Part shown: piece by piece, positions 1-64,000 of the stretch
Layout: each line of letters opens with the position of its first letter
Position numbering within the stretch: the first letter of the stretch is position 1
Source: Nitrospinia bacterium
GTDB taxonomy: Bacteria > Nitrospinota > Nitrospinia > Nitrospinales > JAJDAT01
DNA length: 64,000 bases
Assembly (NCBI GenBank): GCA_029261715.1
Contig: JAJDAT010000001.1
Span: forward strand, 186,001-250,000
Reading direction: 5' to 3'
The notes under the pieces: model-generated
Seen by the model: the letters and a program-made list of their open reading frames with translations, nothing else
Told to the model about the DNA's origin: nothing
The model's database searches: none
Program-made: the position numbers and the translations under genes

Positions 1-1
1 A

Positions 2-1048
2 AAAGAAGGCCACACATTCACTTTTCGACGAATTGTTTTAGTCAAGCATATCTACCACGACAACGACTTCATCGGCATTATTCAAATCGTATCCGATTTG
101 GAAAACCTTTATAGACATTTGATAGAGACTATCATCACGGCTATTTTTATTATCTTAATTTGTTCATTCCTTGCTATCTGGTTATCGTTTAAATTTCTTA
201 GAGAAATTTCCAATCCAATTTCCAACTTATTAAATACTGCAAAAGAAGTATCTCAAGGTAGAGATTATAGTAAACGCGCTCAAATTTTTGCCGATGACGA
301 TTTAGGGAAATTAACTGAAGGTTTTAATAACATGCTGCATCAGATAGAACTACGCGATGAAGAGTTACAAGAAGCTCATAGAGAACTCGAAAAAAGATTA
401 TCTGAACAAAAAAAAGCCGAAATAAAAATTGAAAAAGGTTTACAAGAAAAAGAATTACTTCTTAAAGAACTTAAGCATAGGACCAAAAATAATCTGCAAA
501 TCATCGCTAATTTGATAAAAATGCAGATTAATCAAATAGACGATGAAAAGTATTCCCGTATTTTTCAAGAAAACTATAATCGAATTTATTCAATCAGCAT
601 TATTGAAGATAAGATATTTCGATCTGATGATTTAACTGAAATTGATGCCGATGATTATTTTAAAGTTATAGGAAAGCAAATCCTTGAACTCAGTCCATCT
701 GGTTTACAGTCGACTAAATTAAATATTGAAACCAACGGACTAATGATTGACATAGAAAAAAGTATTAATTGCGGATTGATCGTCAATGAACTTATAACCA
801 ATGCCATTAAATATGCCTTTCCCCAACAAAAAAACGGAGAGATTTTTATTGGATTGAAAAAACTAAATGAAACCAGATATGAATTTTTATATCAGGATAA
901 TGGAATTGGTTTCCCAAAGGGTTTTGAAATCAAAAATTCAAACTCCATGGGTTTGAATTTAGTCACACTTCTAGCTGAGTACAATTTAGATGGCACCTTT
1001 GAACTGGAACCACATCAAGGAGCCAAATTCCGAATAACCTTCGAATAA
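2..1048 (+). CDS. Sensor histidine kinase (HAMP, HisKA_2/HATPase), 5' truncated
   Basis: The frame is open to the window edge, so the gene starts upstream; the first internal start codon (TTG at 98) is not credible as a start because coding continues before it. Visible parts: the end of an extracytoplasmic sensor domain, one membrane segment (about nt 115-190), a HAMP linker, a coiled coil, then a HisKA_2-type kinase core. The H-box reads ELKHRTKNNLQ (His codon at 475-477), followed by the N-box [13 protein letters not shown]1 DNGIGFP and G2 GLNL. HisKA_2 kinases usually phosphorylate separate response regulators. The REC-containing protein 157 bp downstream is a candidate partner, by position only. 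Fold assignment is confident; the stimulus is unknown. Confidence 0.85.
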   Translation, partial: KEGHTFTFRRIVLVKHIYHDNDFIGIIQIVSDLENLYRHLIETIITAIFIILICSFLAIWLSFKFLREISNPISNLLNTAKEVSQGRDYSKRAQIFADDDLGKLTEGFNNMLHQIELRDEELQEAHRELEKRLSEQKKAEIKIEKGLQEKELLLKELKHRTKNNLQIIANLIKMQINQIDDEKYSRIFQENYNRIYSISIIEDKIFRSDDLTEIDADDYFKVIGKQILELSPSGLQSTKLNIETNGLMIDIEKSINCGLIVNELITNAIKYAFPQQKNGEIFIGLKKLNETRYEFLYQDNGIGFPKGFEIKNSNSMGLNLVTLLAEYNLDGTFELEPHQGAKFRITFE

Positions 1049-1205
1049 ACAATCAAATTCATTCCTTTACTGAATCGGCCATCCCCACATCCGCAAGGTT
1101 AAATTTCCTGCCCCCATTGGCAAAGCCCCACTTAAACGGTAGAATAATATAAAGGGTAAAAGGCAAATCAAAGTTTAAAGTTAATTTTAGATATCAAAAA
1201 AAATT

Positions 1206-2723
1206 ATGTCCCTACTGAACAAAAAAATATTAATTGTTGAAGATGAAGCTCTTATTGCCCAGGGAATAGAAGAAGAGTTAATAAACTTTGGATATGAGAT
1301 TACATCCAAGGTTTCCTATGGCGAAAAGGTCCAAGCTGAGGTTGAAAAATATCGCCCAGACTTAGTCTTAATGGATATCAAATTAAAAGGAAAAATGAAT
1401 GGGATTGAAGCAGCCCATCAAATCCAATCTTCTTCAAGTATTCCTGTAGTTTTTCTTACCGCTTACGACGACCGCCAAATGTTGGAGCAGGCAAAACAAA
1501 CAACTCCTTATGGTTTTTTGGCTAAGCCTTTTAGACCTCAAGAATTGAATGCTGCCATTGAATTGAGTTTTGTCAGATCGCAAATAGAAAAAGACCTAAA
1601 GACAAAACAAGAAAATGCCAACCAATCAGTTGAAACTCTCACAGATGAATCTTTAGCTCTAAACTCCAAACTAACGGAATGCCAAAAGTCGTTAATCCTA
1701 GCGCAAGATAAAGCAGAAGTTGCAGACAAAGCAAAACGCGAATTTTTATCCAGGATGAGCCACGAGTTTCGGACACCTTTAAATTCAATTTTAGGATTCA
1801 GTCAAATATTGCAATCCGAAACAAACGATCCTTTAACCGATTCGCAAAAAAAAGATTTAAAACACGTCATCGACTCAGGGAATCGCATCTTAAGATTAGT
1901 TAACGATGTATTAGACTTGGGTAAAATTGAAAAAGACAAACTTCCAATAAAGTTGGAAGAAATCTCGTTGAATCAAATTGTTGAAGAATCATTTATACAA
2001 ATCAAACAATCCGCAAAAGATAAAAATTTGAGTATTATTGACAAAATGCCTTCGAACGAAGAAATTTGGGTATTAGTCGATCAAAAACATTTGAAAAATG
2101 TTCTTCTGAACTTATTGACCAATGCAATTAAATACAATCGACATAATGGCTATATCGAATTATCGATGGAGTTTGAAGGCTCAACAAAAGTTCGTTTAAA
2201 AATAAGAGATACTGGGATTGGTATTCCCAAAGACAAACAAAATCAAATTTTCAAACCCTTCAACGCAATTAACCCACAAGCAAGCTTTGAGGAAGGTATT
2301 GGATTAGGTCTAAGTATTTCGAAATGTTTAATGGAGTTAATGAGCGGTAATATATATTTTGAAAGTCACGTTGACCATGGCTCCAGTTTTTTCATTGAAC
2401 TCCCCATTGCAAAAAGAGAATTAATTCCTCCAGAAAACAGAAAAGGAACAATTTCAAGTATTAAAGACTTTAACGACATGATTAAGAAGGAAACCAGCGA
2501 GGAACCCGATCTATCCAAAATCCCAATCCCAAAAGAATTACGTTCAGCTTTCTTAGAAGCGGCTGAAATATACAACTATACTAAACTCGAAAGCTTGATC
2601 AACGAGTTGAAAAACCTTGGAGAAGAAGGAAAATTAATCGCTAAATTAATTAGAACCTCTCTAAATCAATATAATATAGAAGAAATAATCGAAATTATAA
2701 GCAAAACCCAACAAGAATTTTAA
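1206..2723 (+). CDS. REC-HisKA-HATPase hybrid kinase with conserved C-terminal tail
   Basis: Soluble 505-residue protein. REC domain at about 7-122 (phospho-acceptor D57 in VLMDIKL, conserved Lys in LAKPF), coiled coil 130-175, HisKA with His186 in SRMSHEFRTPLN, then HATPase_c with N-box LLTNAIKYN, G1 DTGIGIP and G2 GIGLGLS. The last 80 residues form a predicted helical tail shared with the genes at 2920 and 5336 and containing the signature AAEIYNYTKLESLINEL. A REC domain ahead of the kinase suggests a phosphorelay intermediate or a receiver that controls its own kinase. No DNA-binding output domain. ATG start at 1206 with no strong Shine-Dalgarno. Confidence 0.9.
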   Translation: MSLLNKKILIVEDEALIAQGIEEELINFGYEITSKVSYGEKVQAEVEKYRPDLVLMDIKLKGKMNGIEAAHQIQSSSSIPVVFLTAYDDRQMLEQAKQTTPYGFLAKPFRPQELNAAIELSFVRSQIEKDLKTKQENANQSVETLTDESLALNSKLTECQKSLILAQDKAEVADKAKREFLSRMSHEFRTPLNSILGFSQILQSETNDPLTDSQKKDLKHVIDSGNRILRLVNDVLDLGKIEKDKLPIKLEEISLNQIVEESFIQIKQSAKDKNLSIIDKMPSNEEIWVLVDQKHLKNVLLNLLTNAIKYNRHNGYIELSMEFEGSTKVRLKIRDTGIGIPKDKQNQIFKPFNAINPQASFEEGIGLGLSISKCLMELMSGNIYFESHVDHGSSFFIELPIAKRELIPPENRKGTISSIKDFNDMIKKETSEEPDLSKIPIPKELRSAFLEAAEIYNYTKLESLINELKNLGEEGKLIAKLIRTSLNQYNIEEIIEIISKTQQEF

Positions 2724-2919
2724 ACCCCCTCTTCACTCTAAAATCCCCAATTTTTAATAACCTGTAATATTAATTACTTCCTCACCCCTCCTCACTAAAT
2801 TTAAACTATACCCAATTCGCGCAATTTTCGGTACACTAAACAGGATCACAATTTAAAGCGAAAAACATCTTAAATTAGAACTTTTGTATTTTAAATTAAA
2901 CCTCGTATTCCCCCCAGCC

Positions 2920-5124
2920 ATGACCATCAAATACAAATTTTTATTAGTTTTTATTTTAATCACGCTCTTTGCTTCTACCCTTGGGTTACAACTTCTAAAA
3001 GCGGATCAATTGGCAAACCAGCAAAGGGAACGCTACTTGCTATCAAACCAACAAATAATTTTAGCCCTAGAATTAAAATCTATATTAACCTTGGCCATTA
3101 AAGATATCACTGACTCTTTAAGCATTGGCGAAGAAGAGCTAGAGGAATACCAACAAGGTAAAGTTTTTATAAATAAAATTATTAAAGATTTGACGCAAAC
3201 AACTTTGAATGAAGAAATATTTGCCCAATCGCGAAACAATGACAACAGAGAAGACGAGGTTGAAGAATCCCTAAAACTCAAAAATGAAATCGAAAAGTTA
3301 CTGAAAACTTTCGACAATTTAATTGAAACTAAAATAAGTAAAAACAAACTCATTTCTAAAGAACTATTTGAAAAGTATTTCGAAGAACAATTTGAACAAA
3401 TCTTAGTCCCTCAAATTGACCTTTTCATTCAAAGCGAAAGAGAAGAGCTAGCAAAAATAGATGAATCAGCTTTAAAGGAATCGAGCAAAGTAAAACGATT
3501 TACATATTTGATCTGGGGAACTTCATTCATAACATTTCTTGTTATTTTTATAATATTTTATCGATCCATCGCAACTCCACTTTCTCAATTAAAACAGGCT
3601 GCAACACAAGTAGGAGAAAAGAACTATTCGTTTAATTTTAAAATTAATTCCGATAACGAATTAGGGGCTGTCGCTAAAGCATTCCAAATCATGGAACAAA
3701 AAATAAAGGCTGGTTTTGAAAATATCGAATCACTATTTGGGCTTATCGTTGAACATTCTAACGACGCTATTATTAGTTTTAATTTCGACGGTAAAATTAC
3801 AAGTTGGAATAAAGGAGCCGAACAAATATACGGCTACAGCCACGAAGAAACCAAAGATAAGTTTATTTTTATTATAGTCCCTGAAAATTTAATTGAAGAG
3901 TGCGTAAATATTCGGGAAAGAGTAAAAAATGGAGAATCAATAACAAACTATGAGACTAAAAGAACTGTAAAAGATGGTCGGATTATTGACGTCTTATTAA
4001 ATGTTAATCCTATCAAGGATCATAACTCAAATTATATAGGTGTTTCATCCATAGCTAGAGACATCACAAAAATAAAAAAATATCAAAAATCGCTTATCAA
4101 AGCAAAAAATGAAGCTGAAATTGCTAACAATGCTAAAAGTGAATTTTTATCCAGGATGAGTCATGAGTTCAGAACTCCATTAAATTCTATTTTAGGATTT
4201 ACTCAAATATTACAAACAGAAACAAACAATACATTAACGGATTCCCAAAGGGAAAAACTCGGCTATGTTACCAATTCGGGGATCCATCTATTAAAACTCG
4301 TTAACGGACTATTAGATTTAACCGCGATTGAAAATGGCAAGCTACCAATCACTATAGAAGAAGTTTCATTAAATAAATTAATTGAAGAATCATTTGATCT
4401 GGCAAAGGAATCCGCAGTGGAGAAAAACCTGCGTTTTATTGACAATATACCGCCGAATAAAGAAATATGGGTAGCTGCCGATAAATCCCAACTTAAAAAA
4501 GTCTTACTTAATTTATTAACCAACGCCATTAAATATAATCAAGAGAACGGCAGCGTCGACATATCGATAGAACTTATCGCCACTAAAACCGCACGTCTAA
4601 AAATAATGGATTCAGGAGTTGGAATTTCCGAAGAAAAGCAAAATCACATTTTTCAAACATTCAACGCAATCACTCCAACAGCCAGTTTTGAAGAAGGCGT
4701 TGGTCTAGGTTTAAGTATTTCAAAAGTTCTAATGGAAATGATGGAGGGTAAAATATTCTTTGAGAGCCAGCTAGGAAAAGGTTCAAGCTTTTTTATTGAA
4801 CTTCCACTTATTAGAGAAGAAATAATACCACTTGAAAACATAGACAACAAACCTTCCAGCATTAAAAACTTTAACGCCACTATAAAAGAAGAAAATCGTC
4901 AGGAAACCGATTTATCAAAAATTTCGATTCCAAGTAAATTACGTGTGGAGTTATTAAGAGCCGCCGAGATTTATAATTACACTAAACTTGAAAGCTTAAT
5001 AAACGAGCTAAGCGCTCATGATAATGACGGGAAATTAATCGCAAAACTAGCTAAAAAATATCTACAACAATACAATGTAGAAAAAATAATCGATGTTTTA
5101 AACAAAACAAAACAAGACCCATAG
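2920..5124 (+). CDS. Membrane sensor histidine kinase (HAMP-PAS-HisKA-HATPase)
   Basis: I prefer the ATG at 2920 (734 residues) over an in-frame TTG at 2884, because the ATG opens directly into the first membrane segment (about residues 6-24). Then come a helical periplasmic domain of about 170 residues rich in Glu/Lys, a second membrane segment near 195-215, a HAMP linker, a PAS domain (about 275-390) and a HisKA/HATPase core with H-box SRMSHEFRTPLN, N-box LLTNAIKYN and G2 GVGLGLS. The tail has the same AAEIYNYTKLESLINEL signature as the two REC-kinases on either side. It is probably the membrane input of this kinase trio. Ligand unknown. Confidence 0.88.
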   Translation: MTIKYKFLLVFILITLFASTLGLQLLKADQLANQQRERYLLSNQQIILALELKSILTLAIKDITDSLSIGEEELEEYQQGKVFINKIIKDLTQTTLNEEIFAQSRNNDNREDEVEESLKLKNEIEKLLKTFDNLIETKISKNKLISKELFEKYFEEQFEQILVPQIDLFIQSEREELAKIDESALKESSKVKRFTYLIWGTSFITFLVIFIIFYRSIATPLSQLKQAATQVGEKNYSFNFKINSDNELGAVAKAFQIMEQKIKAGFENIESLFGLIVEHSNDAIISFNFDGKITSWNKGAEQIYGYSHEETKDKFIFIIVPENLIEECVNIRERVKNGESITNYETKRTVKDGRIIDVLLNVNPIKDHNSNYIGVSSIARDITKIKKYQKSLIKAKNEAEIANNAKSEFLSRMSHEFRTPLNSILGFTQILQTETNNTLTDSQREKLGYVTNSGIHLLKLVNGLLDLTAIENGKLPITIEEVSLNKLIEESFDLAKESAVEKNLRFIDNIPPNKEIWVAADKSQLKKVLLNLLTNAIKYNQENGSVDISIELIATKTARLKIMDSGVGISEEKQNHIFQTFNAITPTASFEEGVGLGLSISKVLMEMMEGKIFFESQLGKGSSFFIELPLIREEIIPLENIDNKPSSIKNFNATIKEENRQETDLSKISIPSKLRVELLRAAEIYNYTKLESLINELSAHDNDGKLIAKLAKKYLQQYNVEKIIDVLNKTKQDP

Positions 5125-5335
5125 GAACTATTGTTTGACAATGCCTAGCTAGACTCTTACAACCCCTTAATATATAAACTCCATACCCTGTTTTATTCCA
5201 ATATTTTTTGATTTTGGCAAGCAAACCGCTTTTAGCTTTACTTTTCATCCAAATATCTTAAAATTAAGATTACATTTACTTTAGGTTCCAAAAAGAAACT
5301 CGATTTAAATTTATTATTTAAAATCAAAAACAATC

Positions 5336-6946
5336 ATGGACCATTCCAACAAAAAAATACTCATTGTTGAAGATGAAGCTTTGATTGCTCTTCAAATCGA
5401 AGAACAACTAAAACGTTTCGGATATGAAATTGTATCTCAGGTTTCTTATGGAGAAGATGTTTTAGAAGAAGTCAAAAAAAATTGCCCGAATTTGATATTG
5501 ATGGATATCAATTTAAAAGGAAAAATGAGCGGCATTGAAGCCGCTCATCAAATAAGATCTTTTTCCAATATACCCATTATCTATCTCACCGCCTATGGCG
5601 ACAAAAAAATGTTGGAAGAAGCAAAGCAAACTACTCCTCATGGTTTTTTGACTAAACCTTTTCGCTCACAAGAACTAAATGCAGCCATTGAACTTAGTTA
5701 TATTAGGTACCAAACAGAAGAAGATCTTCATACAAAACAAAAACACTTCGAAAAATTAGCTACTGAGAACGACAATCCACTTTTGAATGCAGTCCCAGAC
5801 TTAATGGAAATTTTATTTACTAACCCTACTCATGAAAAATTCTGGAACGACAAAAACGAAATCTTATCCTCTATCTCTAAAAACATCGACAAAATTAAAG
5901 AGCATCAAAGCTTTTTAATTGAAACAGAAAATGATGTTGAAATCGCAAACAAAACAAAAGAAGAGTTTTTGTCTAGGATGAGTCACGAGTTTCGAACGCC
6001 GTTAAATTCCATTATGGGGTTTAGTCAAATTTTAAATTCCGAAACCGATAATCCATTGAACTATTCCCAAAAAGAAAAATTAAACTCCATAATAAACTCT
6101 GGGAACCATATTCTAAAGCTTGTCGACAACATGTTAGACCAGAAGATGATTGATAAAGACAAATTGAAAATCAACTTTGAAGAAACTTCGCTAAACCGGT
6201 TAATTGAAGAATCGTTTAACGAAGTTCAAGAGGGCGCAAGGAAGAAAAAACTACACGTTATTGAAAATATATCTCAAGACGAAGAAATTTGGGTTTCCGC
6301 CGATCAAAACTATCTTAAAAAGGTATTTACTCATCTACTGAACAATGCCGTTGAATATAACCGACACAATGGAAGCATTGGCATATCAATGGACCTTAGC
6401 GGCTCCCAAGTTGCACGCATAAAAATATCCGATACAGGGGCTGGAATTCCCCCAGAAAGACAAAATAAAATTTTCGAACCTTTTAACGGCATTAGTTCTA
6501 CACATAACTATGCAAATGGAATTGGCCTAAGCTTAAGCGTCTCAAAAATACTTATTGAAATGATGAATGGCAAAATATCCTTTGAAAGTCAATTTGGTAA
6601 AAGCTCTATGTTTTCCATAGAGCTTCCAATGATAAAAAAAACGCCTCTATCTTTAAAAAATATTAATAACGAATATTCTAGTATTAGAAGTTATAACGCA
6701 ATACTGAAAAAAGAGATCAGCGAAGAAGCGGATCTATCTAAAATTTCAATTCCAAAAGAAATACGCTTAGATTTTTTAAAAGCGGCCGAGATATATAACT
6801 ACTCTAAATTGGAAAGCTTGATAAACGATTTAAGCTCTTATAGCGAAGGCGGGAATTTAGTTGCAGAGTTAGCAAGAAATTACCTACAACAATATGATGT
6901 AGAAAAAATAATCGAAATTTTCGATAAAACAAAACAAGACTCTTAG
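5336..6946 (+). CDS. REC-HisKA-HATPase hybrid kinase, paralogue of the gene at 1206
   Basis: 536 residues: REC (about 5-120, LMDINLKGKMSG phospho-site region, LTKPF lysine), a longer spacer than in its paralogue, HisKA (SRMSHEFRTPLN), HATPase_c and the shared C-terminal tail. The N-box reads LLNNAVEYN instead of the LLTNAIKYN seen in its siblings, and the G2 box GIGLSLS lacks one Gly, so its ATP lid has drifted; the main binding residues remain. Close similarity to the product of the gene at 1206 over REC, kinase and tail indicates tandem duplication around the membrane kinase. It converges on the protease gene downstream. Confidence 0.88.
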   Translation: MDHSNKKILIVEDEALIALQIEEQLKRFGYEIVSQVSYGEDVLEEVKKNCPNLILMDINLKGKMSGIEAAHQIRSFSNIPIIYLTAYGDKKMLEEAKQTTPHGFLTKPFRSQELNAAIELSYIRYQTEEDLHTKQKHFEKLATENDNPLLNAVPDLMEILFTNPTHEKFWNDKNEILSSISKNIDKIKEHQSFLIETENDVEIANKTKEEFLSRMSHEFRTPLNSIMGFSQILNSETDNPLNYSQKEKLNSIINSGNHILKLVDNMLDQKMIDKDKLKINFEETSLNRLIEESFNEVQEGARKKKLHVIENISQDEEIWVSADQNYLKKVFTHLLNNAVEYNRHNGSIGISMDLSGSQVARIKISDTGAGIPPERQNKIFEPFNGISSTHNYANGIGLSLSVSKILIEMMNGKISFESQFGKSSMFSIELPMIKKTPLSLKNINNEYSSIRSYNAILKKEISEEADLSKISIPKEIRLDFLKAAEIYNYSKLESLINDLSSYSEGGNLVAELARNYLQQYDVEKIIEIFDKTKQDS

Positions 6947-6951
6947 AAACG

Positions 6952-6970
6952 CTTCGCCTCGCTAGCGAAG
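6952..6970. terminator. Small hairpin between convergent genes
   Basis: CTTCGC and GCGAAG pair across a 7-nt loop just after the stop of the upstream kinase gene and before the stop of the minus-strand protease gene. There is no clear T-run, so this is only a possible bidirectional terminator. Confidence 0.35.
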
Positions 6971-6996
6971 TTAGATTCTCCCTAGTCGCATTTTTT

Positions 6997-8748
6997 TCAC
7001 CTTGTCTGCGGCCTTGTAAAAGGAATAAACCTTTTTATCTCTTCCCCTCTCCCTTTTAACCGACTAAGCATCTTTTTCGCCTCCTCAAGCTTAGGGTTTC
7101 GATTAGGAAATGCGTCTAAGAACTTCTGAATTTCTTTTCTTTTATCTTCAACGCTAAACACACTATCTTCTAACGCTTCCATTTCTTGAAGAGTTTTAAA
7201 ACGATCCTTTATTTCAGTTTCTCTCAATTTTGCCAATCGAATTTTTTCTTTTAAAGCTGATGGTTTCTCAGGGTTTGCGGTTGAAATATGAACGTCGTCG
7301 TCAACCTCGACAAACTCAGGCAATGAGTTGTCGATAGCAGTTTCAATCAAAACAATATTGTTTTTAGCGCTCTTAATGAAGTTCGAGAGGTCATTCTTTG
7401 GAGAAATGGGAACCGGTTCTATTCCTATCTTTGAAGCGGAAAAACCAGAGACTGTTTGCAATAATGCGCGAATGTATAAAGATTTGACCGCAAAATTCAA
7501 ATTTTGCGGTAGAGCTCCTGTTATTCGGGCAGCCGCAACCGTAGAAAACGAAGAAGTCGTGACTCCAATTACTTGCCCATTCTCACTAAATAGAGGCCCG
7601 CCGCTATTGCCGGGTTGAATAGGAACGGTAATTTGAAACAAACCAGGGTCGTCTAAATACCCTGTAGTAGAATTAATGATTCCTTCAGAATATTTTGGTT
7701 TTCTTCCTAAAATAGAGCTCATCGGATACCCAACAGTAAATACTTTTTGCCCCATTTCAACCCTGTTAGAATCTCCAAGAACTATATTGCCAGTAGCCGA
7801 TTTTGGTCGTTTGGAAAGTAATAAAATAGCGACGTCATTTTTTTTATCTTGGGCAACCACTTTAGCTCTGATTTTTTCTCCCATGAAGAAGTTAACAAAA
7901 ATTGAATTAGCTCCTTCAATTACATGATGATTTGTCACAACGTATTTTGATGCCCCTAGTAAAAAACCTGTGCCTGTACCAAGCTCTCCTTCTCTCCCTT
8001 GCCCTGGACTTTTAGCTTGTTCTTCCCTATCTTTAGGTTTTGGGTTATCGCCATATTTATTATAGAGATGTCGTAAACGTTTACCTGCCTTACTCACCCT
8101 TTCCATTTTGCCATTGGATCTAAAAATTCTTTTTGCTTCCTTAATATATTTTATTGCGAGATATCCCTCGCCTAACTTATCGTAAGCTTGAGCTATATTT
8201 TCATATATTTCAGCGCTTGTTTTATTCAACTTTATAGCTTCTTTCAAAGACGCTATACCTTCCTCGTATCTATTTAAATTAAGATAACAATTCCCTAAAT
8301 TATTATGTAACACCCCCATATCCGGCTTCAGAATGACAGCTTTTTTATAGTGAGGCAAAGCTTCATCGTATTGCTTAAGCTTAAGATATGAGTTACCCAT
8401 GTTGGTATATGTGGCGGGATCATTTGGGTCTAATTGAATTGCTTTTTTAAATTTATCGATTGCCTCGTAATATTTTTTTTGTATATTTAATATAATCCCC
8501 CAATTGTTATATGCATTTGGGTAATTAGGTTTAAGGCTAATAGCTTCTTTATACTTTTCAATTGCCTGTTGAAGCTTACCTGCCTTAGCTAACCGAGTGC
8601 CCTCCTCTTTTAACTCTCTCGGCTGACCAGTGGTGGTATCTTCCGCAAAGGCAAGATTCGTCTTATTTCCCCACAAACCATCTATTAGCGAAATATGTAA
8701 AAAACAAAATAAGATCGCTACAATTATTTTTGTATTTTTCCCGTTCAC
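6997..8748 (-). CDS. TPR-containing trypsin-like serine protease (HtrA-type catalytic domain)
   Basis: 583 residues starting at a GTG that overlaps the stop of the upstream lipoprotein gene by 4 nt (GTGA). Signal peptide at about 1-35, then four to five TPR units (about 40-210), then a trypsin_2 domain with a complete triad: His in TNHHVIEG, Asp in KNDVAILLL and Ser in QPGNSGGPL. A C-terminal charged helical region follows. There is no PDZ domain, so it is not a standard DegP/DegS; fusing TPRs in front of the protease suggests partner docking in the periplasm. Translational coupling to the lipoprotein gene suggests the two products work together. Function in quality control is an inference from the family. 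Confidence 0.88.
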   Translation of the reverse strand: MNGKNTKIIVAILFCFLHISLIDGLWGNKTNLAFAEDTTTGQPRELKEEGTRLAKAGKLQQAIEKYKEAISLKPNYPNAYNNWGIILNIQKKYYEAIDKFKKAIQLDPNDPATYTNMGNSYLKLKQYDEALPHYKKAVILKPDMGVLHNNLGNCYLNLNRYEEGIASLKEAIKLNKTSAEIYENIAQAYDKLGEGYLAIKYIKEAKRIFRSNGKMERVSKAGKRLRHLYNKYGDNPKPKDREEQAKSPGQGREGELGTGTGFLLGASKYVVTNHHVIEGANSIFVNFFMGEKIRAKVVAQDKKNDVAILLLSKRPKSATGNIVLGDSNRVEMGQKVFTVGYPMSSILGRKPKYSEGIINSTTGYLDDPGLFQITVPIQPGNSGGPLFSENGQVIGVTTSSFSTVAAARITGALPQNLNFAVKSLYIRALLQTVSGFSASKIGIEPVPISPKNDLSNFIKSAKNNIVLIETAIDNSLPEFVEVDDDVHISTANPEKPSALKEKIRLAKLRETEIKDRFKTLQEMEALEDSVFSVEDKRKEIQKFLDAFPNRNPKLEEAKKMLSRLKGRGEEIKRFIPFTRPQTR

Positions 8749-9161
8749 TTTAATCCTTCAGAAACACAATTGTTTCCTTGCCATTTCCAGTTCACAATAT
8801 CGCCAGCGTCGTTAGTCTCAATCCAGGTGACGCAAACATACTCAATTTCATTGTATTTTCTTTTTCCGGTAACCGTATAACTTGAATCCCAATTCTTTTT
8901 AACTTTAACATCTGTTACTTTGTTAGTAGGTATTCTAATGATCCGAGACTGTTCGTAAACATAGACTTTTCTCCCACTGGGAGAAATAAACTTATCATTT
9001 GGATATCCCCACTGGTTAACCAAAGTAGAAATATTTTCCCCCACCCAGGTATCCAGTATTTTTTCGTAATTTTCCGAGGTGTACCCCATCATCTGAGCGC
9101 AGGAAGGAAAGAAAAGACATGTAACGGCAAGTAATATTAACGATTTAATTTTTCTCATCAT
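8745..9161 (-). CDS. Small lipoprotein, first gene of the protease operon
   Basis: 138 residues with a lipoprotein signal (hydrophobic stretch then FPSC, lipidated Cys near residue 21). The mature part holds a motif WVGENISTLVNQWGYP followed by a Val/Tyr-rich strand region ending in two Cys-containing segments; I do not assign a named family. The stop codon overlaps the GTG start of the TPR-protease by 4 nt, so the two are almost certainly co-translated. It may be an envelope partner or substrate receptor of the protease, which is an inference from position only. Confidence 0.75.
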   Translation of the reverse strand: MMRKIKSLILLAVTCLFFPSCAQMMGYTSENYEKILDTWVGENISTLVNQWGYPNDKFISPSGRKVYVYEQSRIIRIPTNKVTDVKVKKNWDSSYTVTGKRKYNEIEYVCVTWIETNDAGDIVNWKWQGNNCVSEGLK

Positions 9162-9272
9162 AAACTTTGGTTAGATTAAATGAATGAGAAATACTAACTT
9201 GATATGGCCAATTTTTCAATGACCAAAATTACGGCTATCACAAGGGCGAATAACCGCTAACTAAAAAGCTTA

Positions 9273-10850
9273 CTAAAGAACATTCAATTGGTGGGATACT
9301 TTGGGGTAGGACTGGCCTCTGTGGAACGACCAGGCTTTTTCTTGCACGGCTTTATCGGTTTCGGTTACGCGATCATGTTGGCGCAAATGTTCAGCCCAGG
9401 ACTCAACCAAAAAGTTTTCGACCACTCGACCGGGATATTCCGCATCTTGGAATAGTCCCCAATGCATCGCACCGTCTCTCAGTCGACCAAGCCTCATCTC
9501 CTGCATACTAGTTTTGAAGTTTTCAAAATCTTTTGGTTCAATCTCATACTCTACCGTAACTAACACAGGACCATCGTCGTGTTCCATATCGATGGCGACT
9601 GTTGGAGCAGGCCAATGGAGTGAGGGAGACAAGTTTAGACTATCTCGATCTCCCAATCGATTTCGGTATGTCAGAGCTAAACCTATTATCAGAACTCCGC
9701 TAGCTATATAAAGCGTTGTCGGTATACCAATTTTATTGGCCAATGCGCCCCAAAGCAAACTCCCGCTTGCATACCCTCCAAAGAACACCAGCATGAAATA
9801 GATAGCCATTGCCCGCGCTCGCACCCACGATGGAATAACCGTTTGCGCCGTTACATTAAAACTGGATAAAACCGTCAACCAAGCGGCCCCGCCTACAAAC
9901 ATCCCTCCACAAACTAATGAATAGTTTGGAGCCGCGCCTAACAAAATCATTGTTACCGACAAGATGGCAATGCTCACTCCAACTAAAAAATCTATAGAAT
10001 ATTTTTTCTTCAAATTCGGTAAAAAAACGGCGCCCAAGACAGCCCCTAACCCCAGACAAGTCAGTAAAAACCCATAATCAGAAGAATCCCCATTTAGGTT
10101 TTGCTTAACCACCAGAGGAAGCAAACACCACATCGCTCCTGCCGGGAAAATAAACGCCCCCGTTCGCAACATGACCGACTTAAGATCTGGTGAGTTTTTC
10201 GTAAAGCGCCAGCCCAATCGCATTGCGCTAACAAATTTTTCTGTTGGCAAAGAAGTATTCTTAACCTGTCTGTTCCAAAAATATAAAACAACCGCTACCG
10301 CAAAAAAAGAAAAACCGTTAAACAAAAATGCCCAATGGATACCAAATGAGGCAATAATCAACCCGCCTAACGCAGGGCCAATAGTTCGTGAAATATTGAT
10401 ACCCACACTGTTCAAAGCCAAAGCGGGGGCTAAATCATCTTTCGAAACTAATTCTGGAGTGATTGCCTGCCAGGGAGGAGTAGCAATAGCAACGCCAACT
10501 CCAAGCAAAAACGTTAAAATCAATAAATCACTAGGCTGGATGGTACCTCGATAAGTAATAAAACCAAGAACACTTACTATTAAACACATCCACACTTCAG
10601 CGGCGATCATGAGTTTTCTTCTATCAATAATGTCCGCCAACGCGCCTGCCGGCAGCGCTAGGAAAAACATCGGCAACGTTCCAGCAGTTTGCACTAAAGA
10701 AACCATCAATGGCGACGGAGCCAACGTTGTCATCAACCAACCCGCTCCCACGTCATGCACCCAAGTTCCAACCATGGAAAACATATTGGCGAACCACAAC
10801 ATGCGGAATACAGGTTCCCGAAGAGGACTCCAGGCAGAAGGATTTGCCAT
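9273..10850 (-). CDS. MFS efflux transporter (MFS_3/EntS type) with C-terminal ABM-like domain
   Basis: 525 residues. The first about 405 residues form a 12-helix MFS permease of the enterobactin-exporter (MFS_3) type, with the loop GALADIIDRRK between helices 2 and 3. The last about 105 residues are soluble and resemble an antibiotic-biosynthesis-monooxygenase (ABM) fold: VTVEYEIEP, then a helix, then MHWGLFQDAEYPGRVVENF, ending in an HxxxH-type segment. Such fusions are known in MFS_3 proteins. It is the last gene of a pirin-HxlR-MFS operon (14-nt gap from the regulator), so it probably exports a toxic small molecule under HxlR control. Substrate unknown. Confidence 0.87.
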   Translation of the reverse strand: MANPSAWSPLREPVFRMLWFANMFSMVGTWVHDVGAGWLMTTLAPSPLMVSLVQTAGTLPMFFLALPAGALADIIDRRKLMIAAEVWMCLIVSVLGFITYRGTIQPSDLLILTFLLGVGVAIATPPWQAITPELVSKDDLAPALALNSVGINISRTIGPALGGLIIASFGIHWAFLFNGFSFFAVAVVLYFWNRQVKNTSLPTEKFVSAMRLGWRFTKNSPDLKSVMLRTGAFIFPAGAMWCLLPLVVKQNLNGDSSDYGFLLTCLGLGAVLGAVFLPNLKKKYSIDFLVGVSIAILSVTMILLGAAPNYSLVCGGMFVGGAAWLTVLSSFNVTAQTVIPSWVRARAMAIYFMLVFFGGYASGSLLWGALANKIGIPTTLYIASGVLIIGLALTYRNRLGDRDSLNLSPSLHWPAPTVAIDMEHDDGPVLVTVEYEIEPKDFENFKTSMQEMRLGRLRDGAMHWGLFQDAEYPGRVVENFLVESWAEHLRQHDRVTETDKAVQEKAWSFHRGQSYPKVSHQLNVL

Positions 10851-10864
10851 ACTAGAAACTCACT

Positions 10865-11197
10865 TTATATTTTTAGCTTCCCTCTAAATTTAAGGAATTC
10901 GTTCATAATCGGAATGGAGTTCTTTCCCTCGTCTGTTAGGGAATAATTGACGCGCGGAGGGTTTGTCGGTTGCTCAGAACGGTTAACAATTCCCGCACTC
11001 TCTAAAGACTTCAACCGTTGACTCAGTACCTTAGCGGAAACGCCACTCAAATGTCTCCTTAAATCTCCAAACCCTCGCGGTTTTTCGGATAGAAATAAAA
11101 TAACCCTGGCCGTCCACTTGGTGGAAAAGAATTTTAAACCCTTTTCCAACCAATCGGATTTAGAGTTTGCTTGCCCTTCAACGCAAATCAATTTCAT
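10865..11197 (-). CDS. HxlR-family transcriptional regulator
   Basis: 110 residues from the ATG at 11197, which has a good Shine-Dalgarno (GAGGAT) and lies 1 nt after the pirin stop; a longer reading to 11263 would overlap pirin. Winged helix with the HxlR signature: KWTARVILFLSEKPRGFGDLRR, then SAKVLSQRLKSLESAGIV and NYSLTDEGK. One Cys (residue 5, KLIC) sits where redox-sensing HxlR members carry their sensor cysteine. It is sandwiched between pirin and the MFS pump and most likely regulates its own operon in response to electrophiles or oxidants; that part is inferred from family members. Confidence 0.87.
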   Translation of the reverse strand: MKLICVEGQANSKSDWLEKGLKFFSTKWTARVILFLSEKPRGFGDLRRHLSGVSAKVLSQRLKSLESAGIVNRSEQPTNPPRVNYSLTDEGKNSIPIMNEFLKFRGKLKI

Positions 11198-11198
11198 T

Positions 11199-12011
11199 TT
11201 ATCCTCGAATAGAAGACGATCTTTCCCTATATAAGGGATAGTCCACAGTCGCGGGAACTTCAATAATCGCTAACCTCAACGCGCCTTCCATTGTAGCTTG
11301 AAAACAAATCTTACCCTCCATTTGCGCGTGGATACGAACAAAGTCTTTTTTGTTGATGCGATCTTTTCGCCCTGTATCCTCGTCTACGACCACCCCTTCT
11401 CCATCAATAACAACCACCGCCAAAGAACGATCCGTTTTCAAATCCCAAAGAAATTGATGACCAGAGGAAATGGTCACATCCTTCATTACAGCTTCAGCCT
11501 TCAAAGTAACAGGACCAGGTTCTCCAATAACAGATTTAACGATAACGCCATCTTGTTCTCGGCTTGGAAAATCATCATGAGAAAATTCACGATAAGTGGG
11601 CGCGTCGGAAATAGTTTTGCCTAAGTACGGATCAAACCAAATTTGGAAAAAATCAGTTCGGTCGCCAATGGTTTCCTCTTCATGCGAAACTCCAGAACCG
11701 GTTTGCATAACCTGAGCCCCACCCGCTTTAACGCGACTTCGGTTTCCTAAAGTATCGTAATGGCCAATCTCCCCCTCCAAAGCGTAACTCATAATTTCAA
11801 AAGCTTGGTGAGGATGAAGACCAATTTTCCCATAACCTTCTGCGCTAGCCCAAGCCCAGTAAAACAATGGTCCCACGTTGGGAACTTCAGGACCTTCGCC
11901 AGGAAAACCAAGCGGTTTAGTTTCCGTAATTCTTCCGCCGTCAAACTGACCCGCCCCCTGCGCGTCAGGCGGATACAATTTTATATCTAATTTTGTAGTT
12001 GTACTATTCAT
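11199..12011 (-). CDS. Pirin family protein (bicupin)
   Basis: 270 residues. Start chosen at the ATG 12011, preceded at 8 nt by GAGGTG; an upstream in-frame GTG at 12020 lies inside that ribosome-binding site. The N-terminal cupin carries the pirin metal motif HPHQAFEIMSY and the downstream GSGVSHEE. Pirins are Fe-binding cupins, some with quercetinase activity and others acting as redox-linked co-regulators. Its stop is 1 nt from the HxlR start, so the two are translationally coupled, consistent with an electrophile- or flavonoid-type stress operon with the MFS pump. The exact reaction is not readable from sequence. Confidence 0.9.
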   Translation of the reverse strand: MNSTTTKLDIKLYPPDAQGAGQFDGGRITETKPLGFPGEGPEVPNVGPLFYWAWASAEGYGKIGLHPHQAFEIMSYALEGEIGHYDTLGNRSRVKAGGAQVMQTGSGVSHEEETIGDRTDFFQIWFDPYLGKTISDAPTYREFSHDDFPSREQDGVIVKSVIGEPGPVTLKAEAVMKDVTISSGHQFLWDLKTDRSLAVVVIDGEGVVVDEDTGRKDRINKKDFVRIHAQMEGKICFQATMEGALRLAIIEVPATVDYPLYRERSSSIRG

Positions 12012-12090
12012 AACATTCACCTCAATATATTTGCAGTCTTACTTTCTTATGCTAATCCATAAAAGAATTAAAGTATTCAGCCTTCACCTC

Positions 12091-12410
12091 CCATGTCATC
12101 CAGAAGCTATCATCATTGATGAGCCGTGCTGAGGCACTCGAAGCAGCGGAGAATTTCGCCTTGAATCCTTTGATGTACCTGTGAGGAACGTCGAAGGATC
12201 ACAGTGAAGCTCCCGAACCCCAACCACCTCTTTGCCTTTAAGTTTTGGAGAAAAAAGCGTTAAACAAAATTAAACTTTTTAACCTCACATCCTACCGCAT
12301 GTCATCCTGAAGAAAACCTTTAGGTTTGATGAAGGATCTCGCCTCGATTTAAATAATTTTCATGCGAAACCTATACTGAGCAACGCCGAAGTAGCTCTCG
12401 AAGCACGACC
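12091..12410. repeat. Cluster of dispersed repeats (families A and B)
   Basis: The 402-bp gap between pirin and the VOC gene holds no gene but several repeat copies: a family A copy near 12093 (ATGTCATCCAGAAG), a better one at 12301-12348 (GTCATCCTGA ... GAAGGATCTCGCCTCGAT), and family B remnants near 12120-12150 and 12378-12408 (GCTCTCGAAGCACGACCAC). The stretch 12215-12350 as a whole recurs, diverged, at 17565-17705. Confidence 0.75.
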
Positions 12411-12413
12411 ACC

Positions 12414-12839
12414 TCACTCATCATAATGAATTTCTAAATGATGCCCATCAGGATCAAAAAAATAAGCCGAAGCCCCGCTTCCATATTGTCGAGGTTCACC
12501 ATCAATTTTGACATTTTGATCCTTTAGCTCTTGTAAGATCACCTGAAACTGATCTTTCGTCGTAGTGAACGCAAAGTGCAAGTATCCCTCTTCTGTAAAA
12601 ACCTTATGCGCCGATTCTAAGTCCAGGTCCGGCGACTCAAACAAAGCAATGGCGACATTACCAACATCCACTTCAATGTGTTTATTACCCGCTTTAGTTT
12701 CTGTTCGATAAATAACGGGAAATCCGAGAACTTGGCTATAGAACTCTTCGGCAACCTCCATATTTTTTACGTTCAATCCAAAATGATTCATTCCTTTGAG
12801 TTGAATCTTTGATTTAGTTGTTGTGCTTTCTGTACTCAT
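12414..12839 (-). CDS. VOC (glyoxalase/bleomycin-resistance/dioxygenase) family protein
   Basis: 141 residues, ATG with a GGAAA Shine-Dalgarno. Two beta-alpha-beta-beta-beta units typical of the vicinal oxygen chelate fold: MNHFGLNVKNMEVAEEFY ... VIYRTETK and YLHFAFTTTKDQF ... FFDPDGHHLEIHYDE. Putative metal ligands are the His in NHFGLNV, the His in YLHFAF and the Glu in HHLEIHY. Members include glyoxalases, ring-cleaving dioxygenases and thiol transferases; the sequence alone does not decide. It lies 50 nt downstream of the CDGSH gene on the same strand and probably belongs to the same stress cluster. Confidence 0.85.
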   Translation of the reverse strand: MSTESTTTKSKIQLKGMNHFGLNVKNMEVAEEFYSQVLGFPVIYRTETKAGNKHIEVDVGNVAIALFESPDLDLESAHKVFTEEGYLHFAFTTTKDQFQVILQELKDQNVKIDGEPRQYGSGASAYFFDPDGHHLEIHYDE

Positions 12840-12889
12840 TTTATTTTCCTTTCCCTAAAGAACTAATTTGCCCAAACAAATTACGTCAA

Positions 12890-13120
12890 TTACTTACTAT
12901 GCGTGCCATCGCAAAATGGAGCGTTACCCGTTTTGCCACAATCGCAAATTGCAACCTGCTTATCTTCGGCTATTACAAATTGAGTTGGAGACTTTGCCCC
13001 CACTCCTAGCCTTTCATGGGAACCATCGCAATAAGGTTTGTTCGCCGATTCGCCGCAGGCACAGTAATACTTAATTCCTTCGGTTTCTTCGAAAATAGTT
13101 GGTTTATTTTGATAAGACAT
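12890..13120 (-). CDS. CDGSH-type iron-sulfur protein (two clusters)
   Basis: 76 residues containing two mitoNEET-like motifs, CACG-x7-CDGSH and CDCG-x7-CDGTH, each giving the 3Cys-1His ligand set for a redox-active [2Fe-2S] cluster. The tandem arrangement matches the small bacterial double-CDGSH class. AAGGAG ribosome-binding site 7 nt before the ATG. It is first of a minus-strand run with VOC, pirin, HxlR and MFS genes, fitting a redox or electrophile stress theme. It is divergent from the sigma54 activator gene (250-bp gap). Confidence 0.93.
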   Translation of the reverse strand: MSYQNKPTIFEETEGIKYYCACGESANKPYCDGSHERLGVGAKSPTQFVIAEDKQVAICDCGKTGNAPFCDGTHSK

Positions 13121-13326
13121 TTGAACTCTCCTTAATAAGTGATTTGATTAACTATTACTCAGTATAGAGCATGAACCGTGCCAAACCATGCTAAACGTAA
13201 TAACCCATTATTTCATAAGGCTTTCTGTGAGTTTAGCTGACATTTCAATAACTACTCATTTGCGTTAATTACGAAATTCAGTAGAATAACTACTCAAGTA
13301 CGTATAAAATGCCATCAACATGTTAT

Positions 13327-13351
13327 GTCGAGCTTGTCGAAGCGCGACCAC
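13327..13351. repeat. Family B repeat copy
   Basis: GTCGAGCTTGTCGAAGCGCGACCAC, a short family B copy placed 20 nt upstream of the sigma54-activator start. An in-frame ATG at 13320 just ahead of it makes a longer but probably false N-terminus. Confidence 0.6.
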
Positions 13352-13370
13352 AATTAACAAAAGAAAACTC

Positions 13371-14807
13371 ATGAAAAAAGAAGAACGTTTAAGACTAGCC
13401 GAGTTCACCATCAACAATTGCGGAGACTCCATCATATTCCACAATTGTCGCGGAGAAATACTCAACGTCAACAAAACCACCTGCAACATCCTCGGATACT
13501 CAGAAAAAGAATTGATCGGAAAAACTATTCAAGATATCAATCCTACTTCAAACAAAAAAACATGGGCCAAACATTGGAAAGCGCTTAGAAAATCAAAAAC
13601 GCTCACCTTTGAAGACGACCATTACACAAGAAGCGGTGAAATAATTCCCATAGAGGTGACCGCTAATTTTATCGAATTTGGCGAAGGAGAATACGCCGTC
13701 GGATTTGCGCGAGACATTTCCGTTCGAAAAAGGATGGAAGAAGAACAGAAAAAAGCCTTCGAAGAGATTAAACGACTACGCGAACAACTAGAATTAGAAA
13801 ACGAGTACCTATATGAAGAAATGGCAGAGCTGCAAGCCTTTGGGCGGATTATAGGAACTAGTCACTCTTTACAAAACATTTTAAAACAAATCGAAATGGT
13901 CTCGCCAACCGACGCCAACACACTCATAATGGGAGAATCCGGAACCGGCAAAGAACTCATCGCCCACGAAATCCACACCCGTAGTAAAAGAGCCCAAAGA
14001 CCCATGATACGCGTCAACTGCGCGTCCATTCCCAGAGAGCTCTACGAAAGCGAATTTTTCGGCCACGTCAAAGGCGCGTTTACTGGAGCAATTAAAGACC
14101 GTGTCGGTCGGTTTGAACTAGCCAACGGAGGAACCCTCTTCTTAGATGAAGTGGGAGAAATCCCGTTAGACTTACAAAGCAAACTCCTGCGTGTCCTTCA
14201 GGAAGGAACCTTTGAAAAAGTAGGAAACGAAAAAACAATAGAGGTAGACGTTCGAGTCATAGCCGCAACGAACAGAGATTTAAAGAGAGAAGTCGCGAAC
14301 GGAAAATTCCGTGAAGATTTATATTACCGTTTAAACGTCTTCCCATTAGAAGTACCGGCATTAAGAGAAAGAAAAGAGGATATCCCCGTACTCGCTAACC
14401 ATTTTTTGGAATTAGCTAAGAAAAACTTTAATCGACCAGAAACGAAGTTCACAAAAAATAATCTTATCAATTTAGAACGATACGAATGGCCAGGGAATGT
14501 GCGGGAATTGCAGAATGTAATTGAACGCGCAGTTATAACCTCTCAATCTGGAAAACTTGTTTTTAATTTAGAGAAAGATTTAAGTCAAAAAAAATTGACC
14601 ACTCCAGATCGACAAACGAATTCTATTTCTAAGGATAAAGTTTTGACGTTTGCGGAAGTAAAAGAATTTGAACGCGAGAATATATTAGCGGCGTTAGAGA
14701 AAAGCAATTGGAAGATCTTCGGCAAATACGGAGCCGCCGAGCTTCTCGATATCCCTCCCACCACCCTAGCCACCCGTATCCAACGAATGGGTTTGAAGAA
14801 AAATTAA
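13371..14807 (+). CDS. PAS-domain sigma54-dependent transcriptional activator
   Basis: 478 residues from the ATG at 13371; the longer reading from 13320 runs through a dispersed repeat and is rejected. PAS domain at about 8-125, short coiled coil, then an AAA+ sigma54-interaction domain: Walker A GESGTGKE, the sigma54-contacting GAFTGA loop, Walker [10 protein letters not shown], and the sensor/arginine-finger region [15 protein letters not shown]-terminal Fis-type HTH ending [11 protein letters not shown]. There is no REC domain, so input comes through PAS rather than phosphorylation. It is divergent from the CDGSH gene, which it could regulate, but I found no convincing -24/-12 promoter there. 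Confidence 0.93.
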
Positions 14808-14810
14808 AAA

Positions 14811-14998
14811 AGCCACGCTGAGGCTCTCCAAGCGCGACCACTATTATCTTTTAAAAGAACATAAGGGAAACATCATCTTTTTAATAAAATATCGCTTCAA
14901 CTAACCAGATCATCTCCCCATCATCCGTGACGAGCTCCGTAGGGGTGAGGAAGGATCTAGGTAAAAAATTGTCGCACTGAACTTGTCGAACAATGACC
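14811..14998. repeat. Dispersed repeats (families B, A, B) between activator and kinase genes
   Basis: The gap 14808-15161 carries no gene. A family B copy at 14813-14841 (GCTGAGGCTCTCCAAGCGCGACCAC) follows the activator stop and probably shapes its 3' end. A family A copy lies at 14920-14962 (TCATCCGTGACGAGCTCC ... GAAGGATCTAG), and a diverged B fragment (CACTGAACTTGTCGAACAATGACCAT) at 14974-14999. The remaining 160 bp before the kinase gene are AT-rich. Confidence 0.7.
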
Positions 14999-15161
14999 AT
15001 CTATCATCAACTTCAATCCATCATTTTTTTTGGATAACAAAATATTTAATTAGAATGATTTTTAATGATTATTGTAAAAAAGTTTAATACAATACTGCTA
15101 CAAAAAGGTAATAAGCATAACAAAAACAATAAGCTTTCATACCCTTTTTCAAGAGAATGAT

Positions 15162-17501
15162 ATGTCTACCAACAGCGACAATGAGTTATCGAAAGAAATA
15201 ATTTCATCCAGTCAATTTGAAGAAATATTCAAAGGGCACAATCATGTTCTTGAATTATTGGCTTCAGGAAAGCCTCTGACCGAAACCCTGGACAATTTAG
15301 TCAAAATCCTTGAGTCTCAGTTGATTCATTCTCGTTGTTCTGTTCTCCTTCTCGATAAAACAGGCAAATATTTTAGCAAAGGCGCTTCTCCAAGCTTATC
15401 CCAGTCCTATTGTGATGCCATTAATGGACTACCAGTCGGTCCCGATATCGGGCCTTGCGCCATGGCTGCATTTAAAAATGAAATCGTTGTCATCGAAAAC
15501 ATTGAAACCGATACCCGGTGGCCAGTTTTTAAGGATTTAGCTCTAAGCCATAATTTAAAAGCTTGTTGGTCCACACCAATTAGAAATATTAAAGGAGAAG
15601 TTTTAGGTACTTTATGCCCCTATTACGAAAAGCCTTTTACGCCTACGGAAAATGAATTTCAAATGGTTCGGCACGCGGCGTATTTAGCTGGAATCGCCAT
15701 TCAATTAAAACAGGCAGATGAAGTTTTTCATGAAAAAAACAGATTGTTAGAAAATGAAATCAAGGAAAGGAAAAAAACATCTTCCTTAGTTGCCGAACAA
15801 AATCGGATTCTTGAGATGCTTGCAACCGAAAAAGAATTAAAAGAAATATTGGATGCGATTACAATCATGACCGAAAATCGATATGAAGATATAAAGTGTT
15901 CCATTCTTATTTTGGACAGGGAAACCCAACAGATGCATTACGTGTCAACGCCTAATATTCCTAAAGGATATATAGATGCATTCGACGGCTTTAAAATCGG
16001 CCCTAAAGTTGGATCATGCGGAACAGCGGCCTATTACAATAAGACGGTCATCGTCGATGATATTGCCAACGATCCTCTTTGGGAAGGTTATGGTCATATT
16101 GCTCTTAATCATGGGATTAAAGCCTGCTGGTCGGCGCCAGTGCGAGATTCCAAGGGGGATGTATTAGGTACGTTTGCGTTATTTCCAAATGATACCCGAA
16201 AACCTAAAGAAGATGAGATGGAATTCATTCATTCCATAGGTCACTTGGCTGGCATCACCATCGAGCGGAAACAAATCCAAGAAGAATTAATTAAATCTAA
16301 AGAAGAAGCTCAAGCGGCCAATCGTGCGAAGTCAGATTTCCTTTCAAAAATGAGTCATGAGTTGCGCACCCCGATGAATTCCATCTTGGGATTTACCCAA
16401 ATCTTGAATTTGGATAAAAAACACCCCTTAACCAAAACTCAAAGGGAAAACTTGCAATTCATATCCTCTTCTGGAGATCACTTACTGGAACTTATTAATG
16501 AAGTCCTAGATCTTTCAAAAATTGAATCTGGAAAACTAAAATTATTCATTGAACCTGTCGATTTAGTTCCAATTATTAAAGATGTTATTTCTATTTCCCA
16601 ACCGTTGGCCAACAAGGAAGAGATTTCTCTTGAAAACATTCAAACTCCGAATACCCCCTTTATCGCAAATGTTGACCCTCTGCGGATAAAACAAGTCCTT
16701 TTAAACCTCACATCAAACGCGATTAAATATAATAAACCAAAAGGCTCTGTAAAGATTTTTTGCAAAAAACTAAATGATGAGAAAATACGTTTAGGAGTGA
16801 AAGATACAGGGCATGGAATTAGTAATGCTCAAAAAGATAAAATTTTTAAACCTTTTGAGCGTTTCAATGTGAAAGCTGACGATATCGAAGGAACTGGCAT
16901 AGGATTAACTATAACTAAGCAGTTAGTCGAATTAATGCATGGCTCAATTGGCTTTGAAAGTATTTCAGGAGAAGGAAGCTTTTTCTATATAGATATTCCA
17001 ATTTCAGATAAGCCTTACGTTCCTGTTCGAATTGAAAAGGGAATAGACTTTATTCAATCTGTACCAAAGAATAACGGGAAAAAGAAAATTCTCTACATAG
17101 AAGATATAAAATTGAATATCCATTTGATTGAACAAATTTTTGCAAACAGAGATGATTTAGAATTAATCTCCGCGCTCAATGCAACAGAAGGAATAAAAAT
17201 AGCAGAGGCTCAAGTACCCGATTTAATTCTACTGGATATGAATTTACCCGACATGGATGGATTTACAGCTTACAAAAAACTTCAAACGATAAATACGCTA
17301 AAGAATATCCATGTTATTGCATTGACCGCAGACGCTATGGACATCAATATTCAAAAAGCCATGGATATGGGTTTTAAGAACTATATTACCAAACCAATTA
17401 GAGTCACTAAACTTTTGAATATAATCGACGAAACTTTTTCGCAAACCCCTCATTTGGATCCCACCCTTCAGTCTCCACCCGCATCTAACCAATTGGATTG
17501 A
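15162..17501 (+). CDS. GAF-GAF-HisKA-HATPase-REC hybrid histidine kinase
   Basis: 779 residues, no membrane segment. Two tandem GAF domains (about 20-180 and 205-370) that resemble each other strongly, both with the GP/GS-C-x-A core and an ACWS-P-R segment, so they arose by internal duplication. Kinase core: H-box [14 protein letters not shown]-box LTSNAIKYN, G1 DTGHGI, G2 GTGIGLT. C-terminal REC with LYIED acidic pair, phospho-site LLDMNLPDMDG and ITKPI lysine. It is closely related in kinase and REC parts to the genes at 40041, 42082, 44196 and 48251. GAF pairs often bind cyclic nucleotides, haem or small ligands; which one is not visible here. Confidence 0.92.
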   Translation: MSTNSDNELSKEIISSSQFEEIFKGHNHVLELLASGKPLTETLDNLVKILESQLIHSRCSVLLLDKTGKYFSKGASPSLSQSYCDAINGLPVGPDIGPCAMAAFKNEIVVIENIETDTRWPVFKDLALSHNLKACWSTPIRNIKGEVLGTLCPYYEKPFTPTENEFQMVRHAAYLAGIAIQLKQADEVFHEKNRLLENEIKERKKTSSLVAEQNRILEMLATEKELKEILDAITIMTENRYEDIKCSILILDRETQQMHYVSTPNIPKGYIDAFDGFKIGPKVGSCGTAAYYNKTVIVDDIANDPLWEGYGHIALNHGIKACWSAPVRDSKGDVLGTFALFPNDTRKPKEDEMEFIHSIGHLAGITIERKQIQEELIKSKEEAQAANRAKSDFLSKMSHELRTPMNSILGFTQILNLDKKHPLTKTQRENLQFISSSGDHLLELINEVLDLSKIESGKLKLFIEPVDLVPIIKDVISISQPLANKEEISLENIQTPNTPFIANVDPLRIKQVLLNLTSNAIKYNKPKGSVKIFCKKLNDEKIRLGVKDTGHGISNAQKDKIFKPFERFNVKADDIEGTGIGLTITKQLVELMHGSIGFESISGEGSFFYIDIPISDKPYVPVRIEKGIDFIQSVPKNNGKKKILYIEDIKLNIHLIEQIFANRDDLELISALNATEGIKIAEAQVPDLILLDMNLPDMDGFTAYKKLQTINTLKNIHVIALTADAMDINIQKAMDMGFKNYITKPIRVTKLLNIIDETFSQTPHLDPTLQSPPASNQLD

Positions 17502-17535
17502 AGAAAAGTTCACTTAAGTAAAGTATCTAAAATAT

Positions 17536-17740
17536 TTATCACGGTGAGGCTTAAGCTTGTCCTGAGGCATTCGAAGGAAGCTGCGGCCACCTCTTTGTTT
17601 TGAAGAAGAAAATGTTAAACAAAATAAAACTTTATTTAGACTAGCACCCACCACATGTCATTCTGACGAATCCCACAAGGGCGAGGAAGAATCTCGCCTC
17701 GATCAAAAGTCATTTCGAGCTTGTCGAGAAATCTATGCTC
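17536..17740. repeat. Composite dispersed repeat (B plus A copies)
   Basis: B-like copy 17536-17594 (CCTGAGGCATTCGAAGG ... GGCCACCTCTTTG), then a spacer with GTTAAACAAAAT, then A copy 17656-17703 (TGTCATTCTGACG ... GAAGAATCTCGCCTCGAT) and another short palindromic copy at 17710-17735 (TTCGAGCTTGTCGAGAA core). The order and spacer match the block at 12215-12350. Confidence 0.7.
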
Positions 17741-17843
17741 CAGAGGAGCATGTTCCTCTGAAACCTCCAGAACTCCGCCTACAAAACAATTTTGGTGTAG
17801 AATAACGTGTAAAATTAAATCCTTTACGACAAAAGAAACCAAA

Positions 17844-17954
17844 ATGACAAATCCAGAACACTTCAAACAACTAAAAAAAGGCGTTGACTCCTGTAACACT
17901 TTGCAAGATGAGAACTCATGTATTAAGACAAATCTAAATGAGAGGGTTCCATAA
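17844..17954 (+). pseudogene. Relic: N-terminus of a pentapeptide-repeat protein
   Basis: A 36-codon frame beginning MTNPEHFKQLKKGVDS. This matches the characteristic leader that opens many bacterial pentapeptide-repeat proteins (M-x-N-x-E-H-L-x-I-L-K-x-G-V-x-x-W-N), but the expected Trp-Asn and the following A(D/N)Lxx repeats are missing: the frame drifts into an unrelated sequence and stops. An upstream in-frame start at 17721 lies in repeat DNA. I read it as the decayed 5' end of a lost gene; the match rests on memory of the family. Confidence 0.5.
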
Positions 17955-18040
17955 ATTCAGATATTTTAGATATATTTAAATCTTTTCTACTGATTTTTTT
18001 TCTATTCGAAATTCCTCAATTTTATAGAAATTAATTTATT

Positions 18041-18952
18041 GTGAAAAATCTATTTAAGAAATTTTTTAAATTTCTTGAAATTTTAACAAATGCTTTATTG
18101 CGAAATAGAAATGCAATGTTTTCAATTATGGCAGGAGCTATTTTAGTTTTTCCTTCTTTTTTTGGATTGCTCTATGTAAATGATTTAAGCATTTTACCTT
18201 CATTAAGTAAGAGGTTTAAACATTCAACCATTTTTGAAGATTTAGAAAAACGTAATTTAGATGTTGATGTAGAAATCGACTGTCCCTTCCCTGTTGTGAC
18301 AGAAATTAAAGCAACACTTCAATATAGTTCCACTGTCTGGCTTTCTATATTTCTAAAAAGAAAAGATGATGAAAAAGAGACTCATTCTGACAACAATCTG
18401 AATTTCAACAAATGTAAAATTATTGGTTTTAAAATTTATAATCAAGAGCTGAATGTCGCACCCTACGAAAAAGGAGATATTTTACTATCAAAATGGTATT
18501 CAATAAGTAAAATCAAGAAAAACAAAAATTCTCTTTTTATTAAAATCAAAGATAAGAACTTTAGTGAGTTTGACGGGAGAATATCCTTAATTTTGTTTGG
18601 ACTAAAAAGTCCAATTTCTTATTCTCTACAAGAACTTGTTTTTAGGATTTTTCTTAAAAATACAAGTAGCGCTGGGAACAAATTAACAGGCGCACTACAA
18701 TATCAACGAAATCATATAATTGAGTCAATTGTCCCTAATCCCAAATCGCACTTTTCTTATGGATTCACAAATGAAATGACTTTTGATTCAAATGATACAT
18801 TTCCAGGAAAATCAATGTCGATAATTCATGTTGTTTACTCTGATAGAGAGCTTATTAAAAACAGAGAGTTTTGGATCATATTTTTTTCTGCATTAATTGG
18901 AATTGGAGGTTCTGCTATTTTTCAAGGATTATTAGAGTTTTTTAGAAAATGA
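18041..18952 (+). CDS. Unknown two-pass membrane protein, AT-rich
   Basis: 303 residues from a GTG start. One membrane segment near 28-48 (MFSIMAGAILVFPSFFGLLYV), a large hydrophilic domain of about 225 residues rich in Lys, Phe, Ile and Ser, and a second segment near 277-298 (FWIIFFSALIGIGGSAIFQG). I recognise no family. Base composition is visibly more AT-rich than the neighbouring genes, and it sits between repeats and gene relics, which suggests recent acquisition. The topology (a soluble domain held between two terminal anchors) is compatible with an extracytoplasmic domain with short cytoplasmic ends. Confidence 0.7.
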   Translation: MKNLFKKFFKFLEILTNALLRNRNAMFSIMAGAILVFPSFFGLLYVNDLSILPSLSKRFKHSTIFEDLEKRNLDVDVEIDCPFPVVTEIKATLQYSSTVWLSIFLKRKDDEKETHSDNNLNFNKCKIIGFKIYNQELNVAPYEKGDILLSKWYSISKIKKNKNSLFIKIKDKNFSEFDGRISLILFGLKSPISYSLQELVFRIFLKNTSSAGNKLTGALQYQRNHIIESIVPNPKSHFSYGFTNEMTFDSNDTFPGKSMSIIHVVYSDRELIKNREFWIIFFSALIGIGGSAIFQGLLEFFRK

Positions 18953-19004
18953 ATATTAATAGGATTTGAAATAATTTTAATAAAAGCAAAATATTGCTAC
19001 ATTC

Positions 19005-19046
19005 AAAACAACCACCCTCGCCACCCGCATCCAGCAGATAAAATTT
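19005..19046 (+). pseudogene. Possible relic of a sigma54-activator HTH end
   Basis: Translates as [14 protein letters not shown], matching the recognition-helix end [11 protein letters not shown] of the intact activator 4 kb upstream. A 23-nt stretch matches that gene at 21 positions. Nothing upstream in frame resembles the rest of the protein. It may be the last scrap of a duplicated activator gene, or a chance match. Confidence 0.4.
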
Positions 19047-19080
19047 AACAATGAGAACTAAAAAACCACTTCAAGCGGGA

Positions 19081-19884
19081 TTAGTCTAATGCAAGTGTGA
19101 GGCATTTCGCCGAACCGCCTGCTTTGAAAAATTCGTCTAACTCGACAGGATGCGGTGTATAACCGTGGCGTTTGAGCAAGTCCATAGTTTCGTTACATCC
19201 TGAAGGCAGTACCACATGATGGTCGACACAAACAGCATTGCAAGCAAATCGTTCTGCCTCTACTTGCGGAACAATAATTCGTTTTTCAACGCTATTGGCG
19301 ATGGTATCTTGTGCATAAGAATCAAAAGCCCCAGGGTAGTAAAGTAATTCTCCCCCACTCAGTGGACAAAAACAGGTATCAAGGTGATAAAATTTATCGC
19401 TGACAAGTTCCAACGGTAAAATCTCCTTGCCGTAAATCTCGCTCAAGGCTGTGTAAGCTCCAAAGTCGCTCCGTTGCCGATACCCTCCAAACCACGTATC
19501 AGTAAATCCCAACAAATCTCCGGCTCCTTCAAAGTAACATTCGACGCCTAATTTTATAACGGAGTAATCATGCTCGGTGAACCATCGCTCAAAATATTCT
19601 TCTTCACGTTGCCGTTCAGGATGGAGGAACCGACTTATAACCACTTTCCCATCGTACAACACTCCTGCATTAGCGGTGAACACCAAATCCGGCAAACCTT
19701 TTACCGGCGTCATTCTTTCCAATTCGACACCTACGTCCTCTTCAAACGTTCGCATAAGGTTGTGCCACTGCGCTTTGCTTTTTTCTGGATCGGCGGCGTT
19801 GGAGACACGCATCCAAGGATTGATCTCATACTCAATTCCATAATAGTCTGGTGGACAAACAAGTAATCGCGCCATAGTCTTCAC
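19081..19884 (-). CDS. Arginine dihydrolase (ArgZ/AgrE N-domain type, guanidine-modifying superfamily)
   Basis: 267 residues. It belongs to the guanidine-modifying enzyme fold and carries the residues expected of the cyanobacterial arginine dihydrolase domain: Asn72 in FTANAG, Glu119 in YFEGAGD, His167 in FYHLDTCF and nucleophile Cys261 in GSAKCLTLALD. Asn at the first position is associated with dihydrolase chemistry (arginine to ornithine, CO2 and two NH3) rather than deiminase activity. The GTG start overlaps the stop of the upstream ornithine cyclodeaminase-type gene by 4 nt; an ATG at 19875 is the alternative. In cyanobacteria the two activities are one polypeptide; here they are separate and in reversed order. 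Dimethylarginine hydrolase is a less likely alternative. Confidence 0.82.
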   Translation of the reverse strand: MKTMARLLVCPPDYYGIEYEINPWMRVSNAADPEKSKAQWHNLMRTFEEDVGVELERMTPVKGLPDLVFTANAGVLYDGKVVISRFLHPERQREEEYFERWFTEHDYSVIKLGVECYFEGAGDLLGFTDTWFGGYRQRSDFGAYTALSEIYGKEILPLELVSDKFYHLDTCFCPLSGGELLYYPGAFDSYAQDTIANSVEKRIIVPQVEAERFACNAVCVDHHVVLPSGCNETMDLLKRHGYTPHPVELDEFFKAGGSAKCLTLALD

Positions 19885-21149
19885 CCAGGCCAGTTCAGTT
19901 CTCTTGCCAGTTGCCGCAAAAAGGAAGACGAATCCATCACGAGCCCAACAGCTTGAAAGCTCCCACGATCGCTCAGCTTAGTCGGGACGGCCGGATTAAT
20001 ATCAACACACACCGAAGGCACCTTCGCCGGCAAGCAGTTACCCGTGGCAATTGCATGCAGCGTTGTCGCAACCATCAACGCTAACCCCACTCCTGGAAGC
20101 GCGGCGCGCATAGCGCCTTGGGATTTTACCGTATCCGTAATGACATCCGGTAACGGACCGTCGTCTCGAATACTACCGGCTAATACCATGTCTACATTTT
20201 GACGAACGCAAGAGGCCATAATGCCGTCTTTGATCATCCCAGATTCAACAGCTTGTTTAATACTTCCCGCTCCGCGAACTTTATTGATAGTGCGGAGGTG
20301 ATGTTCATGACCATGTGGAGCGATACATCCCGCGCTCAGTCCAAATCCTAACGAAGTGCCAAATAAACTCGCTTCCATATCATGAGCGGGCAGAGCGTTC
20401 CCAGCGAATAACACATGAATGTATCCTTCTTCAATGAGCCAAGAAAGAACTTCTCTGCCTCCAGAGTGCACAATAGCGGGACCCCCAACAAAGAGTACCT
20501 TTGTTCCCAAGTCGGCATTGCCAGCCGCATCGCCTTGCCGTAAAATTTTTTCCCGATTATCTTTAATCATTCGCATGCGCTTCGCAACGTCGGCAATGAC
20601 ATGCTGATGTGGCCGCTCGGATGAAACTTGAGCTTCCATAAACGAAAACGCATCGCGTTCTTTTGGTCGCTCCAAAGGGAACACACGAATCCCTGTTCGG
20701 CCCGTAACAATGTCGTCTCCAATTTTGACCTCTGCCATAGGTATAGCCATGGCATGTGGAGGATCGTGCTGCACTCGGATTGCTAGGTCCATTTCAATCG
20801 CTTCGACATCGATCCATTCGCCTTTTAAACGAACTTGAGTGGGAAGATGTGAAGAAGCATAGAACGAATCCGGAAGGACGCCGTCTTGAGGCGCAATCGC
20901 GGTCGAACAATCTGAAATTTCTTCTACTATTGCGCCATGGAGTTGAACCGCTTGGAGAATTTCTTCGAGAAGTTCTGGAGAGTCAGCATGGATAGCAATT
21001 TTAGCGATAGAAGATTCTTCGCGTGTCGCGCTAATTTTTATCTCGCTTATGTCGAAAGTTCCTTCCATTTGGAGAATTGTGTCTAAGACTTTCGCAAGAA
21101 TCAGCGAATCAATGATGTGCCCTTTGAGCGTTACGGTTTCAGTATTCAT
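19881..21149 (-). CDS. LOR/SDH-family ornithine cyclodeaminase (TIGR00300 type)
   Basis: 422 residues matching the LOR/SDH bifunctional-enzyme family: an N-terminal ACT-like/LOR region (MNTETVTLKGHIIDSLILAK), a central motif SERPHQHVIADVAKRM, and a nucleotide-binding part with GGPAIVHSGG and GNALPAHDMEASLFGTSLG. The C-terminal half of cyanobacterial ArgZ/AgrE is the same family and converts ornithine to proline plus ammonia using NAD. Coupling to the arginine dihydrolase gene by a 4-nt GTGA overlap strongly supports an arginine-ornithine-proline route that releases nitrogen. GAGGAG lies about 11 nt before the ATG. It should not be confused with the crystallin-type ornithine cyclodeaminase family. 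Confidence 0.85.
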   Translation of the reverse strand: MNTETVTLKGHIIDSLILAKVLDTILQMEGTFDISEIKISATREESSIAKIAIHADSPELLEEILQAVQLHGAIVEEISDCSTAIAPQDGVLPDSFYASSHLPTQVRLKGEWIDVEAIEMDLAIRVQHDPPHAMAIPMAEVKIGDDIVTGRTGIRVFPLERPKERDAFSFMEAQVSSERPHQHVIADVAKRMRMIKDNREKILRQGDAAGNADLGTKVLFVGGPAIVHSGGREVLSWLIEEGYIHVLFAGNALPAHDMEASLFGTSLGFGLSAGCIAPHGHEHHLRTINKVRGAGSIKQAVESGMIKDGIMASCVRQNVDMVLAGSIRDDGPLPDVITDTVKSQGAMRAALPGVGLALMVATTLHAIATGNCLPAKVPSVCVDINPAVPTKLSDRGSFQAVGLVMDSSSFLRQLARELNWPG

Positions 21150-21288
21150 ATATATAGTTTACTCCTCTAAAATATGAATAGCATCATTTACGCTCAAAAA
21201 AATTTTAATAGAAACTTAAAATTTTAAACGCTCAAAACAACAATGACGGTGGTGAAATAGTCACGATATAAAAAGTAAATATCGTGTC

Positions 21289-21660
21289 TCACTCTACAAA
21301 ATAGGTATCGTGGTCGGAGAAGACGGGTGGGCTGTGGAAATTTAATATATGAAGGCTATCATCCTGCGTGGTAAAAGTATGGACGGTGCTCGGTGGCACT
21401 CGGAAAAAACAACCCGCCGTTAGGTTATATTCCTTATCTCCTAATTCTGCTTTTCCAGAACCTGAAACCACGTAATACAACTCCTCTCCTTTTTTATGAA
21501 AGCTCGGCTTTTTAATCTGATGCGGTTCCATATACACCACATAAGCGGAAAATTGCCTGCACGCTTCGCGCGGCAATAATTGTTCGATACGAATCCCCTT
21601 CAATTCAAACGAGGGAGCCTCATGTGGTTCGAGAAAATAAACGGTTTCTTTCGGGTCCAT
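21289..21660 (-). CDS. Small cupin-domain protein
   Basis: 123 residues from the ATG at 21660 (GGAAAG at good distance); a TTG at 21672 is the alternative start. Single cupin_2 barrel: motif 1 contains FHKKGEELYYVVSGSG with the usual His and Glu ligands (the second His position is Lys-Lys), and motif 2 contains PSTVHTF. Transcribed in the same direction as the ornithine cyclodeaminase gene, with a 139-bp gap, so possibly part of the same unit. Role unknown: small cupins may be sugar or amino-acid modifying enzymes or ligand sensors. Confidence 0.8.
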   Translation of the reverse strand: MDPKETVYFLEPHEAPSFELKGIRIEQLLPREACRQFSAYVVYMEPHQIKKPSFHKKGEELYYVVSGSGKAELGDKEYNLTAGCFFRVPPSTVHTFTTQDDSLHILNFHSPPVFSDHDTYFVE

Positions 21661-21829
21661 AACACTTTCCAATAGTAAAGAAGATTACAAAGTTCTTTTT
21701 GATCTCATAGATTATGATGAAACTCACCATTTAAACATGAAGTTCGCTAATTAGTTTACCAATAAATATCCTGGTTACAATGAGATAACTTATTGTTTTT
21801 ATTGACTATTAAGTTAGTAAGTTTAAAGT

Positions 21830-21858
21830 TTGGCGAAAAACCCTGAAAGCCTTATAAT
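21830..21858 (+). promoter_or_regulatory. Sigma70-type promoter for the small membrane-protein gene
   Basis: TTGGCG (21830-21835), a 17-nt spacer, then a perfect TATAAT (21853-21858), 76 nt upstream of the ATG at 21935. The same arrangement in similar surrounding sequence occurs at 26036-26064, so the element is duplicated and likely functional. Confidence 0.7.
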
Positions 21859-21934
21859 GCATAACTTTTACAAGACTGTAGCAAGCGTCAAACTCTTAAA
21901 TTCACTTTTGGCAATCCTTTTGCCCCTATAAATA

Positions 21935-22384
21935 ATGGCAACTATTTCACAAATGTATAACCAGATTATAAATATACCTTATTGGGTACCTCTTCTTCTC
22001 ATACTTTGGATGGTGTGGAAAGGTATTCAAATTCTGCAACAAAAATCCCTAGAGAAGTTTGCTCAGAAAAAATTGGGTCTAGACGCTATTAAACTGGAAC
22101 CAGAAAAAGCGGGAGAAAAGAATGAATTTCTTTCTTCTCTGGATGTACAAGAACAACTATTACTGAATAGAATTTATAGCGGAGGGGAAAGAAACCCTGA
22201 TGGAAGATATCGCCAATTAGAGAGAAAAAAATCTGAATCTACAACAAGCGCAAAATCTTCGTCTCAAAAACCTTCCTTAGAAATAGTCACAAATATCGGC
22301 GGCATAACAGCAGGAATCATTGGAATCCTTTTGGGTATTGTCCAAATAGGAATTTCCTTTGGGTTGCTACCAGGAAAACTTTGA
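21935..22384 (+). CDS. Small two-pass membrane protein, unknown
   Basis: 149 residues. First membrane segment near 15-33 (WVPLLLILWMVWKGIQIL), a charged middle with Lys/Glu clusters and a QxxLLNRIYSGG segment, a Ser/Lys linker, and a second segment near 122-145 (IGGITAGIIGILLGIVQIG) ending LLPGKL. No family recognised. The last about 42 residues are repeated, at roughly 90 percent DNA identity, in a small frame just after the decarboxylase gene downstream, so the decarboxylase gene is flanked by two copies of this segment. Confidence 0.7.
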   Translation: MATISQMYNQIINIPYWVPLLLILWMVWKGIQILQQKSLEKFAQKKLGLDAIKLEPEKAGEKNEFLSSLDVQEQLLLNRIYSGGERNPDGRYRQLERKKSESTTSAKSSSQKPSLEIVTNIGGITAGIIGILLGIVQIGISFGLLPGKL

Positions 22385-22600
22385 CATATTTTTTTCTTAA
22401 CCCAACTCAATACCCCACCTAAAAACCTATTTATATCTATGCATTCTAATAATTTCATCAGAGTCTATACTTTTAGATAAAAGAAGTTATTCTCACCACG
22501 GCATAGATACTCACCAAGAAAATTTATTGTAATCTCGGTAAAACCCCTATACAATTTTCGCATACGAAAATTTACTCCACCTAGTACGGACGACCCATTA

Positions 22601-22623
22601 TGCCCAAATGGGCACTTTTTTTT
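22601..22623 (+). terminator. Rho-independent terminator-like hairpin
   Basis: TGCCC-AAAT-GGGCA followed by C and eight T. The stem is short but perfect. It lies 217 nt after the small membrane-protein gene and only 35 nt before the decarboxylase start, so it may end the former transcript or attenuate the latter. Confidence 0.6.
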
Positions 22624-22657
22624 GATTATCTCAATTTAAAGAGAGCAGAGGCAAAAG

Positions 22658-23998
22658 ATGAGTGAAACAATAACAGAAAACAGACAATACCGCGTTGGCG
22701 AATGGTTAACTTCTGATCGAGTTATTCTTGGAGCTTGGTTAGAAATGCATATCCAAGAAGCGGAAAAAGAAAAGAAACCTTTCTTGCCAATCATACAAGA
22801 ATTTCAAGACCTGATTGAATCCGATGCCGAGATTTTTATGCTCTTTAACCAAATGTTTTCTCAAGTTCCTCACTGGGGCCGGTATAAAAATAATCCCTCT
22901 GGTAATCCCCAGGTTAGGGACTACAAACATATGCTTCAACTCTTAAACTCTATAATGACAAAGGCGCCAGCTTATAATAAAACTGGGCTCGTTGGTTTCC
23001 CTATTAACGCAATATTAGATTGGTCAATGGGGACGGAAAGCGGATATGCCGCTTTTTTAAACGACAAAGTAAATGCCATGTTAAAAAAGGTACTGAATGA
23101 ATGGGGTACATTCCTAAAATCGAAGGACTCTCTTTATGTAGTGAGCGACGACCCAAAAACAGGCTGGCTCGGCAATGACGCCATGCTGGGTATGTTTCCA
23201 AATAAAAATAACGATCCACAGAAAGCAAAAGAAGATTTTATTACAACCTTCATTTGTGATCCCAAAGAGAAACACTGGGGATTTACATCATGGGACAATT
23301 TCTTTACAAGAATTTTTCATGACAGTCAGCGTCCCGTAGCTTCTCCAGACGATGACTCGGTAATTGTCAATGCTTGTGAATCAGCTCCATACAAAATAGC
23401 GACCAATGTTCAATATCGAGACAAGTTCTGGATAAAGGCCCAGCCCTACTCTCTTCAACACATGCTTAACAATGATGAACTGGTGGAAAAGTTTGTCGGC
23501 GGCACCATCTACCAGGCATTTCTCAGCGCCAAAAGTTATCATCGTTGGAACAGTCCCATAAGCGGCACGGTTGTTAAAGCTTATGTGCAAGACGGAACCT
23601 ATTATTCGGAAATTCCTACGGAAGGTTTTTACAATCCTTTGCATACCAACTTTCATGATCGAAATCCTGACGCTTCGGCTCCAAACGATTCGCAGGGTTA
23701 TTTAAGTGAAGTGGCAACAAGAGCGCTGATTTTTTTCGAAGCTGATAATTCTGATATTGGTCTGATGTGCTTTATGGCTATAGGAATGGCCGAAGTGTCT
23801 TCATGCGACATCACAGTCTACGAAGGACAACACGTCGAAAAAGGCGATCCCATCGGGATGTTCCACTTTGGTGGTTCTACCCACTGCCTTATCTTCCGTC
23901 CTCAGGTGAAACTTGATTTCGACCTTCACGGTCAAAAGCCCGGTTTGAATTCACACAACATTCTAGTACGAGCAAAACTTGCAACAGTTATCAAGTAA
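22658..23998 (+). CDS. Pyruvoyl-dependent decarboxylase, PSD/PsiD-like
   Basis: 446 residues, ATG with AGAGG upstream. The C-terminal half is a phosphatidylserine decarboxylase domain: WDNFFTRIF and RPVASPDDDS, the active-site His in KSYHRWNSPISG, and the autocleavage motif FGGSTHCLIF, where the Ser becomes the pyruvoyl group. The N-terminal about 170 residues form the extra PSDC domain found in soluble PSD-like proteins, including the fungal tryptophan decarboxylase PsiD. There is no N-terminal membrane anchor, unlike housekeeping Psd. The substrate is therefore more likely a soluble amino acid than phosphatidylserine, but sequence alone cannot decide. A small membrane-protein frame follows 2 nt after the stop. 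Confidence 0.87.
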   Translation: MSETITENRQYRVGEWLTSDRVILGAWLEMHIQEAEKEKKPFLPIIQEFQDLIESDAEIFMLFNQMFSQVPHWGRYKNNPSGNPQVRDYKHMLQLLNSIMTKAPAYNKTGLVGFPINAILDWSMGTESGYAAFLNDKVNAMLKKVLNEWGTFLKSKDSLYVVSDDPKTGWLGNDAMLGMFPNKNNDPQKAKEDFITTFICDPKEKHWGFTSWDNFFTRIFHDSQRPVASPDDDSVIVNACESAPYKIATNVQYRDKFWIKAQPYSLQHMLNNDELVEKFVGGTIYQAFLSAKSYHRWNSPISGTVVKAYVQDGTYYSEIPTEGFYNPLHTNFHDRNPDASAPNDSQGYLSEVATRALIFFEADNSDIGLMCFMAIGMAEVSSCDITVYEGQHVEKGDPIGMFHFGGSTHCLIFRPQVKLDFDLHGQKPGLNSHNILVRAKLATVIK

Positions 23999-24000
23999 GT

Positions 24001-24165
24001 ATGCTTGGGGGTTCTAAACCAAAAACAAGTCAAAAGCCTTCGTCTCAAAAACCCTCCTTAGAAATGGTCACAAATATCGGCGGCATAACCGCAGGAGTCA
24101 TTGGAATCTTTTTAGGCATTATCCAAATAGGAATTTTCTTTGGGCTGTTACCAGGAAAGCTTTAA
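24001..24165 (+). CDS. 54-residue membrane peptide, duplicate of an upstream protein's C-terminus
   Basis: ATG 2 nt after the decarboxylase stop, 54 codons, TAA. Starts MLGGSKPKTSQKPSSQKPS and continues into a membrane helix IGGITAGVIGIFLGIIQIGIF with the end LLPGKL. From residue 13 on it matches the C-terminal 42 residues of the protein at 21935, at about 90 percent nucleotide identity; most changes are silent or conservative, which suggests the frame is or was under selection. Tight spacing after the decarboxylase implies translational coupling. Role unknown; it could be a membrane tether or regulator of the decarboxylase. A dead duplicate is the alternative. Confidence 0.55.
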   Translation: MLGGSKPKTSQKPSSQKPSLEMVTNIGGITAGVIGIFLGIIQIGIFFGLLPGKL

Positions 24166-24235
24166 TTTAACTTTCAAAAATAATTTACAGGGTTGGTAAA
24201 GAACCTATTCGTATCTTAATCTAAAAATCTCTTTG

Positions 24236-25117
24236 CTAATCTATCTTTTGACCTAGCGCAAAAAACTCCACTCCGTGTCGCTTGTTTATCTCTTCACTGG
24301 CAATCAGACTTGTCCATCCTAAGTTTTTTAAGAAGGTTTCAAGTTCATCGGGGCGTATGCTCCATATCCACGGCTCCCTCATAGCTTTTTGAAGCCATAA
24401 CATCAACCCAGTCCAACGTCCAACATCAAGCTTCCCATCAGAACTTGACGGAATATAGCTGAAAACAAACCGACTTCCGCTACCCGTAATTTCCGCGCAT
24501 TGTCGAAACAGCCCCTCAACAGCATTGGCAGTTAAGTACATTAAGAGACCTTCCGCCACAATTACAGATTTGGCGTTTATGTCCCATGACTGATTACTCA
24601 TGAGAGTTTCCTTCAAACTTTTTTTGCCAAGGTCTTCCTGGATCAGGAAAAGGTTTTTTCGAGTTCCTAGCGCCTCCACGCCCTGAATTTTTTGATACAT
24701 TGTGGCTGGCTGATCGATTTCAAAGAAGTTCACACTCGGAAATTCCGGGGCCAATCGCCACCCCATGGTATCGTAGCCAGCGCCCAAAACGAGCGCCTGA
24801 GTCGCTCCTTTGCCGATACTATACCGGACCTGTTGTTCACAGAAAGCCTTCCTGTGGGCTAAGGCTTTAAACTCACCAGGGAGCATCCAATCAAAAGCTT
24901 CATAGATTGAAAGGGTGAAACTAGAACGGTGCCACCGAACAACCCTTGAAAAAACGGCTCCTGAAGCGACTAGCATCGCTTCGGTCGCTTGGACAATACC
25001 TGGAAGAAGAATATTTTGCGAAGCTGGTTTTGCCCCTAAAGCAACAATAGCGAGAGCTACTTTGCAAGCCGTTCGGCTAGGTTTATTCTTACTCATATCG
25101 TCAAAACCATTTTTCAC
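24236..25117 (-). CDS. Class I SAM methyltransferase of the LCM/TIGR00027 family
   Basis: 293 residues. SAM-binding motif I in ALVLGAGYDTMGWRL, acidic loop NFFEIDQPATM, and the family motif VIVAEGLLMYLT; these define the leucine carboxyl methyltransferase-like group, many members of which act in secondary metabolism. Start is a GTG 7 nt after the upstream stop; an ATG at 25096 gives a slightly shorter protein. It forms a two-gene unit with the ATC-hydrolase-like gene. Substrate cannot be inferred. Confidence 0.87.
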   Translation of the reverse strand: MKNGFDDMSKNKPSRTACKVALAIVALGAKPASQNILLPGIVQATEAMLVASGAVFSRVVRWHRSSFTLSIYEAFDWMLPGEFKALAHRKAFCEQQVRYSIGKGATQALVLGAGYDTMGWRLAPEFPSVNFFEIDQPATMYQKIQGVEALGTRKNLFLIQEDLGKKSLKETLMSNQSWDINAKSVIVAEGLLMYLTANAVEGLFRQCAEITGSGSRFVFSYIPSSSDGKLDVGRWTGLMLWLQKAMREPWIWSIRPDELETFLKNLGWTSLIASEEINKRHGVEFFALGQKID

Positions 25118-25124
25118 GTTGGAG

Positions 25125-25862
25125 CTAATCTTTTGCCTTTTGTATTCTATCGATAGTTTCCTGCACTCCAGATGTTTGGGAAGTTATCTGTGTTGCGGCT
25201 CCTTTTTTAAAACGAAAATCACAATGCCCGCAACCATCGGCAAGAGTCTTAGTCCGGATTAGCCCCCACCCTAAAGCGTCGCTCAAAGCAATATCTGACA
25301 TACATATATATGGAGCAAATTCTTCTCCCCCATGTTCGCTTGCAAATTTCAGATTACTGCATTGAATATAATTTACGCCGAAATCAAAATCGGAACCATG
25401 ACCAACAAGGTACTCAATCTCGAAGTCACCCAAACGAGCTTTCTCCTTTTTTCTAGCTCGCATCTTAAAAATCATCCGCACGGGAGGAGAAAAAAACAGA
25501 AACTTCATTAACCATTTTTTCCATTTCGCGATTTCTGCCAACTTTAAGCGTAACGCTTCGTGGCAAAGCTCCCAAGTCTCTCCGGGCGACTTCCCGCTTT
25601 TCTTCATTGCATGATACGCCGCAAGCTCTTGGGCAGTGATAATAAGAAATTGGTTTAGCGGCTTTCCACGCCTTCCTTCTATAAACGGAATCTCAGGGAT
25701 AAGCTTCTCGTATTCCTGAAGAGCCGAAAATTTCAACCTGCTAGCAATATCTTTTCCATAGCGTTTAACAAGCGAATTTTCTACCAAAGCCAAAATACGA
25801 TCAAAATCTTTAAGTAAAGTTCCTTTTTTTTCTTTGTAATAACCAATCACCTGATTAGACAT
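25125..25862 (-). CDS. L-2-amino-thiazoline-4-carboxylic acid hydrolase-like protein
   Basis: 245 residues. An all-helical N-terminal half is followed by the family core: DFDFGVNYIQCSNLKF, APYICMSDIALSDALGWGLIRTKTLADG and CGHCDFRFKKG. This conserved Cys/Asp/Gly pattern is that of the ATC hydrolase family (PF14196). Named members hydrolyse a thiazoline ring to give cysteine derivatives, but most family members are uncharacterised. It precedes the methyltransferase gene by 7 nt and both may modify one small molecule. Confidence 0.75.
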   Translation of the reverse strand: MSNQVIGYYKEKKGTLLKDFDRILALVENSLVKRYGKDIASRLKFSALQEYEKLIPEIPFIEGRRGKPLNQFLIITAQELAAYHAMKKSGKSPGETWELCHEALRLKLAEIAKWKKWLMKFLFFSPPVRMIFKMRARKKEKARLGDFEIEYLVGHGSDFDFGVNYIQCSNLKFASEHGGEEFAPYICMSDIALSDALGWGLIRTKTLADGCGHCDFRFKKGAATQITSQTSGVQETIDRIQKAKD

Positions 25863-25977
25863 ATTCTCTTCTTTCAGGTTTAGAGCTTCGATTGCTAAGC
25901 GGTAAATAGCCTTATCAAACTGCGACTATCTTATATATAGTAGAGACTTTCCATATAAGGTTTATTCTTCACAAAAA

Positions 25978-26016
25978 AGGTGACTGCTTGTATTTTTCTG
26001 TGGCCTGTTTAACAAA
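25978..26016 (+). repeat. Shared upstream element, copy 1
   Basis: AGGTGACTGCTTGTATTTTT ... CTGTTTAACA. A second copy lies at 30383-30420 upstream of the RND outer-membrane-factor gene. It sits 20 nt before a sigma70 promoter. It could be a regulator-binding region or part of a duplicated upstream segment. Confidence 0.55.
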
Positions 26017-26035
26017 GTGGACCCAGGTAAAAAGT

Positions 26036-26064
26036 TTGGCTAAAAATCGCTTAGAACTTATAAT
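26036..26064 (+). promoter_or_regulatory. Sigma70-type promoter for the lipoprotein/patatin operon
   Basis: TTGGCT (26036-26041), 17-nt spacer, TATAAT (26059-26064), 95 nt upstream of the lipoprotein ATG. Flanking sequence (AAAGTTTGGC-AAAAA ... TTATAATG ... ATAACTTTT) matches that around the promoter at 21830, so the two upstream regions are homologous. Confidence 0.7.
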
Positions 26065-26159
26065 GTAATAACTTTTTATGTCCCTAGCCTGTGTCACGCC
26101 CACAAAATCACTTTGAATAGTTCTTTTACCCTCTCAACTATTAGAAAGAATTTAATCTT

Positions 26160-26801
26160 ATGCCTTCTTTAAAAAAAATTGGCCATCTTCTATTGATCCT
26201 AATCGTTTTAATTGCTTTTAACGCTTGTGGACCTACAAGCAAAAGAGTATCACGCAATTCATTAACTGCTGATACTTCGGAACTTGAACTAGACAGAAGC
26301 CAGCTTCCAACTCGCGTCTATAAAAGACCCGGAGCTCCCACACTAGCGGCATATAACCGATTTATTATCGATCTAGTTCAAGTTAATTATAGAGATCCCA
26401 AAATGCGGGAATTAAGCTCTGAAGATATTGAACGTATGCAAAGATATTTCCGTAAGGCCATGATTAAAGAACTCCGTGATGGAGGTTATAAGGTTGGGAC
26501 TCGATCCGAAGCCAAAACTTTGAAAATCTCTTTAAAGATATCAGGCCTTAAAGCTCCAACTGCGCTACCGAACATATCAACGGCGCTGGCGCCTATTGCC
26601 GTAAGCGTTGGCGAGGTTACTGTTGAAGCTGTATTTCGAGAGGCTCTTACAAACCGCATAGACGCAGTCGCTGTAGCGACCTCTCAGGGAAGTCGCGTGT
26701 TAAATCCCACACCGTGGTCCACGTGGGCAGATGTAGAAAAAGCATTTGACCAATGGGCTGAAGGAATCCGCCAAGCGGTAGATAAAGCGCACGGCCGTTA
26801 A
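26160..26801 (+). CDS. DUF3313-like lipoprotein
   Basis: 213 residues with a lipoprotein signal (FNAC, Cys near residue 23). The mature domain has YKRPGAPTLAAYNRFIID, then RYFRKAMIKELRDGGYKV, beta strands and a final WAEGIRQAVDKAH helix. The arrangement resembles DUF3313 envelope lipoproteins of unknown function. A paralogue of the same length sits at 36912 at the end of the RND operon. It is followed after 27 nt by the patatin lipoprotein gene and preceded by a strong sigma70 promoter, so the two likely form an operon. Possible role in envelope trafficking; inference only. Confidence 0.75.
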   Translation: MPSLKKIGHLLLILIVLIAFNACGPTSKRVSRNSLTADTSELELDRSQLPTRVYKRPGAPTLAAYNRFIIDLVQVNYRDPKMRELSSEDIERMQRYFRKAMIKELRDGGYKVGTRSEAKTLKISLKISGLKAPTALPNISTALAPIAVSVGEVTVEAVFREALTNRIDAVAVATSQGSRVLNPTPWSTWADVEKAFDQWAEGIRQAVDKAHGR

Positions 26802-26828
26802 GTCATAAAATCTTATAAAAAAAAATTA

Positions 26829-28049
26829 ATGACACCCATCATATCGGACATCCTGAAGAAAATAGCGACGCTAATTTTATCCACAAACCTGATTATAGGT
26901 TGCGCTCAGACGGTTAACCATCGACCTCTTAGCGTTGCGGAATATGCGCAAACTGATTTTTCAAAATCTTCTATCCAGCGCTTTTGGGGCGACGTAGCGC
27001 CAGCCAATGTTGAAGAAAAAATCAAAAAGGAAGCGCCAGCGCTAAGAGCCCGCTTTCCCGAAGCGATAAATGCCACGCTCGAAACAGCCCCATTAAGCAC
27101 TTTGCTTGCTATTTCTGGAGGCGGCGCTAACGGCGCCTTCGGCGTTGGTCTGCTCACAGGTTGGAGCGAATCAGGTAAACGCCCTAAATTTGATGTTGTA
27201 ACTGGCGTTAGTACTGGCGCCATCATAGCCCCTTTCGCGTATCTAGGGACAGATTTTGATCCCGTGTTATTCAAGGTTTATTCTTCAGTAACTCGCAAAG
27301 ACATATACCTCCTAGAACCTTTGGTAGGATTGTTTGGATCGGCGCTTTCCGATACAACTCCCTTAAAGAATTTATTGGAAACACATATCACGCCTCAACT
27401 TGTGGAATCGATCGCAAAAGAATACCGACAGACAGGTCGTAAACTATTTATCGTAACAACCCATTTCGACGCGGGACGTCCAATGGTTTGGGACATCAGC
27501 CTTATCGCTACAGGACAGGAGAAAAAAGCGGTTCCACTCATTCGTCAAATTATCCTCGCCTCAGCGTCAATCCCAGGACTTTTCCCCCCAGTTCCTATCA
27601 AACTAGAAATTGACGGTAAGCGCTTCACTGAATTGCATGTAGATGGTGGCGTTTCCGGACAGGTGTTTGCCTATCCAGCGCAAATTCCTGTTCATCGTTT
27701 AAACGAAATTTTAGGCTTAACTTTTCGTCGAAGAATTTTTCTTATTCAAAATGGAAATGCCCAAAATACATACGAGCCAGCTTCAGTCAAAATTGAAGAT
27801 ATCGTACAACGCACCTTGGAAGTTCTACTTCGTAACCAGGAAAACTCCAACATTGTACAAATATATTATCAAGCTCTTCGCGATGGTTTAGAATTTAAAA
27901 TGATATCGATTCCAGATACATTTATAGCCAACCGAAGTACCGAGTTTGATACTGACTATATGAAGACCCTCATGGAACTTGGTCTCGAAATCGGACGCCG
28001 TGGAGACTTTTGGCAGGACCAGCCACCAGCTGTTCGTTCAAAACCATAG
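26829..28049 (+). CDS. Patatin-like phospholipase, lipoprotein
   Basis: 406 residues. N-terminal signal with IIGC (lipidated Cys near residue 25). Patatin core: oxyanion loop SGGGANGAFGVG, nucleophile elbow GVSTG, and DGG in HVDGGVSG, giving the Ser-Asp dyad. Predicted lipid acyl hydrolase tethered to the periplasmic face of a membrane. Co-directional with the DUF3313-like lipoprotein gene (27-nt gap). The substrate is probably phospholipid or lysophospholipid; whether it remodels own membranes or attacks others is not visible. No secretion domain. Confidence 0.9.
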   Translation: MTPIISDILKKIATLILSTNLIIGCAQTVNHRPLSVAEYAQTDFSKSSIQRFWGDVAPANVEEKIKKEAPALRARFPEAINATLETAPLSTLLAISGGGANGAFGVGLLTGWSESGKRPKFDVVTGVSTGAIIAPFAYLGTDFDPVLFKVYSSVTRKDIYLLEPLVGLFGSALSDTTPLKNLLETHITPQLVESIAKEYRQTGRKLFIVTTHFDAGRPMVWDISLIATGQEKKAVPLIRQIILASASIPGLFPPVPIKLEIDGKRFTELHVDGGVSGQVFAYPAQIPVHRLNEILGLTFRRRIFLIQNGNAQNTYEPASVKIEDIVQRTLEVLLRNQENSNIVQIYYQALRDGLEFKMISIPDTFIANRSTEFDTDYMKTLMELGLEIGRRGDFWQDQPPAVRSKP

Positions 28050-28190
28050 TACGGTAGTAGATGACGAGCGCAGCTAGCAAAGTGAGCGCTATGAAGAGGT
28101 TTTCAAAGTAGTATCAAAGAATAACGGAAAGGCCGTAGCAACGTTTTGAAGAAATCTTTTCTTAATATAATATCAATATAGTTTCCGACT

Positions 28191-28463
28191 TCAATTAGAA
28201 GTCCAGCCCTTTCCATTCATACATACTCTAAATTGAGCCGCTAAAGGCCCAGACAAATTCGCAATAACTCTTGGGTCTACATGGCCGCCACCACCAAGTA
28301 CTGGCACAGCTTTCCTAGCTTCGGTTTCACATTGAGCTCGATCCCATTCAAAACGATTTTGGTCAAAAACGCCGTCATCCGTTCGATGCCATGGGTTAGC
28401 GCACCCAAAAGTTAAAAGAAGGAAGAAGATTCCCAGGTAATGTTGAAACCGCAATTTAATCAT
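28191..28463 (-). CDS. Small lipoprotein, unknown
   Basis: 90 residues with lipobox TFGC (Cys near residue 21). The mature part has WDRAQCETEARKAV, then a Gly-rich linker, then QFRVCMNGKGW; two Cys in these positions could form a disulfide. The pattern (C-x2-E ... FxxCMxxKGW) is common in small envelope lipoproteins of proteobacteria. Divergent from nrfH; its start overlaps the longest nrfH reading frame, which argues for a shorter NrfH. Confidence 0.75.
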   Translation of the reverse strand: MIKLRFQHYLGIFFLLLTFGCANPWHRTDDGVFDQNRFEWDRAQCETEARKAVPVLGGGGHVDPRVIANLSGPLAAQFRVCMNGKGWTSN

Positions 28464-28547
28464 GCTCTTTATATCCTCTTTAAGGTTATACTTTCTATTC
28501 TATATCTATTTAGATCCAAAAATCATTGCGTTCAACAAAAGGTTATT

Positions 28548-29009
28548 TTGCAAATAGGAAAAAATTTCTTATCTCGAGTCTGGATTTTTATTTTCTTCCT
28601 GTTTGGTGGAATTGTTGGTTTGGGAGGCTTCACTTTTATTTACGGCCAAGGGTTATCTTATTTATCCGAAGATCCAAAAGCATGCGTTAATTGCCATGCT
28701 ATGCAGTCTGTATATGACCGTTGGAATCATGGCAGTCACAAGGCGGTAGCTACCTGCAACGACTGTCACACTCCAGACTTTATGTATGGCAAGTACATCG
28801 TTAAAGCGATCAATGGTTGGAATCACAGCGTTGCCTTCACCACTGGAAATTATCCCGAACCCATTCGCATCAATGACTTTAATCGGAAAGTAACGCAACT
28901 CCAATGCCTTAAATGCCATTCAGCTCTAGTTTCTTCTGTTATGCCATACCATGGAAAAGAGGAAATGAATTGCCTGGTCTGCCATTCCGGAGTGGGGCAT
29001 GGACACTAA
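28548..29009 (+). CDS. nrfH: NrfH-type tetrahaem cytochrome c, quinol dehydrogenase subunit
   Basis: Four c-haem motifs: CVNCHAM, CNDCH, CLKCH and CLVCH, with the Met after the first motif typical of the NrfH haem 1 ligand. One N-terminal membrane anchor (WIFIFFLFGGIVGLGGFTFIYG), then DPKACVNCH and KAINGWNHSVAFT, all as in the NapC/NirT/NrfH family. The longest frame starts at an ATG at 28440, but the TTG at 28548 with AAAGG 5 nt upstream gives 153 residues, the usual NrfH length, and removes overlap with the divergent lipoprotein gene. It oxidises menaquinol and passes electrons to NrfA, encoded 30 nt downstream. Confidence 0.92.
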   Translation: MQIGKNFLSRVWIFIFFLFGGIVGLGGFTFIYGQGLSYLSEDPKACVNCHAMQSVYDRWNHGSHKAVATCNDCHTPDFMYGKYIVKAINGWNHSVAFTTGNYPEPIRINDFNRKVTQLQCLKCHSALVSSVMPYHGKEEMNCLVCHSGVGHGH

Positions 29010-29039
29010 TAAACAATTACCCTTCAAAAGGCAAAAGAG

Positions 29040-30344
29040 ATGAAAAAAAGTATCGGACAACTATCGCTCGGATTGATATTCGCTCTTGGCACAGCTTTTG
29101 TGTTGGGTGTGGGTATCATGTGGGGAATTGGAAGCTTATTGATCAATATTCAAGAACGTAAGGCTGAAGCAAAAATTCCATTTCAAAAACTTGTAGAAAT
29201 CAATCAAGACGAGCTGGACCCTGCTGTTTGGGGAAAAAACTTTCCTCATCAATACGATAGTTTTATAAAAACTCAAGACGATTCTCAAGGAACCCCCTTC
29301 GGCGGTTCTGTCCTTTATAGCAAGTTAGATAAAACTCCAGCATTAATCCGATTATGGGCAGGATACGCATTTAGTAAAGATCATAACGAAGACCGCGGCC
29401 ACCATTATGCGATGATCGACCAAAAGAATACCCAAAGGGTCAAACTCGTCAGTCAACCCGGCGCCTGCGCCAATTGTCACTCTGCCGAAACGCCACAACT
29501 AATCAAGGCCATGGGTTGGGAGGCATTTAATCGAACTCCTTTTAACGATCTTAAAGATAAAATGCATCTAGGATCGTCCTGCGCCGATTGCCACGACCCC
29601 AAAACCATGGAATTACGCATAACTCGCCCTGCATTTAAAAATGCAATGGAACTTAGAGGAGTAGACCTTGCCAAAGCGACGCGTCAAGAAATGCGGAGTT
29701 ACGTTTGCGCTCAGTGCCATGTGGAATATTATTTTGCCGGCAAGGATAAAGTTCTAACATTCCCGTGGACAAACGGTTTTTCCGTGGAGAATATTGAAAC
29801 TTACTATGACGACATAGAGTTTAAAGATTGGACGCACAAAGAAACCAAAGCTCCTATGATAAAAGTTCAACATCCGGAATTCGAATTATGGAACTCAAGT
29901 CTTCACGCAAAATCTGGCGTCTCCTGCTCAGATTGTCACATGCCCTACATGAGAAAAGGCGCAGTTAAAGTTTCCGATCATTGGTTGCGAAGCCCGTTGA
30001 CCAATATAAACAGAGCTTGCCAAACCTGCCATAAAGCAGATGAGGATTCCCTTCGCGATCGAGTTATAACAATTCAAAATCGAACGGCAACATTATTGAA
30101 AGTCACCGAAGAGTCTTTATTGGAAGCCATAGATTCTATTGTCGACGCTCAAAAAGCTGGAGTTTCTGATGAAAAATTGAACGCAGCCAGAAAATTACAC
30201 AGAAAAGGCTCCATTCGATGGGATTTTATTTCTTCCGAGAACAGTACAGGCTTCCATAGTCCGCAAGAGTCGGCCAGAGTTTTAGCAAACGCGGTAAACT
30301 TTGCGCGTAAAGCTCAAATATCAGCGATAAATGCAAAAAAATAA
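29040..30344 (+). CDS. nrfA: Ammonia-forming cytochrome c nitrite reductase (NrfA), CXXCH-type catalytic haem
   Basis: 434 residues with an N-terminal signal/anchor. Five haem motifs in order: CANCH, CADCH, CAQCH, CSDCH and CQTCH. Active-site residues of NrfA are present: Tyr in CAQCHVEYYF, and Lys/His in IKVQHPEFELW. In E. coli-type NrfA the first (catalytic) motif is CXXCK with Lys as proximal ligand; here it is CXXCH, the variant reported in some bacteria. Located in the periplasm, bound to NrfH; reduces nitrite to ammonium with six electrons. No accessory haem lyase (NrfEFG) is in the window, consistent with the CXXCH form not needing one. Confidence 0.95.
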   Translation: MKKSIGQLSLGLIFALGTAFVLGVGIMWGIGSLLINIQERKAEAKIPFQKLVEINQDELDPAVWGKNFPHQYDSFIKTQDDSQGTPFGGSVLYSKLDKTPALIRLWAGYAFSKDHNEDRGHHYAMIDQKNTQRVKLVSQPGACANCHSAETPQLIKAMGWEAFNRTPFNDLKDKMHLGSSCADCHDPKTMELRITRPAFKNAMELRGVDLAKATRQEMRSYVCAQCHVEYYFAGKDKVLTFPWTNGFSVENIETYYDDIEFKDWTHKETKAPMIKVQHPEFELWNSSLHAKSGVSCSDCHMPYMRKGAVKVSDHWLRSPLTNINRACQTCHKADEDSLRDRVITIQNRTATLLKVTEESLLEAIDSIVDAQKAGVSDEKLNAARKLHRKGSIRWDFISSENSTGFHSPQESARVLANAVNFARKAQISAINAKK

Positions 30345-30382
30345 ATTTCGAGAAAGAAACCGATATTATCAGAGTTACCTTT

Positions 30383-30420
30383 AAGTGACTGCTTGTATTT
30401 TCCTACCACTGGTTTAACAT
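30383..30420 (+). repeat. Shared upstream element, copy 2
   Basis: AAGTGACTGCTTGTATTTTC ... TGGTTTAACAT, matching copy 1 at 25978-26016. It lies 170 nt upstream of the RND operon's first gene. The rest of the gap 30345-30590 shows a weak family A remnant near 30460 (GTCATTCTTCCAGAA) and AT-rich DNA. Confidence 0.5.
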
Positions 30421-30590
30421 ATTCAAAATGCTCGTTAACGCAGAGTAGACAAAAGGTTGTCATTCTTCCAGAACTCCAGCATGAAAATTTTTTATTTTCG
30501 GAATATTTGATTATATCCCTAACACCATTTAATATAGATACTCAAAACTGGTTAATAGATTAAAATCAAAAGTTTAAATAAAACTAATTA

Positions 30591-32126
30591 ATGAATCGTC
30601 TTCATCTAAATAAACTTTTAAATTCAAAACAAGCGATCGCTTACTTTGTTTTTCTTATCTTCGGACTTATCCAATCCGGTTGCACAACCGTAGGACCTGA
30701 TTATGTGCCGCCAACAATGGCAATGCCGGAGAAATTCAATAAAGCTCCGGAAAACTTCCAAAAGGTTAAGGCTGAAGATTCAAAAAAAGAAACAACAAAA
30801 CCAGAGGAAAAAGAAAAGCCCAAACTTGTCGAGCCCAAAGACCTTGTCAAATGGTGGAAAACTTTGGACGACCCTCTTTTATCCAGTTTGGTTCAACGTG
30901 CTGTTAAAGGGAATCTCGATCTAAAACTAGCTCAGTCTCGCGTAAAAGAAGAACGCGCTCGACGCGGCGTTGCCCGTGCAGACCGTTTTCCAACCGTCAC
31001 TGGTAACACGGGAGCCGCAAGACAAAAATCCAGCAACCAAACAGGCTTTCCCGGACAAACCAACTCATTATATAACGCCGGATTCGACGCCGCATGGGAA
31101 GCCGATTTATTTGGCGGCATTAAACGCTCGGTTGAGTCGGCGACAGCTTCCGTTGAAGCTAGCCAGGAAGCTCTTAACGATACTTTGGTGACCCTCGTTT
31201 CTGAAGCCGCTCTCAACTATGTCGAAATAAGAACTTTCCAAGCCAGGTTAGCCGCCGCTCAAAAAAACCAAAAAGCTCAGGAATCGACTTTTCAATTAGT
31301 CCAAGATAGATTAGCGGCGGGAATCACCACAACTCTAACGCTTGAACAAGCGCGATATAACCTAGAAAACACAAAATCGCAAATTCCAACGCTAAGAATT
31401 GGATTTGAACAAGCCATGAACCGGCTATCAGGGCTACTCGGTAAATTCCCAGGAACGGTTAACGATGAATTAAAAAAATTCAAGCGCATCCCAGTCACTC
31501 CAATTGATGTTGTGGTAGGCGTTCCCGCTAACGTAATGCGACGACGGCCAGACGTACGACAAGCGGAAAGAAAACTTGCCGCGCAAACGGCTCAAATTGG
31601 CGTGGCAACTGCCGAGCTTTACCCAAAACTACAATTATTAGGGTCGATCGGTTTGGAATCTACTTCAATGAGTAGTCTTTTTACTGGTGGCGCCGGAGCT
31701 TTTTCAATCGGTCCCAAAATTACCTGGAACATTTTTAACGCCGGACGCGTGCGCAATAACATAAAGATACAAGACGCTAAACAGGAACAAGCGATGATTT
31801 CCTATGAAGCATCTATCCTAACGGCGCTTAACGATGTCGAAAATTCTTTAATCGCATATGCCGATGAACAAATAAGAAGACAAGCTCTAATACGATCAAC
31901 CGAAGCTTCGCAACGCGCGGTCAATTTGTCCCGCGAACTTTATCTTTCTGGTCTCAAAGATTTCTTAAGCGTTCTGGAAGCGGAGCGATCATTGTTCTCT
32001 TTTCAAGATCAACTGGCGGTAAGCGAGGGAGCTGTAATTTCAAACTTAATCCGTCTCTATAAAGCCTTGGGCGGCGGCTGGGAACCCATTCGCGAAAATG
32101 CGCAAGCTAAAGTTCCAACGTCTTAA
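30591..32126 (+). CDS. RND efflux outer-membrane factor lipoprotein (NodT/OprM family)
   Basis: 511 residues. Lipoprotein signal (QSGC, Cys near residue 31) then VGPDYVPP, the standard N-terminus of OprM/NodT lipoproteins. Two OEP repeats with long helices; landmarks are WWKTLDDPLL, LYNAGFDAAWEADLFGG and PANVMRRRPDVRQAERKLAAQTAQIGVATAELYPKL in pieces. An unusual Lys/Glu-rich insert follows the N-terminus (about residues 50-80). Forms the trimeric outer-membrane channel of the pump encoded just downstream. First gene of the operon. Confidence 0.93.
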   Translation: MNRLHLNKLLNSKQAIAYFVFLIFGLIQSGCTTVGPDYVPPTMAMPEKFNKAPENFQKVKAEDSKKETTKPEEKEKPKLVEPKDLVKWWKTLDDPLLSSLVQRAVKGNLDLKLAQSRVKEERARRGVARADRFPTVTGNTGAARQKSSNQTGFPGQTNSLYNAGFDAAWEADLFGGIKRSVESATASVEASQEALNDTLVTLVSEAALNYVEIRTFQARLAAAQKNQKAQESTFQLVQDRLAAGITTTLTLEQARYNLENTKSQIPTLRIGFEQAMNRLSGLLGKFPGTVNDELKKFKRIPVTPIDVVVGVPANVMRRRPDVRQAERKLAAQTAQIGVATAELYPKLQLLGSIGLESTSMSSLFTGGAGAFSIGPKITWNIFNAGRVRNNIKIQDAKQEQAMISYEASILTALNDVENSLIAYADEQIRRQALIRSTEASQRAVNLSRELYLSGLKDFLSVLEAERSLFSFQDQLAVSEGAVISNLIRLYKALGGGWEPIRENAQAKVPTS

Positions 32127-32150
32127 AAGAATTTATTTTATTGAATCGAA

Positions 32151-32194
32151 GCGAGATCCTTCGCCGATACTATCGTATCGCCTCAGGATGACAT
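32151..32194. repeat. Family A repeat between efflux cistrons
   Basis: GCGAGATCCTTCGCCGATAC ... GCCTCAGGATGACAT, an inverted-orientation family A copy with an internal GATAC-TATC-GTATC stem, placed in the 125-bp gap between outer-membrane-factor and adaptor genes. Confidence 0.7.
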
Positions 32195-32251
32195 GCAATG
32201 GGGTCAGCTCAATAAAAGTTTTTTAAAATTGAATCATAAAAGGAAAATTTA

Positions 32252-33436
32252 GTGAAACGGTTCAACATTCTAAATTCTATTTTGGGAATAGTATTGATTA
32301 TTTTGGGGACCGGTTGTCAGGATTCGACAAGCATGGCAGCTCCTCCGGCAAAACGCCCTCCCCCTATGGTAACTGTCGCCCCTGTTGTTAAAGAAGACGT
32401 AACCAAAGTTTATGAACTTGTGGGACGAACCGCCGCCAAGAAAACGGTGAATTTAGTAGCGCGCGTTCAAGGTTATTTAGAAAAAAGAACATTTAAAGCG
32501 GGTGAAGACGTCAAAAAAGGCGACCTCCTCTTCGTTATTGAACAAGAACCTTATGAAATCAAAGTAAGAGCCGCAAAAGCGGGTTTTGCAGACGCTAAAG
32601 CAGCTTTGCAAAACGCTCAAACATATTTACGACGCCTCAGTTCTGTTAGAAAAGGAGCCGTTTCACAAACGGATCTTGATAAAGCAAGAAGTGATGAACT
32701 AAGAGCAAAAGCTCAGTTGTTGAGCGCTAAGGCCAACTGGGACGAAGCCAAATTAAATTTAAGATACACCAAAATCCGTTCTCCAATAGACGGCAGAATT
32801 GGCCGAACAGCCGTCAGCATTGGCAATGTGGTTTCACCAACAACGGGAACTCTAGCAACCATCGTTCAATTAGACCCTGTTTACGTGACTTTTACTGTCA
32901 GCGAATCCGCAGTTATCACAGAGTTTGAAAAACAAATTGAAAAAGGCAGAGCCACCACCTTCATCCCCAAAATCCAATTATCAAACGGCACCATATATCC
33001 CTATGAAGGAACCGAAGATTTTGTCGGTCACACTGTAGATCAAAAAACAGGAACCATTACGATTCGGTCTATTTTCCCGAATCCCAGTACCAATATACTG
33101 CCTGGGCAAAATAATCTAGATCACAGTCGACGCCTATTATTACCAGGACAATTTGTAAAAGTATTGGTGCGCCGCGACGACGTTGCTTCTGAAATCGTTA
33201 TTCCTCAAGCCTCCATTCAGGAAGATCAGGGAGGTAAATTCGTATTAGTAGTCGACGCCCAAAACCGCGTCCAAAAACGAAACGTAACTGTCGGAGAAAA
33301 AACCGGAGTCAAATGGGTCGTTAAACAAGGACTACAAGTTGGAGAAATGGTTATTACGCAAGGGTTACAAAAAGTACGACCTGGCATTACCGTTCAAACG
33401 TCTTCGGCTCCAGCTTCCAAACCTGTAGATAATTAG
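32252..33436 (+). CDS. RND periplasmic adaptor (AcrA/MexA family lipoprotein)
   Basis: 394 residues from a GTG start with AAGG upstream. Lipobox LGTGC near residue 24. Biotinyl-lipoyl-like half-motifs RVQGYLEKRTFKAGEDVKKGDLLFVIE and IRSPIDGRIGRTAVSIGNVV flank an alpha-helical hairpin (about residues 100-160); beta-barrel and membrane-proximal domains follow, ending with EKTGVKWVVKQGLQVGEMVI. It bridges the pump and the outer-membrane factor. Second gene of the efflux operon. Confidence 0.94.
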   Translation: MKRFNILNSILGIVLIILGTGCQDSTSMAAPPAKRPPPMVTVAPVVKEDVTKVYELVGRTAAKKTVNLVARVQGYLEKRTFKAGEDVKKGDLLFVIEQEPYEIKVRAAKAGFADAKAALQNAQTYLRRLSSVRKGAVSQTDLDKARSDELRAKAQLLSAKANWDEAKLNLRYTKIRSPIDGRIGRTAVSIGNVVSPTTGTLATIVQLDPVYVTFTVSESAVITEFEKQIEKGRATTFIPKIQLSNGTIYPYEGTEDFVGHTVDQKTGTITIRSIFPNPSTNILPGQNNLDHSRRLLLPGQFVKVLVRRDDVASEIVIPQASIQEDQGGKFVLVVDAQNRVQKRNVTVGEKTGVKWVVKQGLQVGEMVITQGLQKVRPGITVQTSSAPASKPVDN

Positions 33437-33520
33437 CGCCGAGCAACCTAACGAACTTAGAATTTCGCTTAATGCTTTTTCGAAAAGTAACAATTGCTCA
33501 AAATTAAAAGCCTAAATCGA

Positions 33521-33645
33521 CGTCATTCTGGAGGAACCCTGAAAGGGTGACGAAGAATCTAGGTTTAATTTTTATTAATCAACTTAATTTTCTAAAGGAA
33601 GCGAACTACCTAGATCCTTCGCCCTTCGGGCTCCAGGATGACATA
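33521..33645. repeat. Inverted pair of family A repeats between efflux cistrons
   Basis: The 306-bp gap between adaptor and pump genes holds a direct copy at 33521-33563 (GTCATTCTGGAGGAACCC ... GAAGAATCTAGG) and an inverted copy at 33609-33644 (CTAGATCCTTCGCCC ... CAGGATGACAT). Together they could fold into a long hairpin in mRNA. An apparent 67-codon frame here is repeat-derived and not a gene. Confidence 0.75.
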
Positions 33646-33742
33646 TCGCAAAATGATATTGGAATCGCCATGTTCACTTTCGTATTTAAAGCAAATGCAT
33701 TAACAAGGCTCATCAAGAACTTTCAGGAAATCACTTTAAATA

Positions 33743-36700
33743 ATGTTTAGCAATTTTTTTATAGAACGACCGCGCTTTGCGTTTGTCTTATCCATAATAA
33801 TCGTAATCGCAGGTTTGGTAGCGATACCTCAACTACCAGTTTCTTTATATCCTGAGATATCGCCACCCCAGGTGCAAGTTACGGCATCCTATCCCGGCGC
33901 GGATTCCACCGTATTAGAAAGTACTGTCGCCGCCCCTATTGAGGCGGAAGTCAACGGCGTTGAAAACATGCTCTACATGTCGTCTACCAGTACCAATAAC
34001 GGAGCTTATACTCTCGACATCACATTTGATATTGGAACAGATCCAGACTTAGCCGCAATTAATGTGCAAAACCGCGTATCCTTGGCCACCCCTAAACTAC
34101 CAGCGGAAGTCACTCGCTCCGGAGTTTCCGTTAAAAAGCAAGCGCCAGAATTTCTCCAAATCGTTTCGTTTGCGTCCCCCAAGGGAACTTACGACCAGCT
34201 CTTTTTGAGTAACTTTGTCACCCTAAATATAATAGACGTTTTATCCAGAGTTCCTGGCGTTAGTAAAGTTTCCATATTTGGAGCGCTCGATTACTCAATT
34301 CGAATTTGGTTGAACCCAGACCGCATGGTCAACCTGGGAATTACAACAGAAGATGTAGCGGCCGCTATACGCGATCAAAACCTGCAAGCTGCCGCCGGAC
34401 AAGTGGGGCAAGCGCCTTCGTCTCCAGACCAACAATTCCAATACACCATTAAAGCCAAAGGAAGACTTAACGAAGTTTCCGAGTTTGAAAACATCATCAT
34501 TCGCGCCCAAGCAGACGGAGCTGTTGTGAGAATGAGAGACATCGCTCGTATCGAACTCAGTTCGCAAACTTTCAATATGCTTTCCCGTTTAAACGATTCG
34601 CCAACGGTTAATTTTGCAATTTACCAACTACCGTCTGCCAATGCATTGGATGTGGCTAAAGAGATTCAAGAAAACTTGGAACGATTATCCGAGCGATTCC
34701 CAGAAGATATCGAATACATCATCCCCTATGACTCTACCCAGTTTATCAACAACTCGTTAGCCGAACTTGTAGAAACCCTTTTTATTGCTTTAGGCTTAGT
34801 CATCTTGGTCGTTTATATTTTTATTCAAGATTGGCGCGCAACATTAATACCCGCCCTGGCTATTCCCGTTTCTTTGATCGGAACGTTTGCGCTACTATTA
34901 GCTCTAGGCTATTCAATAAACTCGCTGTCATTATTTGCACTTGTATTAGCTATAGGCATTGTTGTAGACGACGCTATTGTTGTTGTCGAAAACGTCCAAC
35001 GTCATCTTGAAGAAGGTCTTGAACGTAAAGAAGCAACCAAACAAGCAATGGCGGAAGTATTTGGCCCCATCATCGCAACAACGTTAGTGTTACTCGCCGT
35101 GTTTGTTCCTCTCATATTCATGGCAGGGATTCCAGGCCAACTATATAGACAATTCTCCGTAACCATCGGAATCGCCGTATCGATTTCGTCGCTCAATGCA
35201 TTAACTCTAAGTCCAGCGCTATGTTCCATACTTTTACGGAAAAGTTCAGGCCGTCCATGGTTTGCCTTACGCTGGTTCGAGGCAATTTTTGGAGCGATTA
35301 CAACGACCTACTTATTCTCCGTTAAGATGATCGTGCGGCGCTTTGTATTCACGGTTCTATTACTTTCCTCCATCATTGGCGGCTCTTATTGGATTTTTCA
35401 AAACTCACCCACAGGATTTCTACCGCAAGAAGACCAAGGCGTAATTTTTATCGATCTCCAACTTCCCGATGGAGCGTCATTAAACCGAACAGACACGGTC
35501 GTTAAACAAGTAGAAGCTCTTATGAAAACGTTACCCGGTACCGACAATGTCATATCGCTGATTGGAATCGGACTTATAAGCGGACAGAAATCGAACTCGG
35601 CTACAATCATCAATGTTCTTAAGCCTTGGGATGAACGCACGACGCCAGACCTATCCGTAGGAGCTCTTGTAGGACGTGTCTGGGGTATGATGAGTCAAGT
35701 GCCCGGAGCTAGAGCGATTGCTTTCACTCCTCCGCCAATCCGAAGCTTAGGAAATTCCAGCGGATTTGAAATGCAATTACAAGACTTACGAGGCGGAGAC
35801 CCACAAGACCTTTCGGCGGCCATGCGCGGTTTTGTTTTTGAGGCCAATCAAGCGCCGGAATTAAAAAATGTTTACAGTACTTTCAGCGCAGATGTACCGC
35901 AAGTGTCTTTAGAAGTAGATCGCCTACAGGCAAAAGCCTTAGGCATTCCAATAAGCGAAATATTTGCTAGCCTGCAAACACAATTGGGATCTCTCTATGT
36001 AAACGACTTTAATAAATTCGGACGAGTCTACCGAGTCATTCTTCAGGCCGAATCAAGCTTTCGCGACAATCCCGACGATATTGGAAAAATATATGTGAGA
36101 AGTTCCGACGGTACCATGGTTCCGCTTCGCACACTCACTAAAACGTCTTCTATGTTAGGAGCAGAATCGCTTCCACGCTACAACATGTACCGCGCCGCTA
36201 AAATCAATGGCAGCCCCGCTCCGGGATATAGTTCCGGGCAAGCGATAGAAGCGGTGAAAAAACTCACTAAACGTGTCTTGCCTCCCGGCATGGGATATGA
36301 ATGGTCCGGTATGACCTTTCAAGAAATTAGAGCAGGTTCTCAAGGTCCCATTATCTTTGTACTGGCATTAACCTTCGTTTATTTGTTTTTAGTCGCCCAA
36401 TACGAAAGCTGGTCCATTCCCTTAGGCGTTATGCTTTCAGTTCCAATAGCATTAGGAGGCGCTTTACTGATTATGGTGAAGACAGGGCATATCTTAGATA
36501 TTTACGCTCAGATAGGCATGATCATGTTGGTGGGAATGGCGTCTAAAAATGCCATACTCATCGTCGAGTTTGCCAAAGCGCAAAGAGAAGAAGGAGTATC
36601 TATTTTTGAATCCGCGATGAACGCGGCGCGATTGCGCTTTCGAGCGGTAATGATGACCGCCATATCTTTCATTCTTGGAGTTATTCCTTTGGTGATAGCG

Positions 36701-36892
36701 ACAGGAGCCGGAGCAGAAAGCCGGAAGTCCCTGGGAATCGTTATCTTTGGTGGGATGTTAGCTTCCGCCGTTGTCGGTACGTTACTCGTCCCCTCTTTCT
36801 ACACACTAGTCCAAACCATTCGAGAAAAAACGAAAAAGAAAAAAGTTATTGAAGAGCCTCCAACAGAAACATCTGCGGAAGCTCAGTCATGA
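33743..36892 (+). CDS. RND multidrug efflux pump, inner-membrane subunit (AcrB/MexB, HAE1)
   Basis: 1049 residues, the normal length for HAE1 pumps. Starts [18 protein letters not shown], with twelve membrane segments and two large periplasmic loops. Proton-relay residues are present: the Asp-Asp pair in [14 protein letters not shown] (TM4) and Lys in [13 protein letters not shown] (TM10). The signature GFLPQEDQG opens the second loop. Exports hydrophobic or amphipathic compounds using the proton gradient. It is the third gene of the operon; the lipoprotein gene follows after 19 nt. No local TetR- or MarR-type repressor is seen. Confidence 0.96.
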
Positions 36893-36911
36893 TAAAGAAC
36901 TGGAGAATTAA

Positions 36912-37553
36912 ATGAAGATCGCCAAATTAATTTTTGTCCTTACCCTACTCTACTTTTTTTCAGCTTGCAGCCCCATATCCAAAACAATTAGAGATAGCAA
37001 GGTTTTGGGAAATACCGATGGTTTAGTAAAAGTTAATACAAAAGAAAAAGTAATTATTTATAAACGACCCGGCTTCAACATTGGTAGATACAGCAAGTTT
37101 AGAATCGATCCCGTTCGATCTAAAGTAACGAACAAAACAATGGTTCGTATGACCTCGGAGGAAAGAAAAAACGTAGGAGAATACTTACGAAGCGCCGTAA
37201 TGAAAGAGCTTAAAGACGGAGGTTACAAGATTTCCTTTGATGAAGGACCAGATATTGTAGGCATCAAATTTACTTTGACGGATGTTGATTCCGGTAATCC
37301 CTATTTGAACGTCCTACAATTCCACCCAGTCGGTATTTCTTTAGATATAGGCGGCGTAACAATTGAATCAGAGTTTTATGACACCTCAAACAATCAAGTC
37401 AACGCTATCGCTGTGGTCGGCGCGGAGGGAGCGAGAAAATTTAATATTTCTTCTGTAAATGGGCAATGGGGAGACATAATAAAAATATTCGACAAATGGG
37501 CAGAGGGTTTTCGAAAACGAGTGGATGAAAAACGCGCCGAGTTGAGGAAGTAA
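36912..37553 (+). CDS. DUF3313-like lipoprotein, paralogue of the one at 26160
   Basis: 213 residues, lipobox FSAC (Cys near residue 19), GGAG 5 nt before the ATG. Shares with the earlier paralogue YKRPGFNIGRYSKFRIDPV, LRSAVMKELKDGGYKI, a beta-rich middle with VTIESEFYD and the end FDKWAEGFRKRVDEKR. The same length and motif order indicate duplication. Its place as last gene of the RND operon suggests an accessory envelope role in efflux or lipid homeostasis, which is an inference. Confidence 0.77.
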   Translation: MKIAKLIFVLTLLYFFSACSPISKTIRDSKVLGNTDGLVKVNTKEKVIIYKRPGFNIGRYSKFRIDPVRSKVTNKTMVRMTSEERKNVGEYLRSAVMKELKDGGYKISFDEGPDIVGIKFTLTDVDSGNPYLNVLQFHPVGISLDIGGVTIESEFYDTSNNQVNAIAVVGAEGARKFNISSVNGQWGDIIKIFDKWAEGFRKRVDEKRAELRK

Positions 37554-37610
37554 TCGAAAAAATAACTAGCTTGACGTTTTTTCAAAAAAAACATTGCTCC
37601 AAGTCAATTA

Positions 37611-37663
37611 TCGAGATTCTTCACTCCTAGACTGTTACACCGTCTATCCGTTTCAGGATGACG
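37611..37663. repeat. Family A repeat after the efflux operon
   Basis: CGAGATTCTTCACTCC ... CCGTTTCAGGATGACGG in inverted orientation, between the convergent lipoprotein and DoxX genes, with an internal AGACTGTTACACCGTCT imperfect stem. It may act as a bidirectional 3' boundary. Confidence 0.6.
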
Positions 37664-37759
37664 GTTGATCGATGTTTTTACTTAATACTATATTCTTCTC
37701 TTCAACAACAATTTAGCGAAATTCCTTTTACATTCTTTTTTAAAACCCCATTTCCAAAC

Positions 37760-38221
37760 TCAATTTTTCAAATACTTTTCCGAAACCCATTGGTCTAGCG
37801 AATATTTACCGCCACCCGTAATCATTAAAGCAATAGCTATTCCAATCGCTAAAAGATGATATTCAAAACCTTCGCCCGCTTGTTTACCTGACCAGTTCAT
37901 AAAAAACCCGTTGCCTAAGTGAGCAGTGAAGACAGCTCCAATCATGATGATTCCAATTCCTGCGGCGCTGAATCGAGTGAGAAAACCCGCTATCAAACCC
38001 AAAGGCCCCAAAAATTCTCCTGTGATAACGAGTAGAGCTATGATCATCGGCAACCCCACTTGCTGAGTCAAAAACCCAAGAGTTCCTTCCAGCCCGTACC
38101 CCCCAAACCAACCCAGTACTTTTTGCGCGCCATGTGGAAACATAACAATTCCTAGCATCACTCTCAAAACTATCGGTGAATAATTGTCATCTGCACTCAA
38201 CATCTTTTTTAAATAGTCCAT
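37760..38221 (-). CDS. DoxX family membrane protein
   Basis: 153 residues with four membrane helices. DoxX hallmarks: RVMLGIVMFPHGAQKVLGWFGG, then FLTQQVGLP, GEFLGPLGLIAGFLTR and the final helix with EYHLLAIGIAIALMITGGGKYSLDQ. Bacterial DoxX proteins are linked to thiosulfate or sulfur redox handling or to SodA-associated oxidative stress complexes, but most are uncharacterised. Transcribed alone. Confidence 0.88.
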   Translation of the reverse strand: MDYLKKMLSADDNYSPIVLRVMLGIVMFPHGAQKVLGWFGGYGLEGTLGFLTQQVGLPMIIALLVITGEFLGPLGLIAGFLTRFSAAGIGIIMIGAVFTAHLGNGFFMNWSGKQAGEGFEYHLLAIGIAIALMITGGGKYSLDQWVSEKYLKN

Positions 38222-38540
38222 GAGATTTAGCCTTCATTCAGATTAAAAGTTTTCAAAGCATTAATTAACAGCTTACAGAGCGATTGGCATGCCAAAAACA
38301 AAATATCACATAAATCCTCTATTTTTATGACATTAAATAAATTTAATATAATCATGTAATCAATCAAATCTCGTTAAACTAATATTTTCACTCTTCCGAC
38401 TAAGTACTTTCGATGCATTCATAGGAAAATTGAAAAGACTTTTATCAAAGCTTTAACAACCCAGACCTACAGAGGTATACTCTACAGACGAAAATCGATC
38501 GTCTATAAAACGAATCACGAACGCATTCACGGATCAAATA
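38222..38540. other. Intergenic region between divergent DoxX and methyltransferase genes
   Basis: 319 bp, AT-rich, no gene seen. The half near the methyltransferase gene holds two palindromes described separately. Confidence 0.5.
38471..38504. promoter_or_regulatory. Two adjacent palindromes upstream of the methyltransferase gene
   Basis: AGAG-GTATA-CTCT at 38471-38483 and AGACGA-N7-TCGTCT at 38486-38504, 37 nt before the ATG, with CTACAG repeated at 38467 and 38482. This arrangement looks like operator half-sites; no regulator gene lies adjacent. Confidence 0.35.
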
Positions 38541-39242
38541 ATGAAAAACCAAAAATCGTCGATTGTTTTTGATAAAGAACGCGCTTCTTCATACGACAAA
38601 CGGTTCACTAAACTAGCTTCCATACGCGATGCGCTTCATCTTCTTATTCGAATGCAACTTTCCGATCTTCCCGCTAACGCGCGAATTCTCTGCGTCGGCG
38701 CTGGAACCGGTATAGAACTCGTTTATCTCGCCCAAACCTTTCCACAATGGAGTTTCACTGCTGTTGAACCAGCAATGCCTATGCTTGATATTTGTCGCAA
38801 AAGAGCGGAAGAATACGGCATCACATCTCGTTGCAATTTTCACGAAGGCTATCTTGATTCACTCCCCGAATCAGATCCTTTCGACGCGGCTACTTGTATT
38901 TTGGTTTCTCATTTCATTACGCAGCCAGAGGAGCGACGTAAGTTTTTCCATGAAATTGCAGAAAGGCTTAGACCCAATGGCTATTTAGTAAGCGCTGACT
39001 TAGCTTCCGATATGACAACATCAGCTTACGAAAGTCTATTTGAAGTTTGGGTGAAAACACTGAAATATTCTGAAATACCTGACGAGGAAATCGAAAAGTA
39101 TCGTGCGGCTCTGGGGAAGGATGTAGCGGTACTACCGCCAAAAGAGGTTGAATCGATCATTAGTTCGAGCGATTTTGAAAGACCTGTTTTGTTCTACCAA
39201 GCTCTGCTCATGCATGCCTGGTATTCCAAACGTACTTCCTAA
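38541..39242 (+). CDS. Class I SAM-dependent methyltransferase
   Basis: 233 residues. SAM motif I ILCVGAGTGIELVYLAQ, motif II WSFTAVEPAMPML, and a post-motif region with DAATCILVSHFI and RLRPNGYLVSADL. Resembles the Methyltransf_25/UbiE-like group of small-molecule methyltransferases. It stands alone with candidate operators upstream and converges on the BLUF gene. Substrate unknown. Confidence 0.87.
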   Translation: MKNQKSSIVFDKERASSYDKRFTKLASIRDALHLLIRMQLSDLPANARILCVGAGTGIELVYLAQTFPQWSFTAVEPAMPMLDICRKRAEEYGITSRCNFHEGYLDSLPESDPFDAATCILVSHFITQPEERRKFFHEIAERLRPNGYLVSADLASDMTTSAYESLFEVWVKTLKYSEIPDEEIEKYRAALGKDVAVLPPKEVESIISSSDFERPVLFYQALLMHAWYSKRTS

Positions 39243-39268
39243 ATCGCAAACCATCTAGCAATGTTTTT

Positions 39269-39694
39269 TTAAGGCAAGACTTCCTTAAAAATTTGAAAAA
39301 GATTAGTCGCTGTTGAACGATCCTTTTTAATCAATTCGTCAGTGAATCCTTTTTTAAGAAAAGTAGAAAATCCTTTCAACTGGGTTTTATCAATAGATTC
39401 AAAATTATGAAAGGCCATACTCCAATTCGCAAATGTTCTTTCAGGAATTTCTCCATCATAAACCAAACTAACGCCCGTATGACGTTTATCCATTTTAATT
39501 TTCTCTAAGAGTTTAAAGATAGCATCTTTATCGCCTTCCAATATCTGCATGAACTGTCTTGTTTTTATCCAATAAATAAGAATACCTGTTATTCCGATTT
39601 CAGCATTTTTTTTTCTGGATGTCTCTATGAGATCCAATATATCGGTTTCGGACATTTCTCTTACGGCAAAACTACAATAAAATAATTCATGCAT
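39269..39694 (-). CDS. Short BLUF-domain blue-light photoreceptor
   Basis: 141 residues from the ATG at 39694 (AAGAAG upstream); a longer frame to 39742 adds a basic stretch not expected of BLUF. FAD-binding BLUF residues are present: Tyr in ELFYCS, Asn in SRKKNAEIGITG, Gln in FMQILEGD and Trp/Met in FANWSMAF, plus KRH in the last strand. The C-terminal about 45 residues are a helical cap, with no effector domain, so it is a short BLUF that must signal through a partner. The REC-kinase gene 350 bp upstream on the same strand is a positional candidate. Confidence 0.92.
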   Translation of the reverse strand: MHELFYCSFAVREMSETDILDLIETSRKKNAEIGITGILIYWIKTRQFMQILEGDKDAIFKLLEKIKMDKRHTGVSLVYDGEIPERTFANWSMAFHNFESIDKTQLKGFSTFLKKGFTDELIKKDRSTATNLFQIFKEVLP

Positions 39695-40040
39695 ATTAGA
39701 CAATCTTCTTAAGAATTTTTTATATATCCTACATAGTAACAAGAACTTTCAAACCTGTCTCAATCTAAATTTCAGTTTCTTGTAAATTTTATTCACTCAT
39801 GTTTTTTTCAATGGTTTCAAGAATCTTAATAAAGTCTATTATCGAGAATTCGATTAAATTAAAACGTATTAAAGGAGGGAGCTACTAAAAGGACAAGAAA
39901 GTTTGGGAAATAAAAACTTCTGAGAAAATTAAGAACCTCAATACAGATTAGATACGCAAAATAATCAAATACGTATCCATCTAAAAATAGAATTGATACT
40001 TCAATATATTATGGACATAAAATGGAAACTTTTAAAAAAG

Positions 40041-41636
40041 TTATTCAATAGCCCCCAAAACATCTTCAATAACATTAATAAAGTTATCCACATCAATTGG
40101 CTTAGTAATATAAGTTTGAAACCCCATATCTAAAGCTTTTTTCTTATCTTCCGCCATTGCGTCTGCGCTAAGAGCAATTATGGGAATATTAGAAGTAGCT
40201 TCCATCGATTTAATTTTTTCATAGGCGCAGAAACCGTCTATATCAGGCAAATGCAGATCCATCAAAATAAGATCCGGTATTTCCGTCGACGCCAACCTAA
40301 TTCCCGGCTGAGCTTCCATTGCGGAAATTAGCTTTACGTTATTCATTCGCGACATTATTCTTCTGACCAATTCAAGATTAGATGGATTGTCCTCGATATA
40401 AAGAATCGTCTTTTTGTAACAAACGGAATTATCTTCTTCAACATTCCGATTTTTTTGCGGTTCAGGTAACACAACGGCAGGTTGTTCGGCTAAAGGAACA
40501 TCAATAAAGAAAGAACTTCCTTCTTCAACGTTATTTTCAAAATGTATATCGCCTCCCATAAGCTCCATCAGTTTTTTAGAAATTGACAATCCGATACCAG
40601 TTCCTTGCACTTCCGTCAATTCAGCGCCAAGTCTTTCAAAAGGCATAAACAGGTTTTCCTTAAGGTTATCGGGAATTCCCTTGCCTGTGTCCCTCACCTC
40701 AAGCTTTAAACGATCACCTAGAACCCAATATTTTAAAGTAACGCTACCGTTCTCTTTGTTATATTTGATTGCGTTAGTCGTTAAATTAATCAACACTTGT
40801 TTTAAGCGAGTCCTATCCGCTATAACATATAAAGAAGAGCCTTCATCCTTATTTTCATCTATAATTTGAACGCCTTTGCCTTGAGCCAGTGATATAGAAA
40901 GGTCAATCGCTTCATTTTTAAGAGTGTAAATATTTATGGGTTCTAACCGAACCTTCAAATCGCCAGTTTCAATTTGGGAAAGATCCAACACTTCATTAAT
41001 TAAATCCAGCAAATGCTTTCCCGCTTTTATTATACGAGCTATATCATTTTCCCGAGTTGTCGCCTTTTCATTTTGAGCGTCGACCATTAACAATTGACTG
41101 AACCCAAGAATGGCGTTCATAGGAGTCCGTAATTCATGACTCATTCTAGCCATGAATTCAGATTTAGTTCGGTTTGACTCCACCGTTTTAAGAATTAAAT
41201 TATCTTTTTCTTTCGAATACTTTCGCAACAATAATTGCGTCCGAACCCTTATAAGAACCTCTTCTTTTTGTATTGGTTTTTTAATATAATCAGCGCCGCC
41301 AACTAAAAAACCATGAACTAAGTCTTCAGTCGCTACCTTAGCGGTAAGAAAAAGAATGGGAATATTTTTAGTGATTTCAGTATTTTTAAGTTCTTCACAA
41401 ACACCGTAGCCATCCAAATCAGGCATCATAATATCCAACAAAATTGCGTCGGGAACGCCTTTTTTTGCAACGTCTATAGCCATCTTACCATTGACCGCCA
41501 CTAAAATATCTAAACCTAAATCTTTAAAATAATTTCTTAGAAGACTTATATTTTCGACATTATCGTCCACGATTAAGATCGACATTCCCTTCAAAGCTTC
41601 AAATGAAAATAAATCGTCTTTTTCTAAAGGTTCCAT
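40041..41636 (-). CDS. REC-HisKA-HATPase-REC hybrid histidine kinase
   Basis: 531 residues, soluble. N-terminal REC (about 15-135: ILIVDDN, LLDIMMPDLDG, IKKPI), HisKA with [12 protein letters not shown], HATPase_c with LTTNAIKYN, DTGKGIP and GTGIGLS, and a C-terminal REC (LYIEDN, LMDLHLPDIDG, ITKPID). A kinase between two receivers allows input by one and relay by the other. The product of the gene at 42082 has the same architecture and similar sequence throughout. No sensor or output domain, so it probably takes its signal from a partner, possibly BLUF. Start supported by alignment with the paralogue. Confidence 0.92.
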   Translation of the reverse strand: MEPLEKDDLFSFEALKGMSILIVDDNVENISLLRNYFKDLGLDILVAVNGKMAIDVAKKGVPDAILLDIMMPDLDGYGVCEELKNTEITKNIPILFLTAKVATEDLVHGFLVGGADYIKKPIQKEEVLIRVRTQLLLRKYSKEKDNLILKTVESNRTKSEFMARMSHELRTPMNAILGFSQLLMVDAQNEKATTRENDIARIIKAGKHLLDLINEVLDLSQIETGDLKVRLEPINIYTLKNEAIDLSISLAQGKGVQIIDENKDEGSSLYVIADRTRLKQVLINLTTNAIKYNKENGSVTLKYWVLGDRLKLEVRDTGKGIPDNLKENLFMPFERLGAELTEVQGTGIGLSISKKLMELMGGDIHFENNVEEGSSFFIDVPLAEQPAVVLPEPQKNRNVEEDNSVCYKKTILYIEDNPSNLELVRRIMSRMNNVKLISAMEAQPGIRLASTEIPDLILMDLHLPDIDGFCAYEKIKSMEATSNIPIIALSADAMAEDKKKALDMGFQTYITKPIDVDNFINVIEDVLGAIE

Positions 41637-42081
41637 TTGCCGTTTGTTTTCTTAAAAATTAAAAAAAATAAATTTGGACACTAAAACGGTTAATTTTAAA
41701 GATACTCATAAATGCTATCGTGTTTCTCAATTTCTCCAACTCTCAAGATAATAGTTATCAAAAGAGAATTATGAGAAATCACCTTTTTAAACAATCCGAA
41801 ACAACTCTTATCGCTTCACACACTGGCCCCAAAGAAAGTAGCAAGTTTTCAAATAAAAAAAACTTATAAATTATTCACGATTGTCACTACCCTGAAAATT
41901 ATAACTTATCCTCCCCCAAAAAAAATACAAATACTTACATAGAATATAGATATTAAAGTAAACCAAGTCCCAACTTACCATTATAGAAGAAAAACGTAAT
42001 CATCTTTTCATGAGTTGGAGTCAATAGAATAAAGTGGGGGGAATAGTTTAAGATCATACCATAAAACTGAAAAACAACCTT
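41637..42081. other. Intergenic region between the two REC-kinase-REC genes
   Basis: 445 bp, strongly AT-rich. I see no gene, repeat-family copy or clear terminator; it presumably carries the promoter of the downstream minus-strand kinase. Confidence 0.5.
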
Positions 42082-43665
42082 CTATAGTAAAAACTTATCC
42101 ATCTCTTTTAAAAAACCGTCAATATTAATGGGTTTAGTGATGTAAGTTTTAAATCCCATATCTAAAGCTTTTTTCTTATCTCCCTCCATTGCGTCAGCGC
42201 TAACCGCGACAACTGGAATGTTTTCCGTTTTCTCCATTGATTTCAATTTTTTAAAAGCTTCAAGACCGCTCATCCCAGGGAGATTGATATCCATCAAGAT
42301 AAGCGTAGGTTTTTCCGATAAAGCCAATTGAATACCCGTTTTTGCTTCGGTAGCAGATATAAGTCTTACATCGTCTTTAATCGCCATGATTCTTTTTACC
42401 AAATGCAAATTCGCAGGATTGTCTTCAATATACAAAACCGTCTTTTGAGACGACTCAAAACCTTCTTCAATAGCTATTGCCCTTGTCGAAAGAGGGCGCG
42501 GCGCCTCTATAGGGGAAGAAGCTAATGGAATTTCAATATAAAAACTACTTCCCTCGCCTTCCATGCTGACAAAACCAATAGAACCAGACATCAAATCCAT
42601 TAACTTTTTCGATATCGCCAAACCAATCCCCGTACCTTCAACATCAGATAGCTCAACGCCAAGTCTTTCGAAAGGTTCGAAAATCTTTTCTTGTAGACTA
42701 ACTGGAATTCCCAGTCCCGTATCCGATACGGTAAACCTAAGACGATCGCCTTTTTTAGAAATACCCAGTTTAATGCTTCCATTCTCTCGATTGTATTTGA
42801 TTGCATTTGAAATCAGATTAAGCAACACTTGCCTTAATCGAGTTTTATCTGCATGAACATAGAGCTGTTCGCTTCCCGCATTTTCATCTATAAGATGAAG
42901 CCCTCTTTGCTTGATTAAAGAACTGGTAAAATCTAATATTTCACTCTTAAGTCCCGATATATTGATCGGCTCAAGAGAGACTTTTAGCTTTCCCGCCTCG
43001 ATTTGTGAAAGATCCAACACCTCGTTAATCAATTCTAATAAATGTTTGCCTGCCCTTAAGATGCGATCAACATCACTCACTCTCGCGCCAGCCTTTTCCA
43101 TTTGCGCATCAACCTTTAACAATTGGCCAAACCCTAAAATAGCGTTCATAGGAGTACGCAACTCATGACTCATCCTTGCCATAAATTCCGACTTCGCATA
43201 GTTTGAATTTTCCGCTTTTTTAATCAAACAATCCTTTAGTATCCCTTCTTTTCTAAGAAGTAAATGAGTTCTCGATCTAACCAAAACCTCCTCTTTACAT
43301 ATCGGTTTCTTTATATAATCAATCCCGCCAACAGAATAACTTCTCAACAAATTCTCTCTTTCATCTTTAGCTGTAACAAAAATTACCGGCACTTCTTTCA
43401 GTAATTTATTCTTTTTCAGCTCAATACAAGTTTCAAAACCATCCATATTAGGCATTAAGATATCTAATAAAATTAAATCAGGAAGCGTTTTTTCGGAAAT
43501 ACCAAGAGCGGCCATGCCACTCTTTGCGACTAAAACTTGTAATTCCGTATTTGCAAAACAGTTCCTTAAAATATCCAAAGTTTCATGATCGTCATCAACG
43601 ATCAAAACTTTCATTCCTTCTAATCCCGCGAAAGAAATTAAATTGTCGATATTTGCAGTTTCCAT
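42082..43665 (-). CDS. REC-HisKA-HATPase-REC hybrid histidine kinase, paralogue
   Basis: 527 residues from the ATG at 43665, chosen because METANIDNLISFAGLEGM then lines up with the paralogue's N-terminus and GGGG lies 7 nt upstream; longer starts at 43701 and 43707 exist. REC (LIVDDD, LLDILMPNMDG, IKKPI), His[14 protein letters not shown], HATPase_c LISNAIKYN / DTGLGIP / GTGIGLA, REC ([23 protein letters not shown]). Probably arose by tandem duplication with the gene at 40041. Divergent from the cNMP-kinase gene. Confidence 0.92.
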   Translation of the reverse strand: METANIDNLISFAGLEGMKVLIVDDDHETLDILRNCFANTELQVLVAKSGMAALGISEKTLPDLILLDILMPNMDGFETCIELKKNKLLKEVPVIFVTAKDERENLLRSYSVGGIDYIKKPICKEEVLVRSRTHLLLRKEGILKDCLIKKAENSNYAKSEFMARMSHELRTPMNAILGFGQLLKVDAQMEKAGARVSDVDRILRAGKHLLELINEVLDLSQIEAGKLKVSLEPINISGLKSEILDFTSSLIKQRGLHLIDENAGSEQLYVHADKTRLRQVLLNLISNAIKYNRENGSIKLGISKKGDRLRFTVSDTGLGIPVSLQEKIFEPFERLGVELSDVEGTGIGLAISKKLMDLMSGSIGFVSMEGEGSSFYIEIPLASSPIEAPRPLSTRAIAIEEGFESSQKTVLYIEDNPANLHLVKRIMAIKDDVRLISATEAKTGIQLALSEKPTLILMDINLPGMSGLEAFKKLKSMEKTENIPVVAVSADAMEGDKKKALDMGFKTYITKPINIDGFLKEMDKFLL

Positions 43666-44195
43666 TTCATTCCCCACTAAAATCTCATCCACTAAAGACA
43701 TCCCCAAATCGAACTAATTCAGGGTCCAGATTTATTCATTTAGTCAAAAATCAAAGCGCATTAATTTATAATTAGTAGTTAGTTTAAAGAATAAAATCTC
43801 TAAAAAACTAACCAGAAAGCATTCACAACTATGGTTACCTCCTAACCATGAACTTAGAATAGCTTTCCACTTCTTAAACTTCAACACATATTGTAAATAT
43901 AATTAAACAAAACCAAAAAAACCTTTTATTATCAATACTTTAAAAACTGTCACAATATGTTAACAAAGCTATTTTTTTAAACCCAAAGAGATTACATTAA
44001 ACCCTAATGAAAATTTAAAACTTTACAATTCTGTAACATAAGAATAAAATTAGAACTAACCAATACACCTCACGACTCTGTCTTATTTTGTTACACTTAA
44101 TATCAATCAATCATTTATAATGGCTTTCAATCTACAATATTACATCGCAATATTTATCGCCAGACTCGACGTATTCGATCTTCCGAAACAAAAAC
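43666..44195. other. Divergent intergenic region between two kinase genes
   Basis: 530 bp of AT-rich DNA without a gene. A TATAAT box at 44116-44121, 74 nt before the cNMP-kinase ATG, with TTACAC 19 nt upstream, is a weak promoter candidate for the plus-strand gene. Confidence 0.4.
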
Positions 44196-46265
44196 ATGGA
44201 AATTAAATCTGCTACAAAACTATTAAAGGAATTTTCAGTTCTTTCCAGTTTAGAAGAACTTCATATAGAAAAATTGTGTGAATCTTCCGGTTTTGTCTAT
44301 TTAAATGGAGGGGAACTTCTCTTTAAAGAAGGTGATCCAGGAAACGCTATGTTCATTGTTTTAGATGGATTGCTGGAAGTTTACACAAAAAACAAAATAA
44401 TTGCCGAACGCGGTCCATATAGTTTGATTGGTGAAATGGCTCTAATAAACTCCCAACCAAGATCCGCAAACATAAAAGCTTCCATCCCCACTAGCCTCAT
44501 AGAAATTTCGAAAGAAAACTTCAATAATTTTATAGCGCCGCATTCAAGTGTCATTCTAGAAATCATGAAAACCTTGTCGGAAAGAAGTCGTTCCGACCTC
44601 AATACTTTAGACCACGGCTATGGAGAGCTCCATAGGTCTCAAGAAAATTATGAAGACATTGTCAAATCCGTATCCGATATTATTTTAAGAGTTTCTTCAA
44701 ATGGCCTTATCACCTATTCAAATTCATCGGTTGGTTTATTAGGCTATACACCGAGCGATATAATAGGTCGTCCAATAAGCGATTTCATTGTCAATGAAAA
44801 CAAACAAGAAGTACAAGACCAGCTCATTACAAAACGCATTGGCGCCAGAGCGACAAAAGACCTCGAAGTTTGGCTTAAAGTTAACGATGACTTCTTATTT
44901 CCAGGCGGATTTAGAAAATTGCTATTTCTAGTGGACTCCACAGGTTTGTGGGACGTCTCAAATAAAGTCGTGAAGCAAAAAACCACGGAAAAAAAGTTTA
45001 TAGGATGTCAATTAGTAGCTAGAGAAATAACCTTAAGAAAAAAAGCCGAAGAAGAAATATTTGAGAACGCCCTTCATCAGGAAGAATTGGTAAGAATCAG
45101 AACCAGAGAATTAGAAAAAGCAAAAGAAGAAGCCGAAAAAGCCAACCAAGCTAAGTCTGAGTTTTTAGCTAGAATGAGCCACGAGCTGAGAACCCCAATG
45201 AACTCAATTTTGGGTTTCACTCAACTTTTGAGAGGAGAAGCAAAGAAAAATAACGACGACCCTCAACTTAAAGACCTCGATCAAATTCTAAACTCAGGCT
45301 ACCATTTATTGGACTTAATCAATGAGGTTTTGGATCTTTCAAAAGTTGAAACTGGCCATGTCAATATTTCTTTAGAACCGATCAATCTATTTGATCTAAA
45401 AAATGAAGTCTTTAATTTATCAAAACCCATCTCAATGGAAAACGGGGTCGAGTTATTAGACAATCCAACTGCCAATCCGTCCATCCATGTCTTGGCAGAC
45501 AGGATTCATTTAAAACAAGTTTTAATAAATTTAATTACCAACGCCATAAAATATAACCAAAAGCATGGACAAGTAACGATAGATTATTTTCTAAAAAATA
45601 AAGACCAAATTGTCATAAAAGTTTCAGATACTGGACGCGGCATTCCAAAAGATAAATATAAGGAAGTGTTTTTACCTTTTGAGAGATTGGGAATAGAATC
45701 GTCTGAAATTTCAGGCACCGGAATCGGCCTCACTATTTCAAAACGCCTAGTCGAATTAATGGACGGAGTTATTTATTTCGAAAGCGTTTTAGGAGAAGGA
45801 ACTAACTTTTTCGTTGAATTACCAGTGGCGCAAGAACAACCCACTGAATCAGATGACAAACCCGGCAATCCAGACTTCTCTGACCGCGAAGTAGGATCAA
45901 AAGAAAAAGTTATTTTGTACGTTGAAGATAACCTGGCAAACTTGAATTTGGTCAAACGGATACTTGCAAGTAGAGAAAGCACAACCTTTTTACCGGCGTT
46001 AACGGCTATAGAAGGTCTTAGGCTGGCTCACACACATCAACCAGACCTCATCTTAATGGACATCAACCTTCCTGGAATGAATGGCATTGAAGCTTTTAAA
46101 AAATTACAAGAGTCTGAAAAAACTAAAAACATACCAGTACTCGCCGTAAGCGCAGACGCTATGGAAGAAGACCAAGAAAAAGCCAAAGCGTTAGGATTCA
46201 AAAACTATATCACCAAACCCATAGACGTTCCCCTCTTTGTAGATTTAATAGAAAAATACCTTTAA
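44196..46265 (+). CDS. cNMP-binding-PAS-HisKA-HATPase-REC hybrid histidine kinase
   Basis: 689 residues. CRP-type cyclic-nucleotide-binding domain (about 10-130) with the phosphate-binding cassette [18 protein letters not shown] containing the Glu and Arg-Ser contacts for cyclic nucleotide phosphate. PAS domain (about 150-285) with an unusual segment on LEVWLKVN and [10 protein letters not shown], coiled coil, His[14 protein letters not shown], HATPase_c LITNAIKYN / DTGRGIP / GTGIGLT, and C-terminal REC ([23 protein letters not shown]). Soluble. A kinase whose activity is probably tuned by cAMP. Paralogue at 48251; the predicted adenylate cyclase is 15 kb away. Confidence 0.92.
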
Positions 46266-46295
46266 TAAAATCCTCCACATTTCCCATTAAAAAAA

Positions 46296-47414
46296 ATGAG
46301 TTCAAATTTGGATTGGATGAAGTCAATTGTTCAGTTTGTACCCATTGGGATTTTTCAAATTGATGGCGATGATCGTTATATATTTGTCAACCCCGCTTGG
46401 GAAAAAATTACTGGTAGGTCAATAGCTAAAACTTTAGGACAAGATTGGTGGGAAGTAATACACAAAGATGATAGGGAAAAAGTCTATTATGCATGGTCTG
46501 AAGCAGAATCACAAAACAAAGAACTAAACGTCGAATGTCAAATTACAATTTTAAATGGGTCTGAGAGATGGGTCCGGCTTCGAACTAATTTCCTTTTTAG
46601 CGATCAGGGAAAAACAGTCTTTGGAAGTTTAGAAGATATTACCAATAAAAAGAAGGCGGACCAAGAAAAAGAAAAGTTGATTCAAGAACTTAAAAACGCC
46701 ATTCTTTTATCAAACGAAGCTCAAGAAGAAAGCTCTGCAAAATCCGAGTTTATTTATAGGATGAGTCATGAGTTACGCACTCCCATGCATGCAATCTTGG
46801 GTTTTTCGCAATTATTGGAAATAAGTAAAAGTATCAAAGATAACTGCAACGATAGCGCAAGCGTCGTCGAAATTTTAAAAGCCGGCAAACATTTACTGTC
46901 TCTCATCAATAACGTTCTAGAATTATCGGAAACCGGGTCTAGAAAAATTAATTTTGAAGCGGTTTCTCTTTTTGAAACGGTTAAAAATAGTATGGTTTCT
47001 CGTCATCTCTTGGCAGATTCATTAAAAATAAATATTGTCAACAATATCCAAAATAATAATGAAACTAGAGTAACTGGGGATCCAAAATTAGTTCATCAAA
47101 TCGTAGACTCTTTATTAGCAAATTCCATAAAATATAATAAAGAGGGAGGAACCGTAAATATAAATATTGAGCCCGCCAAAGATAAAATGATTTGCCTATC
47201 CGTGCACAATACAGGAGACCCTATTCCCGAAGAAAACTTAGAAAAAATATTTGAAGCTTTCTATCGATTAGAGATTCATAAAAATCAGACAGACGGAATT
47301 GGACTAGGTCTCGCCCTAGCAAAAAAGTTTACGGAACTCATGGGGGGGACCATCTCAGCTCAAAACCAAGACGAAGGGTGCTGTTTCTATCTTACGTTAC
47401 CTAAAAGTGACTAA
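46296..47414 (+). CDS. PAS-HisKA-HATPase histidine kinase with altered G1 box
   Basis: 372 residues, 30 nt after the cNMP-kinase gene, so likely co-transcribed. PAS/PAC domain (about 10-125: FQIDGDDRYIFVNPAWEKITG, then the PAC end GSLEDIT), H-box [13 protein letters not shown]-box LLANSIKYN, G2 GIGLGLA. The G1 box reads NTGDPIP where DTGxGIP is standard: the Asp that binds the adenine amino group is Asn, and the second Gly is Pro. ATP binding may be weakened, so this could be a phosphatase-biased or regulatory kinase. No receiver domain of its own. Confidence 0.88.
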   Translation: MSSNLDWMKSIVQFVPIGIFQIDGDDRYIFVNPAWEKITGRSIAKTLGQDWWEVIHKDDREKVYYAWSEAESQNKELNVECQITILNGSERWVRLRTNFLFSDQGKTVFGSLEDITNKKKADQEKEKLIQELKNAILLSNEAQEESSAKSEFIYRMSHELRTPMHAILGFSQLLEISKSIKDNCNDSASVVEILKAGKHLLSLINNVLELSETGSRKINFEAVSLFETVKNSMVSRHLLADSLKINIVNNIQNNNETRVTGDPKLVHQIVDSLLANSIKYNKEGGTVNINIEPAKDKMICLSVHNTGDPIPEENLEKIFEAFYRLEIHKNQTDGIGLGLALAKKFTELMGGTISAQNQDEGCCFYLTLPKSD

Positions 47415-47651
47415 CCTTAAAAACGCCCAACGTCCAAATAAAGCCTTAACCTTTAAGTTGCCAATATTATAATTTTTAACCTTTCAATAAGTCCTAATAA
47501 TTTTTCCAATTCCTATCCATTGATATTGTTTCTCGAAAGTATCGATATCAAATTCCCATATGTATTTCCAGGTTGCTTTCAGTTATCTCCATCTCTTTAT
47601 ATAGGTTCCTCCAGCTCTATCGCTCAAACAATCCATTAGATTTAAGATCGG

Positions 47652-47810
47652 CTAAGTTTTCTTAAAAAATGCTACGGCTAAAGAAAACCAACCAATCATA
47701 AAAAACAACCCCCCTGGAGGAGTAATCGGTCAAAAATTTTTAGGACATCCCAAGACAAAGGCGTAAAACCTTCCTGAGAAAAGGAGAATAAATAAACTTT
47801 TACTTTTTTC
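47652..47810 (-). pseudogene. Relic of a DUF423 (YgdD-like) membrane protein
   Basis: In one frame on the minus strand: LFSGRFYAFVLG, then an in-frame TGA, then PITPPGGLFFMIGWFSLAVAFF and a stop. This follows the C-terminal pattern of DUF423 proteins (LFSGSLY ... ITPxGGxxFxxGWxxLA). The upstream two thirds of the gene are missing or beyond recognition and an internal stop interrupts the rest, so it is a decayed remnant. Confidence 0.6.
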
Positions 47811-47997
47811 CTTCTTTTATTTTATTTACCTTCTCCAACGCTAGTGAAATTCCTTTCATATCATAGTTCCAAATCATTTCATTTAAACCTTTATTCCGAA
47901 CACCAACTTTACATCTATTACTTATAACAGGCTTAACTTTTAACTTTAAATTTCCACATTCCGAATCAAATAAAACGTTGTTAAACATCAAATTCAT
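47800..47997 (-). CDS. Doubtful 65-residue frame
   Basis: Lys-rich frame beginning MNLMFNNVLFDSECGNLKL and ending in KVNKIKEGKK, overlapping the DUF423 relic by a few bases. No recognised domain and no clear ribosome-binding site. It has a plausible compact beta-then-helix pattern but could be chance in AT-rich DNA. The rest of the gap 47415-48250 shows no other gene. Confidence 0.25.
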   Translation of the reverse strand: MNLMFNNVLFDSECGNLKLKVKPVISNRCKVGVRNKGLNEMIWNYDMKGISLALEKVNKIKEGKK

Positions 47998-48250
47998 CTA
48001 AAAAAAATAAGTACCCACAATCTATATATTCCCTACCCGCACAGACCAAAAAGAATCATTTTTTTATTGCGCCCCTATTTACTTACCTCATCAGCATTTA
48101 TTAATATTTTGTTACGTAATTGTAAAAATATATTATTCACAAAAATGTTATTCTGATAATTAAATAAGAATTAAAAAACGGGCAAAACATTTGAGTTTAT
48201 TTACACATCAAAATAAAACTGCCCATTTATTAAAACTAAAAACCTAATTA

Positions 48251-50338
48251 ATGGATACCAATTCTGCAGTAACAATATTAAAAGACTTTTCAGTTCTTGG
48301 CGACTTAGACAAATATGCATTAAAAAAACTCTGCGATGTTTCCCCATTAGTTCAATTAAATAAAGAAGAACTTCTATTCAAAGAAGGCGACCCAGGTGAG
48401 ACAATGTACATTGTTTTAGAAGGGACGCTCGAAGTTTTCACAAACAACAAACTCATTGCCCAACGCGGCTGTTACAGCATGGTCGGGGAAATGGGGCTTA
48501 TAAATTCCCAACCTAGATCTGCAAATATAAAAGCTATCACCCCTTCCTGTTTATTAGAAATCTCTAAAGAAAGTTTCAAAACTTTTATAGCTCCCAATCC
48601 AGGTGTCGTTTTAGAAATCATGAAGACTCTGTCGGAAAGAAGCCGTTCAGATTTAAATATTCTAGATCAAAGCGTCAGCGACCTTCAGAAGTCTCAAGAA
48701 AACTTTGAAGACATTGTCAAATCAGTATCAGACATCATTATAAGAATTTCTCCGGATGAAATTATCACTTACGTAAACTCATCCATAAATATATTGGGCT
48801 ATATGCCTGAAGACGTTATAGGAAAGTCAATAAGAGCTTTTTTAGACGAAGAAAATAAAAAAGAAACGCTCGAAAAACTAATAACCCAACGCATTGGTTT
48901 AAGAGCAACCAAAGATTTAGAAGTCTGGTTTAAAGTTAACGAAGGTTTTTTATTTCCCGGCGGTTTTAAGAAACTGCTTTTTTTAGTGGACTCAACAGGC
49001 CTATGGGATGTTTCAAACGATATTGTAAAGCAGACATCTACAGAAAAAATATGCCTGGGATGCCAACTAATCGCTCGGGAAATCACCTTGAGAAAAAAAG
49101 CCGAGGACGCAGTTTTTGAAAACGCTATTTGGCTGGAAGAACTAGTTAATACCAGAACAAAAGAACTTGAAGAATCCAAGAAAGAAGCGATAGAAGCTAA
49201 GGAAACGGCTGAAAAAGCCAACATGGCTAAATCCAATTTTTTAACTAATATGAGTCACGAATTGCGAACTCCAATGAACTCTATTTTGGGCTTCTCGCAA
49301 ATAATGAAAAAAGAAGCAAAACAAAAAAACGATACTGACTACATATATAGTTTAGATCAAGTTCTAAAATCTGGTTACCACTTACTTGATTTGATTAATG
49401 AAGTATTAGATCTATCAAAAGTTGAATCTGGTAATTTAGAGTTTTCAATAGAAGCAGTTAATATTTCAGAGTTATTAAACGAAATTTTAGATTTATTGAA
49501 ACCAATAGCGGAAGAAAAAAAGATTCAACTCACAAAACTTACGATTGATCCCAACACCCACGTAAAAGCGGATAAAATCTATTTAAAACAGGTTTTGATA
49601 AATTTGTTCTCAAACGCCTTAAAATATAATCAAGAGAACGGAAAAGTAACCGCGAGGTGTTCTTTAGAGAAGAATGATAAAGTTCTCATAGAAATATCGG
49701 ATACTGGACGCGGCATTCCTGAAGACAAATTCCACGGCGTATTTATTCCTTTTGATAGGTTGGGACTAGAATCCGGGGAGATAGAGGGTACAGGCATTGG
49801 ACTAGCCATTACCAAACGCTTAGTTGAGCTTATGCAAGGCTCTATTTACTTTGAAAGTATTGTAGGCGAGGGAACTAGTTTTTTTGTGGAATTGGAAGCT
49901 TCTAAAGAAAAATCGACTTCTACAAAACAAACGACAAACATCCCAAGCTCAACAGAAACTCAATTGAATGTAGATGAACAAATAATCCTATATATTGAAG
50001 ATAATGAAGCAAATATAGAATTAGTTCGTAGAATATTAGGTTTTAAAAAAAATGTATTATACCTTTTTGCAGAAACGGCAAAAGAAGGTATTCAGTTAGC
50101 ATATGATCGGCAACCCCACCTTATTTTGATGGATATTAATCTTCCTGACATGGGGGGATGCGAAGCCTTCGAAAAATTACAAGAATCGGAAAAAACTAAA
50201 AACATTCCGGTATTAGCGCTCAGTGCAGACGCCATGAGTAAGGACATAAAAAACGCTATTAATTTGGGATTCAAAGACTATATCACCAAGCCAATAGACG
50301 TACCTCTTTTCATAGATTTAATCGATAGATATCTTTAA
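48251..50338 (+). CDS. cNMP-binding-PAS-HisKA-HATPase-REC hybrid histidine kinase, paralogue
   Basis: 695 residues, same architecture as the protein at 44196 and similar in every domain. Cyclic-nucleotide cassette [21 protein letters not shown] with EVWFKVN and [10 protein letters not shown]; a longer Lys/Glu/Ala coiled coil before the kinase; H-box [13 protein letters not shown]-box LFSNALKYN; DTGRGIP; GTGIGLA; REC with LYIEDN, LMDINLPDMGG and ITKPID. Probably a duplicate that has diverged in its signal linker. Expected to respond to the same cyclic nucleotide. Confidence 0.92.
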   Translation: MDTNSAVTILKDFSVLGDLDKYALKKLCDVSPLVQLNKEELLFKEGDPGETMYIVLEGTLEVFTNNKLIAQRGCYSMVGEMGLINSQPRSANIKAITPSCLLEISKESFKTFIAPNPGVVLEIMKTLSERSRSDLNILDQSVSDLQKSQENFEDIVKSVSDIIIRISPDEIITYVNSSINILGYMPEDVIGKSIRAFLDEENKKETLEKLITQRIGLRATKDLEVWFKVNEGFLFPGGFKKLLFLVDSTGLWDVSNDIVKQTSTEKICLGCQLIAREITLRKKAEDAVFENAIWLEELVNTRTKELEESKKEAIEAKETAEKANMAKSNFLTNMSHELRTPMNSILGFSQIMKKEAKQKNDTDYIYSLDQVLKSGYHLLDLINEVLDLSKVESGNLEFSIEAVNISELLNEILDLLKPIAEEKKIQLTKLTIDPNTHVKADKIYLKQVLINLFSNALKYNQENGKVTARCSLEKNDKVLIEISDTGRGIPEDKFHGVFIPFDRLGLESGEIEGTGIGLAITKRLVELMQGSIYFESIVGEGTSFFVELEASKEKSTSTKQTTNIPSSTETQLNVDEQIILYIEDNEANIELVRRILGFKKNVLYLFAETAKEGIQLAYDRQPHLILMDINLPDMGGCEAFEKLQESEKTKNIPVLALSADAMSKDIKNAINLGFKDYITKPIDVPLFIDLIDRYL

Positions 50339-50766
50339 AAAACTTACTGCAACTTTTAATTTTTACTGCCCTTAAAACCTTTAATTGATTAAAAAGACAA
50401 AACTGTTTTCTAGAAACGATTCGTCAAACCTAACTTTAATTCAATTCCCTCACTCTAACCTCTCATTTTTCAAAGCATTTCAAACCTATATTTTTTTACA
50501 AAATCTTAAGATTTTTTTCGTCTCACTACAATCATAACTATTGAAAAATAAAGGTTGTTCTTTACCTCAACAAAGAATATAATTAACTGTTAATTTAAGT
50601 GTCAGCATATAAAATTTCTTGGCATAAATTTAAGGTTAAGCGAAATTTATCGCTCTTGAAAAAACCTTTTCATTTCAAGCGTTCAGGTTTATTCTTTAAG
50701 CCATTATCCAAATCTGATCTCTCTGACTGAGCCTTTATCAAGCCTCTTTCTAACTGGACGCTATAC
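50339..50766. other. Intergenic region before the GGDEF-EAL gene
   Basis: 428 bp, AT-rich, no gene. A perfect palindrome AAAATCTTAAGATTTT followed by T residues at 50500-50518 may be a weak terminator for the upstream kinase gene. Confidence 0.4.
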
Positions 50767-52866
50767 ATGGATAAAATTTCCATAATGCAACATTTAAAAA
50801 AAGTCGATTTTTTAAAGGACCTTCCAGGTTTGGAAAGTTTGGCCGAAAATTGCCAAGCCACCAACCTCTTTCCTAACGACTTTCTATTTAAAGAAGGCGA
50901 AACAGGCGAATCCATGTTCATTATTACAGAGGGTTGTCTTGAGGTGATTAAAGAAAATCGCACCATCGCCTTACGCGCAGAAGGGGAATATATTGGGGAA
51001 ATGGCCCTCTTAGGTAATCAAACACGTTCCGCTTCCATAAAAGCAACTTCTAACGTTAAAGCGATAGAAATCAAAGAAAATGTTTTTAAAAGTTTTCTAA
51101 TATCCAATCCCGAAGCGTTACTCCCTTTAGTCAAAACTTTAGCCCTACGTTCAAAACAAGAGTTAGAAATTTTAGCTTCAGATAACCGCGAATTAGAAAC
51201 TCAAAAAAAGATTAATAAAAGATTCAATCGAATCTTAGACGATACCGTCAACGAAATTTATATATTAGATCCAGATACCTATAAAGTTATAAGAGCTAAT
51301 TTAAAAGCCTCTACCAACCTTGGTTATCCCTTAAACAAATTTGGAAATTTCTTTTTTAACGGCTTATTTTCCGATTTCACATGGGATGAGCTCAACGCTC
51401 ATATCCAAACACTTTTAAATAACGAGCAAGCCCAAGCTTCTTTTGCCGGACAACTCAAAAGAAAAGACGGCTCAACCTACCCTGTCGAAGTTCGTATTCA
51501 ATACTTAGATACTGAAGAGCCCGCGCAATTTTTCGCTATCGTAGAAGATATTACCGAGCGAAAAACAATGGAAGATCATATCAAACAACTCGCTTTTTAC
51601 GACACATTGACAGATCTTCCAAATCGTAATTTGCTAAAGGACCGGATGCAAGTCATGTTGGAGCACGCTAAGCGATATGACAAAAAATTCGCCGCCCTTT
51701 ATATGGACATGGATAACTTCAAAGCGGTTAACGACGCTTTAGGTCACGATGCTGGCGATCAATTTTTAAAATCGGTTACAAAACGCCTAAAAGAATGTCT
51801 TAGAAAAGAAGATACTCTCGGTCGTATGAGTGGCGATGAGTTCATTATTTTACTTCCAAATCTTAATGATGAAAAAGACGCCTCAAATTTGGCTCAAAAA
51901 ATAAACTCGATAATGGAATCTCCTTTCTTGATCGCAAATAAAGAAATTTTTTCAAATTTTAGCATTGGGGTTTCTTACTATCCAGACGACGGAAATGATA
52001 TCGCCACTCTTCTCAAAAATGCCGATATCGCCATGTATCGCGCCAAAGAAGTGGGAGGACACACCTATCAGTTGTTCACCGAATCGATGAACGAAAAGAT
52101 CAATAAACGTATGACCATGGAGCAAAACCTCCGCCAAGCTCTGGATAATGACGAATTGAAATTGTATTACCAGCCTAAAGTCGATGAAAAGGGAACGCTT
52201 TCAAGTTTAGAAGCGCTCATTCGCTGGCCCCAGCCGGAAGGAAAAATGATATCGCCCGGAGTGTTCATTCCCATTGCGGAAGAAAGCCGAATCATAGGTC
52301 TTATAGGCAAATGGGTGATTATAGAAGCCTGCAAACAAATTCAAGAATGGAAAACTAAATTTGGACGTTCCATAAAAGTTGCCGTAAACGTTTCGGGCAA
52401 ACAATTCGAACAAACTGATTTAGTCAAAGACATAAAAGAAGTGCTAGAAACAGCGAAAATAGACCCTTCGCTTTTAGAAGTGGAAGTTACAGAAACCGCT
52501 ATGATGAGAGATATTGACTCTGTTATAAGCGTTCTCGATAAACTAAAAGAATTTGGAGTTCAATCGTCCATAGACGATTTTGGTTCGGGTTATACGTCCT
52601 TAGGATATTTAAAGAAATTTCCGGTTCACTCTTTAAAAATAGACCAATCGTTTATTCACGGTTTTAAAGATAAAAGCAATCAAGCCATCATCGAAGGAAT
52701 TATCACTATTTGTAAAGTAATGGGCTTGGAAGTGGTTGCCGAAGGGGTCGAAACCGAAGAACAACTAGAATACTTAAAAACATTAAAGTGCGATATATAT
52801 CAAGGTTACTTATTTTATAAACCGCTACCAGCGGATGAAGTTGCGAAACAGTTTTTTCAGAATTAA
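50767..52866 (+). CDS. cNMP-binding-PAS-GGDEF-EAL cyclic-di-GMP protein
   Basis: 699 residues. CRP-type cNMP domain (about 8-125; cassette IGEMALLGNQTRSASIKA), PAS (about 150-265), GGDEF domain (about 275-435) with active site SGDEF in place of GGDEF and an RxxD inhibitory site (RKED) five residues upstream, then an EAL domain (about 445-695) with LEALIRW, VNVSGKQF, VEVTETAM, IDDFGSGYTSL, LKID and VAEGVETEEQ all intact. The EAL side looks fully competent as phosphodiesterase; SGDEF variants can still be cyclases. A protein linking cyclic nucleotide input to c-di-GMP turnover. Confidence 0.94.
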   Translation: MDKISIMQHLKKVDFLKDLPGLESLAENCQATNLFPNDFLFKEGETGESMFIITEGCLEVIKENRTIALRAEGEYIGEMALLGNQTRSASIKATSNVKAIEIKENVFKSFLISNPEALLPLVKTLALRSKQELEILASDNRELETQKKINKRFNRILDDTVNEIYILDPDTYKVIRANLKASTNLGYPLNKFGNFFFNGLFSDFTWDELNAHIQTLLNNEQAQASFAGQLKRKDGSTYPVEVRIQYLDTEEPAQFFAIVEDITERKTMEDHIKQLAFYDTLTDLPNRNLLKDRMQVMLEHAKRYDKKFAALYMDMDNFKAVNDALGHDAGDQFLKSVTKRLKECLRKEDTLGRMSGDEFIILLPNLNDEKDASNLAQKINSIMESPFLIANKEIFSNFSIGVSYYPDDGNDIATLLKNADIAMYRAKEVGGHTYQLFTESMNEKINKRMTMEQNLRQALDNDELKLYYQPKVDEKGTLSSLEALIRWPQPEGKMISPGVFIPIAEESRIIGLIGKWVIIEACKQIQEWKTKFGRSIKVAVNVSGKQFEQTDLVKDIKEVLETAKIDPSLLEVEVTETAMMRDIDSVISVLDKLKEFGVQSSIDDFGSGYTSLGYLKKFPVHSLKIDQSFIHGFKDKSNQAIIEGIITICKVMGLEVVAEGVETEEQLEYLKTLKCDIYQGYLFYKPLPADEVAKQFFQN

Positions 52867-53042
52867 TCGAAATTATTACGGGGACGATTAAATACCTGAC
52901 ATGAAGCAATCAAAACACATCCATTTAAAGCCTTGTTTCAGTATGATGTGTCTAGACTGATCTCATCTATTTATGTTTCGGGTTAATAATAAGTTACTTT
53001 TAATTTTTTTGTAAATGAAATCCCTATTTTTATAAGGGGGAA

Positions 53043-54821
53043 ATGGCAATGTTTAATTTACTTCGTCTTTCGATGTGGGGAATAGCTTCCCTACTATTAG
53101 CGCTTTCGCCAATCAGCGCAGCCGCTCAAGAACAAGTCAGTCGTGGAGAATTTGTCAAAATTTTCTCGGATTCTCAACCGACCAATCCATACCTGCCTAA
53201 AAACCATAAACAACTTTCTAAAGATCAACTTTATTCCGAAACGGTTAAAACGCTAAATGAACGCGGCATTAAAGTATTAAACGGTAAAAACTCAGGCGAG
53301 CCCATGAGCAACTTGGAGTTCGTCCGCGTATCCTACGCCCTAACCGGCGCGCCATTAGGAAAATCGTTATACGAACAAAAACGATACTTAAAAGAAAAAG
53401 GACTTTTAGAAACCGCGGACATAGGTCTAACCACCGGGTTGGACGGACAAGCCTTTCAATTTCATAAAGGCGATTCCGCTCCCTATAAAGTTCAACTAGC
53501 AAGCCCCGTATATTTAAACGATAAAGTTGAAACCGAAGACGAGGCCAATATTTCCTTCACCTTTGATGACCAAAGCACCCTTACCTTAGGCGAAGACGCA
53601 CAAGTAAGAATCACTAAACACGTATACAACCCAGATAACGGGCTCCGCCAAACCGTCGTCAACGTTACCTCCGGCATGGTTCGTTTTGTGATCTCAAAAG
53701 CTAAAGGCAAAGGATCAATGTTTAAGGTAGTCACTCCAACGGCGACTGCGGGAGTACTAGGGACCGAATTTGTTACCGTTGTAGAATCGGACGGTCAAAC
53801 TCAATTTGTAGGTATCGAAAATCAAATTGAAGTCACTCCAATACTGCCAGATGGTACCGAAGGCGTTAAACAAATCGTAGCCGCAGGTCAGATGCGGTCA
53901 ATCGCAAAAAACGGAGTAGCAACGGCAGTAACTCAAGCTCCTCCAGGATTGATAACTTCTATGCAAGCTAAAACCTCAACGCCTCAAAAAGTTAATCCAA
54001 ATCGACCTGTAACTCCGCAAAAAGCGCAATCCGCAGCAAAAAGTAATTGGATCACACAAGCGGCATTAACGAACATTAACCCAGTCAATCAAGGCGGCGC
54101 AAATGGGTTAGGCGCCACTAAGTCTGCAGCGGCAAAAACAAAAGTAAATCCAAGTAAAGGGCAAAATAAAGGCAAAGCTAAGATTGCAAGCCTTGGTGGA
54201 AAACCTGGAAAAGGCGCAAACAAAGGAGCCGCTAAAGCAGCGAAGGGAGCGGCTAAAAATGCCGCTAAAGGAGCCGCAAAAGCAGTCGCTAAAAAAACCG
54301 CAAAAGGCATGGCTAAAACGGCGGCTAAATCTTCCACAAAGAAAGCGACAAAAAAAGTAGCTAAAAAAGCCACAAAAAATGCGATTAAGGTAGCCGCTGC
54401 ATCGGCAGCAAAAGCGTCATCTACTGAATCGGCTCAAGAAGCCGCCAAATCAGTCGCTACTCAAGTTGCGCGAGAACAAGTCACAACCATCGCGGCAGAA
54501 GAAGCCCAAGCGGCGTCAACGACAGCAATCCTGGCTTCTAATGGAGCGGGCAAATCCGAATTTGCCCCTGGACTGTCAAGTAACCCAGGTAACTCCGGAA
54601 ACGCTCCCGGACAATCAGGTAGTTCTCCAGGTAACTCCGGAAATGCTCCCGGACAATCAGGCAGTTCACCTGGAAACTCTGGCAGTTCACCTGGAAACTC
54701 TGGAAGCTCACCTGGAAACTCAGGCAGTTCTCCAGGAAACTCTGGTGGTTCAAGTGATTCAGGTGGATCCAATGGTAACTCTGGTGGGAATGGTAACTCT
54801 GGAGGTAAAGGGAAGAAATAA
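53043..54821 (+). CDS. FecR-domain exported protein with Lys/Ala-rich and SPGNSG-repeat tail
   Basis: 592 residues, GGGGG 4-5 nt before the ATG. Signal peptide 1-28 (SAAAQE cleavage region), an N-terminal conserved region (about 30-130), and a FecR domain (about 135-280) with EANISFTFDDQSTLTLGE, VNVTSGMVRFVI and TPTATAGVLGTEF. After residue 330 the sequence changes to low complexity: Lys/Ala repeats of the histone-H1/AlgP kind (KGAAKNAAKGAAK), an acidic/Ala spacer, then seven heptads of the SSPGNSG type and a Gly/Asn end. Exported to the periplasm or surface. A close paralogue follows at 55028. The tail may bind polyanions such as LPS or DNA; inference. Confidence 0.87.
   Translation: MAMFNLLRLSMWGIASLLLALSPISAAAQEQVSRGEFVKIFSDSQPTNPYLPKNHKQLSKDQLYSETVKTLNERGIKVLNGKNSGEPMSNLEFVRVSYALTGAPLGKSLYEQKRYLKEKGLLETADIGLTTGLDGQAFQFHKGDSAPYKVQLASPVYLNDKVETEDEANISFTFDDQSTLTLGEDAQVRITKHVYNPDNGLRQTVVNVTSGMVRFVISKAKGKGSMFKVVTPTATAGVLGTEFVTVVESDGQTQFVGIENQIEVTPILPDGTEGVKQIVAAGQMRSIAKNGVATAVTQAPPGLITSMQAKTSTPQKVNPNRPVTPQKAQSAAKSNWITQAALTNINPVNQGGANGLGATKSAAAKTKVNPSKGQNKGKAKIASLGGKPGKGANKGAAKAAKGAAKNAAKGAAKAVAKKTAKGMAKTAAKSSTKKATKKVAKKATKNAIKVAAASAAKASSTESAQEAAKSVATQVAREQVTTIAAEEAQAASTTAILASNGAGKSEFAPGLSSNPGNSGNAPGQSGSSPGNSGNAPGQSGSSPGNSGSSPGNSGSSPGNSGSSPGNSGGSSDSGGSNGNSGGNGNSGGKGKK
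54576..54746 (+). repeat. 21-nt in-frame tandem repeats (SSPGNSG) in the first FecR gene
   Basis: Eight heptad-scale units encoding NPGNSG/NAPGQSG/SSPGNSG. Adjacent units are nearly identical in DNA (for example AGTTCACCTGGAAACTCTGG), so slippage can change their number without breaking the frame. Confidence 0.85.
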
Positions 54822-54917
54822 TTCCACCTTCAAACTATTAAGACATATGGTAATATCTATGTATTCATATTCCCGAAATTTTAAGTAGTTTTATTTTACA
54901 TAACACGTACGTAATAT

Positions 54918-54953
54918 CCTTCAGGCAAAAGCTTTTTTGCCTGAAGGCTTTTT
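54918..54953 (+). terminator. Rho-independent terminator of the first FecR gene
   Basis: 13-bp perfect stem CCTTCAGGCAAAA / TTTTGCCTGAAGG with a 4-nt loop, followed by CTTTTTT. Strong, well formed, about 100 nt after the stop. Confidence 0.88.
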
Positions 54954-55027
54954 TCCAAAAACGACCGATTACAAATTTTATTTCCAAAGTAAATGAAGTT
55001 TCTCTAAGATGGGGAGAGAGCTAAAAA

Positions 55028-56785
55028 ATGGCGACTCGCAGATTGATTAGACAATTTACACTAGCAATTATTTTTCTTTTAATAGCTTTTACGCCACCGT
55101 CGGCAATGTCTCAAGATCAAATCAATCGTGGACAGTTTGTCAAAATCTTTTCGGATTCTCAGCCAACAAATCCGTTCCTTCCCAAAAACCATAAAAAACT
55201 CTCCAAAGACCAGCTTTATTCCCAAACAGTCAAAAAACTAAACGAACGCGGCATCAAGGTACTAAACAATAAAAAAGCCGACGAGCCCATGAGCAATTTG
55301 GAATTCGTCCGCGTATCTTATGCTTTATCCGGCGCTCCTTTAGGAAAATCTTTGTACGAGCAAAAACGATACTTAAAAGAAAAAGGACTTTTAGAAACAG
55401 CCGATATTGGTTTAACTACCGGTTTAGACGGCCAAGCCTTTTTATTCCATAAAGGCGACCAGGCGGCATATAAAGTTCAGTTAGCCAGCCCTGTTTATTT
55501 AAACGACAAAGTCGAAACCGAAGAAGAAGCCAATATTTCCTTCACCTTCGACGATCAAAGTACTCTCACATTAGGCGAAGACGCAGAAGTAAGAATTACC
55601 AAGCACGTTTACAATCCCGATAGCGGACTCCGCCAAACTGTCGTCAACGTAACGTCAGGTATGGTGCGTTTTGTCGTTTCCAAAGCCAAAGGTAAAGGAT
55701 CGATGTTTAAGGTAGTCACTCCAACGGCGACTGCGGGAGTGCTCGGAACAGAATTTGTTACCGTTGTAGAGCCAAACGGTCAAACTCAATTTGTCGGTAT
55801 TGAAAACCAAATTGAAGTCACTCCAATTCTACCAGACGGTACCGAGGGCGTTAAACAAATCGTTGCCGCCGGTCAAATGCGATCTATCGCTCAAAATGGA
55901 GTAGCGACCCAGGTAACACAAGCGCCCCCAGGACTGATAAATAATTTTAAAGCTCAAACTTCGACACCGCAAAAAGTAAATCCAAACCAACCGGTAACGC
56001 CACAAAAAGCTCAATCTGCCGCAAAAAGTGCCTGGATTACGCAAGCGGCTTTAACAAATGTTGACGCTAACTCGACCCAAGCTTCAGCTGGTGGATTAGG
56101 AGCAACTAAATCCGCAACGGCAAAAGCCAAAGTAAAACCAGGAAAAGGTCCAGCTAAAACCGCGGGTCTTGTTAAACCTGGGAAGGGTAAAAGCAAAATA
56201 GCAGGTCTTGGTAAACCAGGAAAAGGTCCAGGTAAAGCCGCAGGTCTTGGTAAGCCAGAAAAGGGTCCAGGCAAAATCGCAGGTCTTGGTAACCCAGGAA
56301 AAGGAGCCGCTAAAGGCGCGGCAAAAAATGCCGCGAAAAGCGCTGCGAAAAATGCGGCAAAAGCCGTCGCTAAAAGAACCGCCAAAGGAGTAGCCAAAAC
56401 GGCGGCTAAATCAGCTGCAAAAAGTTCAGCCCAAAAAGCAACGGATAGAATAGCTAAAAAAGCATCTAAAAGCGCCATTAAAGCAGCAGCAAAAGCAGCC
56501 GTAGCAAGCGCAACGGCAGAAGCCGCGCAAGAAGCTGCGACCGAAGTGGCTTCTCAAGTCGCTAGAGAACAAGTTACTGTCATCGCTCAAGCTGTAGCTG
56601 CAGAAAATTCCAATGCTAATGGAAATAGCTCTAGCAGTAACGGTAATAGCTCTAGCAGTAATGGAAACAGTAGTAGCAGCAGTAGCAGCAGCAGTAGCAG
56701 TAGCAGCAGTAGCAGCAGCAGTAGCAGCAGCAGTAGCAGCAGCAGTAATGGAAATTCTAATGGGAATAAAAATGGAAATAGCTAA
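55028..56785 (+). CDS. FecR-domain exported protein, paralogue with poly-Ser tail
   Basis: 585 residues; signal peptide 1-29, then a region almost identical to the first FecR protein through about residue 335, including FDDQSTLTLGEDAEVRITK and TATAGVLGTEFVTVVE. The tail differs: four 13-residue KPGKGPGKxAGLG units, Lys/Ala H1-like repeats, an Ala/Glu helix, and a run of 26 serines within an NGNS-rich end. Thus the FecR part is held constant while the tail diverges by repeat expansion. Own promoter likely, as a strong terminator precedes it. No sigma-factor or TonB receptor gene nearby, so it is not a classic FecIR regulator. Confidence 0.87.
   Translation: MATRRLIRQFTLAIIFLLIAFTPPSAMSQDQINRGQFVKIFSDSQPTNPFLPKNHKKLSKDQLYSQTVKKLNERGIKVLNNKKADEPMSNLEFVRVSYALSGAPLGKSLYEQKRYLKEKGLLETADIGLTTGLDGQAFLFHKGDQAAYKVQLASPVYLNDKVETEEEANISFTFDDQSTLTLGEDAEVRITKHVYNPDSGLRQTVVNVTSGMVRFVVSKAKGKGSMFKVVTPTATAGVLGTEFVTVVEPNGQTQFVGIENQIEVTPILPDGTEGVKQIVAAGQMRSIAQNGVATQVTQAPPGLINNFKAQTSTPQKVNPNQPVTPQKAQSAAKSAWITQAALTNVDANSTQASAGGLGATKSATAKAKVKPGKGPAKTAGLVKPGKGKSKIAGLGKPGKGPGKAAGLGKPEKGPGKIAGLGNPGKGAAKGAAKNAAKSAAKNAAKAVAKRTAKGVAKTAAKSAAKSSAQKATDRIAKKASKSAIKAAAKAAVASATAEAAQEAATEVASQVAREQVTVIAQAVAAENSNANGNSSSSNGNSSSSNGNSSSSSSSSSSSSSSSSSSSSSSSSSSNGNSNGNKNGNS
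56135..56290 (+). repeat. 39-nt tandem repeats (13-residue Lys/Gly/Pro units)
   Basis: Four in-frame units starting KPGKG or KPEKG and ending AGL(G/V), encoding a strongly basic segment of the second FecR protein. Confidence 0.85.
56669..56746 (+). repeat. AGC/AGT trinucleotide tract encoding 26 serines
   Basis: Pure run of AGC and AGT codons. In-frame length variation by slippage is expected. The opposite strand shows open frames that are artefacts of this composition. Confidence 0.9.
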
Positions 56786-56899
56786 AATCAAGCCATTGAA
56801 TTTCACCCAAAATAGTTTAAATTTTAATAAACTTATGGTAATATCAACGTACTCATAAAATTTAAGTAATTTCGCTTCAACCTAGCGCTTAAGTTACAC

Positions 56900-56928
56900 C
56901 TTTTAGATGAATAGCTTTCGTCTAAAAG
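56900..56928 (+). terminator. Hairpin after the second FecR gene
   Basis: 12-bp stem CTTTTAGATGAA / TTCGTCTAAAAG (one G-T pair) with loop TAGCT, 18 nt before the next ATG. The T tract is weak (CTTTACC), so it may be a leaky terminator or a 5' control element for the TPR-porin gene. Confidence 0.55.
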
Positions 56929-56946
56929 CTTTACCAAATCGAACGG

Positions 56947-58611
56947 ATGCGATTTTTATCACTAAAACTAGCGTTAAAGCTTATTCCGCTCTCTCTAATC
57001 CTTTCGATTTTTCTAGTTCATCCCCACTCTGCTATCGCAAATACATCCTCTCCCTTAACAAATCTTAAAAACACATTTAAAAATTTCTTTTCTAAACCAA
57101 TAAAGCAAATCGCTGTTTATTTAGTAGCTCAAAATAACGCCGCCCAAAAACCAGTTGTAGAACCTACACAAAAAATAGAACAAAAAACTGAACTGGCAGA
57201 ACAGCAGCCTGAAGGTGATTTTGAAACCGGATTAAAACTTTTTCAAGACGACAAATACGCTAAAGCTCTTTTAGAATTTCAAAAGATTATTGATTCAGAC
57301 ACCAACAATGCAGAAGCCACTTACTTTTTAGGCCTAACCTATTTCAAACTGGAAAATCACGATAAAGCAATTCCCTTATTTGAAAAAACGCTTGAATTGG
57401 ATCCTACTTTTAATGAGTCTTATTTAAGTTTAGGAATCTCCTATTACAAAACTAAATCATACGACTTAGCGTTAAACGCACTGGATAAAGCAATAGCAGC
57501 TAATCCCAAAGACGCCTCGTCTCATTTTTTTAAAGGACTGACCCTACATGCTCTAGAGAAATATCAAGACTCTCTCTTCTCATTCAATCAGGCAAAAACT
57601 TTAGACTCTGAGTTCAGACAACTCGCTCTTTTTTACAAAGCCTTAGGTTATTACAAATTAGGCCAAGTTGATTACGCCAAAGAATTATTTAAACGCACCG
57701 CCGGTTTTGATCCAAAGTCGGACACGGCCAAAGATGCTAATCAATTTATCGATATCATCAAACAGCAACAAGCAAGCGGAGCTAATAAAGACTGGTACGC
57801 TAACTTAAGCGCAGGATATGAATGGAACGACAATATCTCTCGTTCCGAACAAGATATTGTGAGTAATATAGCGGATAGAATTTATATTTTCCAAGCAAGC
57901 GGAAATTATACTTTTTTTAAAAGGAAAAGCTTTGAATTAGAGGCCGGATACAATTTTTATCAAAGTATCTATGACGAAGCTAAAGAATTTAACTATCAAG
58001 CTCACACCGGAAACCTTTCCGCTTCCTACGGATTAAAGGATTGGGATTTGCGTCTGGATTCTTCTTACACATACAGTACCTTGGACAAATTATCTTTTCT
58101 AGGTATCGAAACGCTTTCTCCTGCAATCGGACATTCTTTTCATCCCAAGCAATATATAAACGCTAGCTATAGTTTTCAGCGTAAAAAGTTTTTCACCGAT
58201 TCAAATCGCGATGGCATGAACCACTCAATCGGTTTTCTAAATTTTATATTTTTTTGGGACAATAAGGCATTTTGGTCGCAAGGTTATCGCTTTTCGGATG
58301 AAAACACTCGCGACTCTCAATTCGATTACGCAAACCACCATACTGACACAACCATAAAAATCCCCGGCCCTTTTGAAAGCGCTATTCGGTTTTACTTTGC
58401 GTTTTTTTTACGGGACTATAAAAATATTACGGAAAGTATCAACAGCGAACGGAAAGACGACAGACAGACCTTTCAAGTTAGCTACTATCAACCACTTTAT
58501 AAAAAACTTTATTTGGATGCTAACTATAGACACATTGAAGCCAAATCAAATGTATCGTCTGTAGACTTTAAGGAAAATTCTGGTTTTGTAAGCCTGGGAA
58601 TTAATTTTTAG
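56947..58611 (+). CDS. TPR protein with C-terminal outer-membrane beta-barrel
   Basis: 554 residues. Signal peptide at about 1-32 (HSAIANT), a linker, five to six TPR units (about 75-275; AEATYFLGLTYFKLENHDKAI and similar), then about 265 residues of alternating strands with many aromatic ends (YANLSAGYEWNDNIS, FELEAGYNFY) and a terminal Phe in VSLGINF, the BAM recognition end of outer-membrane proteins. The barrel likely sits in the outer membrane with TPRs in the periplasm. Position after two FecR genes suggests it scaffolds or secretes them; inference. Confidence 0.85.
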   Translation: MRFLSLKLALKLIPLSLILSIFLVHPHSAIANTSSPLTNLKNTFKNFFSKPIKQIAVYLVAQNNAAQKPVVEPTQKIEQKTELAEQQPEGDFETGLKLFQDDKYAKALLEFQKIIDSDTNNAEATYFLGLTYFKLENHDKAIPLFEKTLELDPTFNESYLSLGISYYKTKSYDLALNALDKAIAANPKDASSHFFKGLTLHALEKYQDSLFSFNQAKTLDSEFRQLALFYKALGYYKLGQVDYAKELFKRTAGFDPKSDTAKDANQFIDIIKQQQASGANKDWYANLSAGYEWNDNISRSEQDIVSNIADRIYIFQASGNYTFFKRKSFELEAGYNFYQSIYDEAKEFNYQAHTGNLSASYGLKDWDLRLDSSYTYSTLDKLSFLGIETLSPAIGHSFHPKQYINASYSFQRKKFFTDSNRDGMNHSIGFLNFIFFWDNKAFWSQGYRFSDENTRDSQFDYANHHTDTTIKIPGPFESAIRFYFAFFLRDYKNITESINSERKDDRQTFQVSYYQPLYKKLYLDANYRHIEAKSNVSSVDFKENSGFVSLGINF

Positions 58612-58637
58612 GTTTGTTTTAATTTGGTGGGATTTAA

Positions 58638-59159
58638 CTAGTTGTTAGAGTGGAAACCTTGAAGCATTTTATAAGTGAATTCGACGATATGTTTGAGACG
58701 TTTTACTGACTTTTTTTGATTTTTTAATTCTTCATTATCTTGATCCAAAGTTTTTAAATCAGTTCGCGATCGATTGGAAAGAGTTTTTAATAAACTGAAG
58801 ACAACTTCCTTCTGTGGAGTCAAGAATTTCTCAAACTGTGAACGCTGCATTTCTAAAAAGCAAGAATCGACAACGGCTTTAGCCGAAGCGGAACGAGGCT
58901 TGGTTTCTATAAGAGCCATCTCTCCAATATATTCGCCCTGTCCTCTATTAGCGATGGTTTTATTTTGCACATAAACCAATAATTCACCCGAAAGAATAAA
59001 ATACATGCAATCTCCTTCGCTTCCCTCTTCAAATATAATGTCATTAGCTTTTACTTCTTTTATTTCGCACTCGGAAGCCAGATCCGCTAAAACATCGTCG
59101 GGCAATAAACTCAACAAATCGACTTCTTTCAGCATTTGGAAAATTCCGTCCGAATTCAT
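58638..59159 (-). CDS. Stand-alone cNMP-binding domain protein
   Basis: 173 residues consisting of one CRP-type cyclic-nucleotide-binding domain (about 10-130) and a short C-terminal helix (KNQKKSVKRLKHIVEFTYK). Cassette IGEMALIETKPRSASAKA keeps the Glu and Arg-Ser expected for cAMP/cGMP contact. There is no HTH, so it is not a CRP regulator. Divergent from the CHASE2 cyclase gene (96-bp gap), which makes it a likely direct sensor or buffer of the nucleotide made there. Confidence 0.9.
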   Translation of the reverse strand: MNSDGIFQMLKEVDLLSLLPDDVLADLASECEIKEVKANDIIFEEGSEGDCMYFILSGELLVYVQNKTIANRGQGEYIGEMALIETKPRSASAKAVVDSCFLEMQRSQFEKFLTPQKEVVFSLLKTLSNRSRTDLKTLDQDNEELKNQKKSVKRLKHIVEFTYKMLQGFHSNN

Positions 59160-59255
59160 TCAAAACTCCCTGATTGGATTACACGCTGGTTTTCATTATA
59201 AAGAGTCTAATGAATAATATCGCCACAGTCAATTTATCGGAACTCTTGGCATAAC

Positions 59256-61535
59256 ATGGAATCTTTCAATAAAAAAACGTGTTGGGTATTATCTGCAATC
59301 ATCATCGTTCTTTCCTTATTAACTTCTAAGATTGATCCAACAATACTGCACACTTTTGAACTTATTTTTCAAGACGCTCACTTTAAATGGCGTGGTCCCA
59401 TCTCCCCCGGACCAGAAGTCGTCATCGCCGCTATTGACGAAAAAAGCATTGACGACCTGGGACGCTGGCCCTGGTCCAGAAAAACCATGGCAAACCTGGT
59501 CGACAAATTAGTCGAATCAGAAGCTAAGATAATTGGATTTGACGTAGTCTTCTCTTCTCCCGAAAACTTTCCGCAAAAAAAGCTAATAGAAAATCTGGAA
59601 AACAAACTTAAAAAAAATAAAATCGACTTTCAAAATATCGAAGAACAACTACAAGAAATCAAAAACGAACCACACCCAGACGAACTATTTGCAAAAGCGC
59701 TGCGAACTTCAAATAGAACGGTTACAGGTTATTTTCTCAGTCATAACCAGGCAGAATCAAAATTAATCGACGAAGAAGTGCAAAAGCAAAGTTTAAAAAA
59801 CATTAAACCCTCGCGATTCAGAGGATTCTTAAAATCAAATGCCGAGTTGGACTTAAACACCCTGCCCTTTCGAACCGTTTACGGCATCGAGGCAAATATA
59901 GAAGCGCTTTCAAAAAAATATAAAAAAGCGGGTTTTCTAAGTTTTGATGTAGAGCCAGATGGCACAATTCGCCAACTACCGCTTGTCGTTCGTTCTCACA
60001 GAAAATTAAAAGGAAAGTCTCTATTCTTTCCTCCTTTTTCCATGAGAATTTTGGAAAACTATTTGGACGGAACCATGCTGTTTAAGGTCAACCCTATGGG
60101 TGTGGAAAAGGTTTTAATTGACGCGGAAGATCCCATCGTAATACCGGTTAACGACCAGGGAGCGTTAAGCGTTAATTATTTAGGACCACAAAGAACATTT
60201 CCTCGCTATTCCATATCAGAAATTTTGAATGACTCTAATAGCGCCCTATCCTCACAGCTAAAAGATAAAATTGTTTTGATTGGAGCGACTGCAAAAGGAC
60301 TTTTAGATATAAGAAAGACTCCATTCGACCCGGTCATGCCAGGGATTGAAGTACACGCTACTATCATAGACAACATACTTCGGCGAAACTTTATTTACGA
60401 ACCCGATTGGGCAGAGCTTGTTGAGATATTATTCCTTATCCTCATTGGGATTGTCTCTACATTAGTCTATATCAATATCAAACCCGCTCAAGCTCCATTA
60501 TTTTGGATAGGTATTTCAGCATCCTTATTTGGAATCAATCATTGGTTTTTCACAAATAAAGGATTCTGGCTTTCAAATTTATACCCACAGTTGGAACATC
60601 TTTTAATTTCCGCTTCTTTGATGGTTTACCGTTACACATCCGATGAAAAACAGAAGCAATATATACGCGGTATTTTCGGCCAATACGTCACTCCAAAAGT
60701 AATCGACAACCTGATAGAAAATCCCGACGATCTAAAATTAGGAGGAGAAGAAAGGGAATTAACAGCTTACTTCTCCGATATCGCAGGTTTCTCAACCATC
60801 GCGGAAAAACTGACGCCCACGCAATTTGTTTCTTATTTAAACGAATATCTTTCTGAGATGACAGAGATCTTGCTTAAGCACGATGGAACTTTGGATAAAT
60901 ATGACGGCGACGCCATCAAAGCGTTCTTTGGAGCCCCGGTCTATTTTGAAAACCACGCCAAGCGTGCCTGTTGGGTAGGTATTGAAATGCAAGAAAGGTT
61001 AAAGGAGTTGCGCGTTGAATGGGACAAAGTAGGAAAACCGGAATTTCAGACACGTATCGGTATCAATACTGGAGACATGGTTATTGGTAACTTCGGTTCC
61101 GAAAAAAGGATGAACTACGGCATGAACGGAGACTCCGTAAATCTTGCCGCACGATTAGAAGGCGTCAACAAACAATACCGAACGCAAAGCATCATCAGCC
61201 AATCGACTTATGAGCAAGCAAAAGATTTTATAGAAGTTCGCGAGTTAGACCGCATTCAAGTTGTAGGACGAAAAATCCCTGTGGTCATTTACGAATTGAT
61301 AGCGAAAAAGGGAGAACTCAGCGAAAACTTTAAAAAGATATTGCCCGTTTTTAATCAAGGATTAGAAAGTTATAAAAATCAACAGTGGCAGGAAGCGATG
61401 GATCACTTCAATCAAGTTTTGGAGATAGACCCTGATGACGGTCCCGCATTAACTTACTTGGAACGTTGCCTCCACTTTGCCAACGATCCACCGTCAAAAG
61501 ATTGGAACGGAGTCTTCACCCTAACTAAGAAATAA
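59256..61535 (+). CDS. CHASE2-domain class III adenylate cyclase with C-terminal TPR
   Basis: 759 residues. N-terminal membrane anchor, CHASE2 extracytoplasmic domain (about 28-385; DAHFKWRGP, AAIDEKSIDDLGRWPW, GFDVVFSSP, GATAKGLLDIRKTPFDPVMPGIEVHA in pieces), three membrane helices (about 388-470), a short IFGQYVTPKVI linker, and a cyclase domain (about 505-690). Metal Asp residues lie in YFSDIAGFS and KYDGDAIKAFFGAP; the Lys in LDKYDGD and the Asp in GDSVNLAARLE are the adenine-specifying pair; Asn/Arg in NLAARL complete the site. A TPR unit closes the protein. Predicted product cAMP. Confidence 0.93.
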   Translation: MESFNKKTCWVLSAIIIVLSLLTSKIDPTILHTFELIFQDAHFKWRGPISPGPEVVIAAIDEKSIDDLGRWPWSRKTMANLVDKLVESEAKIIGFDVVFSSPENFPQKKLIENLENKLKKNKIDFQNIEEQLQEIKNEPHPDELFAKALRTSNRTVTGYFLSHNQAESKLIDEEVQKQSLKNIKPSRFRGFLKSNAELDLNTLPFRTVYGIEANIEALSKKYKKAGFLSFDVEPDGTIRQLPLVVRSHRKLKGKSLFFPPFSMRILENYLDGTMLFKVNPMGVEKVLIDAEDPIVIPVNDQGALSVNYLGPQRTFPRYSISEILNDSNSALSSQLKDKIVLIGATAKGLLDIRKTPFDPVMPGIEVHATIIDNILRRNFIYEPDWAELVEILFLILIGIVSTLVYINIKPAQAPLFWIGISASLFGINHWFFTNKGFWLSNLYPQLEHLLISASLMVYRYTSDEKQKQYIRGIFGQYVTPKVIDNLIENPDDLKLGGEERELTAYFSDIAGFSTIAEKLTPTQFVSYLNEYLSEMTEILLKHDGTLDKYDGDAIKAFFGAPVYFENHAKRACWVGIEMQERLKELRVEWDKVGKPEFQTRIGINTGDMVIGNFGSEKRMNYGMNGDSVNLAARLEGVNKQYRTQSIISQSTYEQAKDFIEVRELDRIQVVGRKIPVVIYELIAKKGELSENFKKILPVFNQGLESYKNQQWQEAMDHFNQVLEIDPDDGPALTYLERCLHFANDPPSKDWNGVFTLTKK

Positions 61536-61550
61536 TAATCTAAAAAATTT

Positions 61551-61598
61551 GTCACCCTGAGGCTCTCGAAGGGCGACCACAACTCAATAAGGATACGG
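61551..61598 (+). repeat. Family B repeat, left copy 1
   Basis: GTCACCCTGAGGCTCTCGAA then GGGCGACCAC and ACTCAATAAGGATACGG; 47 of 48 nt identical to left copy 2. Confidence 0.9.
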
Positions 61599-61632
61599 AA
61601 ACAGACGATTTGATTTTGGAAAATAAAAAATT

Positions 61633-61680
61633 GTCACCCTGAGGCTCTCGAAGGGCGACCACAACTCAATAAGGATGCGG
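61633..61680 (+). repeat. Family B repeat, left copy 2
   Basis: Same as left copy 1 apart from GGATGCGG at its end, which creates an in-frame ATG (61675) before the GIY-YIG start. Confidence 0.9.
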
Positions 61681-61692
61681 TTTAGAACTACC

Positions 61693-61998
61693 ATGAAAAA
61701 CTACTATGTTTACATTTTGCAATGTAATGACGATAGCTATTACACAGGAGTCACAAACAATATTGAAAAGAGGTTTTACGAACATCAAAGTGGTTTAATC
61801 GAAAATTGCTATACACATTCTCGTAGACCTTTAAAATTAGCGGGTATTGAAAACTTTCAGGATATCAACCGAGCAATAGAAAGAGAAAAGCAAATCAAAG
61901 GATGGAAACGAATAAAAAAAGAAGCCTTAATAAAAAAACTATATAAAGATTTGCCAAAGCTTTCACTTAGATATACGCCAAATAAAATTAAGAACTAA
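61693..61998 (+). CDS. Single-domain GIY-YIG endonuclease (UPF0213/URI type)
   Basis: 101 residues from the ATG at 61693; the ATG at 61675 lies in the flanking repeat. Motif YYVYILQCNDDSYYTGVTNNIEKR in short pieces: YVY (GIY equivalent), YTG (YIG equivalent), the catalytic Arg in NNIEKRFYEH, and the conserved Glu in AIEREKQIKGW. Such small proteins are often misnamed excinuclease subunit C. Nuclease activity with DNA target unknown. Its strict framing by inverted repeats suggests it moves with, or acts on, those repeats. Confidence 0.88.
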   Translation: MKNYYVYILQCNDDSYYTGVTNNIEKRFYEHQSGLIENCYTHSRRPLKLAGIENFQDINRAIEREKQIKGWKRIKKEALIKKLYKDLPKLSLRYTPNKIKN

Positions 61999-61999
61999 G

Positions 62000-62029
62000 G
62001 TGGTCGCCCTTCGAGAACCTCAGGGTGAC
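62000..62029 (-). repeat. Family B repeat, right inverted copy
   Basis: GTGGTCGCCCTTCGAGAACC then TCAGGGTGAC; 29 of 30 nt match the reverse complement of the left copies. A GTG in it extends the next frame artificially. Confidence 0.9.
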
Positions 62030-62038
62030 ATTTTATAT

Positions 62039-63520
62039 ATGCACCCCATAATCAAAAAAACATTCGAAATTGACATCAGAGCCTTGGCCCTCTTTCGCAT
62101 TGGATTTGGGATTATATTATTCTGGGATTTAGCGATTAGAGCAGTCGATTTAGAAAACCACTACACCGATTTTGGCGTTTTAAATAGAAGCGAAGCCTTC
62201 AAAATATTAGACGACTACGCCTTTTCCATACATCTTGCAAACGGAACCCTATTCTTCCAAGCCATTTTATTCATCCTATCCTTTATTTTTGTCATTGGCC
62301 TTATAACTGGGTACAAAACTCGCTTATCCATAATAATTAGTTGGTTCCTTCTGTTATCTCTGCAAAATAGAAACAACATGCTTTTAAACGGCGCCGATGG
62401 ATTGAAAATCATTTTACTATTTTGGTCCGCCTTCCTACCCTTAGGCGCGCACTATTCAATAGATTCCATGTCTAACCAAAACTCTACGAATAAAAACGAT
62501 ACCCATCTTTCATTAGCTGGAGCAGGCTTGCTAATAATGAGCGTAGCCATTTTCTTTTTTGCAGTTTTTTATAAAAATGGCGATGAATGGTACCCAGATG
62601 GAACCGCTCTTTACTATGCGCTACATATAGGATCAAACGTCACTCATTTGGGGGTCTGGTTTCGCCAATTTGATTTCATCCTACAATGGGGATCGTATGC
62701 CACATTAGTCTTAGAGTTTTTTGGACCTATCCTAATTTTCATCACGTGTTGGAACTATACAATTCGCTTAATCATGATTGGAATATTTATTTTATTTCAA
62801 TCAAGCATTGCACTATTCCTGGCTATTGGAACTTATCCGTTCATAAACTTATTAACGCCTCTCCTATTTATTCCAAAGCAATATTGGGATATTTTTGAAA
62901 CCAATTCCCTATTTATTAAGATTTCACATGGATTAAACACAACGTTTTCCAAGTTTAAATTCTTTACAGAAGCTTCAACAGAAAAAGAAAATCCGCTCAA
63001 CGCTAAACTTACCGATCGATTTTCATTTCTTATTTTAATTTTCTTAATTATTTGGAATATCACCGAGCTACCGCAAATAAATTATAAGGCGCCAAGATTA
63101 ATTGGTAACACCTTAACGTTTTTTGGGTTGAACCAAAATTGGAATATGTATGGGCCAAGACCTCATGACCATAGCGGCTGGTATCTCATTTCTGGTAAGC
63201 TAATGGATGGAAGCGAAGTAGACGTTACAAAGCGAAAAAAAGGAAAGACGGACTTTTCACGCCCACAATACCTTGTCGATACCTACCTTAGCGAAAGGTG
63301 GAGAAAGTATTTAGACCAGACACGGTTCCGCTACGATTCGCAACGGCAATTACTAAATTACGGAAGGTTCATTTGTCGGTCATGGAATCGCGGAAAACCT
63401 GAGAACGAAAAATTAGGGACTTTCAAAATCCATTTCATGTGGGAAAAAACATTACTCAATTACAAAAAAGCCGAGATCATAGACGAAATCCTCTGGCATC
63501 ACGACTGTTTTGCTCCTTGA
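62039..63520 (+). CDS. HTTM-domain membrane protein (vitamin K-dependent carboxylase-like)
   Basis: 493 residues from the ATG at 62039; the in-frame GTG at 62000 is inside the repeat. The HTTM domain (about 10-300) opens IDIRALALFRIGFGIILFWDL and has several membrane helices plus the loop NRNNMLLNGADGL, characteristic of bacterial relatives of the gamma-glutamyl carboxylase family. The C-terminal about 140 residues are soluble (MYGPRPHDHSGWYL, WHHDCF). Bacterial HTTM proteins lack a proven function; some may be epoxidases or carboxylases. Stands alone after the GIY-YIG unit. Confidence 0.83.
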   Translation: MHPIIKKTFEIDIRALALFRIGFGIILFWDLAIRAVDLENHYTDFGVLNRSEAFKILDDYAFSIHLANGTLFFQAILFILSFIFVIGLITGYKTRLSIIISWFLLLSLQNRNNMLLNGADGLKIILLFWSAFLPLGAHYSIDSMSNQNSTNKNDTHLSLAGAGLLIMSVAIFFFAVFYKNGDEWYPDGTALYYALHIGSNVTHLGVWFRQFDFILQWGSYATLVLEFFGPILIFITCWNYTIRLIMIGIFILFQSSIALFLAIGTYPFINLLTPLLFIPKQYWDIFETNSLFIKISHGLNTTFSKFKFFTEASTEKENPLNAKLTDRFSFLILIFLIIWNITELPQINYKAPRLIGNTLTFFGLNQNWNMYGPRPHDHSGWYLISGKLMDGSEVDVTKRKKGKTDFSRPQYLVDTYLSERWRKYLDQTRFRYDSQRQLLNYGRFICRSWNRGKPENEKLGTFKIHFMWEKTLLNYKKAEIIDEILWHHDCFAP

Positions 63521-63695
63521 TTAGAGAATAGTTTCGTCTGTCATGAATATCTCATTGGGTTAACCTAGACATTGAGTGTAAAGATAAAGTGTGGTAAATT
63601 CCAAGGAGAACTAAATAAAATTTTAGGTTTATTGAAAAACAACCTTATGAGAACTTTTATAAATTTTAATATTTCTGCAAACAATCCCAAGTGAT

Positions 63696-64000
63696 ATGAA
63701 AAATTTAACTTTGGATTCATTGTTACAGTCTATAAACCAGGATTCTAGCGTAAATAGCATAATTCAGTCCTCACCAGTATGTCATAAAATTTTTGATCCC
63801 GATTTCAAACTACGGTTTATGAGTCAAAGTGGCGTCTCTGCTTTGCATATTGAAAATATCAATGATTTTTATGGACATACTTTCCCTACTGATTCCGCTC
63901 CCCAAACTACTCGCGATATCGTAAATGAACATATGCATCTCGCCTCTAAGGGTGAGACCAATACAATTGAATATTCTTTTGAAGTAGATGGCAATGTTAT
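63696..64000 (+). CDS. PAS-domain protein, 3' truncated by the window
   Basis: An ATG at 63696 opens a frame that remains open for 101 codons to the window end. It starts MKNLTLDSLLQSIN and continues SSPVCHKIFDPDFKLRFMSQSG, a PAS core (S-P-x-C ... D-x-x-x-x-L-R-F-x-S), then DFYGHTF and NEHMHLASKGETNTIEYSFEVDG. Presumably the sensor part of a kinase or GGDEF protein whose output domain lies beyond the window. Confidence 0.75.
   Translation, partial: MKNLTLDSLLQSINQDSSVNSIIQSSPVCHKIFDPDFKLRFMSQSGVSALHIENINDFYGHTFPTDSAPQTTRDIVNEHMHLASKGETNTIEYSFEVDGNV

Follow-up and report, generated by a model that had tools for sequence, protein, structure and literature searches.

Positions 44196-61535 of the window, by which we mean the whole 64,000-nucleotide stretch of DNA that was analysed, carry a block of signalling and envelope genes from a member of the Nitrospinota, a phylum known for its marine nitrite oxidisers. 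The original prediction had placed here, within 17 kb, a CHASE2 cyclase and four cNMP-domain proteins, two of them hybrid histidine kinases, one a GGDEF-EAL protein and one standing alone beside the cyclase. All five signalling genes were confirmed by Pfam analysis at the predicted positions. Of the 43 cNMP domains encoded in the genome, four lie here in 14.6 kb (P ~0.009 under random placement).

Hybrid histidine kinase 1 (44196..46265, + strand) has the architecture cNMP-PAS-HisKA-HATPase-REC, and both its H-box (SHELRTP, residue 328) and its REC motif (LMDINLPG, residue 620) are intact. A further kinase, PAS-HisKA-HATPase by Pfam and devoid of cNMP and REC domains, begins 30 bp downstream (46296..47414, +); one sister locus (G007) has a PAS histidine kinase after its cNMP kinase, and otherwise this gene is not conserved. 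Hybrid histidine kinase 2 (48251..50338, +) repeats the architecture of kinase 1, and is followed by the cNMP-PAS-GGDEF-EAL protein (50767..52866, +), in which an SGDEF motif with an RxxD I-site and the EAL motifs are intact. Two FecR-domain proteins, both presumably secreted, come next: protein 1 (53043..54821, +) consists of a conserved N-terminal domain and a Lys/Ala- and Gly/Ser-rich tail, and protein 2 (55028..56785, +) aligns to it at 76% identity. Pfam analysis and a structure model assign to the following gene (56947..58611, +) TPR repeats and then a predicted 14-strand outer-membrane beta-barrel. These three envelope proteins lie inside the block and are members of the conserved unit described below. 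The stand-alone cNMP protein of 173 residues (58638..59159, - strand; Pfam) is separated by a divergent intergenic region of 96 bp, presumed to hold promoters (59160..59255), from the CHASE2-class III cyclase-TPR gene (59256..61535, +).

The cyclase and its likely product

Both the CHASE2 domain (PF05226, E 6.6e-62) and the class III catalytic domain (PF00211, E 7.7e-23) of the cyclase were readily detected. Its catalytic set is complete, comprising the metal ligands Asp508 and Asp552 together with Asn629 and Arg633, and the metal and transition-state residues are invariant. The purine-specificity pair consists of Lys548 at the first site and Gly622, instead of Thr/Asp, at the second; the adenine-type residues that had been claimed were therefore found at the first site and not at the second. 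Gly at the second site is a trait of the whole cyclase clade, which is monophyletic (SH-aLRT 100), and Arg takes the place of Lys at the first site in 9 relatives (9 of 29).

By analogy with Cya2 of Synechocystis, a CHASE2 guanylate cyclase (PDB 2w01) whose E488K variant carries the same Lys+Gly pair and is ATP-specific (PMC5995499), the product is most likely a purine cyclic nucleotide, cAMP. We consider it quite unlikely that the cNMP domains sense some other product of this enzyme, such as cGMP or a pyrimidine cNMP. The clade-wide Gly, the Lys-to-Arg substitutions, the fact that Cya2, the closest naturally occurring enzyme with Gly and a solved structure, is a guanylate cyclase, and the binding of both cAMP and cGMP by Bd1971 (PMC6717892) point in that direction, but the first site of the window cyclase is Lys rather than Glu, and the engineered Cya2 with this pair is specific for ATP. 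Defence of the Pycsar type, with a cyclic pyrimidine from the cyclase triggering a cNMP-domain effector, is very improbable and was rejected: the PADLOC models PycC and PycTIR do match the cyclase and cNMP domains, but these matches are confined to the shared domains, a TIR or transmembrane killer effector is absent, and a CHASE2 receptor is present.

The predicted cNMP receivers and their conserved neighbourhood

PF00027 and a phosphate-binding cassette with its Glu and Arg were found in 4/4 of the window cNMP proteins, and both residues are retained in the cNMP domains of the clade loci. The GEMxL...RSA pattern, which had been regarded as a special signature, is the generic phosphate-binding cassette present in most cNMP domains of the genome: among 30 other domains extracted, the G-E...R core is kept in about 28, and the pattern is reproduced exactly in about 11. 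Close similarity of all four domains had also been proposed, and it held for the two kinases (64% identity in the cNMP domain, 63% over the full length), with the remaining pairs at 36-43%. Outside the kinase pair, the window domains resemble one another no more than they resemble paralogues encoded at other places in the genome, for which the best identities are 44-53%. In the cNMP tree the four fall at three separate positions; the kinases form a pair (support 99/85) with no close orthologues at sister loci, and the domain of the protein at 50767-52866 clusters with those of proteins encoded next to the cyclase in four sister loci (100/95). From the tree and identities, a four-fold local amplification of one domain was ruled out, the kinase pair being the sole recent duplicate.

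The stand-alone protein sits on a long branch and its placement in the tree was not settled. It is probably a truncated cNMP-PAS-GGDEF-EAL protein, as suggested by a C-terminal tail resembling the linkers of such proteins and by the fact that, at sister loci where the divergent effector/cyclase arrangement recurs, cNMP-PAS-GGDEF-EAL genes occupy the same divergent position. Derivation from a lost cNMP-LuxR regulator is less likely, because the tail fits the former linkers better.

The co-occurrence in relatives on which the original prediction depended was found. A cNMP gene lies within 10 kb of the cyclase in 28/28 clade loci, with ~2.5 expected, and is its immediate neighbour in 27/28; these loci all come from one order and three families, and the counts are therefore not independent. 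By comparison, paralogous CHASE2 cyclases have a cNMP gene nearby in 3/23 loci (2.3 expected), and no cNMP gene adjoins three CHASE2 cyclases that belong to a different family within the class. A scan of genome contigs yielded six loci, five titled Nitrospina/Nitrospinaceae and one titled Nitrospirota, the last on a contig of equal length to G027:C104 from a genome of this order. Literature searches pairing CHASE2 cyclases with FecR or with cNMP kinases turned up, among open-access papers, no description of this locus.

Pfam analysis confirmed that a CRP/FNR-type C-terminal HTH is absent from the four window cNMP proteins, as had been predicted, and the one HTH_Crp_2 protein of the genome is encoded on another contig. 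The proposal that output bypasses CRP thus describes the window itself; as a general rule it is unsupported, because the same cyclase clade is paired with a CRP-type HTH protein in seven sister loci and with a cNMP-LuxR HTH protein in others. From locus to locus, the kind of effector and the housekeeping genes on either side vary while the adjacency of cyclase and cNMP gene stays. This suggests a cyclase kept across the order whose receiver is swapped among GGDEF-EAL, kinase, LuxR-HTH and CRP-HTH forms.

These observations also bear on whether the genes are simply co-regulated neighbours, with effectors that sense a global pool and an adjacency inherited as a shared ancestral block. The genome has seven class III cyclases (the window cyclase and six others) and 43 cNMP domains, cNMP-GGDEF-EAL proteins are encoded elsewhere too, and the conserved loci are limited to a single order, all of which would fit such a pool. 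However, the adjacency outlasts replacement of the effector, the genes on either side differ, and no enrichment is seen for paralogous CHASE2 cyclases of the same genomes; we therefore regard this explanation as unlikely.

Envelope proteins of the conserved unit

The FecR-domain family is present in 24/28 clade loci and the TPR-barrel family in 17/28. In the model of FecR protein 1 (pLDDT 76), the FecR part matches the domains of FecR/PupR that act in cell-surface signalling; Foldseek relates it to BDI_1681 and PupR (E ~1e-5), and the FecR signalling-domain fold is present. Pfam detected FecR and no anti-sigma domain in these proteins, and none of the locus genes that were scanned encodes a sigma factor. 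The TPR-barrel model (pLDDT 85, 14 strands) has BcsC and CymA among its top fold matches and also resembles the exporter PelB, but an exporter function is not assignable because the BcsC match is too weak (TM 0.36).

The FecR and TPR-barrel proteins most likely form the envelope side of the locus, either as sensor inputs to CHASE2 or as a regulated surface product. It is quite possible, if somewhat short of probable, that they have a surface or export role of their own, which the circuit regulates, for instance via c-di-GMP, and which does not feed the cyclase; this would be compatible with the cytoplasmic part of our interpretation. The similarity of the barrel to BcsC and PelB, and the surface-protein relatives (LipL45, Lsa33) and low-complexity tail of the FecR region, are consistent with this. 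Against it, FecR genes adjoin many paralogous CHASE2 cyclases that have neither such a barrel nor a cNMP gene, which favours a link of FecR to CHASE2 itself. More tentatively, and with some doubt, a trans-envelope relay may be envisaged in which the TPR-barrel and secreted FecR proteins gate the cyclase, exchangeable receivers read the nucleotide, and the cyclase replaces the sigma factor of FecR systems.

A candidate local circuit and known systems

Bacterial cAMP is usually regarded as a diffusible global signal with CRP as its main reader. The original prediction of a local cyclic-nucleotide circuit was partly supported, the neighbourhood of cyclase and cNMP gene being conserved in 28/28 clade loci against 3/23 paralogous ones, and we consider it fairly probable that the locus encodes a local, envelope-spanning circuit of a CHASE2 cyclase and interchangeable co-encoded cNMP effectors. 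The domains, the intact catalytic and binding motifs and the conserved adjacency are observed directly, and we infer the product, its binding, the direction of the signal and the roles of the FecR and barrel proteins. The transmembrane cyclase would read the periplasmic state and produce a cyclic purine nucleotide, most probably cAMP, which the receivers encoded beside it would bind through their CRP-type cNMP domains. Upon binding, the cNMP-PAS-GGDEF-EAL protein would alter c-di-GMP turnover, for which Bd1971, an EAL enzyme gated by its cNMP domain, offers a precedent (PMC6717892). The two hybrid kinases would likewise alter a histidine phosphorelay, and the stand-alone protein may act by binding the nucleotide, by buffering it or by pairing with full-length proteins. 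Such a circuit need not be insulated, because cNMP-PAS-GGDEF-EAL proteins also occur away from the cyclase and in genomes lacking it, and six other class III cyclases are encoded in the genome.

To our knowledge, little has been established about the signals sensed by CHASE2 domains, and the locus supplies a testable candidate function, namely FecR-linked envelope sensing. It also offers a predicted direct link from cAMP to c-di-GMP in Nitrospinota. A cyclase clade with a constant adjacent receiver and a changing output may serve as a natural experiment for studying cyclic-nucleotide signalling that is local and insulated.

Several known systems share parts of this locus. FecR/PupR surface signalling has in common the periplasmic signalling-domain fold and a nearby outer-membrane barrel, but here no anti-sigma domain or sigma factor was found, FecR is apparently secreted, and the barrel is fused to TPR repeats and is not a TonB receptor. 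The BcsC/PelB exporters likewise combine periplasmic TPR repeats with an outer-membrane barrel, from which the window barrel differs (TM-score 0.36 and 9% identity to BcsC), and no polysaccharide synthase was seen in the locus. CRP-type transcription factors share the cNMP domain and adjoin cyclases of this clade in seven sister loci, whereas the window proteins have kinase or GGDEF-EAL outputs, or none. With Cya2 the window cyclase shares the CHASE2 and class III domains and the Gly at the second specificity site (PDB 2w01), but it has Lys instead of Glu at the first, as in the engineered E488K, and a C-terminal TPR region (PMC5995499). Direct control of a c-di-GMP enzyme by cAMP, putative here, is known from Lcd1 of Leptospira and Tlr0485 of Thermosynechococcus, in which sensing is by GAF domains rather than a cNMP domain (reviewed in PMC8846402). 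Bd1971 joins an N-terminal cNMP domain with an intact cassette to an EAL enzyme, as does the window protein; its cNMP-EAL architecture lacking GGDEF is not matched in the latter by Pfam, since a PAS domain and an apparently intact GGDEF domain intervene in a protein encoded beside its presumed cyclase (PMC6717892).

Gene content of the locus and purine site of its cyclase

The genome assembly comprises 5.33 Mb in 52 contigs, with the window on contig C1, and ORF and Pfam analysis recovered every gene named in the original prediction of a local cAMP circuit. Two cNMP-PAS-HisKA-REC kinases (starts 44196 and 48251) enclose a PAS-HisKA protein (start 46296) and are followed by a cNMP-PAS-GGDEF-EAL protein (start 50767), two FecR-domain proteins that appear to carry signal peptides (starts 53043 and 55028), a TPR-barrel protein (start 56947), a lone cNMP protein (58638-59159, minus strand) and the CHASE2 cyclase (59256-61535), the last two genes being separated by a 96-bp divergent gap. 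Judged by sequence, the H-box, the receiver Asp motif, SGDEF with its RxxD I-site and the EAL motifs are intact. Just beyond the 44196-61535 span, two tandem REC-HisKA-REC hybrid kinases lie on the opposite strand (40041-43707, minus), and positions 62000-63520 encode a 506-aa membrane-like protein without a match in Pfam or NCBIfam.

Of six close relatives of the cyclase recovered by a scan of genome contigs, five came from MAGs titled Nitrospina or Nitrospinaceae. In the genome search, relatives with an orthologous cyclase all belonged to one order, that of the window genome, which is accordingly assigned to Nitrospinota. The orthologues formed a single clade (SH-aLRT 100). The first specificity position of the clade is Lys in 20 and Arg in 9 members (n=29), and the second is Gly in 27 of 29; the two with Thr (contigs G025:C86 and G046:C170) are fragments with paralogue-like neighbourhoods and were counted among the paralogues, which in the same genomes carry Lys and Thr with one exception. 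Among natural enzymes of solved structure that carry Gly, the nearest is Cya2, also a CHASE2 cyclase, whose natural Glu+Gly form is GTP-specific whereas its E488K variant, Lys+Gly, is ATP-specific (PMC5995499). Since the window cyclase carries Lys+Gly, unlike natural Cya2, its most likely product is cAMP.

Conserved adjacency and exchange of receivers

The genome encodes 43 cNMP domains, seven class III cyclases and six CHASE2 domains, and four cNMP domains fell within 14.6 kb in <1% of random placements. Comparison across relatives is the stronger test. For orthologous cyclases (identity about 46-56%) and for CHASE2 paralogues from the same genomes, the neighbourhood was scored for a cNMP gene within 10 kb, with expectations taken from each genome's own cNMP density. 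Such a gene was present at 28 of 29 clade loci versus 2.5 expected, these loci being not independent and representing three families within a single order, so that no p-value is given for the whole class, and at 3 of 23 paralogous loci versus 2.3 expected. The one exception is the contig fragment G016:C93, and a second contig of that genome, G016:C16, holds the opposite end of a clade-type cyclase together with its cNMP gene; the clade count is therefore effectively 28/28, which bears out the proposed co-occurrence. The cNMP gene directly adjoins the cyclase in 27/28. Flanking housekeeping genes common among the relatives are absent from the window, so conservation concerns the module rather than the surrounding region.

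Four receiver types adjoin the clade cyclases. Most loci have cNMP-PAS-GGDEF-EAL; the window, G007, G005 and G021 have cNMP-PAS-HisKA, with REC present or absent. The third type is a cNMP-LuxR/GerE HTH protein of about 225 aa, confirmed by Pfam in one case and from sequence in the others. The fourth, a CRP-type HTH protein of about 228 aa, was read from sequence at seven loci, and six of the seven proteins group with the single HTH_Crp_2 protein of the window genome. The proposal that cAMP acts "not through CRP" thus holds for the window but is wrong in general. The cNMP tree places the window GGDEF-EAL protein together with the proteins next to the cyclase at four sister loci (100/95) and pairs the two kinases with each other (99/85).

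The LuxR/GerE fusion (L096:9786-10463, minus; similar genes in G026, G036, G041, G046, G049 and G054) is an unusual architecture encoded together with FecR/barrel genes. The convergent CRP-type gene marks a second subtype of the clade (G047:C90, G050:C39, G044:C71, G033:C1, G022:C1:151552, G042:C20 and G031:C1); in the stretches read, FecR genes occurred at 5/7 and barrel or GGDEF-EAL genes at none of the seven. Near a paralogous CHASE2 cyclase, G017:C1 and G011:C34 encode a 796-aa protein with two cNMP-plus-kinase-like units.

FecR, barrel and lone cNMP proteins

A FecR-domain family whose N-terminal region is conserved occurs at 24/28 clade loci, several of the remaining loci being cut off by contig ends; the TPR-barrel family occurs at 17/28. 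FecR genes also adjoin many paralogous CHASE2 cyclases, which favours a functional FecR-CHASE2 link. At their C-terminal ends, the FecR proteins at 53043-56785 have long helical repeats rich in Lys and Ala and low-complexity tails rich in Gly, Ser and Asn, and the tails differ strongly among relatives.

The lone cNMP protein takes no settled position in the cNMP tree. It is probably a truncated cNMP-PAS-GGDEF-EAL protein, because its last 56 residues best match the linker of those proteins and its gene sits in the divergent slot that they hold at most sister loci; the 26 bp between it and the barrel gene leave no space for a remnant. Elsewhere in this genome, contigs C26 (2675-17809) and C49 (407344-408352) carry further clusters of small stand-alone cNMP and double-cNMP proteins (about 780 aa), and many relatives have similar small-cNMP clusters.

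Proposed mechanism and comparison with known systems

Architecture, motif integrity and conserved adjacency with receiver exchange are direct observations. From the families concerned, CHASE2 would sense the periplasm, the cyclase would make cAMP and the cNMP domains would bind it; that FecR and barrel proteins might gate CHASE2 is conjecture. The circuit is not necessarily insulated, because cNMP-GGDEF-EAL proteins are also encoded away from the clade cyclase.

In the open-access literature searched, whose coverage is incomplete, neither the locus nor the exchange of receivers was described, nor was any CHASE2 cyclase with cNMP hybrid kinases next to it. The individual domains all belong to known kinds, and there is precedent for coupling cAMP directly to c-di-GMP (PMC8846402). 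The FecR domain matches in fold the signalling domains of FecR-type anti-sigma and PupR cell-surface signalling proteins. The barrel model (14 strands, pLDDT 85) has BcsC, CymA and PelB among its top fold matches, too weak for membership. For the predicted cNMP binding, the parallel is Bd1971, in which a cNMP domain switches an EAL enzyme (PMC6717892).

Follow-up and report, generated by a model that had tools for sequence, protein, structure and literature searches.

FecR-domain proteins that are encoded beside a receptor cyclase, far from any sigma-factor gene, raise the question of which signalling path they serve. Such a gene set occurs in the window, a 64,000-nucleotide stretch of a Nitrospinia bacterium genome (contig JAJDAT010000001.1, positions 186,001 to 250,000). 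The original prediction grouped two FecR proteins, a TPR/β-barrel protein, a cNMP protein and a CHASE2-cyclase into an envelope-sensing module, and suggested that CHASE2 might sense the FecR proteins, either as ligands or as components of a matrix. Analysis of the ORFs and their Pfam domains located all five genes where they had been placed. We lean, with some reserve, towards reading the cluster as a trans-envelope relay that would run from the barrel through FecR to the CHASE2 cyclase, and from there through a cyclic nucleotide to a c-di-GMP enzyme.

The FecR1 protein (53043..54821, plus strand), consisting of 592 aa, comprises a signal peptide, a helical N-domain (approximately residues 30–120), a FecR domain (Pfam E 1e-13; fold spanning residues 124–314) and a basic low-complexity tail of about 293 aa (pI 10.7), predicted in the AF2 model to be disordered after residue 312. 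Its twin FecR2 (55028..56785, plus strand; 585 aa; Pfam FecR E 9e-14) exhibits the same architecture, is 91% identical over a 263-residue query covering the N-domain and FecR domain, and carries a tail whose composition likewise gives a pI of 10.7. The helical N-domain of the twins has no Pfam match and is scarcely covered by fold searches, and a search for viral relatives of this domain found none. A fold search with the AF2 model aligned residues 157–314 of FecR1 with residues 111–251 of PupR (Z 17.3, rmsd 2.7 over 140 residues), whose receiver domain takes signals from an outer-membrane barrel; the FecR domain of the window thus shares the PupR fold. The first half of the fold also resembles the cell-surface anchoring domain of MpAFP (5ix9, Z 10.3).

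Downstream of the twins lies the gene of the TPR-barrel protein (56947..58611, plus strand; 554 aa; Pfam TPR E 1e-22), which ends in -GINF. Its AF2 model (mean pLDDT 83.6, and above 90 across most of the folded part) combines TPRs (residues 92–276) with a 14-stranded outer-membrane β-barrel (residues 283–553) matching the folds of CymA (Z 22.5) and OmpG (Z 21.1). The TPR array is predicted to be periplasmic and the barrel to reside in the outer membrane, with an acidic outer rim and acidic outer loops in the model. Over 13 loci, the charge of the FecR tail and that of the barrel outer rim were not significantly correlated (rho 0.47, p 0.11). Alignment of the protein with the sequences of solved structures returned only TPR proteins among the matches listed, and is uninformative about the barrel.

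Slam proteins (type XI, DUF560/PF04575) consist of a TPR array and, after it, a 14-stranded barrel, an architecture that the TPR-barrel protein of the window shares. The cluster could hence be an export or surface module, an unlikely explanation in our estimation, in which the TPR-barrel protein would be a Slam-like exporter with the FecR twins, or else only their tails, as cargo; once exposed on the surface, the tails would serve adhesion or the matrix, with the CHASE2 cyclase monitoring or controlling this export rather than sensing an outside ligand. Consistent with this explanation, the equivalent FecR proteins of Paracoccus and Shinella, encoded beside a TPR-barrel protein, match the TbpB_B_D and FHBP_C barrels, which are typical Slam cargo domains, and SlipAM weakly matches the Paracoccus barrel; in a further Nitrospinota locus (L066), FecR and CHASE2-cyclase genes accompany those of a ShlB/FhaC exporter and of the TPS cargo it exports, and the resemblance to the MpAFP anchoring domain points the same way. 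However, the window barrel gave no match to PF04575 (SlipAM) at a threshold of E 10, although few matches weaker than about 0.1 survive the HMMER filters, neither a lipobox nor a TbpB-type domain was found in the FecR twins, and where TbpB or SlipAM does match in other loci, the match falls short of the curated cut-off. No solved Slam structure was among the best fold matches of the TPR-barrel protein, which excludes nothing. Assignment of the protein to the type XI exporters, which its architecture would fit, was retained as a rival only.

The neighbourhood, proposed to be of an envelope-sensing type, proved to be conserved, so the lack of conservation in relatives that would have told against the original prediction was not seen. 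A CHASE2 gene is found within 10 kb of 28 of the 33 orthologous FecR genes in genomes of the same order, versus 0.49 expected, and CHASE2 is present in all 25 FecR-positive Nitrospinales genomes versus 16 of the 39 others (Fisher p 4e-7). The gene order conserved in Nitrospinota is cNMP-GGDEF-EAL, FecR and TPR-barrel, with the cyclase gene divergent or downstream, and in most of these loci the orthologue of a cNMP-PAS-GGDEF-EAL gene lies immediately 5' of FecR. Consequently, while the gene set originally described holds together, its limits were drawn too narrowly: the conserved unit begins one gene earlier, with the cNMP-PAS-GGDEF-EAL gene (50767..52866, plus strand). Like the window, the relatives examined encode FecR and the TPR-barrel protein separately, and in Paracoccus the TPR-barrel, FecR and CHASE2-cyclase genes are consecutive. 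Several other phyla have TPR-barrel–FecR pairs that lack CHASE2 (L092, L094, L098, L099, L101 and L137), and FecR–CHASE2 pairs lacking an adjoining barrel occur as well (L052, L073, L080, L083 and L090); FecR is the member common to both kinds of pair.

A loose or chance neighbourhood, in which FecR would pair with the TPR-barrel protein as a structural part of the envelope while the cyclase and cNMP genes would be mere signalling neighbours, physically uncoupled from them, appears very unlikely. It would accommodate the 47 of 55 distant FecR loci that have no CHASE2 nearby, the use of both strands, and a strong terminator-like hairpin between the genes (54918..54947, plus strand, 3' of fecR1; 13 bp stem, T run). 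This hairpin is the top-scoring terminator-like site, in a scan whose overall count of such sites did not exceed that in shuffled sequences, as was also the case for promoter sites. Since it follows fecR1, and since the stand-alone cNMP gene lies on the minus strand, the five genes from fecR1 to the CHASE2-cyclase probably do not form a single transcript. Other observations speak against the relay: of the 38 FecR genes in the order that are more distantly related, 20 are without a neighbouring CHASE2; in the near-complete chromosome G031, a single case, the FecR–CHASE2 gene pair is 120 kb apart; and the source genome contains five other CHASE2 and four other FecR genes that are unlinked. Against chance co-location stand the enrichment among orthologues, the occurrence of CHASE2 within about 8 kb in the other 8 of the 55 distant loci, which belong to several phyla, and the observation that signalling by the CHASE2 adenylate cyclase CyaK of the plant symbiont Sinorhizobium meliloti genetically requires NsrA (PMC7529298).

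Classical FecI/FecR cell-surface signalling via a distant sigma factor, to which the Pfam assignment to FecR and the resemblance to the PupR fold would point, has next to no chance of being correct and was rejected on the basis of protein architecture and genome-wide sigma and Plug searches: the twins have a signal peptide, FecR is their sole Pfam domain, and neither Pfam nor the model revealed an N-terminal cytoplasmic anti-sigma domain, a transmembrane helix or an STN half, while the same contig has no Sigma70_r2 gene closer than about 75 kb and no TonB Plug gene closer than about 200 kb. These results bear out two elements of the original prediction, that no FecI sigma factor or TonB receptor is encoded nearby and that the FecR proteins are not anti-sigma factors.

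The putative inner-membrane receptor of the relay is a CHASE2–class III cyclase–TPR protein (59256..61535, plus strand; 759 aa; CHASE2 E 7e-62, Guanylate_cyc E 8e-23), whose CHASE2 domain is flanked by hydrophobic segments at residues 8–26 and 388–406. Both metal-binding Asp residues and the Asn/Arg transition-state residues are present (FSDIAGF, DKYDGDAIKAFFG and GDSVNLAARLE). Of the pair by which adenine is recognised, Lys with Asp or Thr, the Lys is present (DKYDGD; some relatives have Arg instead) and the partner position is occupied by Gly (NYGMNGD), which leaves it uncertain that the product is cAMP. Two neighbours could bind the product: the cNMP-PAS-GGDEF-EAL protein (699 aa; Pfam cNMP, PAS, GGDEF and EAL) contains the canonical phosphate-binding cassette GEMALLGNQTRSA, and the stand-alone cNMP-binding protein (58638..59159, minus strand; 173 aa; Pfam cNMP E 8e-20) contains the cassette GEMALIETKPRSA. 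The former is presumed to be the output enzyme, mediating cyclic-nucleotide-controlled c-di-GMP turnover.

The trans-envelope relay builds on observed gene content, neighbourhood conservation and catalytic motifs, together with predicted domain folds; from these we infer its protein–protein contacts, the identity of both signal and nucleotide, and the direction of the effect. The outer-membrane TPR-barrel protein, with its periplasmic TPR array, would respond to an external cue or to its own occupancy, and the periplasmic FecR twins would transmit the state of the barrel across the periplasm through their PupR-like β domain, while their basic tails may bind or thread into the acidic barrel. 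The FecR domain would then touch the periplasmic CHASE2 domain, presumably by direct binding, and set cyclase activity; the resulting cAMP or cGMP would bind the cNMP domains of the neighbours, chiefly that of the cNMP-PAS-GGDEF-EAL protein, and change c-di-GMP levels. In relatives, cNMP-LuxR regulators or cNMP-histidine kinases may be further targets. The idea that CHASE2 senses the FecR proteins as ligand or matrix fared less well: a periplasmic relay agrees better than a diffusible ligand or matrix protein with the PupR-like receiver fold, with FecR being common to both types of pair, and with the fusion of FecR, TPRs and barrel in NsrA. A more specific form of the relay, which we regard as distinctly doubtful, holds that the basic disordered tails are tethered ligands or plugs of the acidic barrel, and that tail occupancy, or displacement by an external polycation, polyanion or assembly defect, is reported to CHASE2 by FecR. 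If so, the cluster would be a sensor of cell-surface integrity or occupancy with a tethered agonist, sharing a charge rule with the proposed sensing of the basic protein uL2 by NsrA.

The ligands of CHASE2, a widespread receptor domain, have been described as unknown (PMC5192318). The present findings suggest a FecR-domain protein as the partner that couples CHASE2 to outer-membrane barrels or exporters, and the question thereby becomes testable with few proteins. FecR would then be used outside sigma-factor control, a single scheme would join NsrA, the Campylobacterota clusters and the Burkholderia biofilm operon, and a relay from cyclic nucleotide to c-di-GMP would be predicted in Nitrospinota.

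The FecR–CHASE2 link itself has already been published (PMC9239204, PMC5192318), and this kind of system is known from NsrA-CyaK and Campylobacterota; the Nitrospinota variant is new, and our literature search found no paper pairing Nitrospina with FecR. With FecA-FecR-FecI and PupB-PupR the cluster shares the fold of the juxta-membrane half of PupR and the logic of a barrel acting through FecR on the inner membrane, but it has no sigma factor, anti-sigma domain, TonB plug or STN, and its output is a cyclase. As PupR needs its STN (residues 250–324), absent from the window FecR, for binding its barrel partner, barrel contact here must differ from that of PupR, a point that counts against the relay. 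In the Burkholderia BiofilmReg operon, which encodes a LysM-FecR protein and a CHASE2 histidine kinase (PMC5192318), the gene of a FecR-domain periplasmic protein likewise adjoins that of a CHASE2 receptor, although the output is a histidine kinase, there is no barrel, and LysM is located N-terminal to FecR. In Campylobacterota, a CHASE2-adenylate cyclase, a phosphodiesterase, a FecR outer-membrane protein and a TPR protein are encoded in clusters, and a single pathway has been proposed (PMC9239204). CHASE2 cyclase, FecR and TPR genes are clustered in the window too, whereas the phosphodiesterase is replaced by cNMP effector genes, and Pfam identified no cAMP phosphodiesterase among the genes examined between 48 and 63.5 kb. 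A precedent for the proposed output is the cNMP-EAL phosphodiesterase Bd1971 of Bdellovibrio, which is activated by cAMP (PMC6717892); its cassette, GEMALIDNQNRSA, is nearly identical to that of the cNMP-PAS-GGDEF-EAL protein, which has the same N-terminal cNMP and C-terminal EAL domains and PAS and GGDEF in addition.

The closest parallel is drawn from PMC7529298, PMC13001267 and the NsrA sequence. NsrA is the receptor for CyaK, encoded adjacent to it, and sensing of uL2 requires both proteins (PMC7529298). It contains a FecR domain (residues 66–160), TPRs (residues 378–587) and, by prediction, a C-terminal barrel (residues 600–1200) with acidic outer loops (PMC7529298), and its gene overlaps cyaK. 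The window shares with NsrA-CyaK the FecR domain, TPRs, outer-membrane barrel, acidic outer loops and adjoining CHASE2 class III cyclase. While NsrA is a single 1200-aa polypeptide, the window encodes FecR and the TPR-barrel protein on separate genes, duplicates FecR, equips it with basic tails and includes a cNMP-GGDEF-EAL gene in the unit. By analogy, the relay would, somewhat more probably than otherwise, represent a split form of the NsrA-CyaK type from marine Nitrospinota.

Analysis of the ORFs and their Pfam matches confirmed the five genes of the original prediction, with their coordinates: the exported FecR-domain proteins FecR1 (53043-54821, plus strand) and FecR2 (55028-56785, plus), a TPR-barrel protein with a typical outer-membrane strand at its C-terminus (56947-58611, plus), a cNMP protein encoded on the minus strand (58638-59159), and a cyclase (59256-61535, plus) comprising CHASE2, a class III cyclase domain and a TPR-like C-terminal stretch. 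FecR1 and FecR2 share 91% identity across the helical N-domain and the FecR domain and diverge in their low-complexity tails; their closest named relatives are Nitrospinota MAGs. Since a cNMP-PAS-GGDEF-EAL gene (50767-52866, plus) lies immediately upstream of FecR1 and forms part of a recurring unit, the module starts at about 50767. It is followed by a membrane protein without Pfam match (62000-63520); in genome G046, what seems to be a similar protein is encoded between the FecR and TPR-barrel genes (L059:4622-6076). Elsewhere in the window, whose genome is 5.3 Mb, two adjacent multihaem c-type cytochrome genes with many CxxCH motifs (28440-30344) resemble an NrfH/NrfA nitrite reductase pair.

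When 100 relatives were searched with the FecR1 core, close orthologues were found in 25 same-order genomes, including the window's own, and the same genomes were searched for CHASE2 and TPR-barrel. CHASE2 was encoded within 10 kb of 28 of the 33 orthologous FecR genes (0.49 expected), and was present in 25/25 FecR-positive genomes versus 16/39 others. Several of the five remaining FecR genes are close to contig ends; a genuine exception to the linkage is found in G031, a near-complete chromosome. Gene maps of 20 loci, plus those from a named-genome search, revealed a recurring unit of cNMP-PAS-GGDEF-EAL, one or two FecR copies and TPR-barrel, to which the cyclase is divergent in most loci; in the window and in G007 the cyclase lies downstream of it. 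The first mapped set also contained a cNMP-LuxR protein in six loci (one checked by Pfam) and a cNMP-histidine kinase in three.

FecR1, as modelled from 24 sequences (mean pLDDT 78), consists of a helical domain (34-118) and a beta domain (128-312), followed by a disordered tail. Over 140 residues, the beta domain superposes on PupR 111-251 with Z 17.3 and rmsd 2.7 (unrelated entries Z ≤5), and the first half of this domain also matches 5ix9, a domain for cell-surface anchoring (Z 10.3). PupR, however, requires the second, STN half of its own domain to bind its barrel partner (PMC7186176), and this half is absent from the FecR twins. In the model of the TPR-barrel protein, built from 21 sequences (mean pLDDT 83.6), TPR helices (92-276) are followed by 14 strands (283-553), and the nearest fold matches are CymA and OmpG.

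Of 20 FecR proteins, 18 have a basic tail (pI 9.6 to 12) that is Lys/Ala- or Gly/Asn-rich and not conserved in sequence, and acidic residues outnumber basic ones in the barrel outer loops of all 16 sequences checked. The outer loops of NsrA are acidic too, and uL2, to which NsrA responds, is a basic protein (PMC7529298). Tail charge and outer-rim charge did not correlate significantly across loci. Given this result, and because outer-membrane proteins often have acidic outer loops, we only tentatively suggest that the tails could act as a tethered ligand of the barrel. In class-level relatives, FecR proteins adjoining a TPR-barrel (L063:4084-5400, L065:6170-7579) end not in a low-complexity tail but in a strand-like motif whose last residue is aromatic (TINVKF, KIRVEF), as is the case for outer-membrane strands.

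The cyclase retains the metal-binding and transition-state residues; its base-recognition position is an unusual Gly (NYGMNGD, window 60696-61295) in place of Thr/Asp, common to most relatives, so that the product could be either cAMP or cGMP. Canonical cNMP cassettes occur in four window proteins and closely resemble the cassette of Bd1971, an EAL enzyme that cAMP activates (PMC6717892). Upstream, two cNMP-PAS-histidine kinase-receiver proteins that are similar to each other (44196-46265 and 48251-50338) have canonical cassettes and may also read the nucleotide made by the cyclase.

In six distant loci, found by the FecR domain alone, a TPR-barrel gene immediately precedes FecR and the locus contains no CHASE2; several Nitrospinota loci (L052, L073, L080, L083, L090) pair FecR with the CHASE2-cyclase without an adjoining TPR-barrel. 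Among 55 distant FecR loci, eight encode CHASE2; these come from Nitrospirota, Bdellovibrio relatives, cyanobacteria and betaproteobacteria. TPR-barrel, FecR and CHASE2-cyclase follow in this order in Paracoccus and in Shinella, the latter with a cNMP gene further on, and S. meliloti NsrA unites FecR, TPRs and barrel in a single protein whose gene overlaps cyaK. These split, paired and fused arrangements are those that a barrel-FecR-CHASE2 chain would predict.

On alphaproteobacterial plasmids with this gene order (L045:4467-10112, L044:3873-10043), the C-terminus of the FecR protein weakly matches a TbpB_B_D/FHBP_C-like barrel; these gene sets resemble a type XI export system linked to a CHASE2 cyclase. 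In a second FecR-CHASE2 cluster of another Nitrospinota genome (L066:4167-12151), an ShlB/FhaC exporter and a TPS-secreted protein replace the TPR-barrel.

We infer a relay in which the outer-membrane barrel would contact periplasmic FecR, and FecR the CHASE2 cyclase, the signal passing inwards through a cyclic nucleotide to the c-di-GMP enzyme. Related systems are known from Campylobacterota, where a CHASE2 cyclase accompanies FecR and TPR genes (PMC9239204), Burkholderia, with FecR and a CHASE2 kinase (PMC5192318), magnetotactic bacteria, in which the MtxA gene precedes a CHASE2 cyclase gene (PMC4439547), and S. meliloti, with NsrA-CyaK (PMC7529298, PMC13001267). What distinguishes the window from these known systems, and is new, is a Nitrospinota version in which FecR is split off, duplicated and tail-bearing, with coupling to c-di-GMP enzymes.
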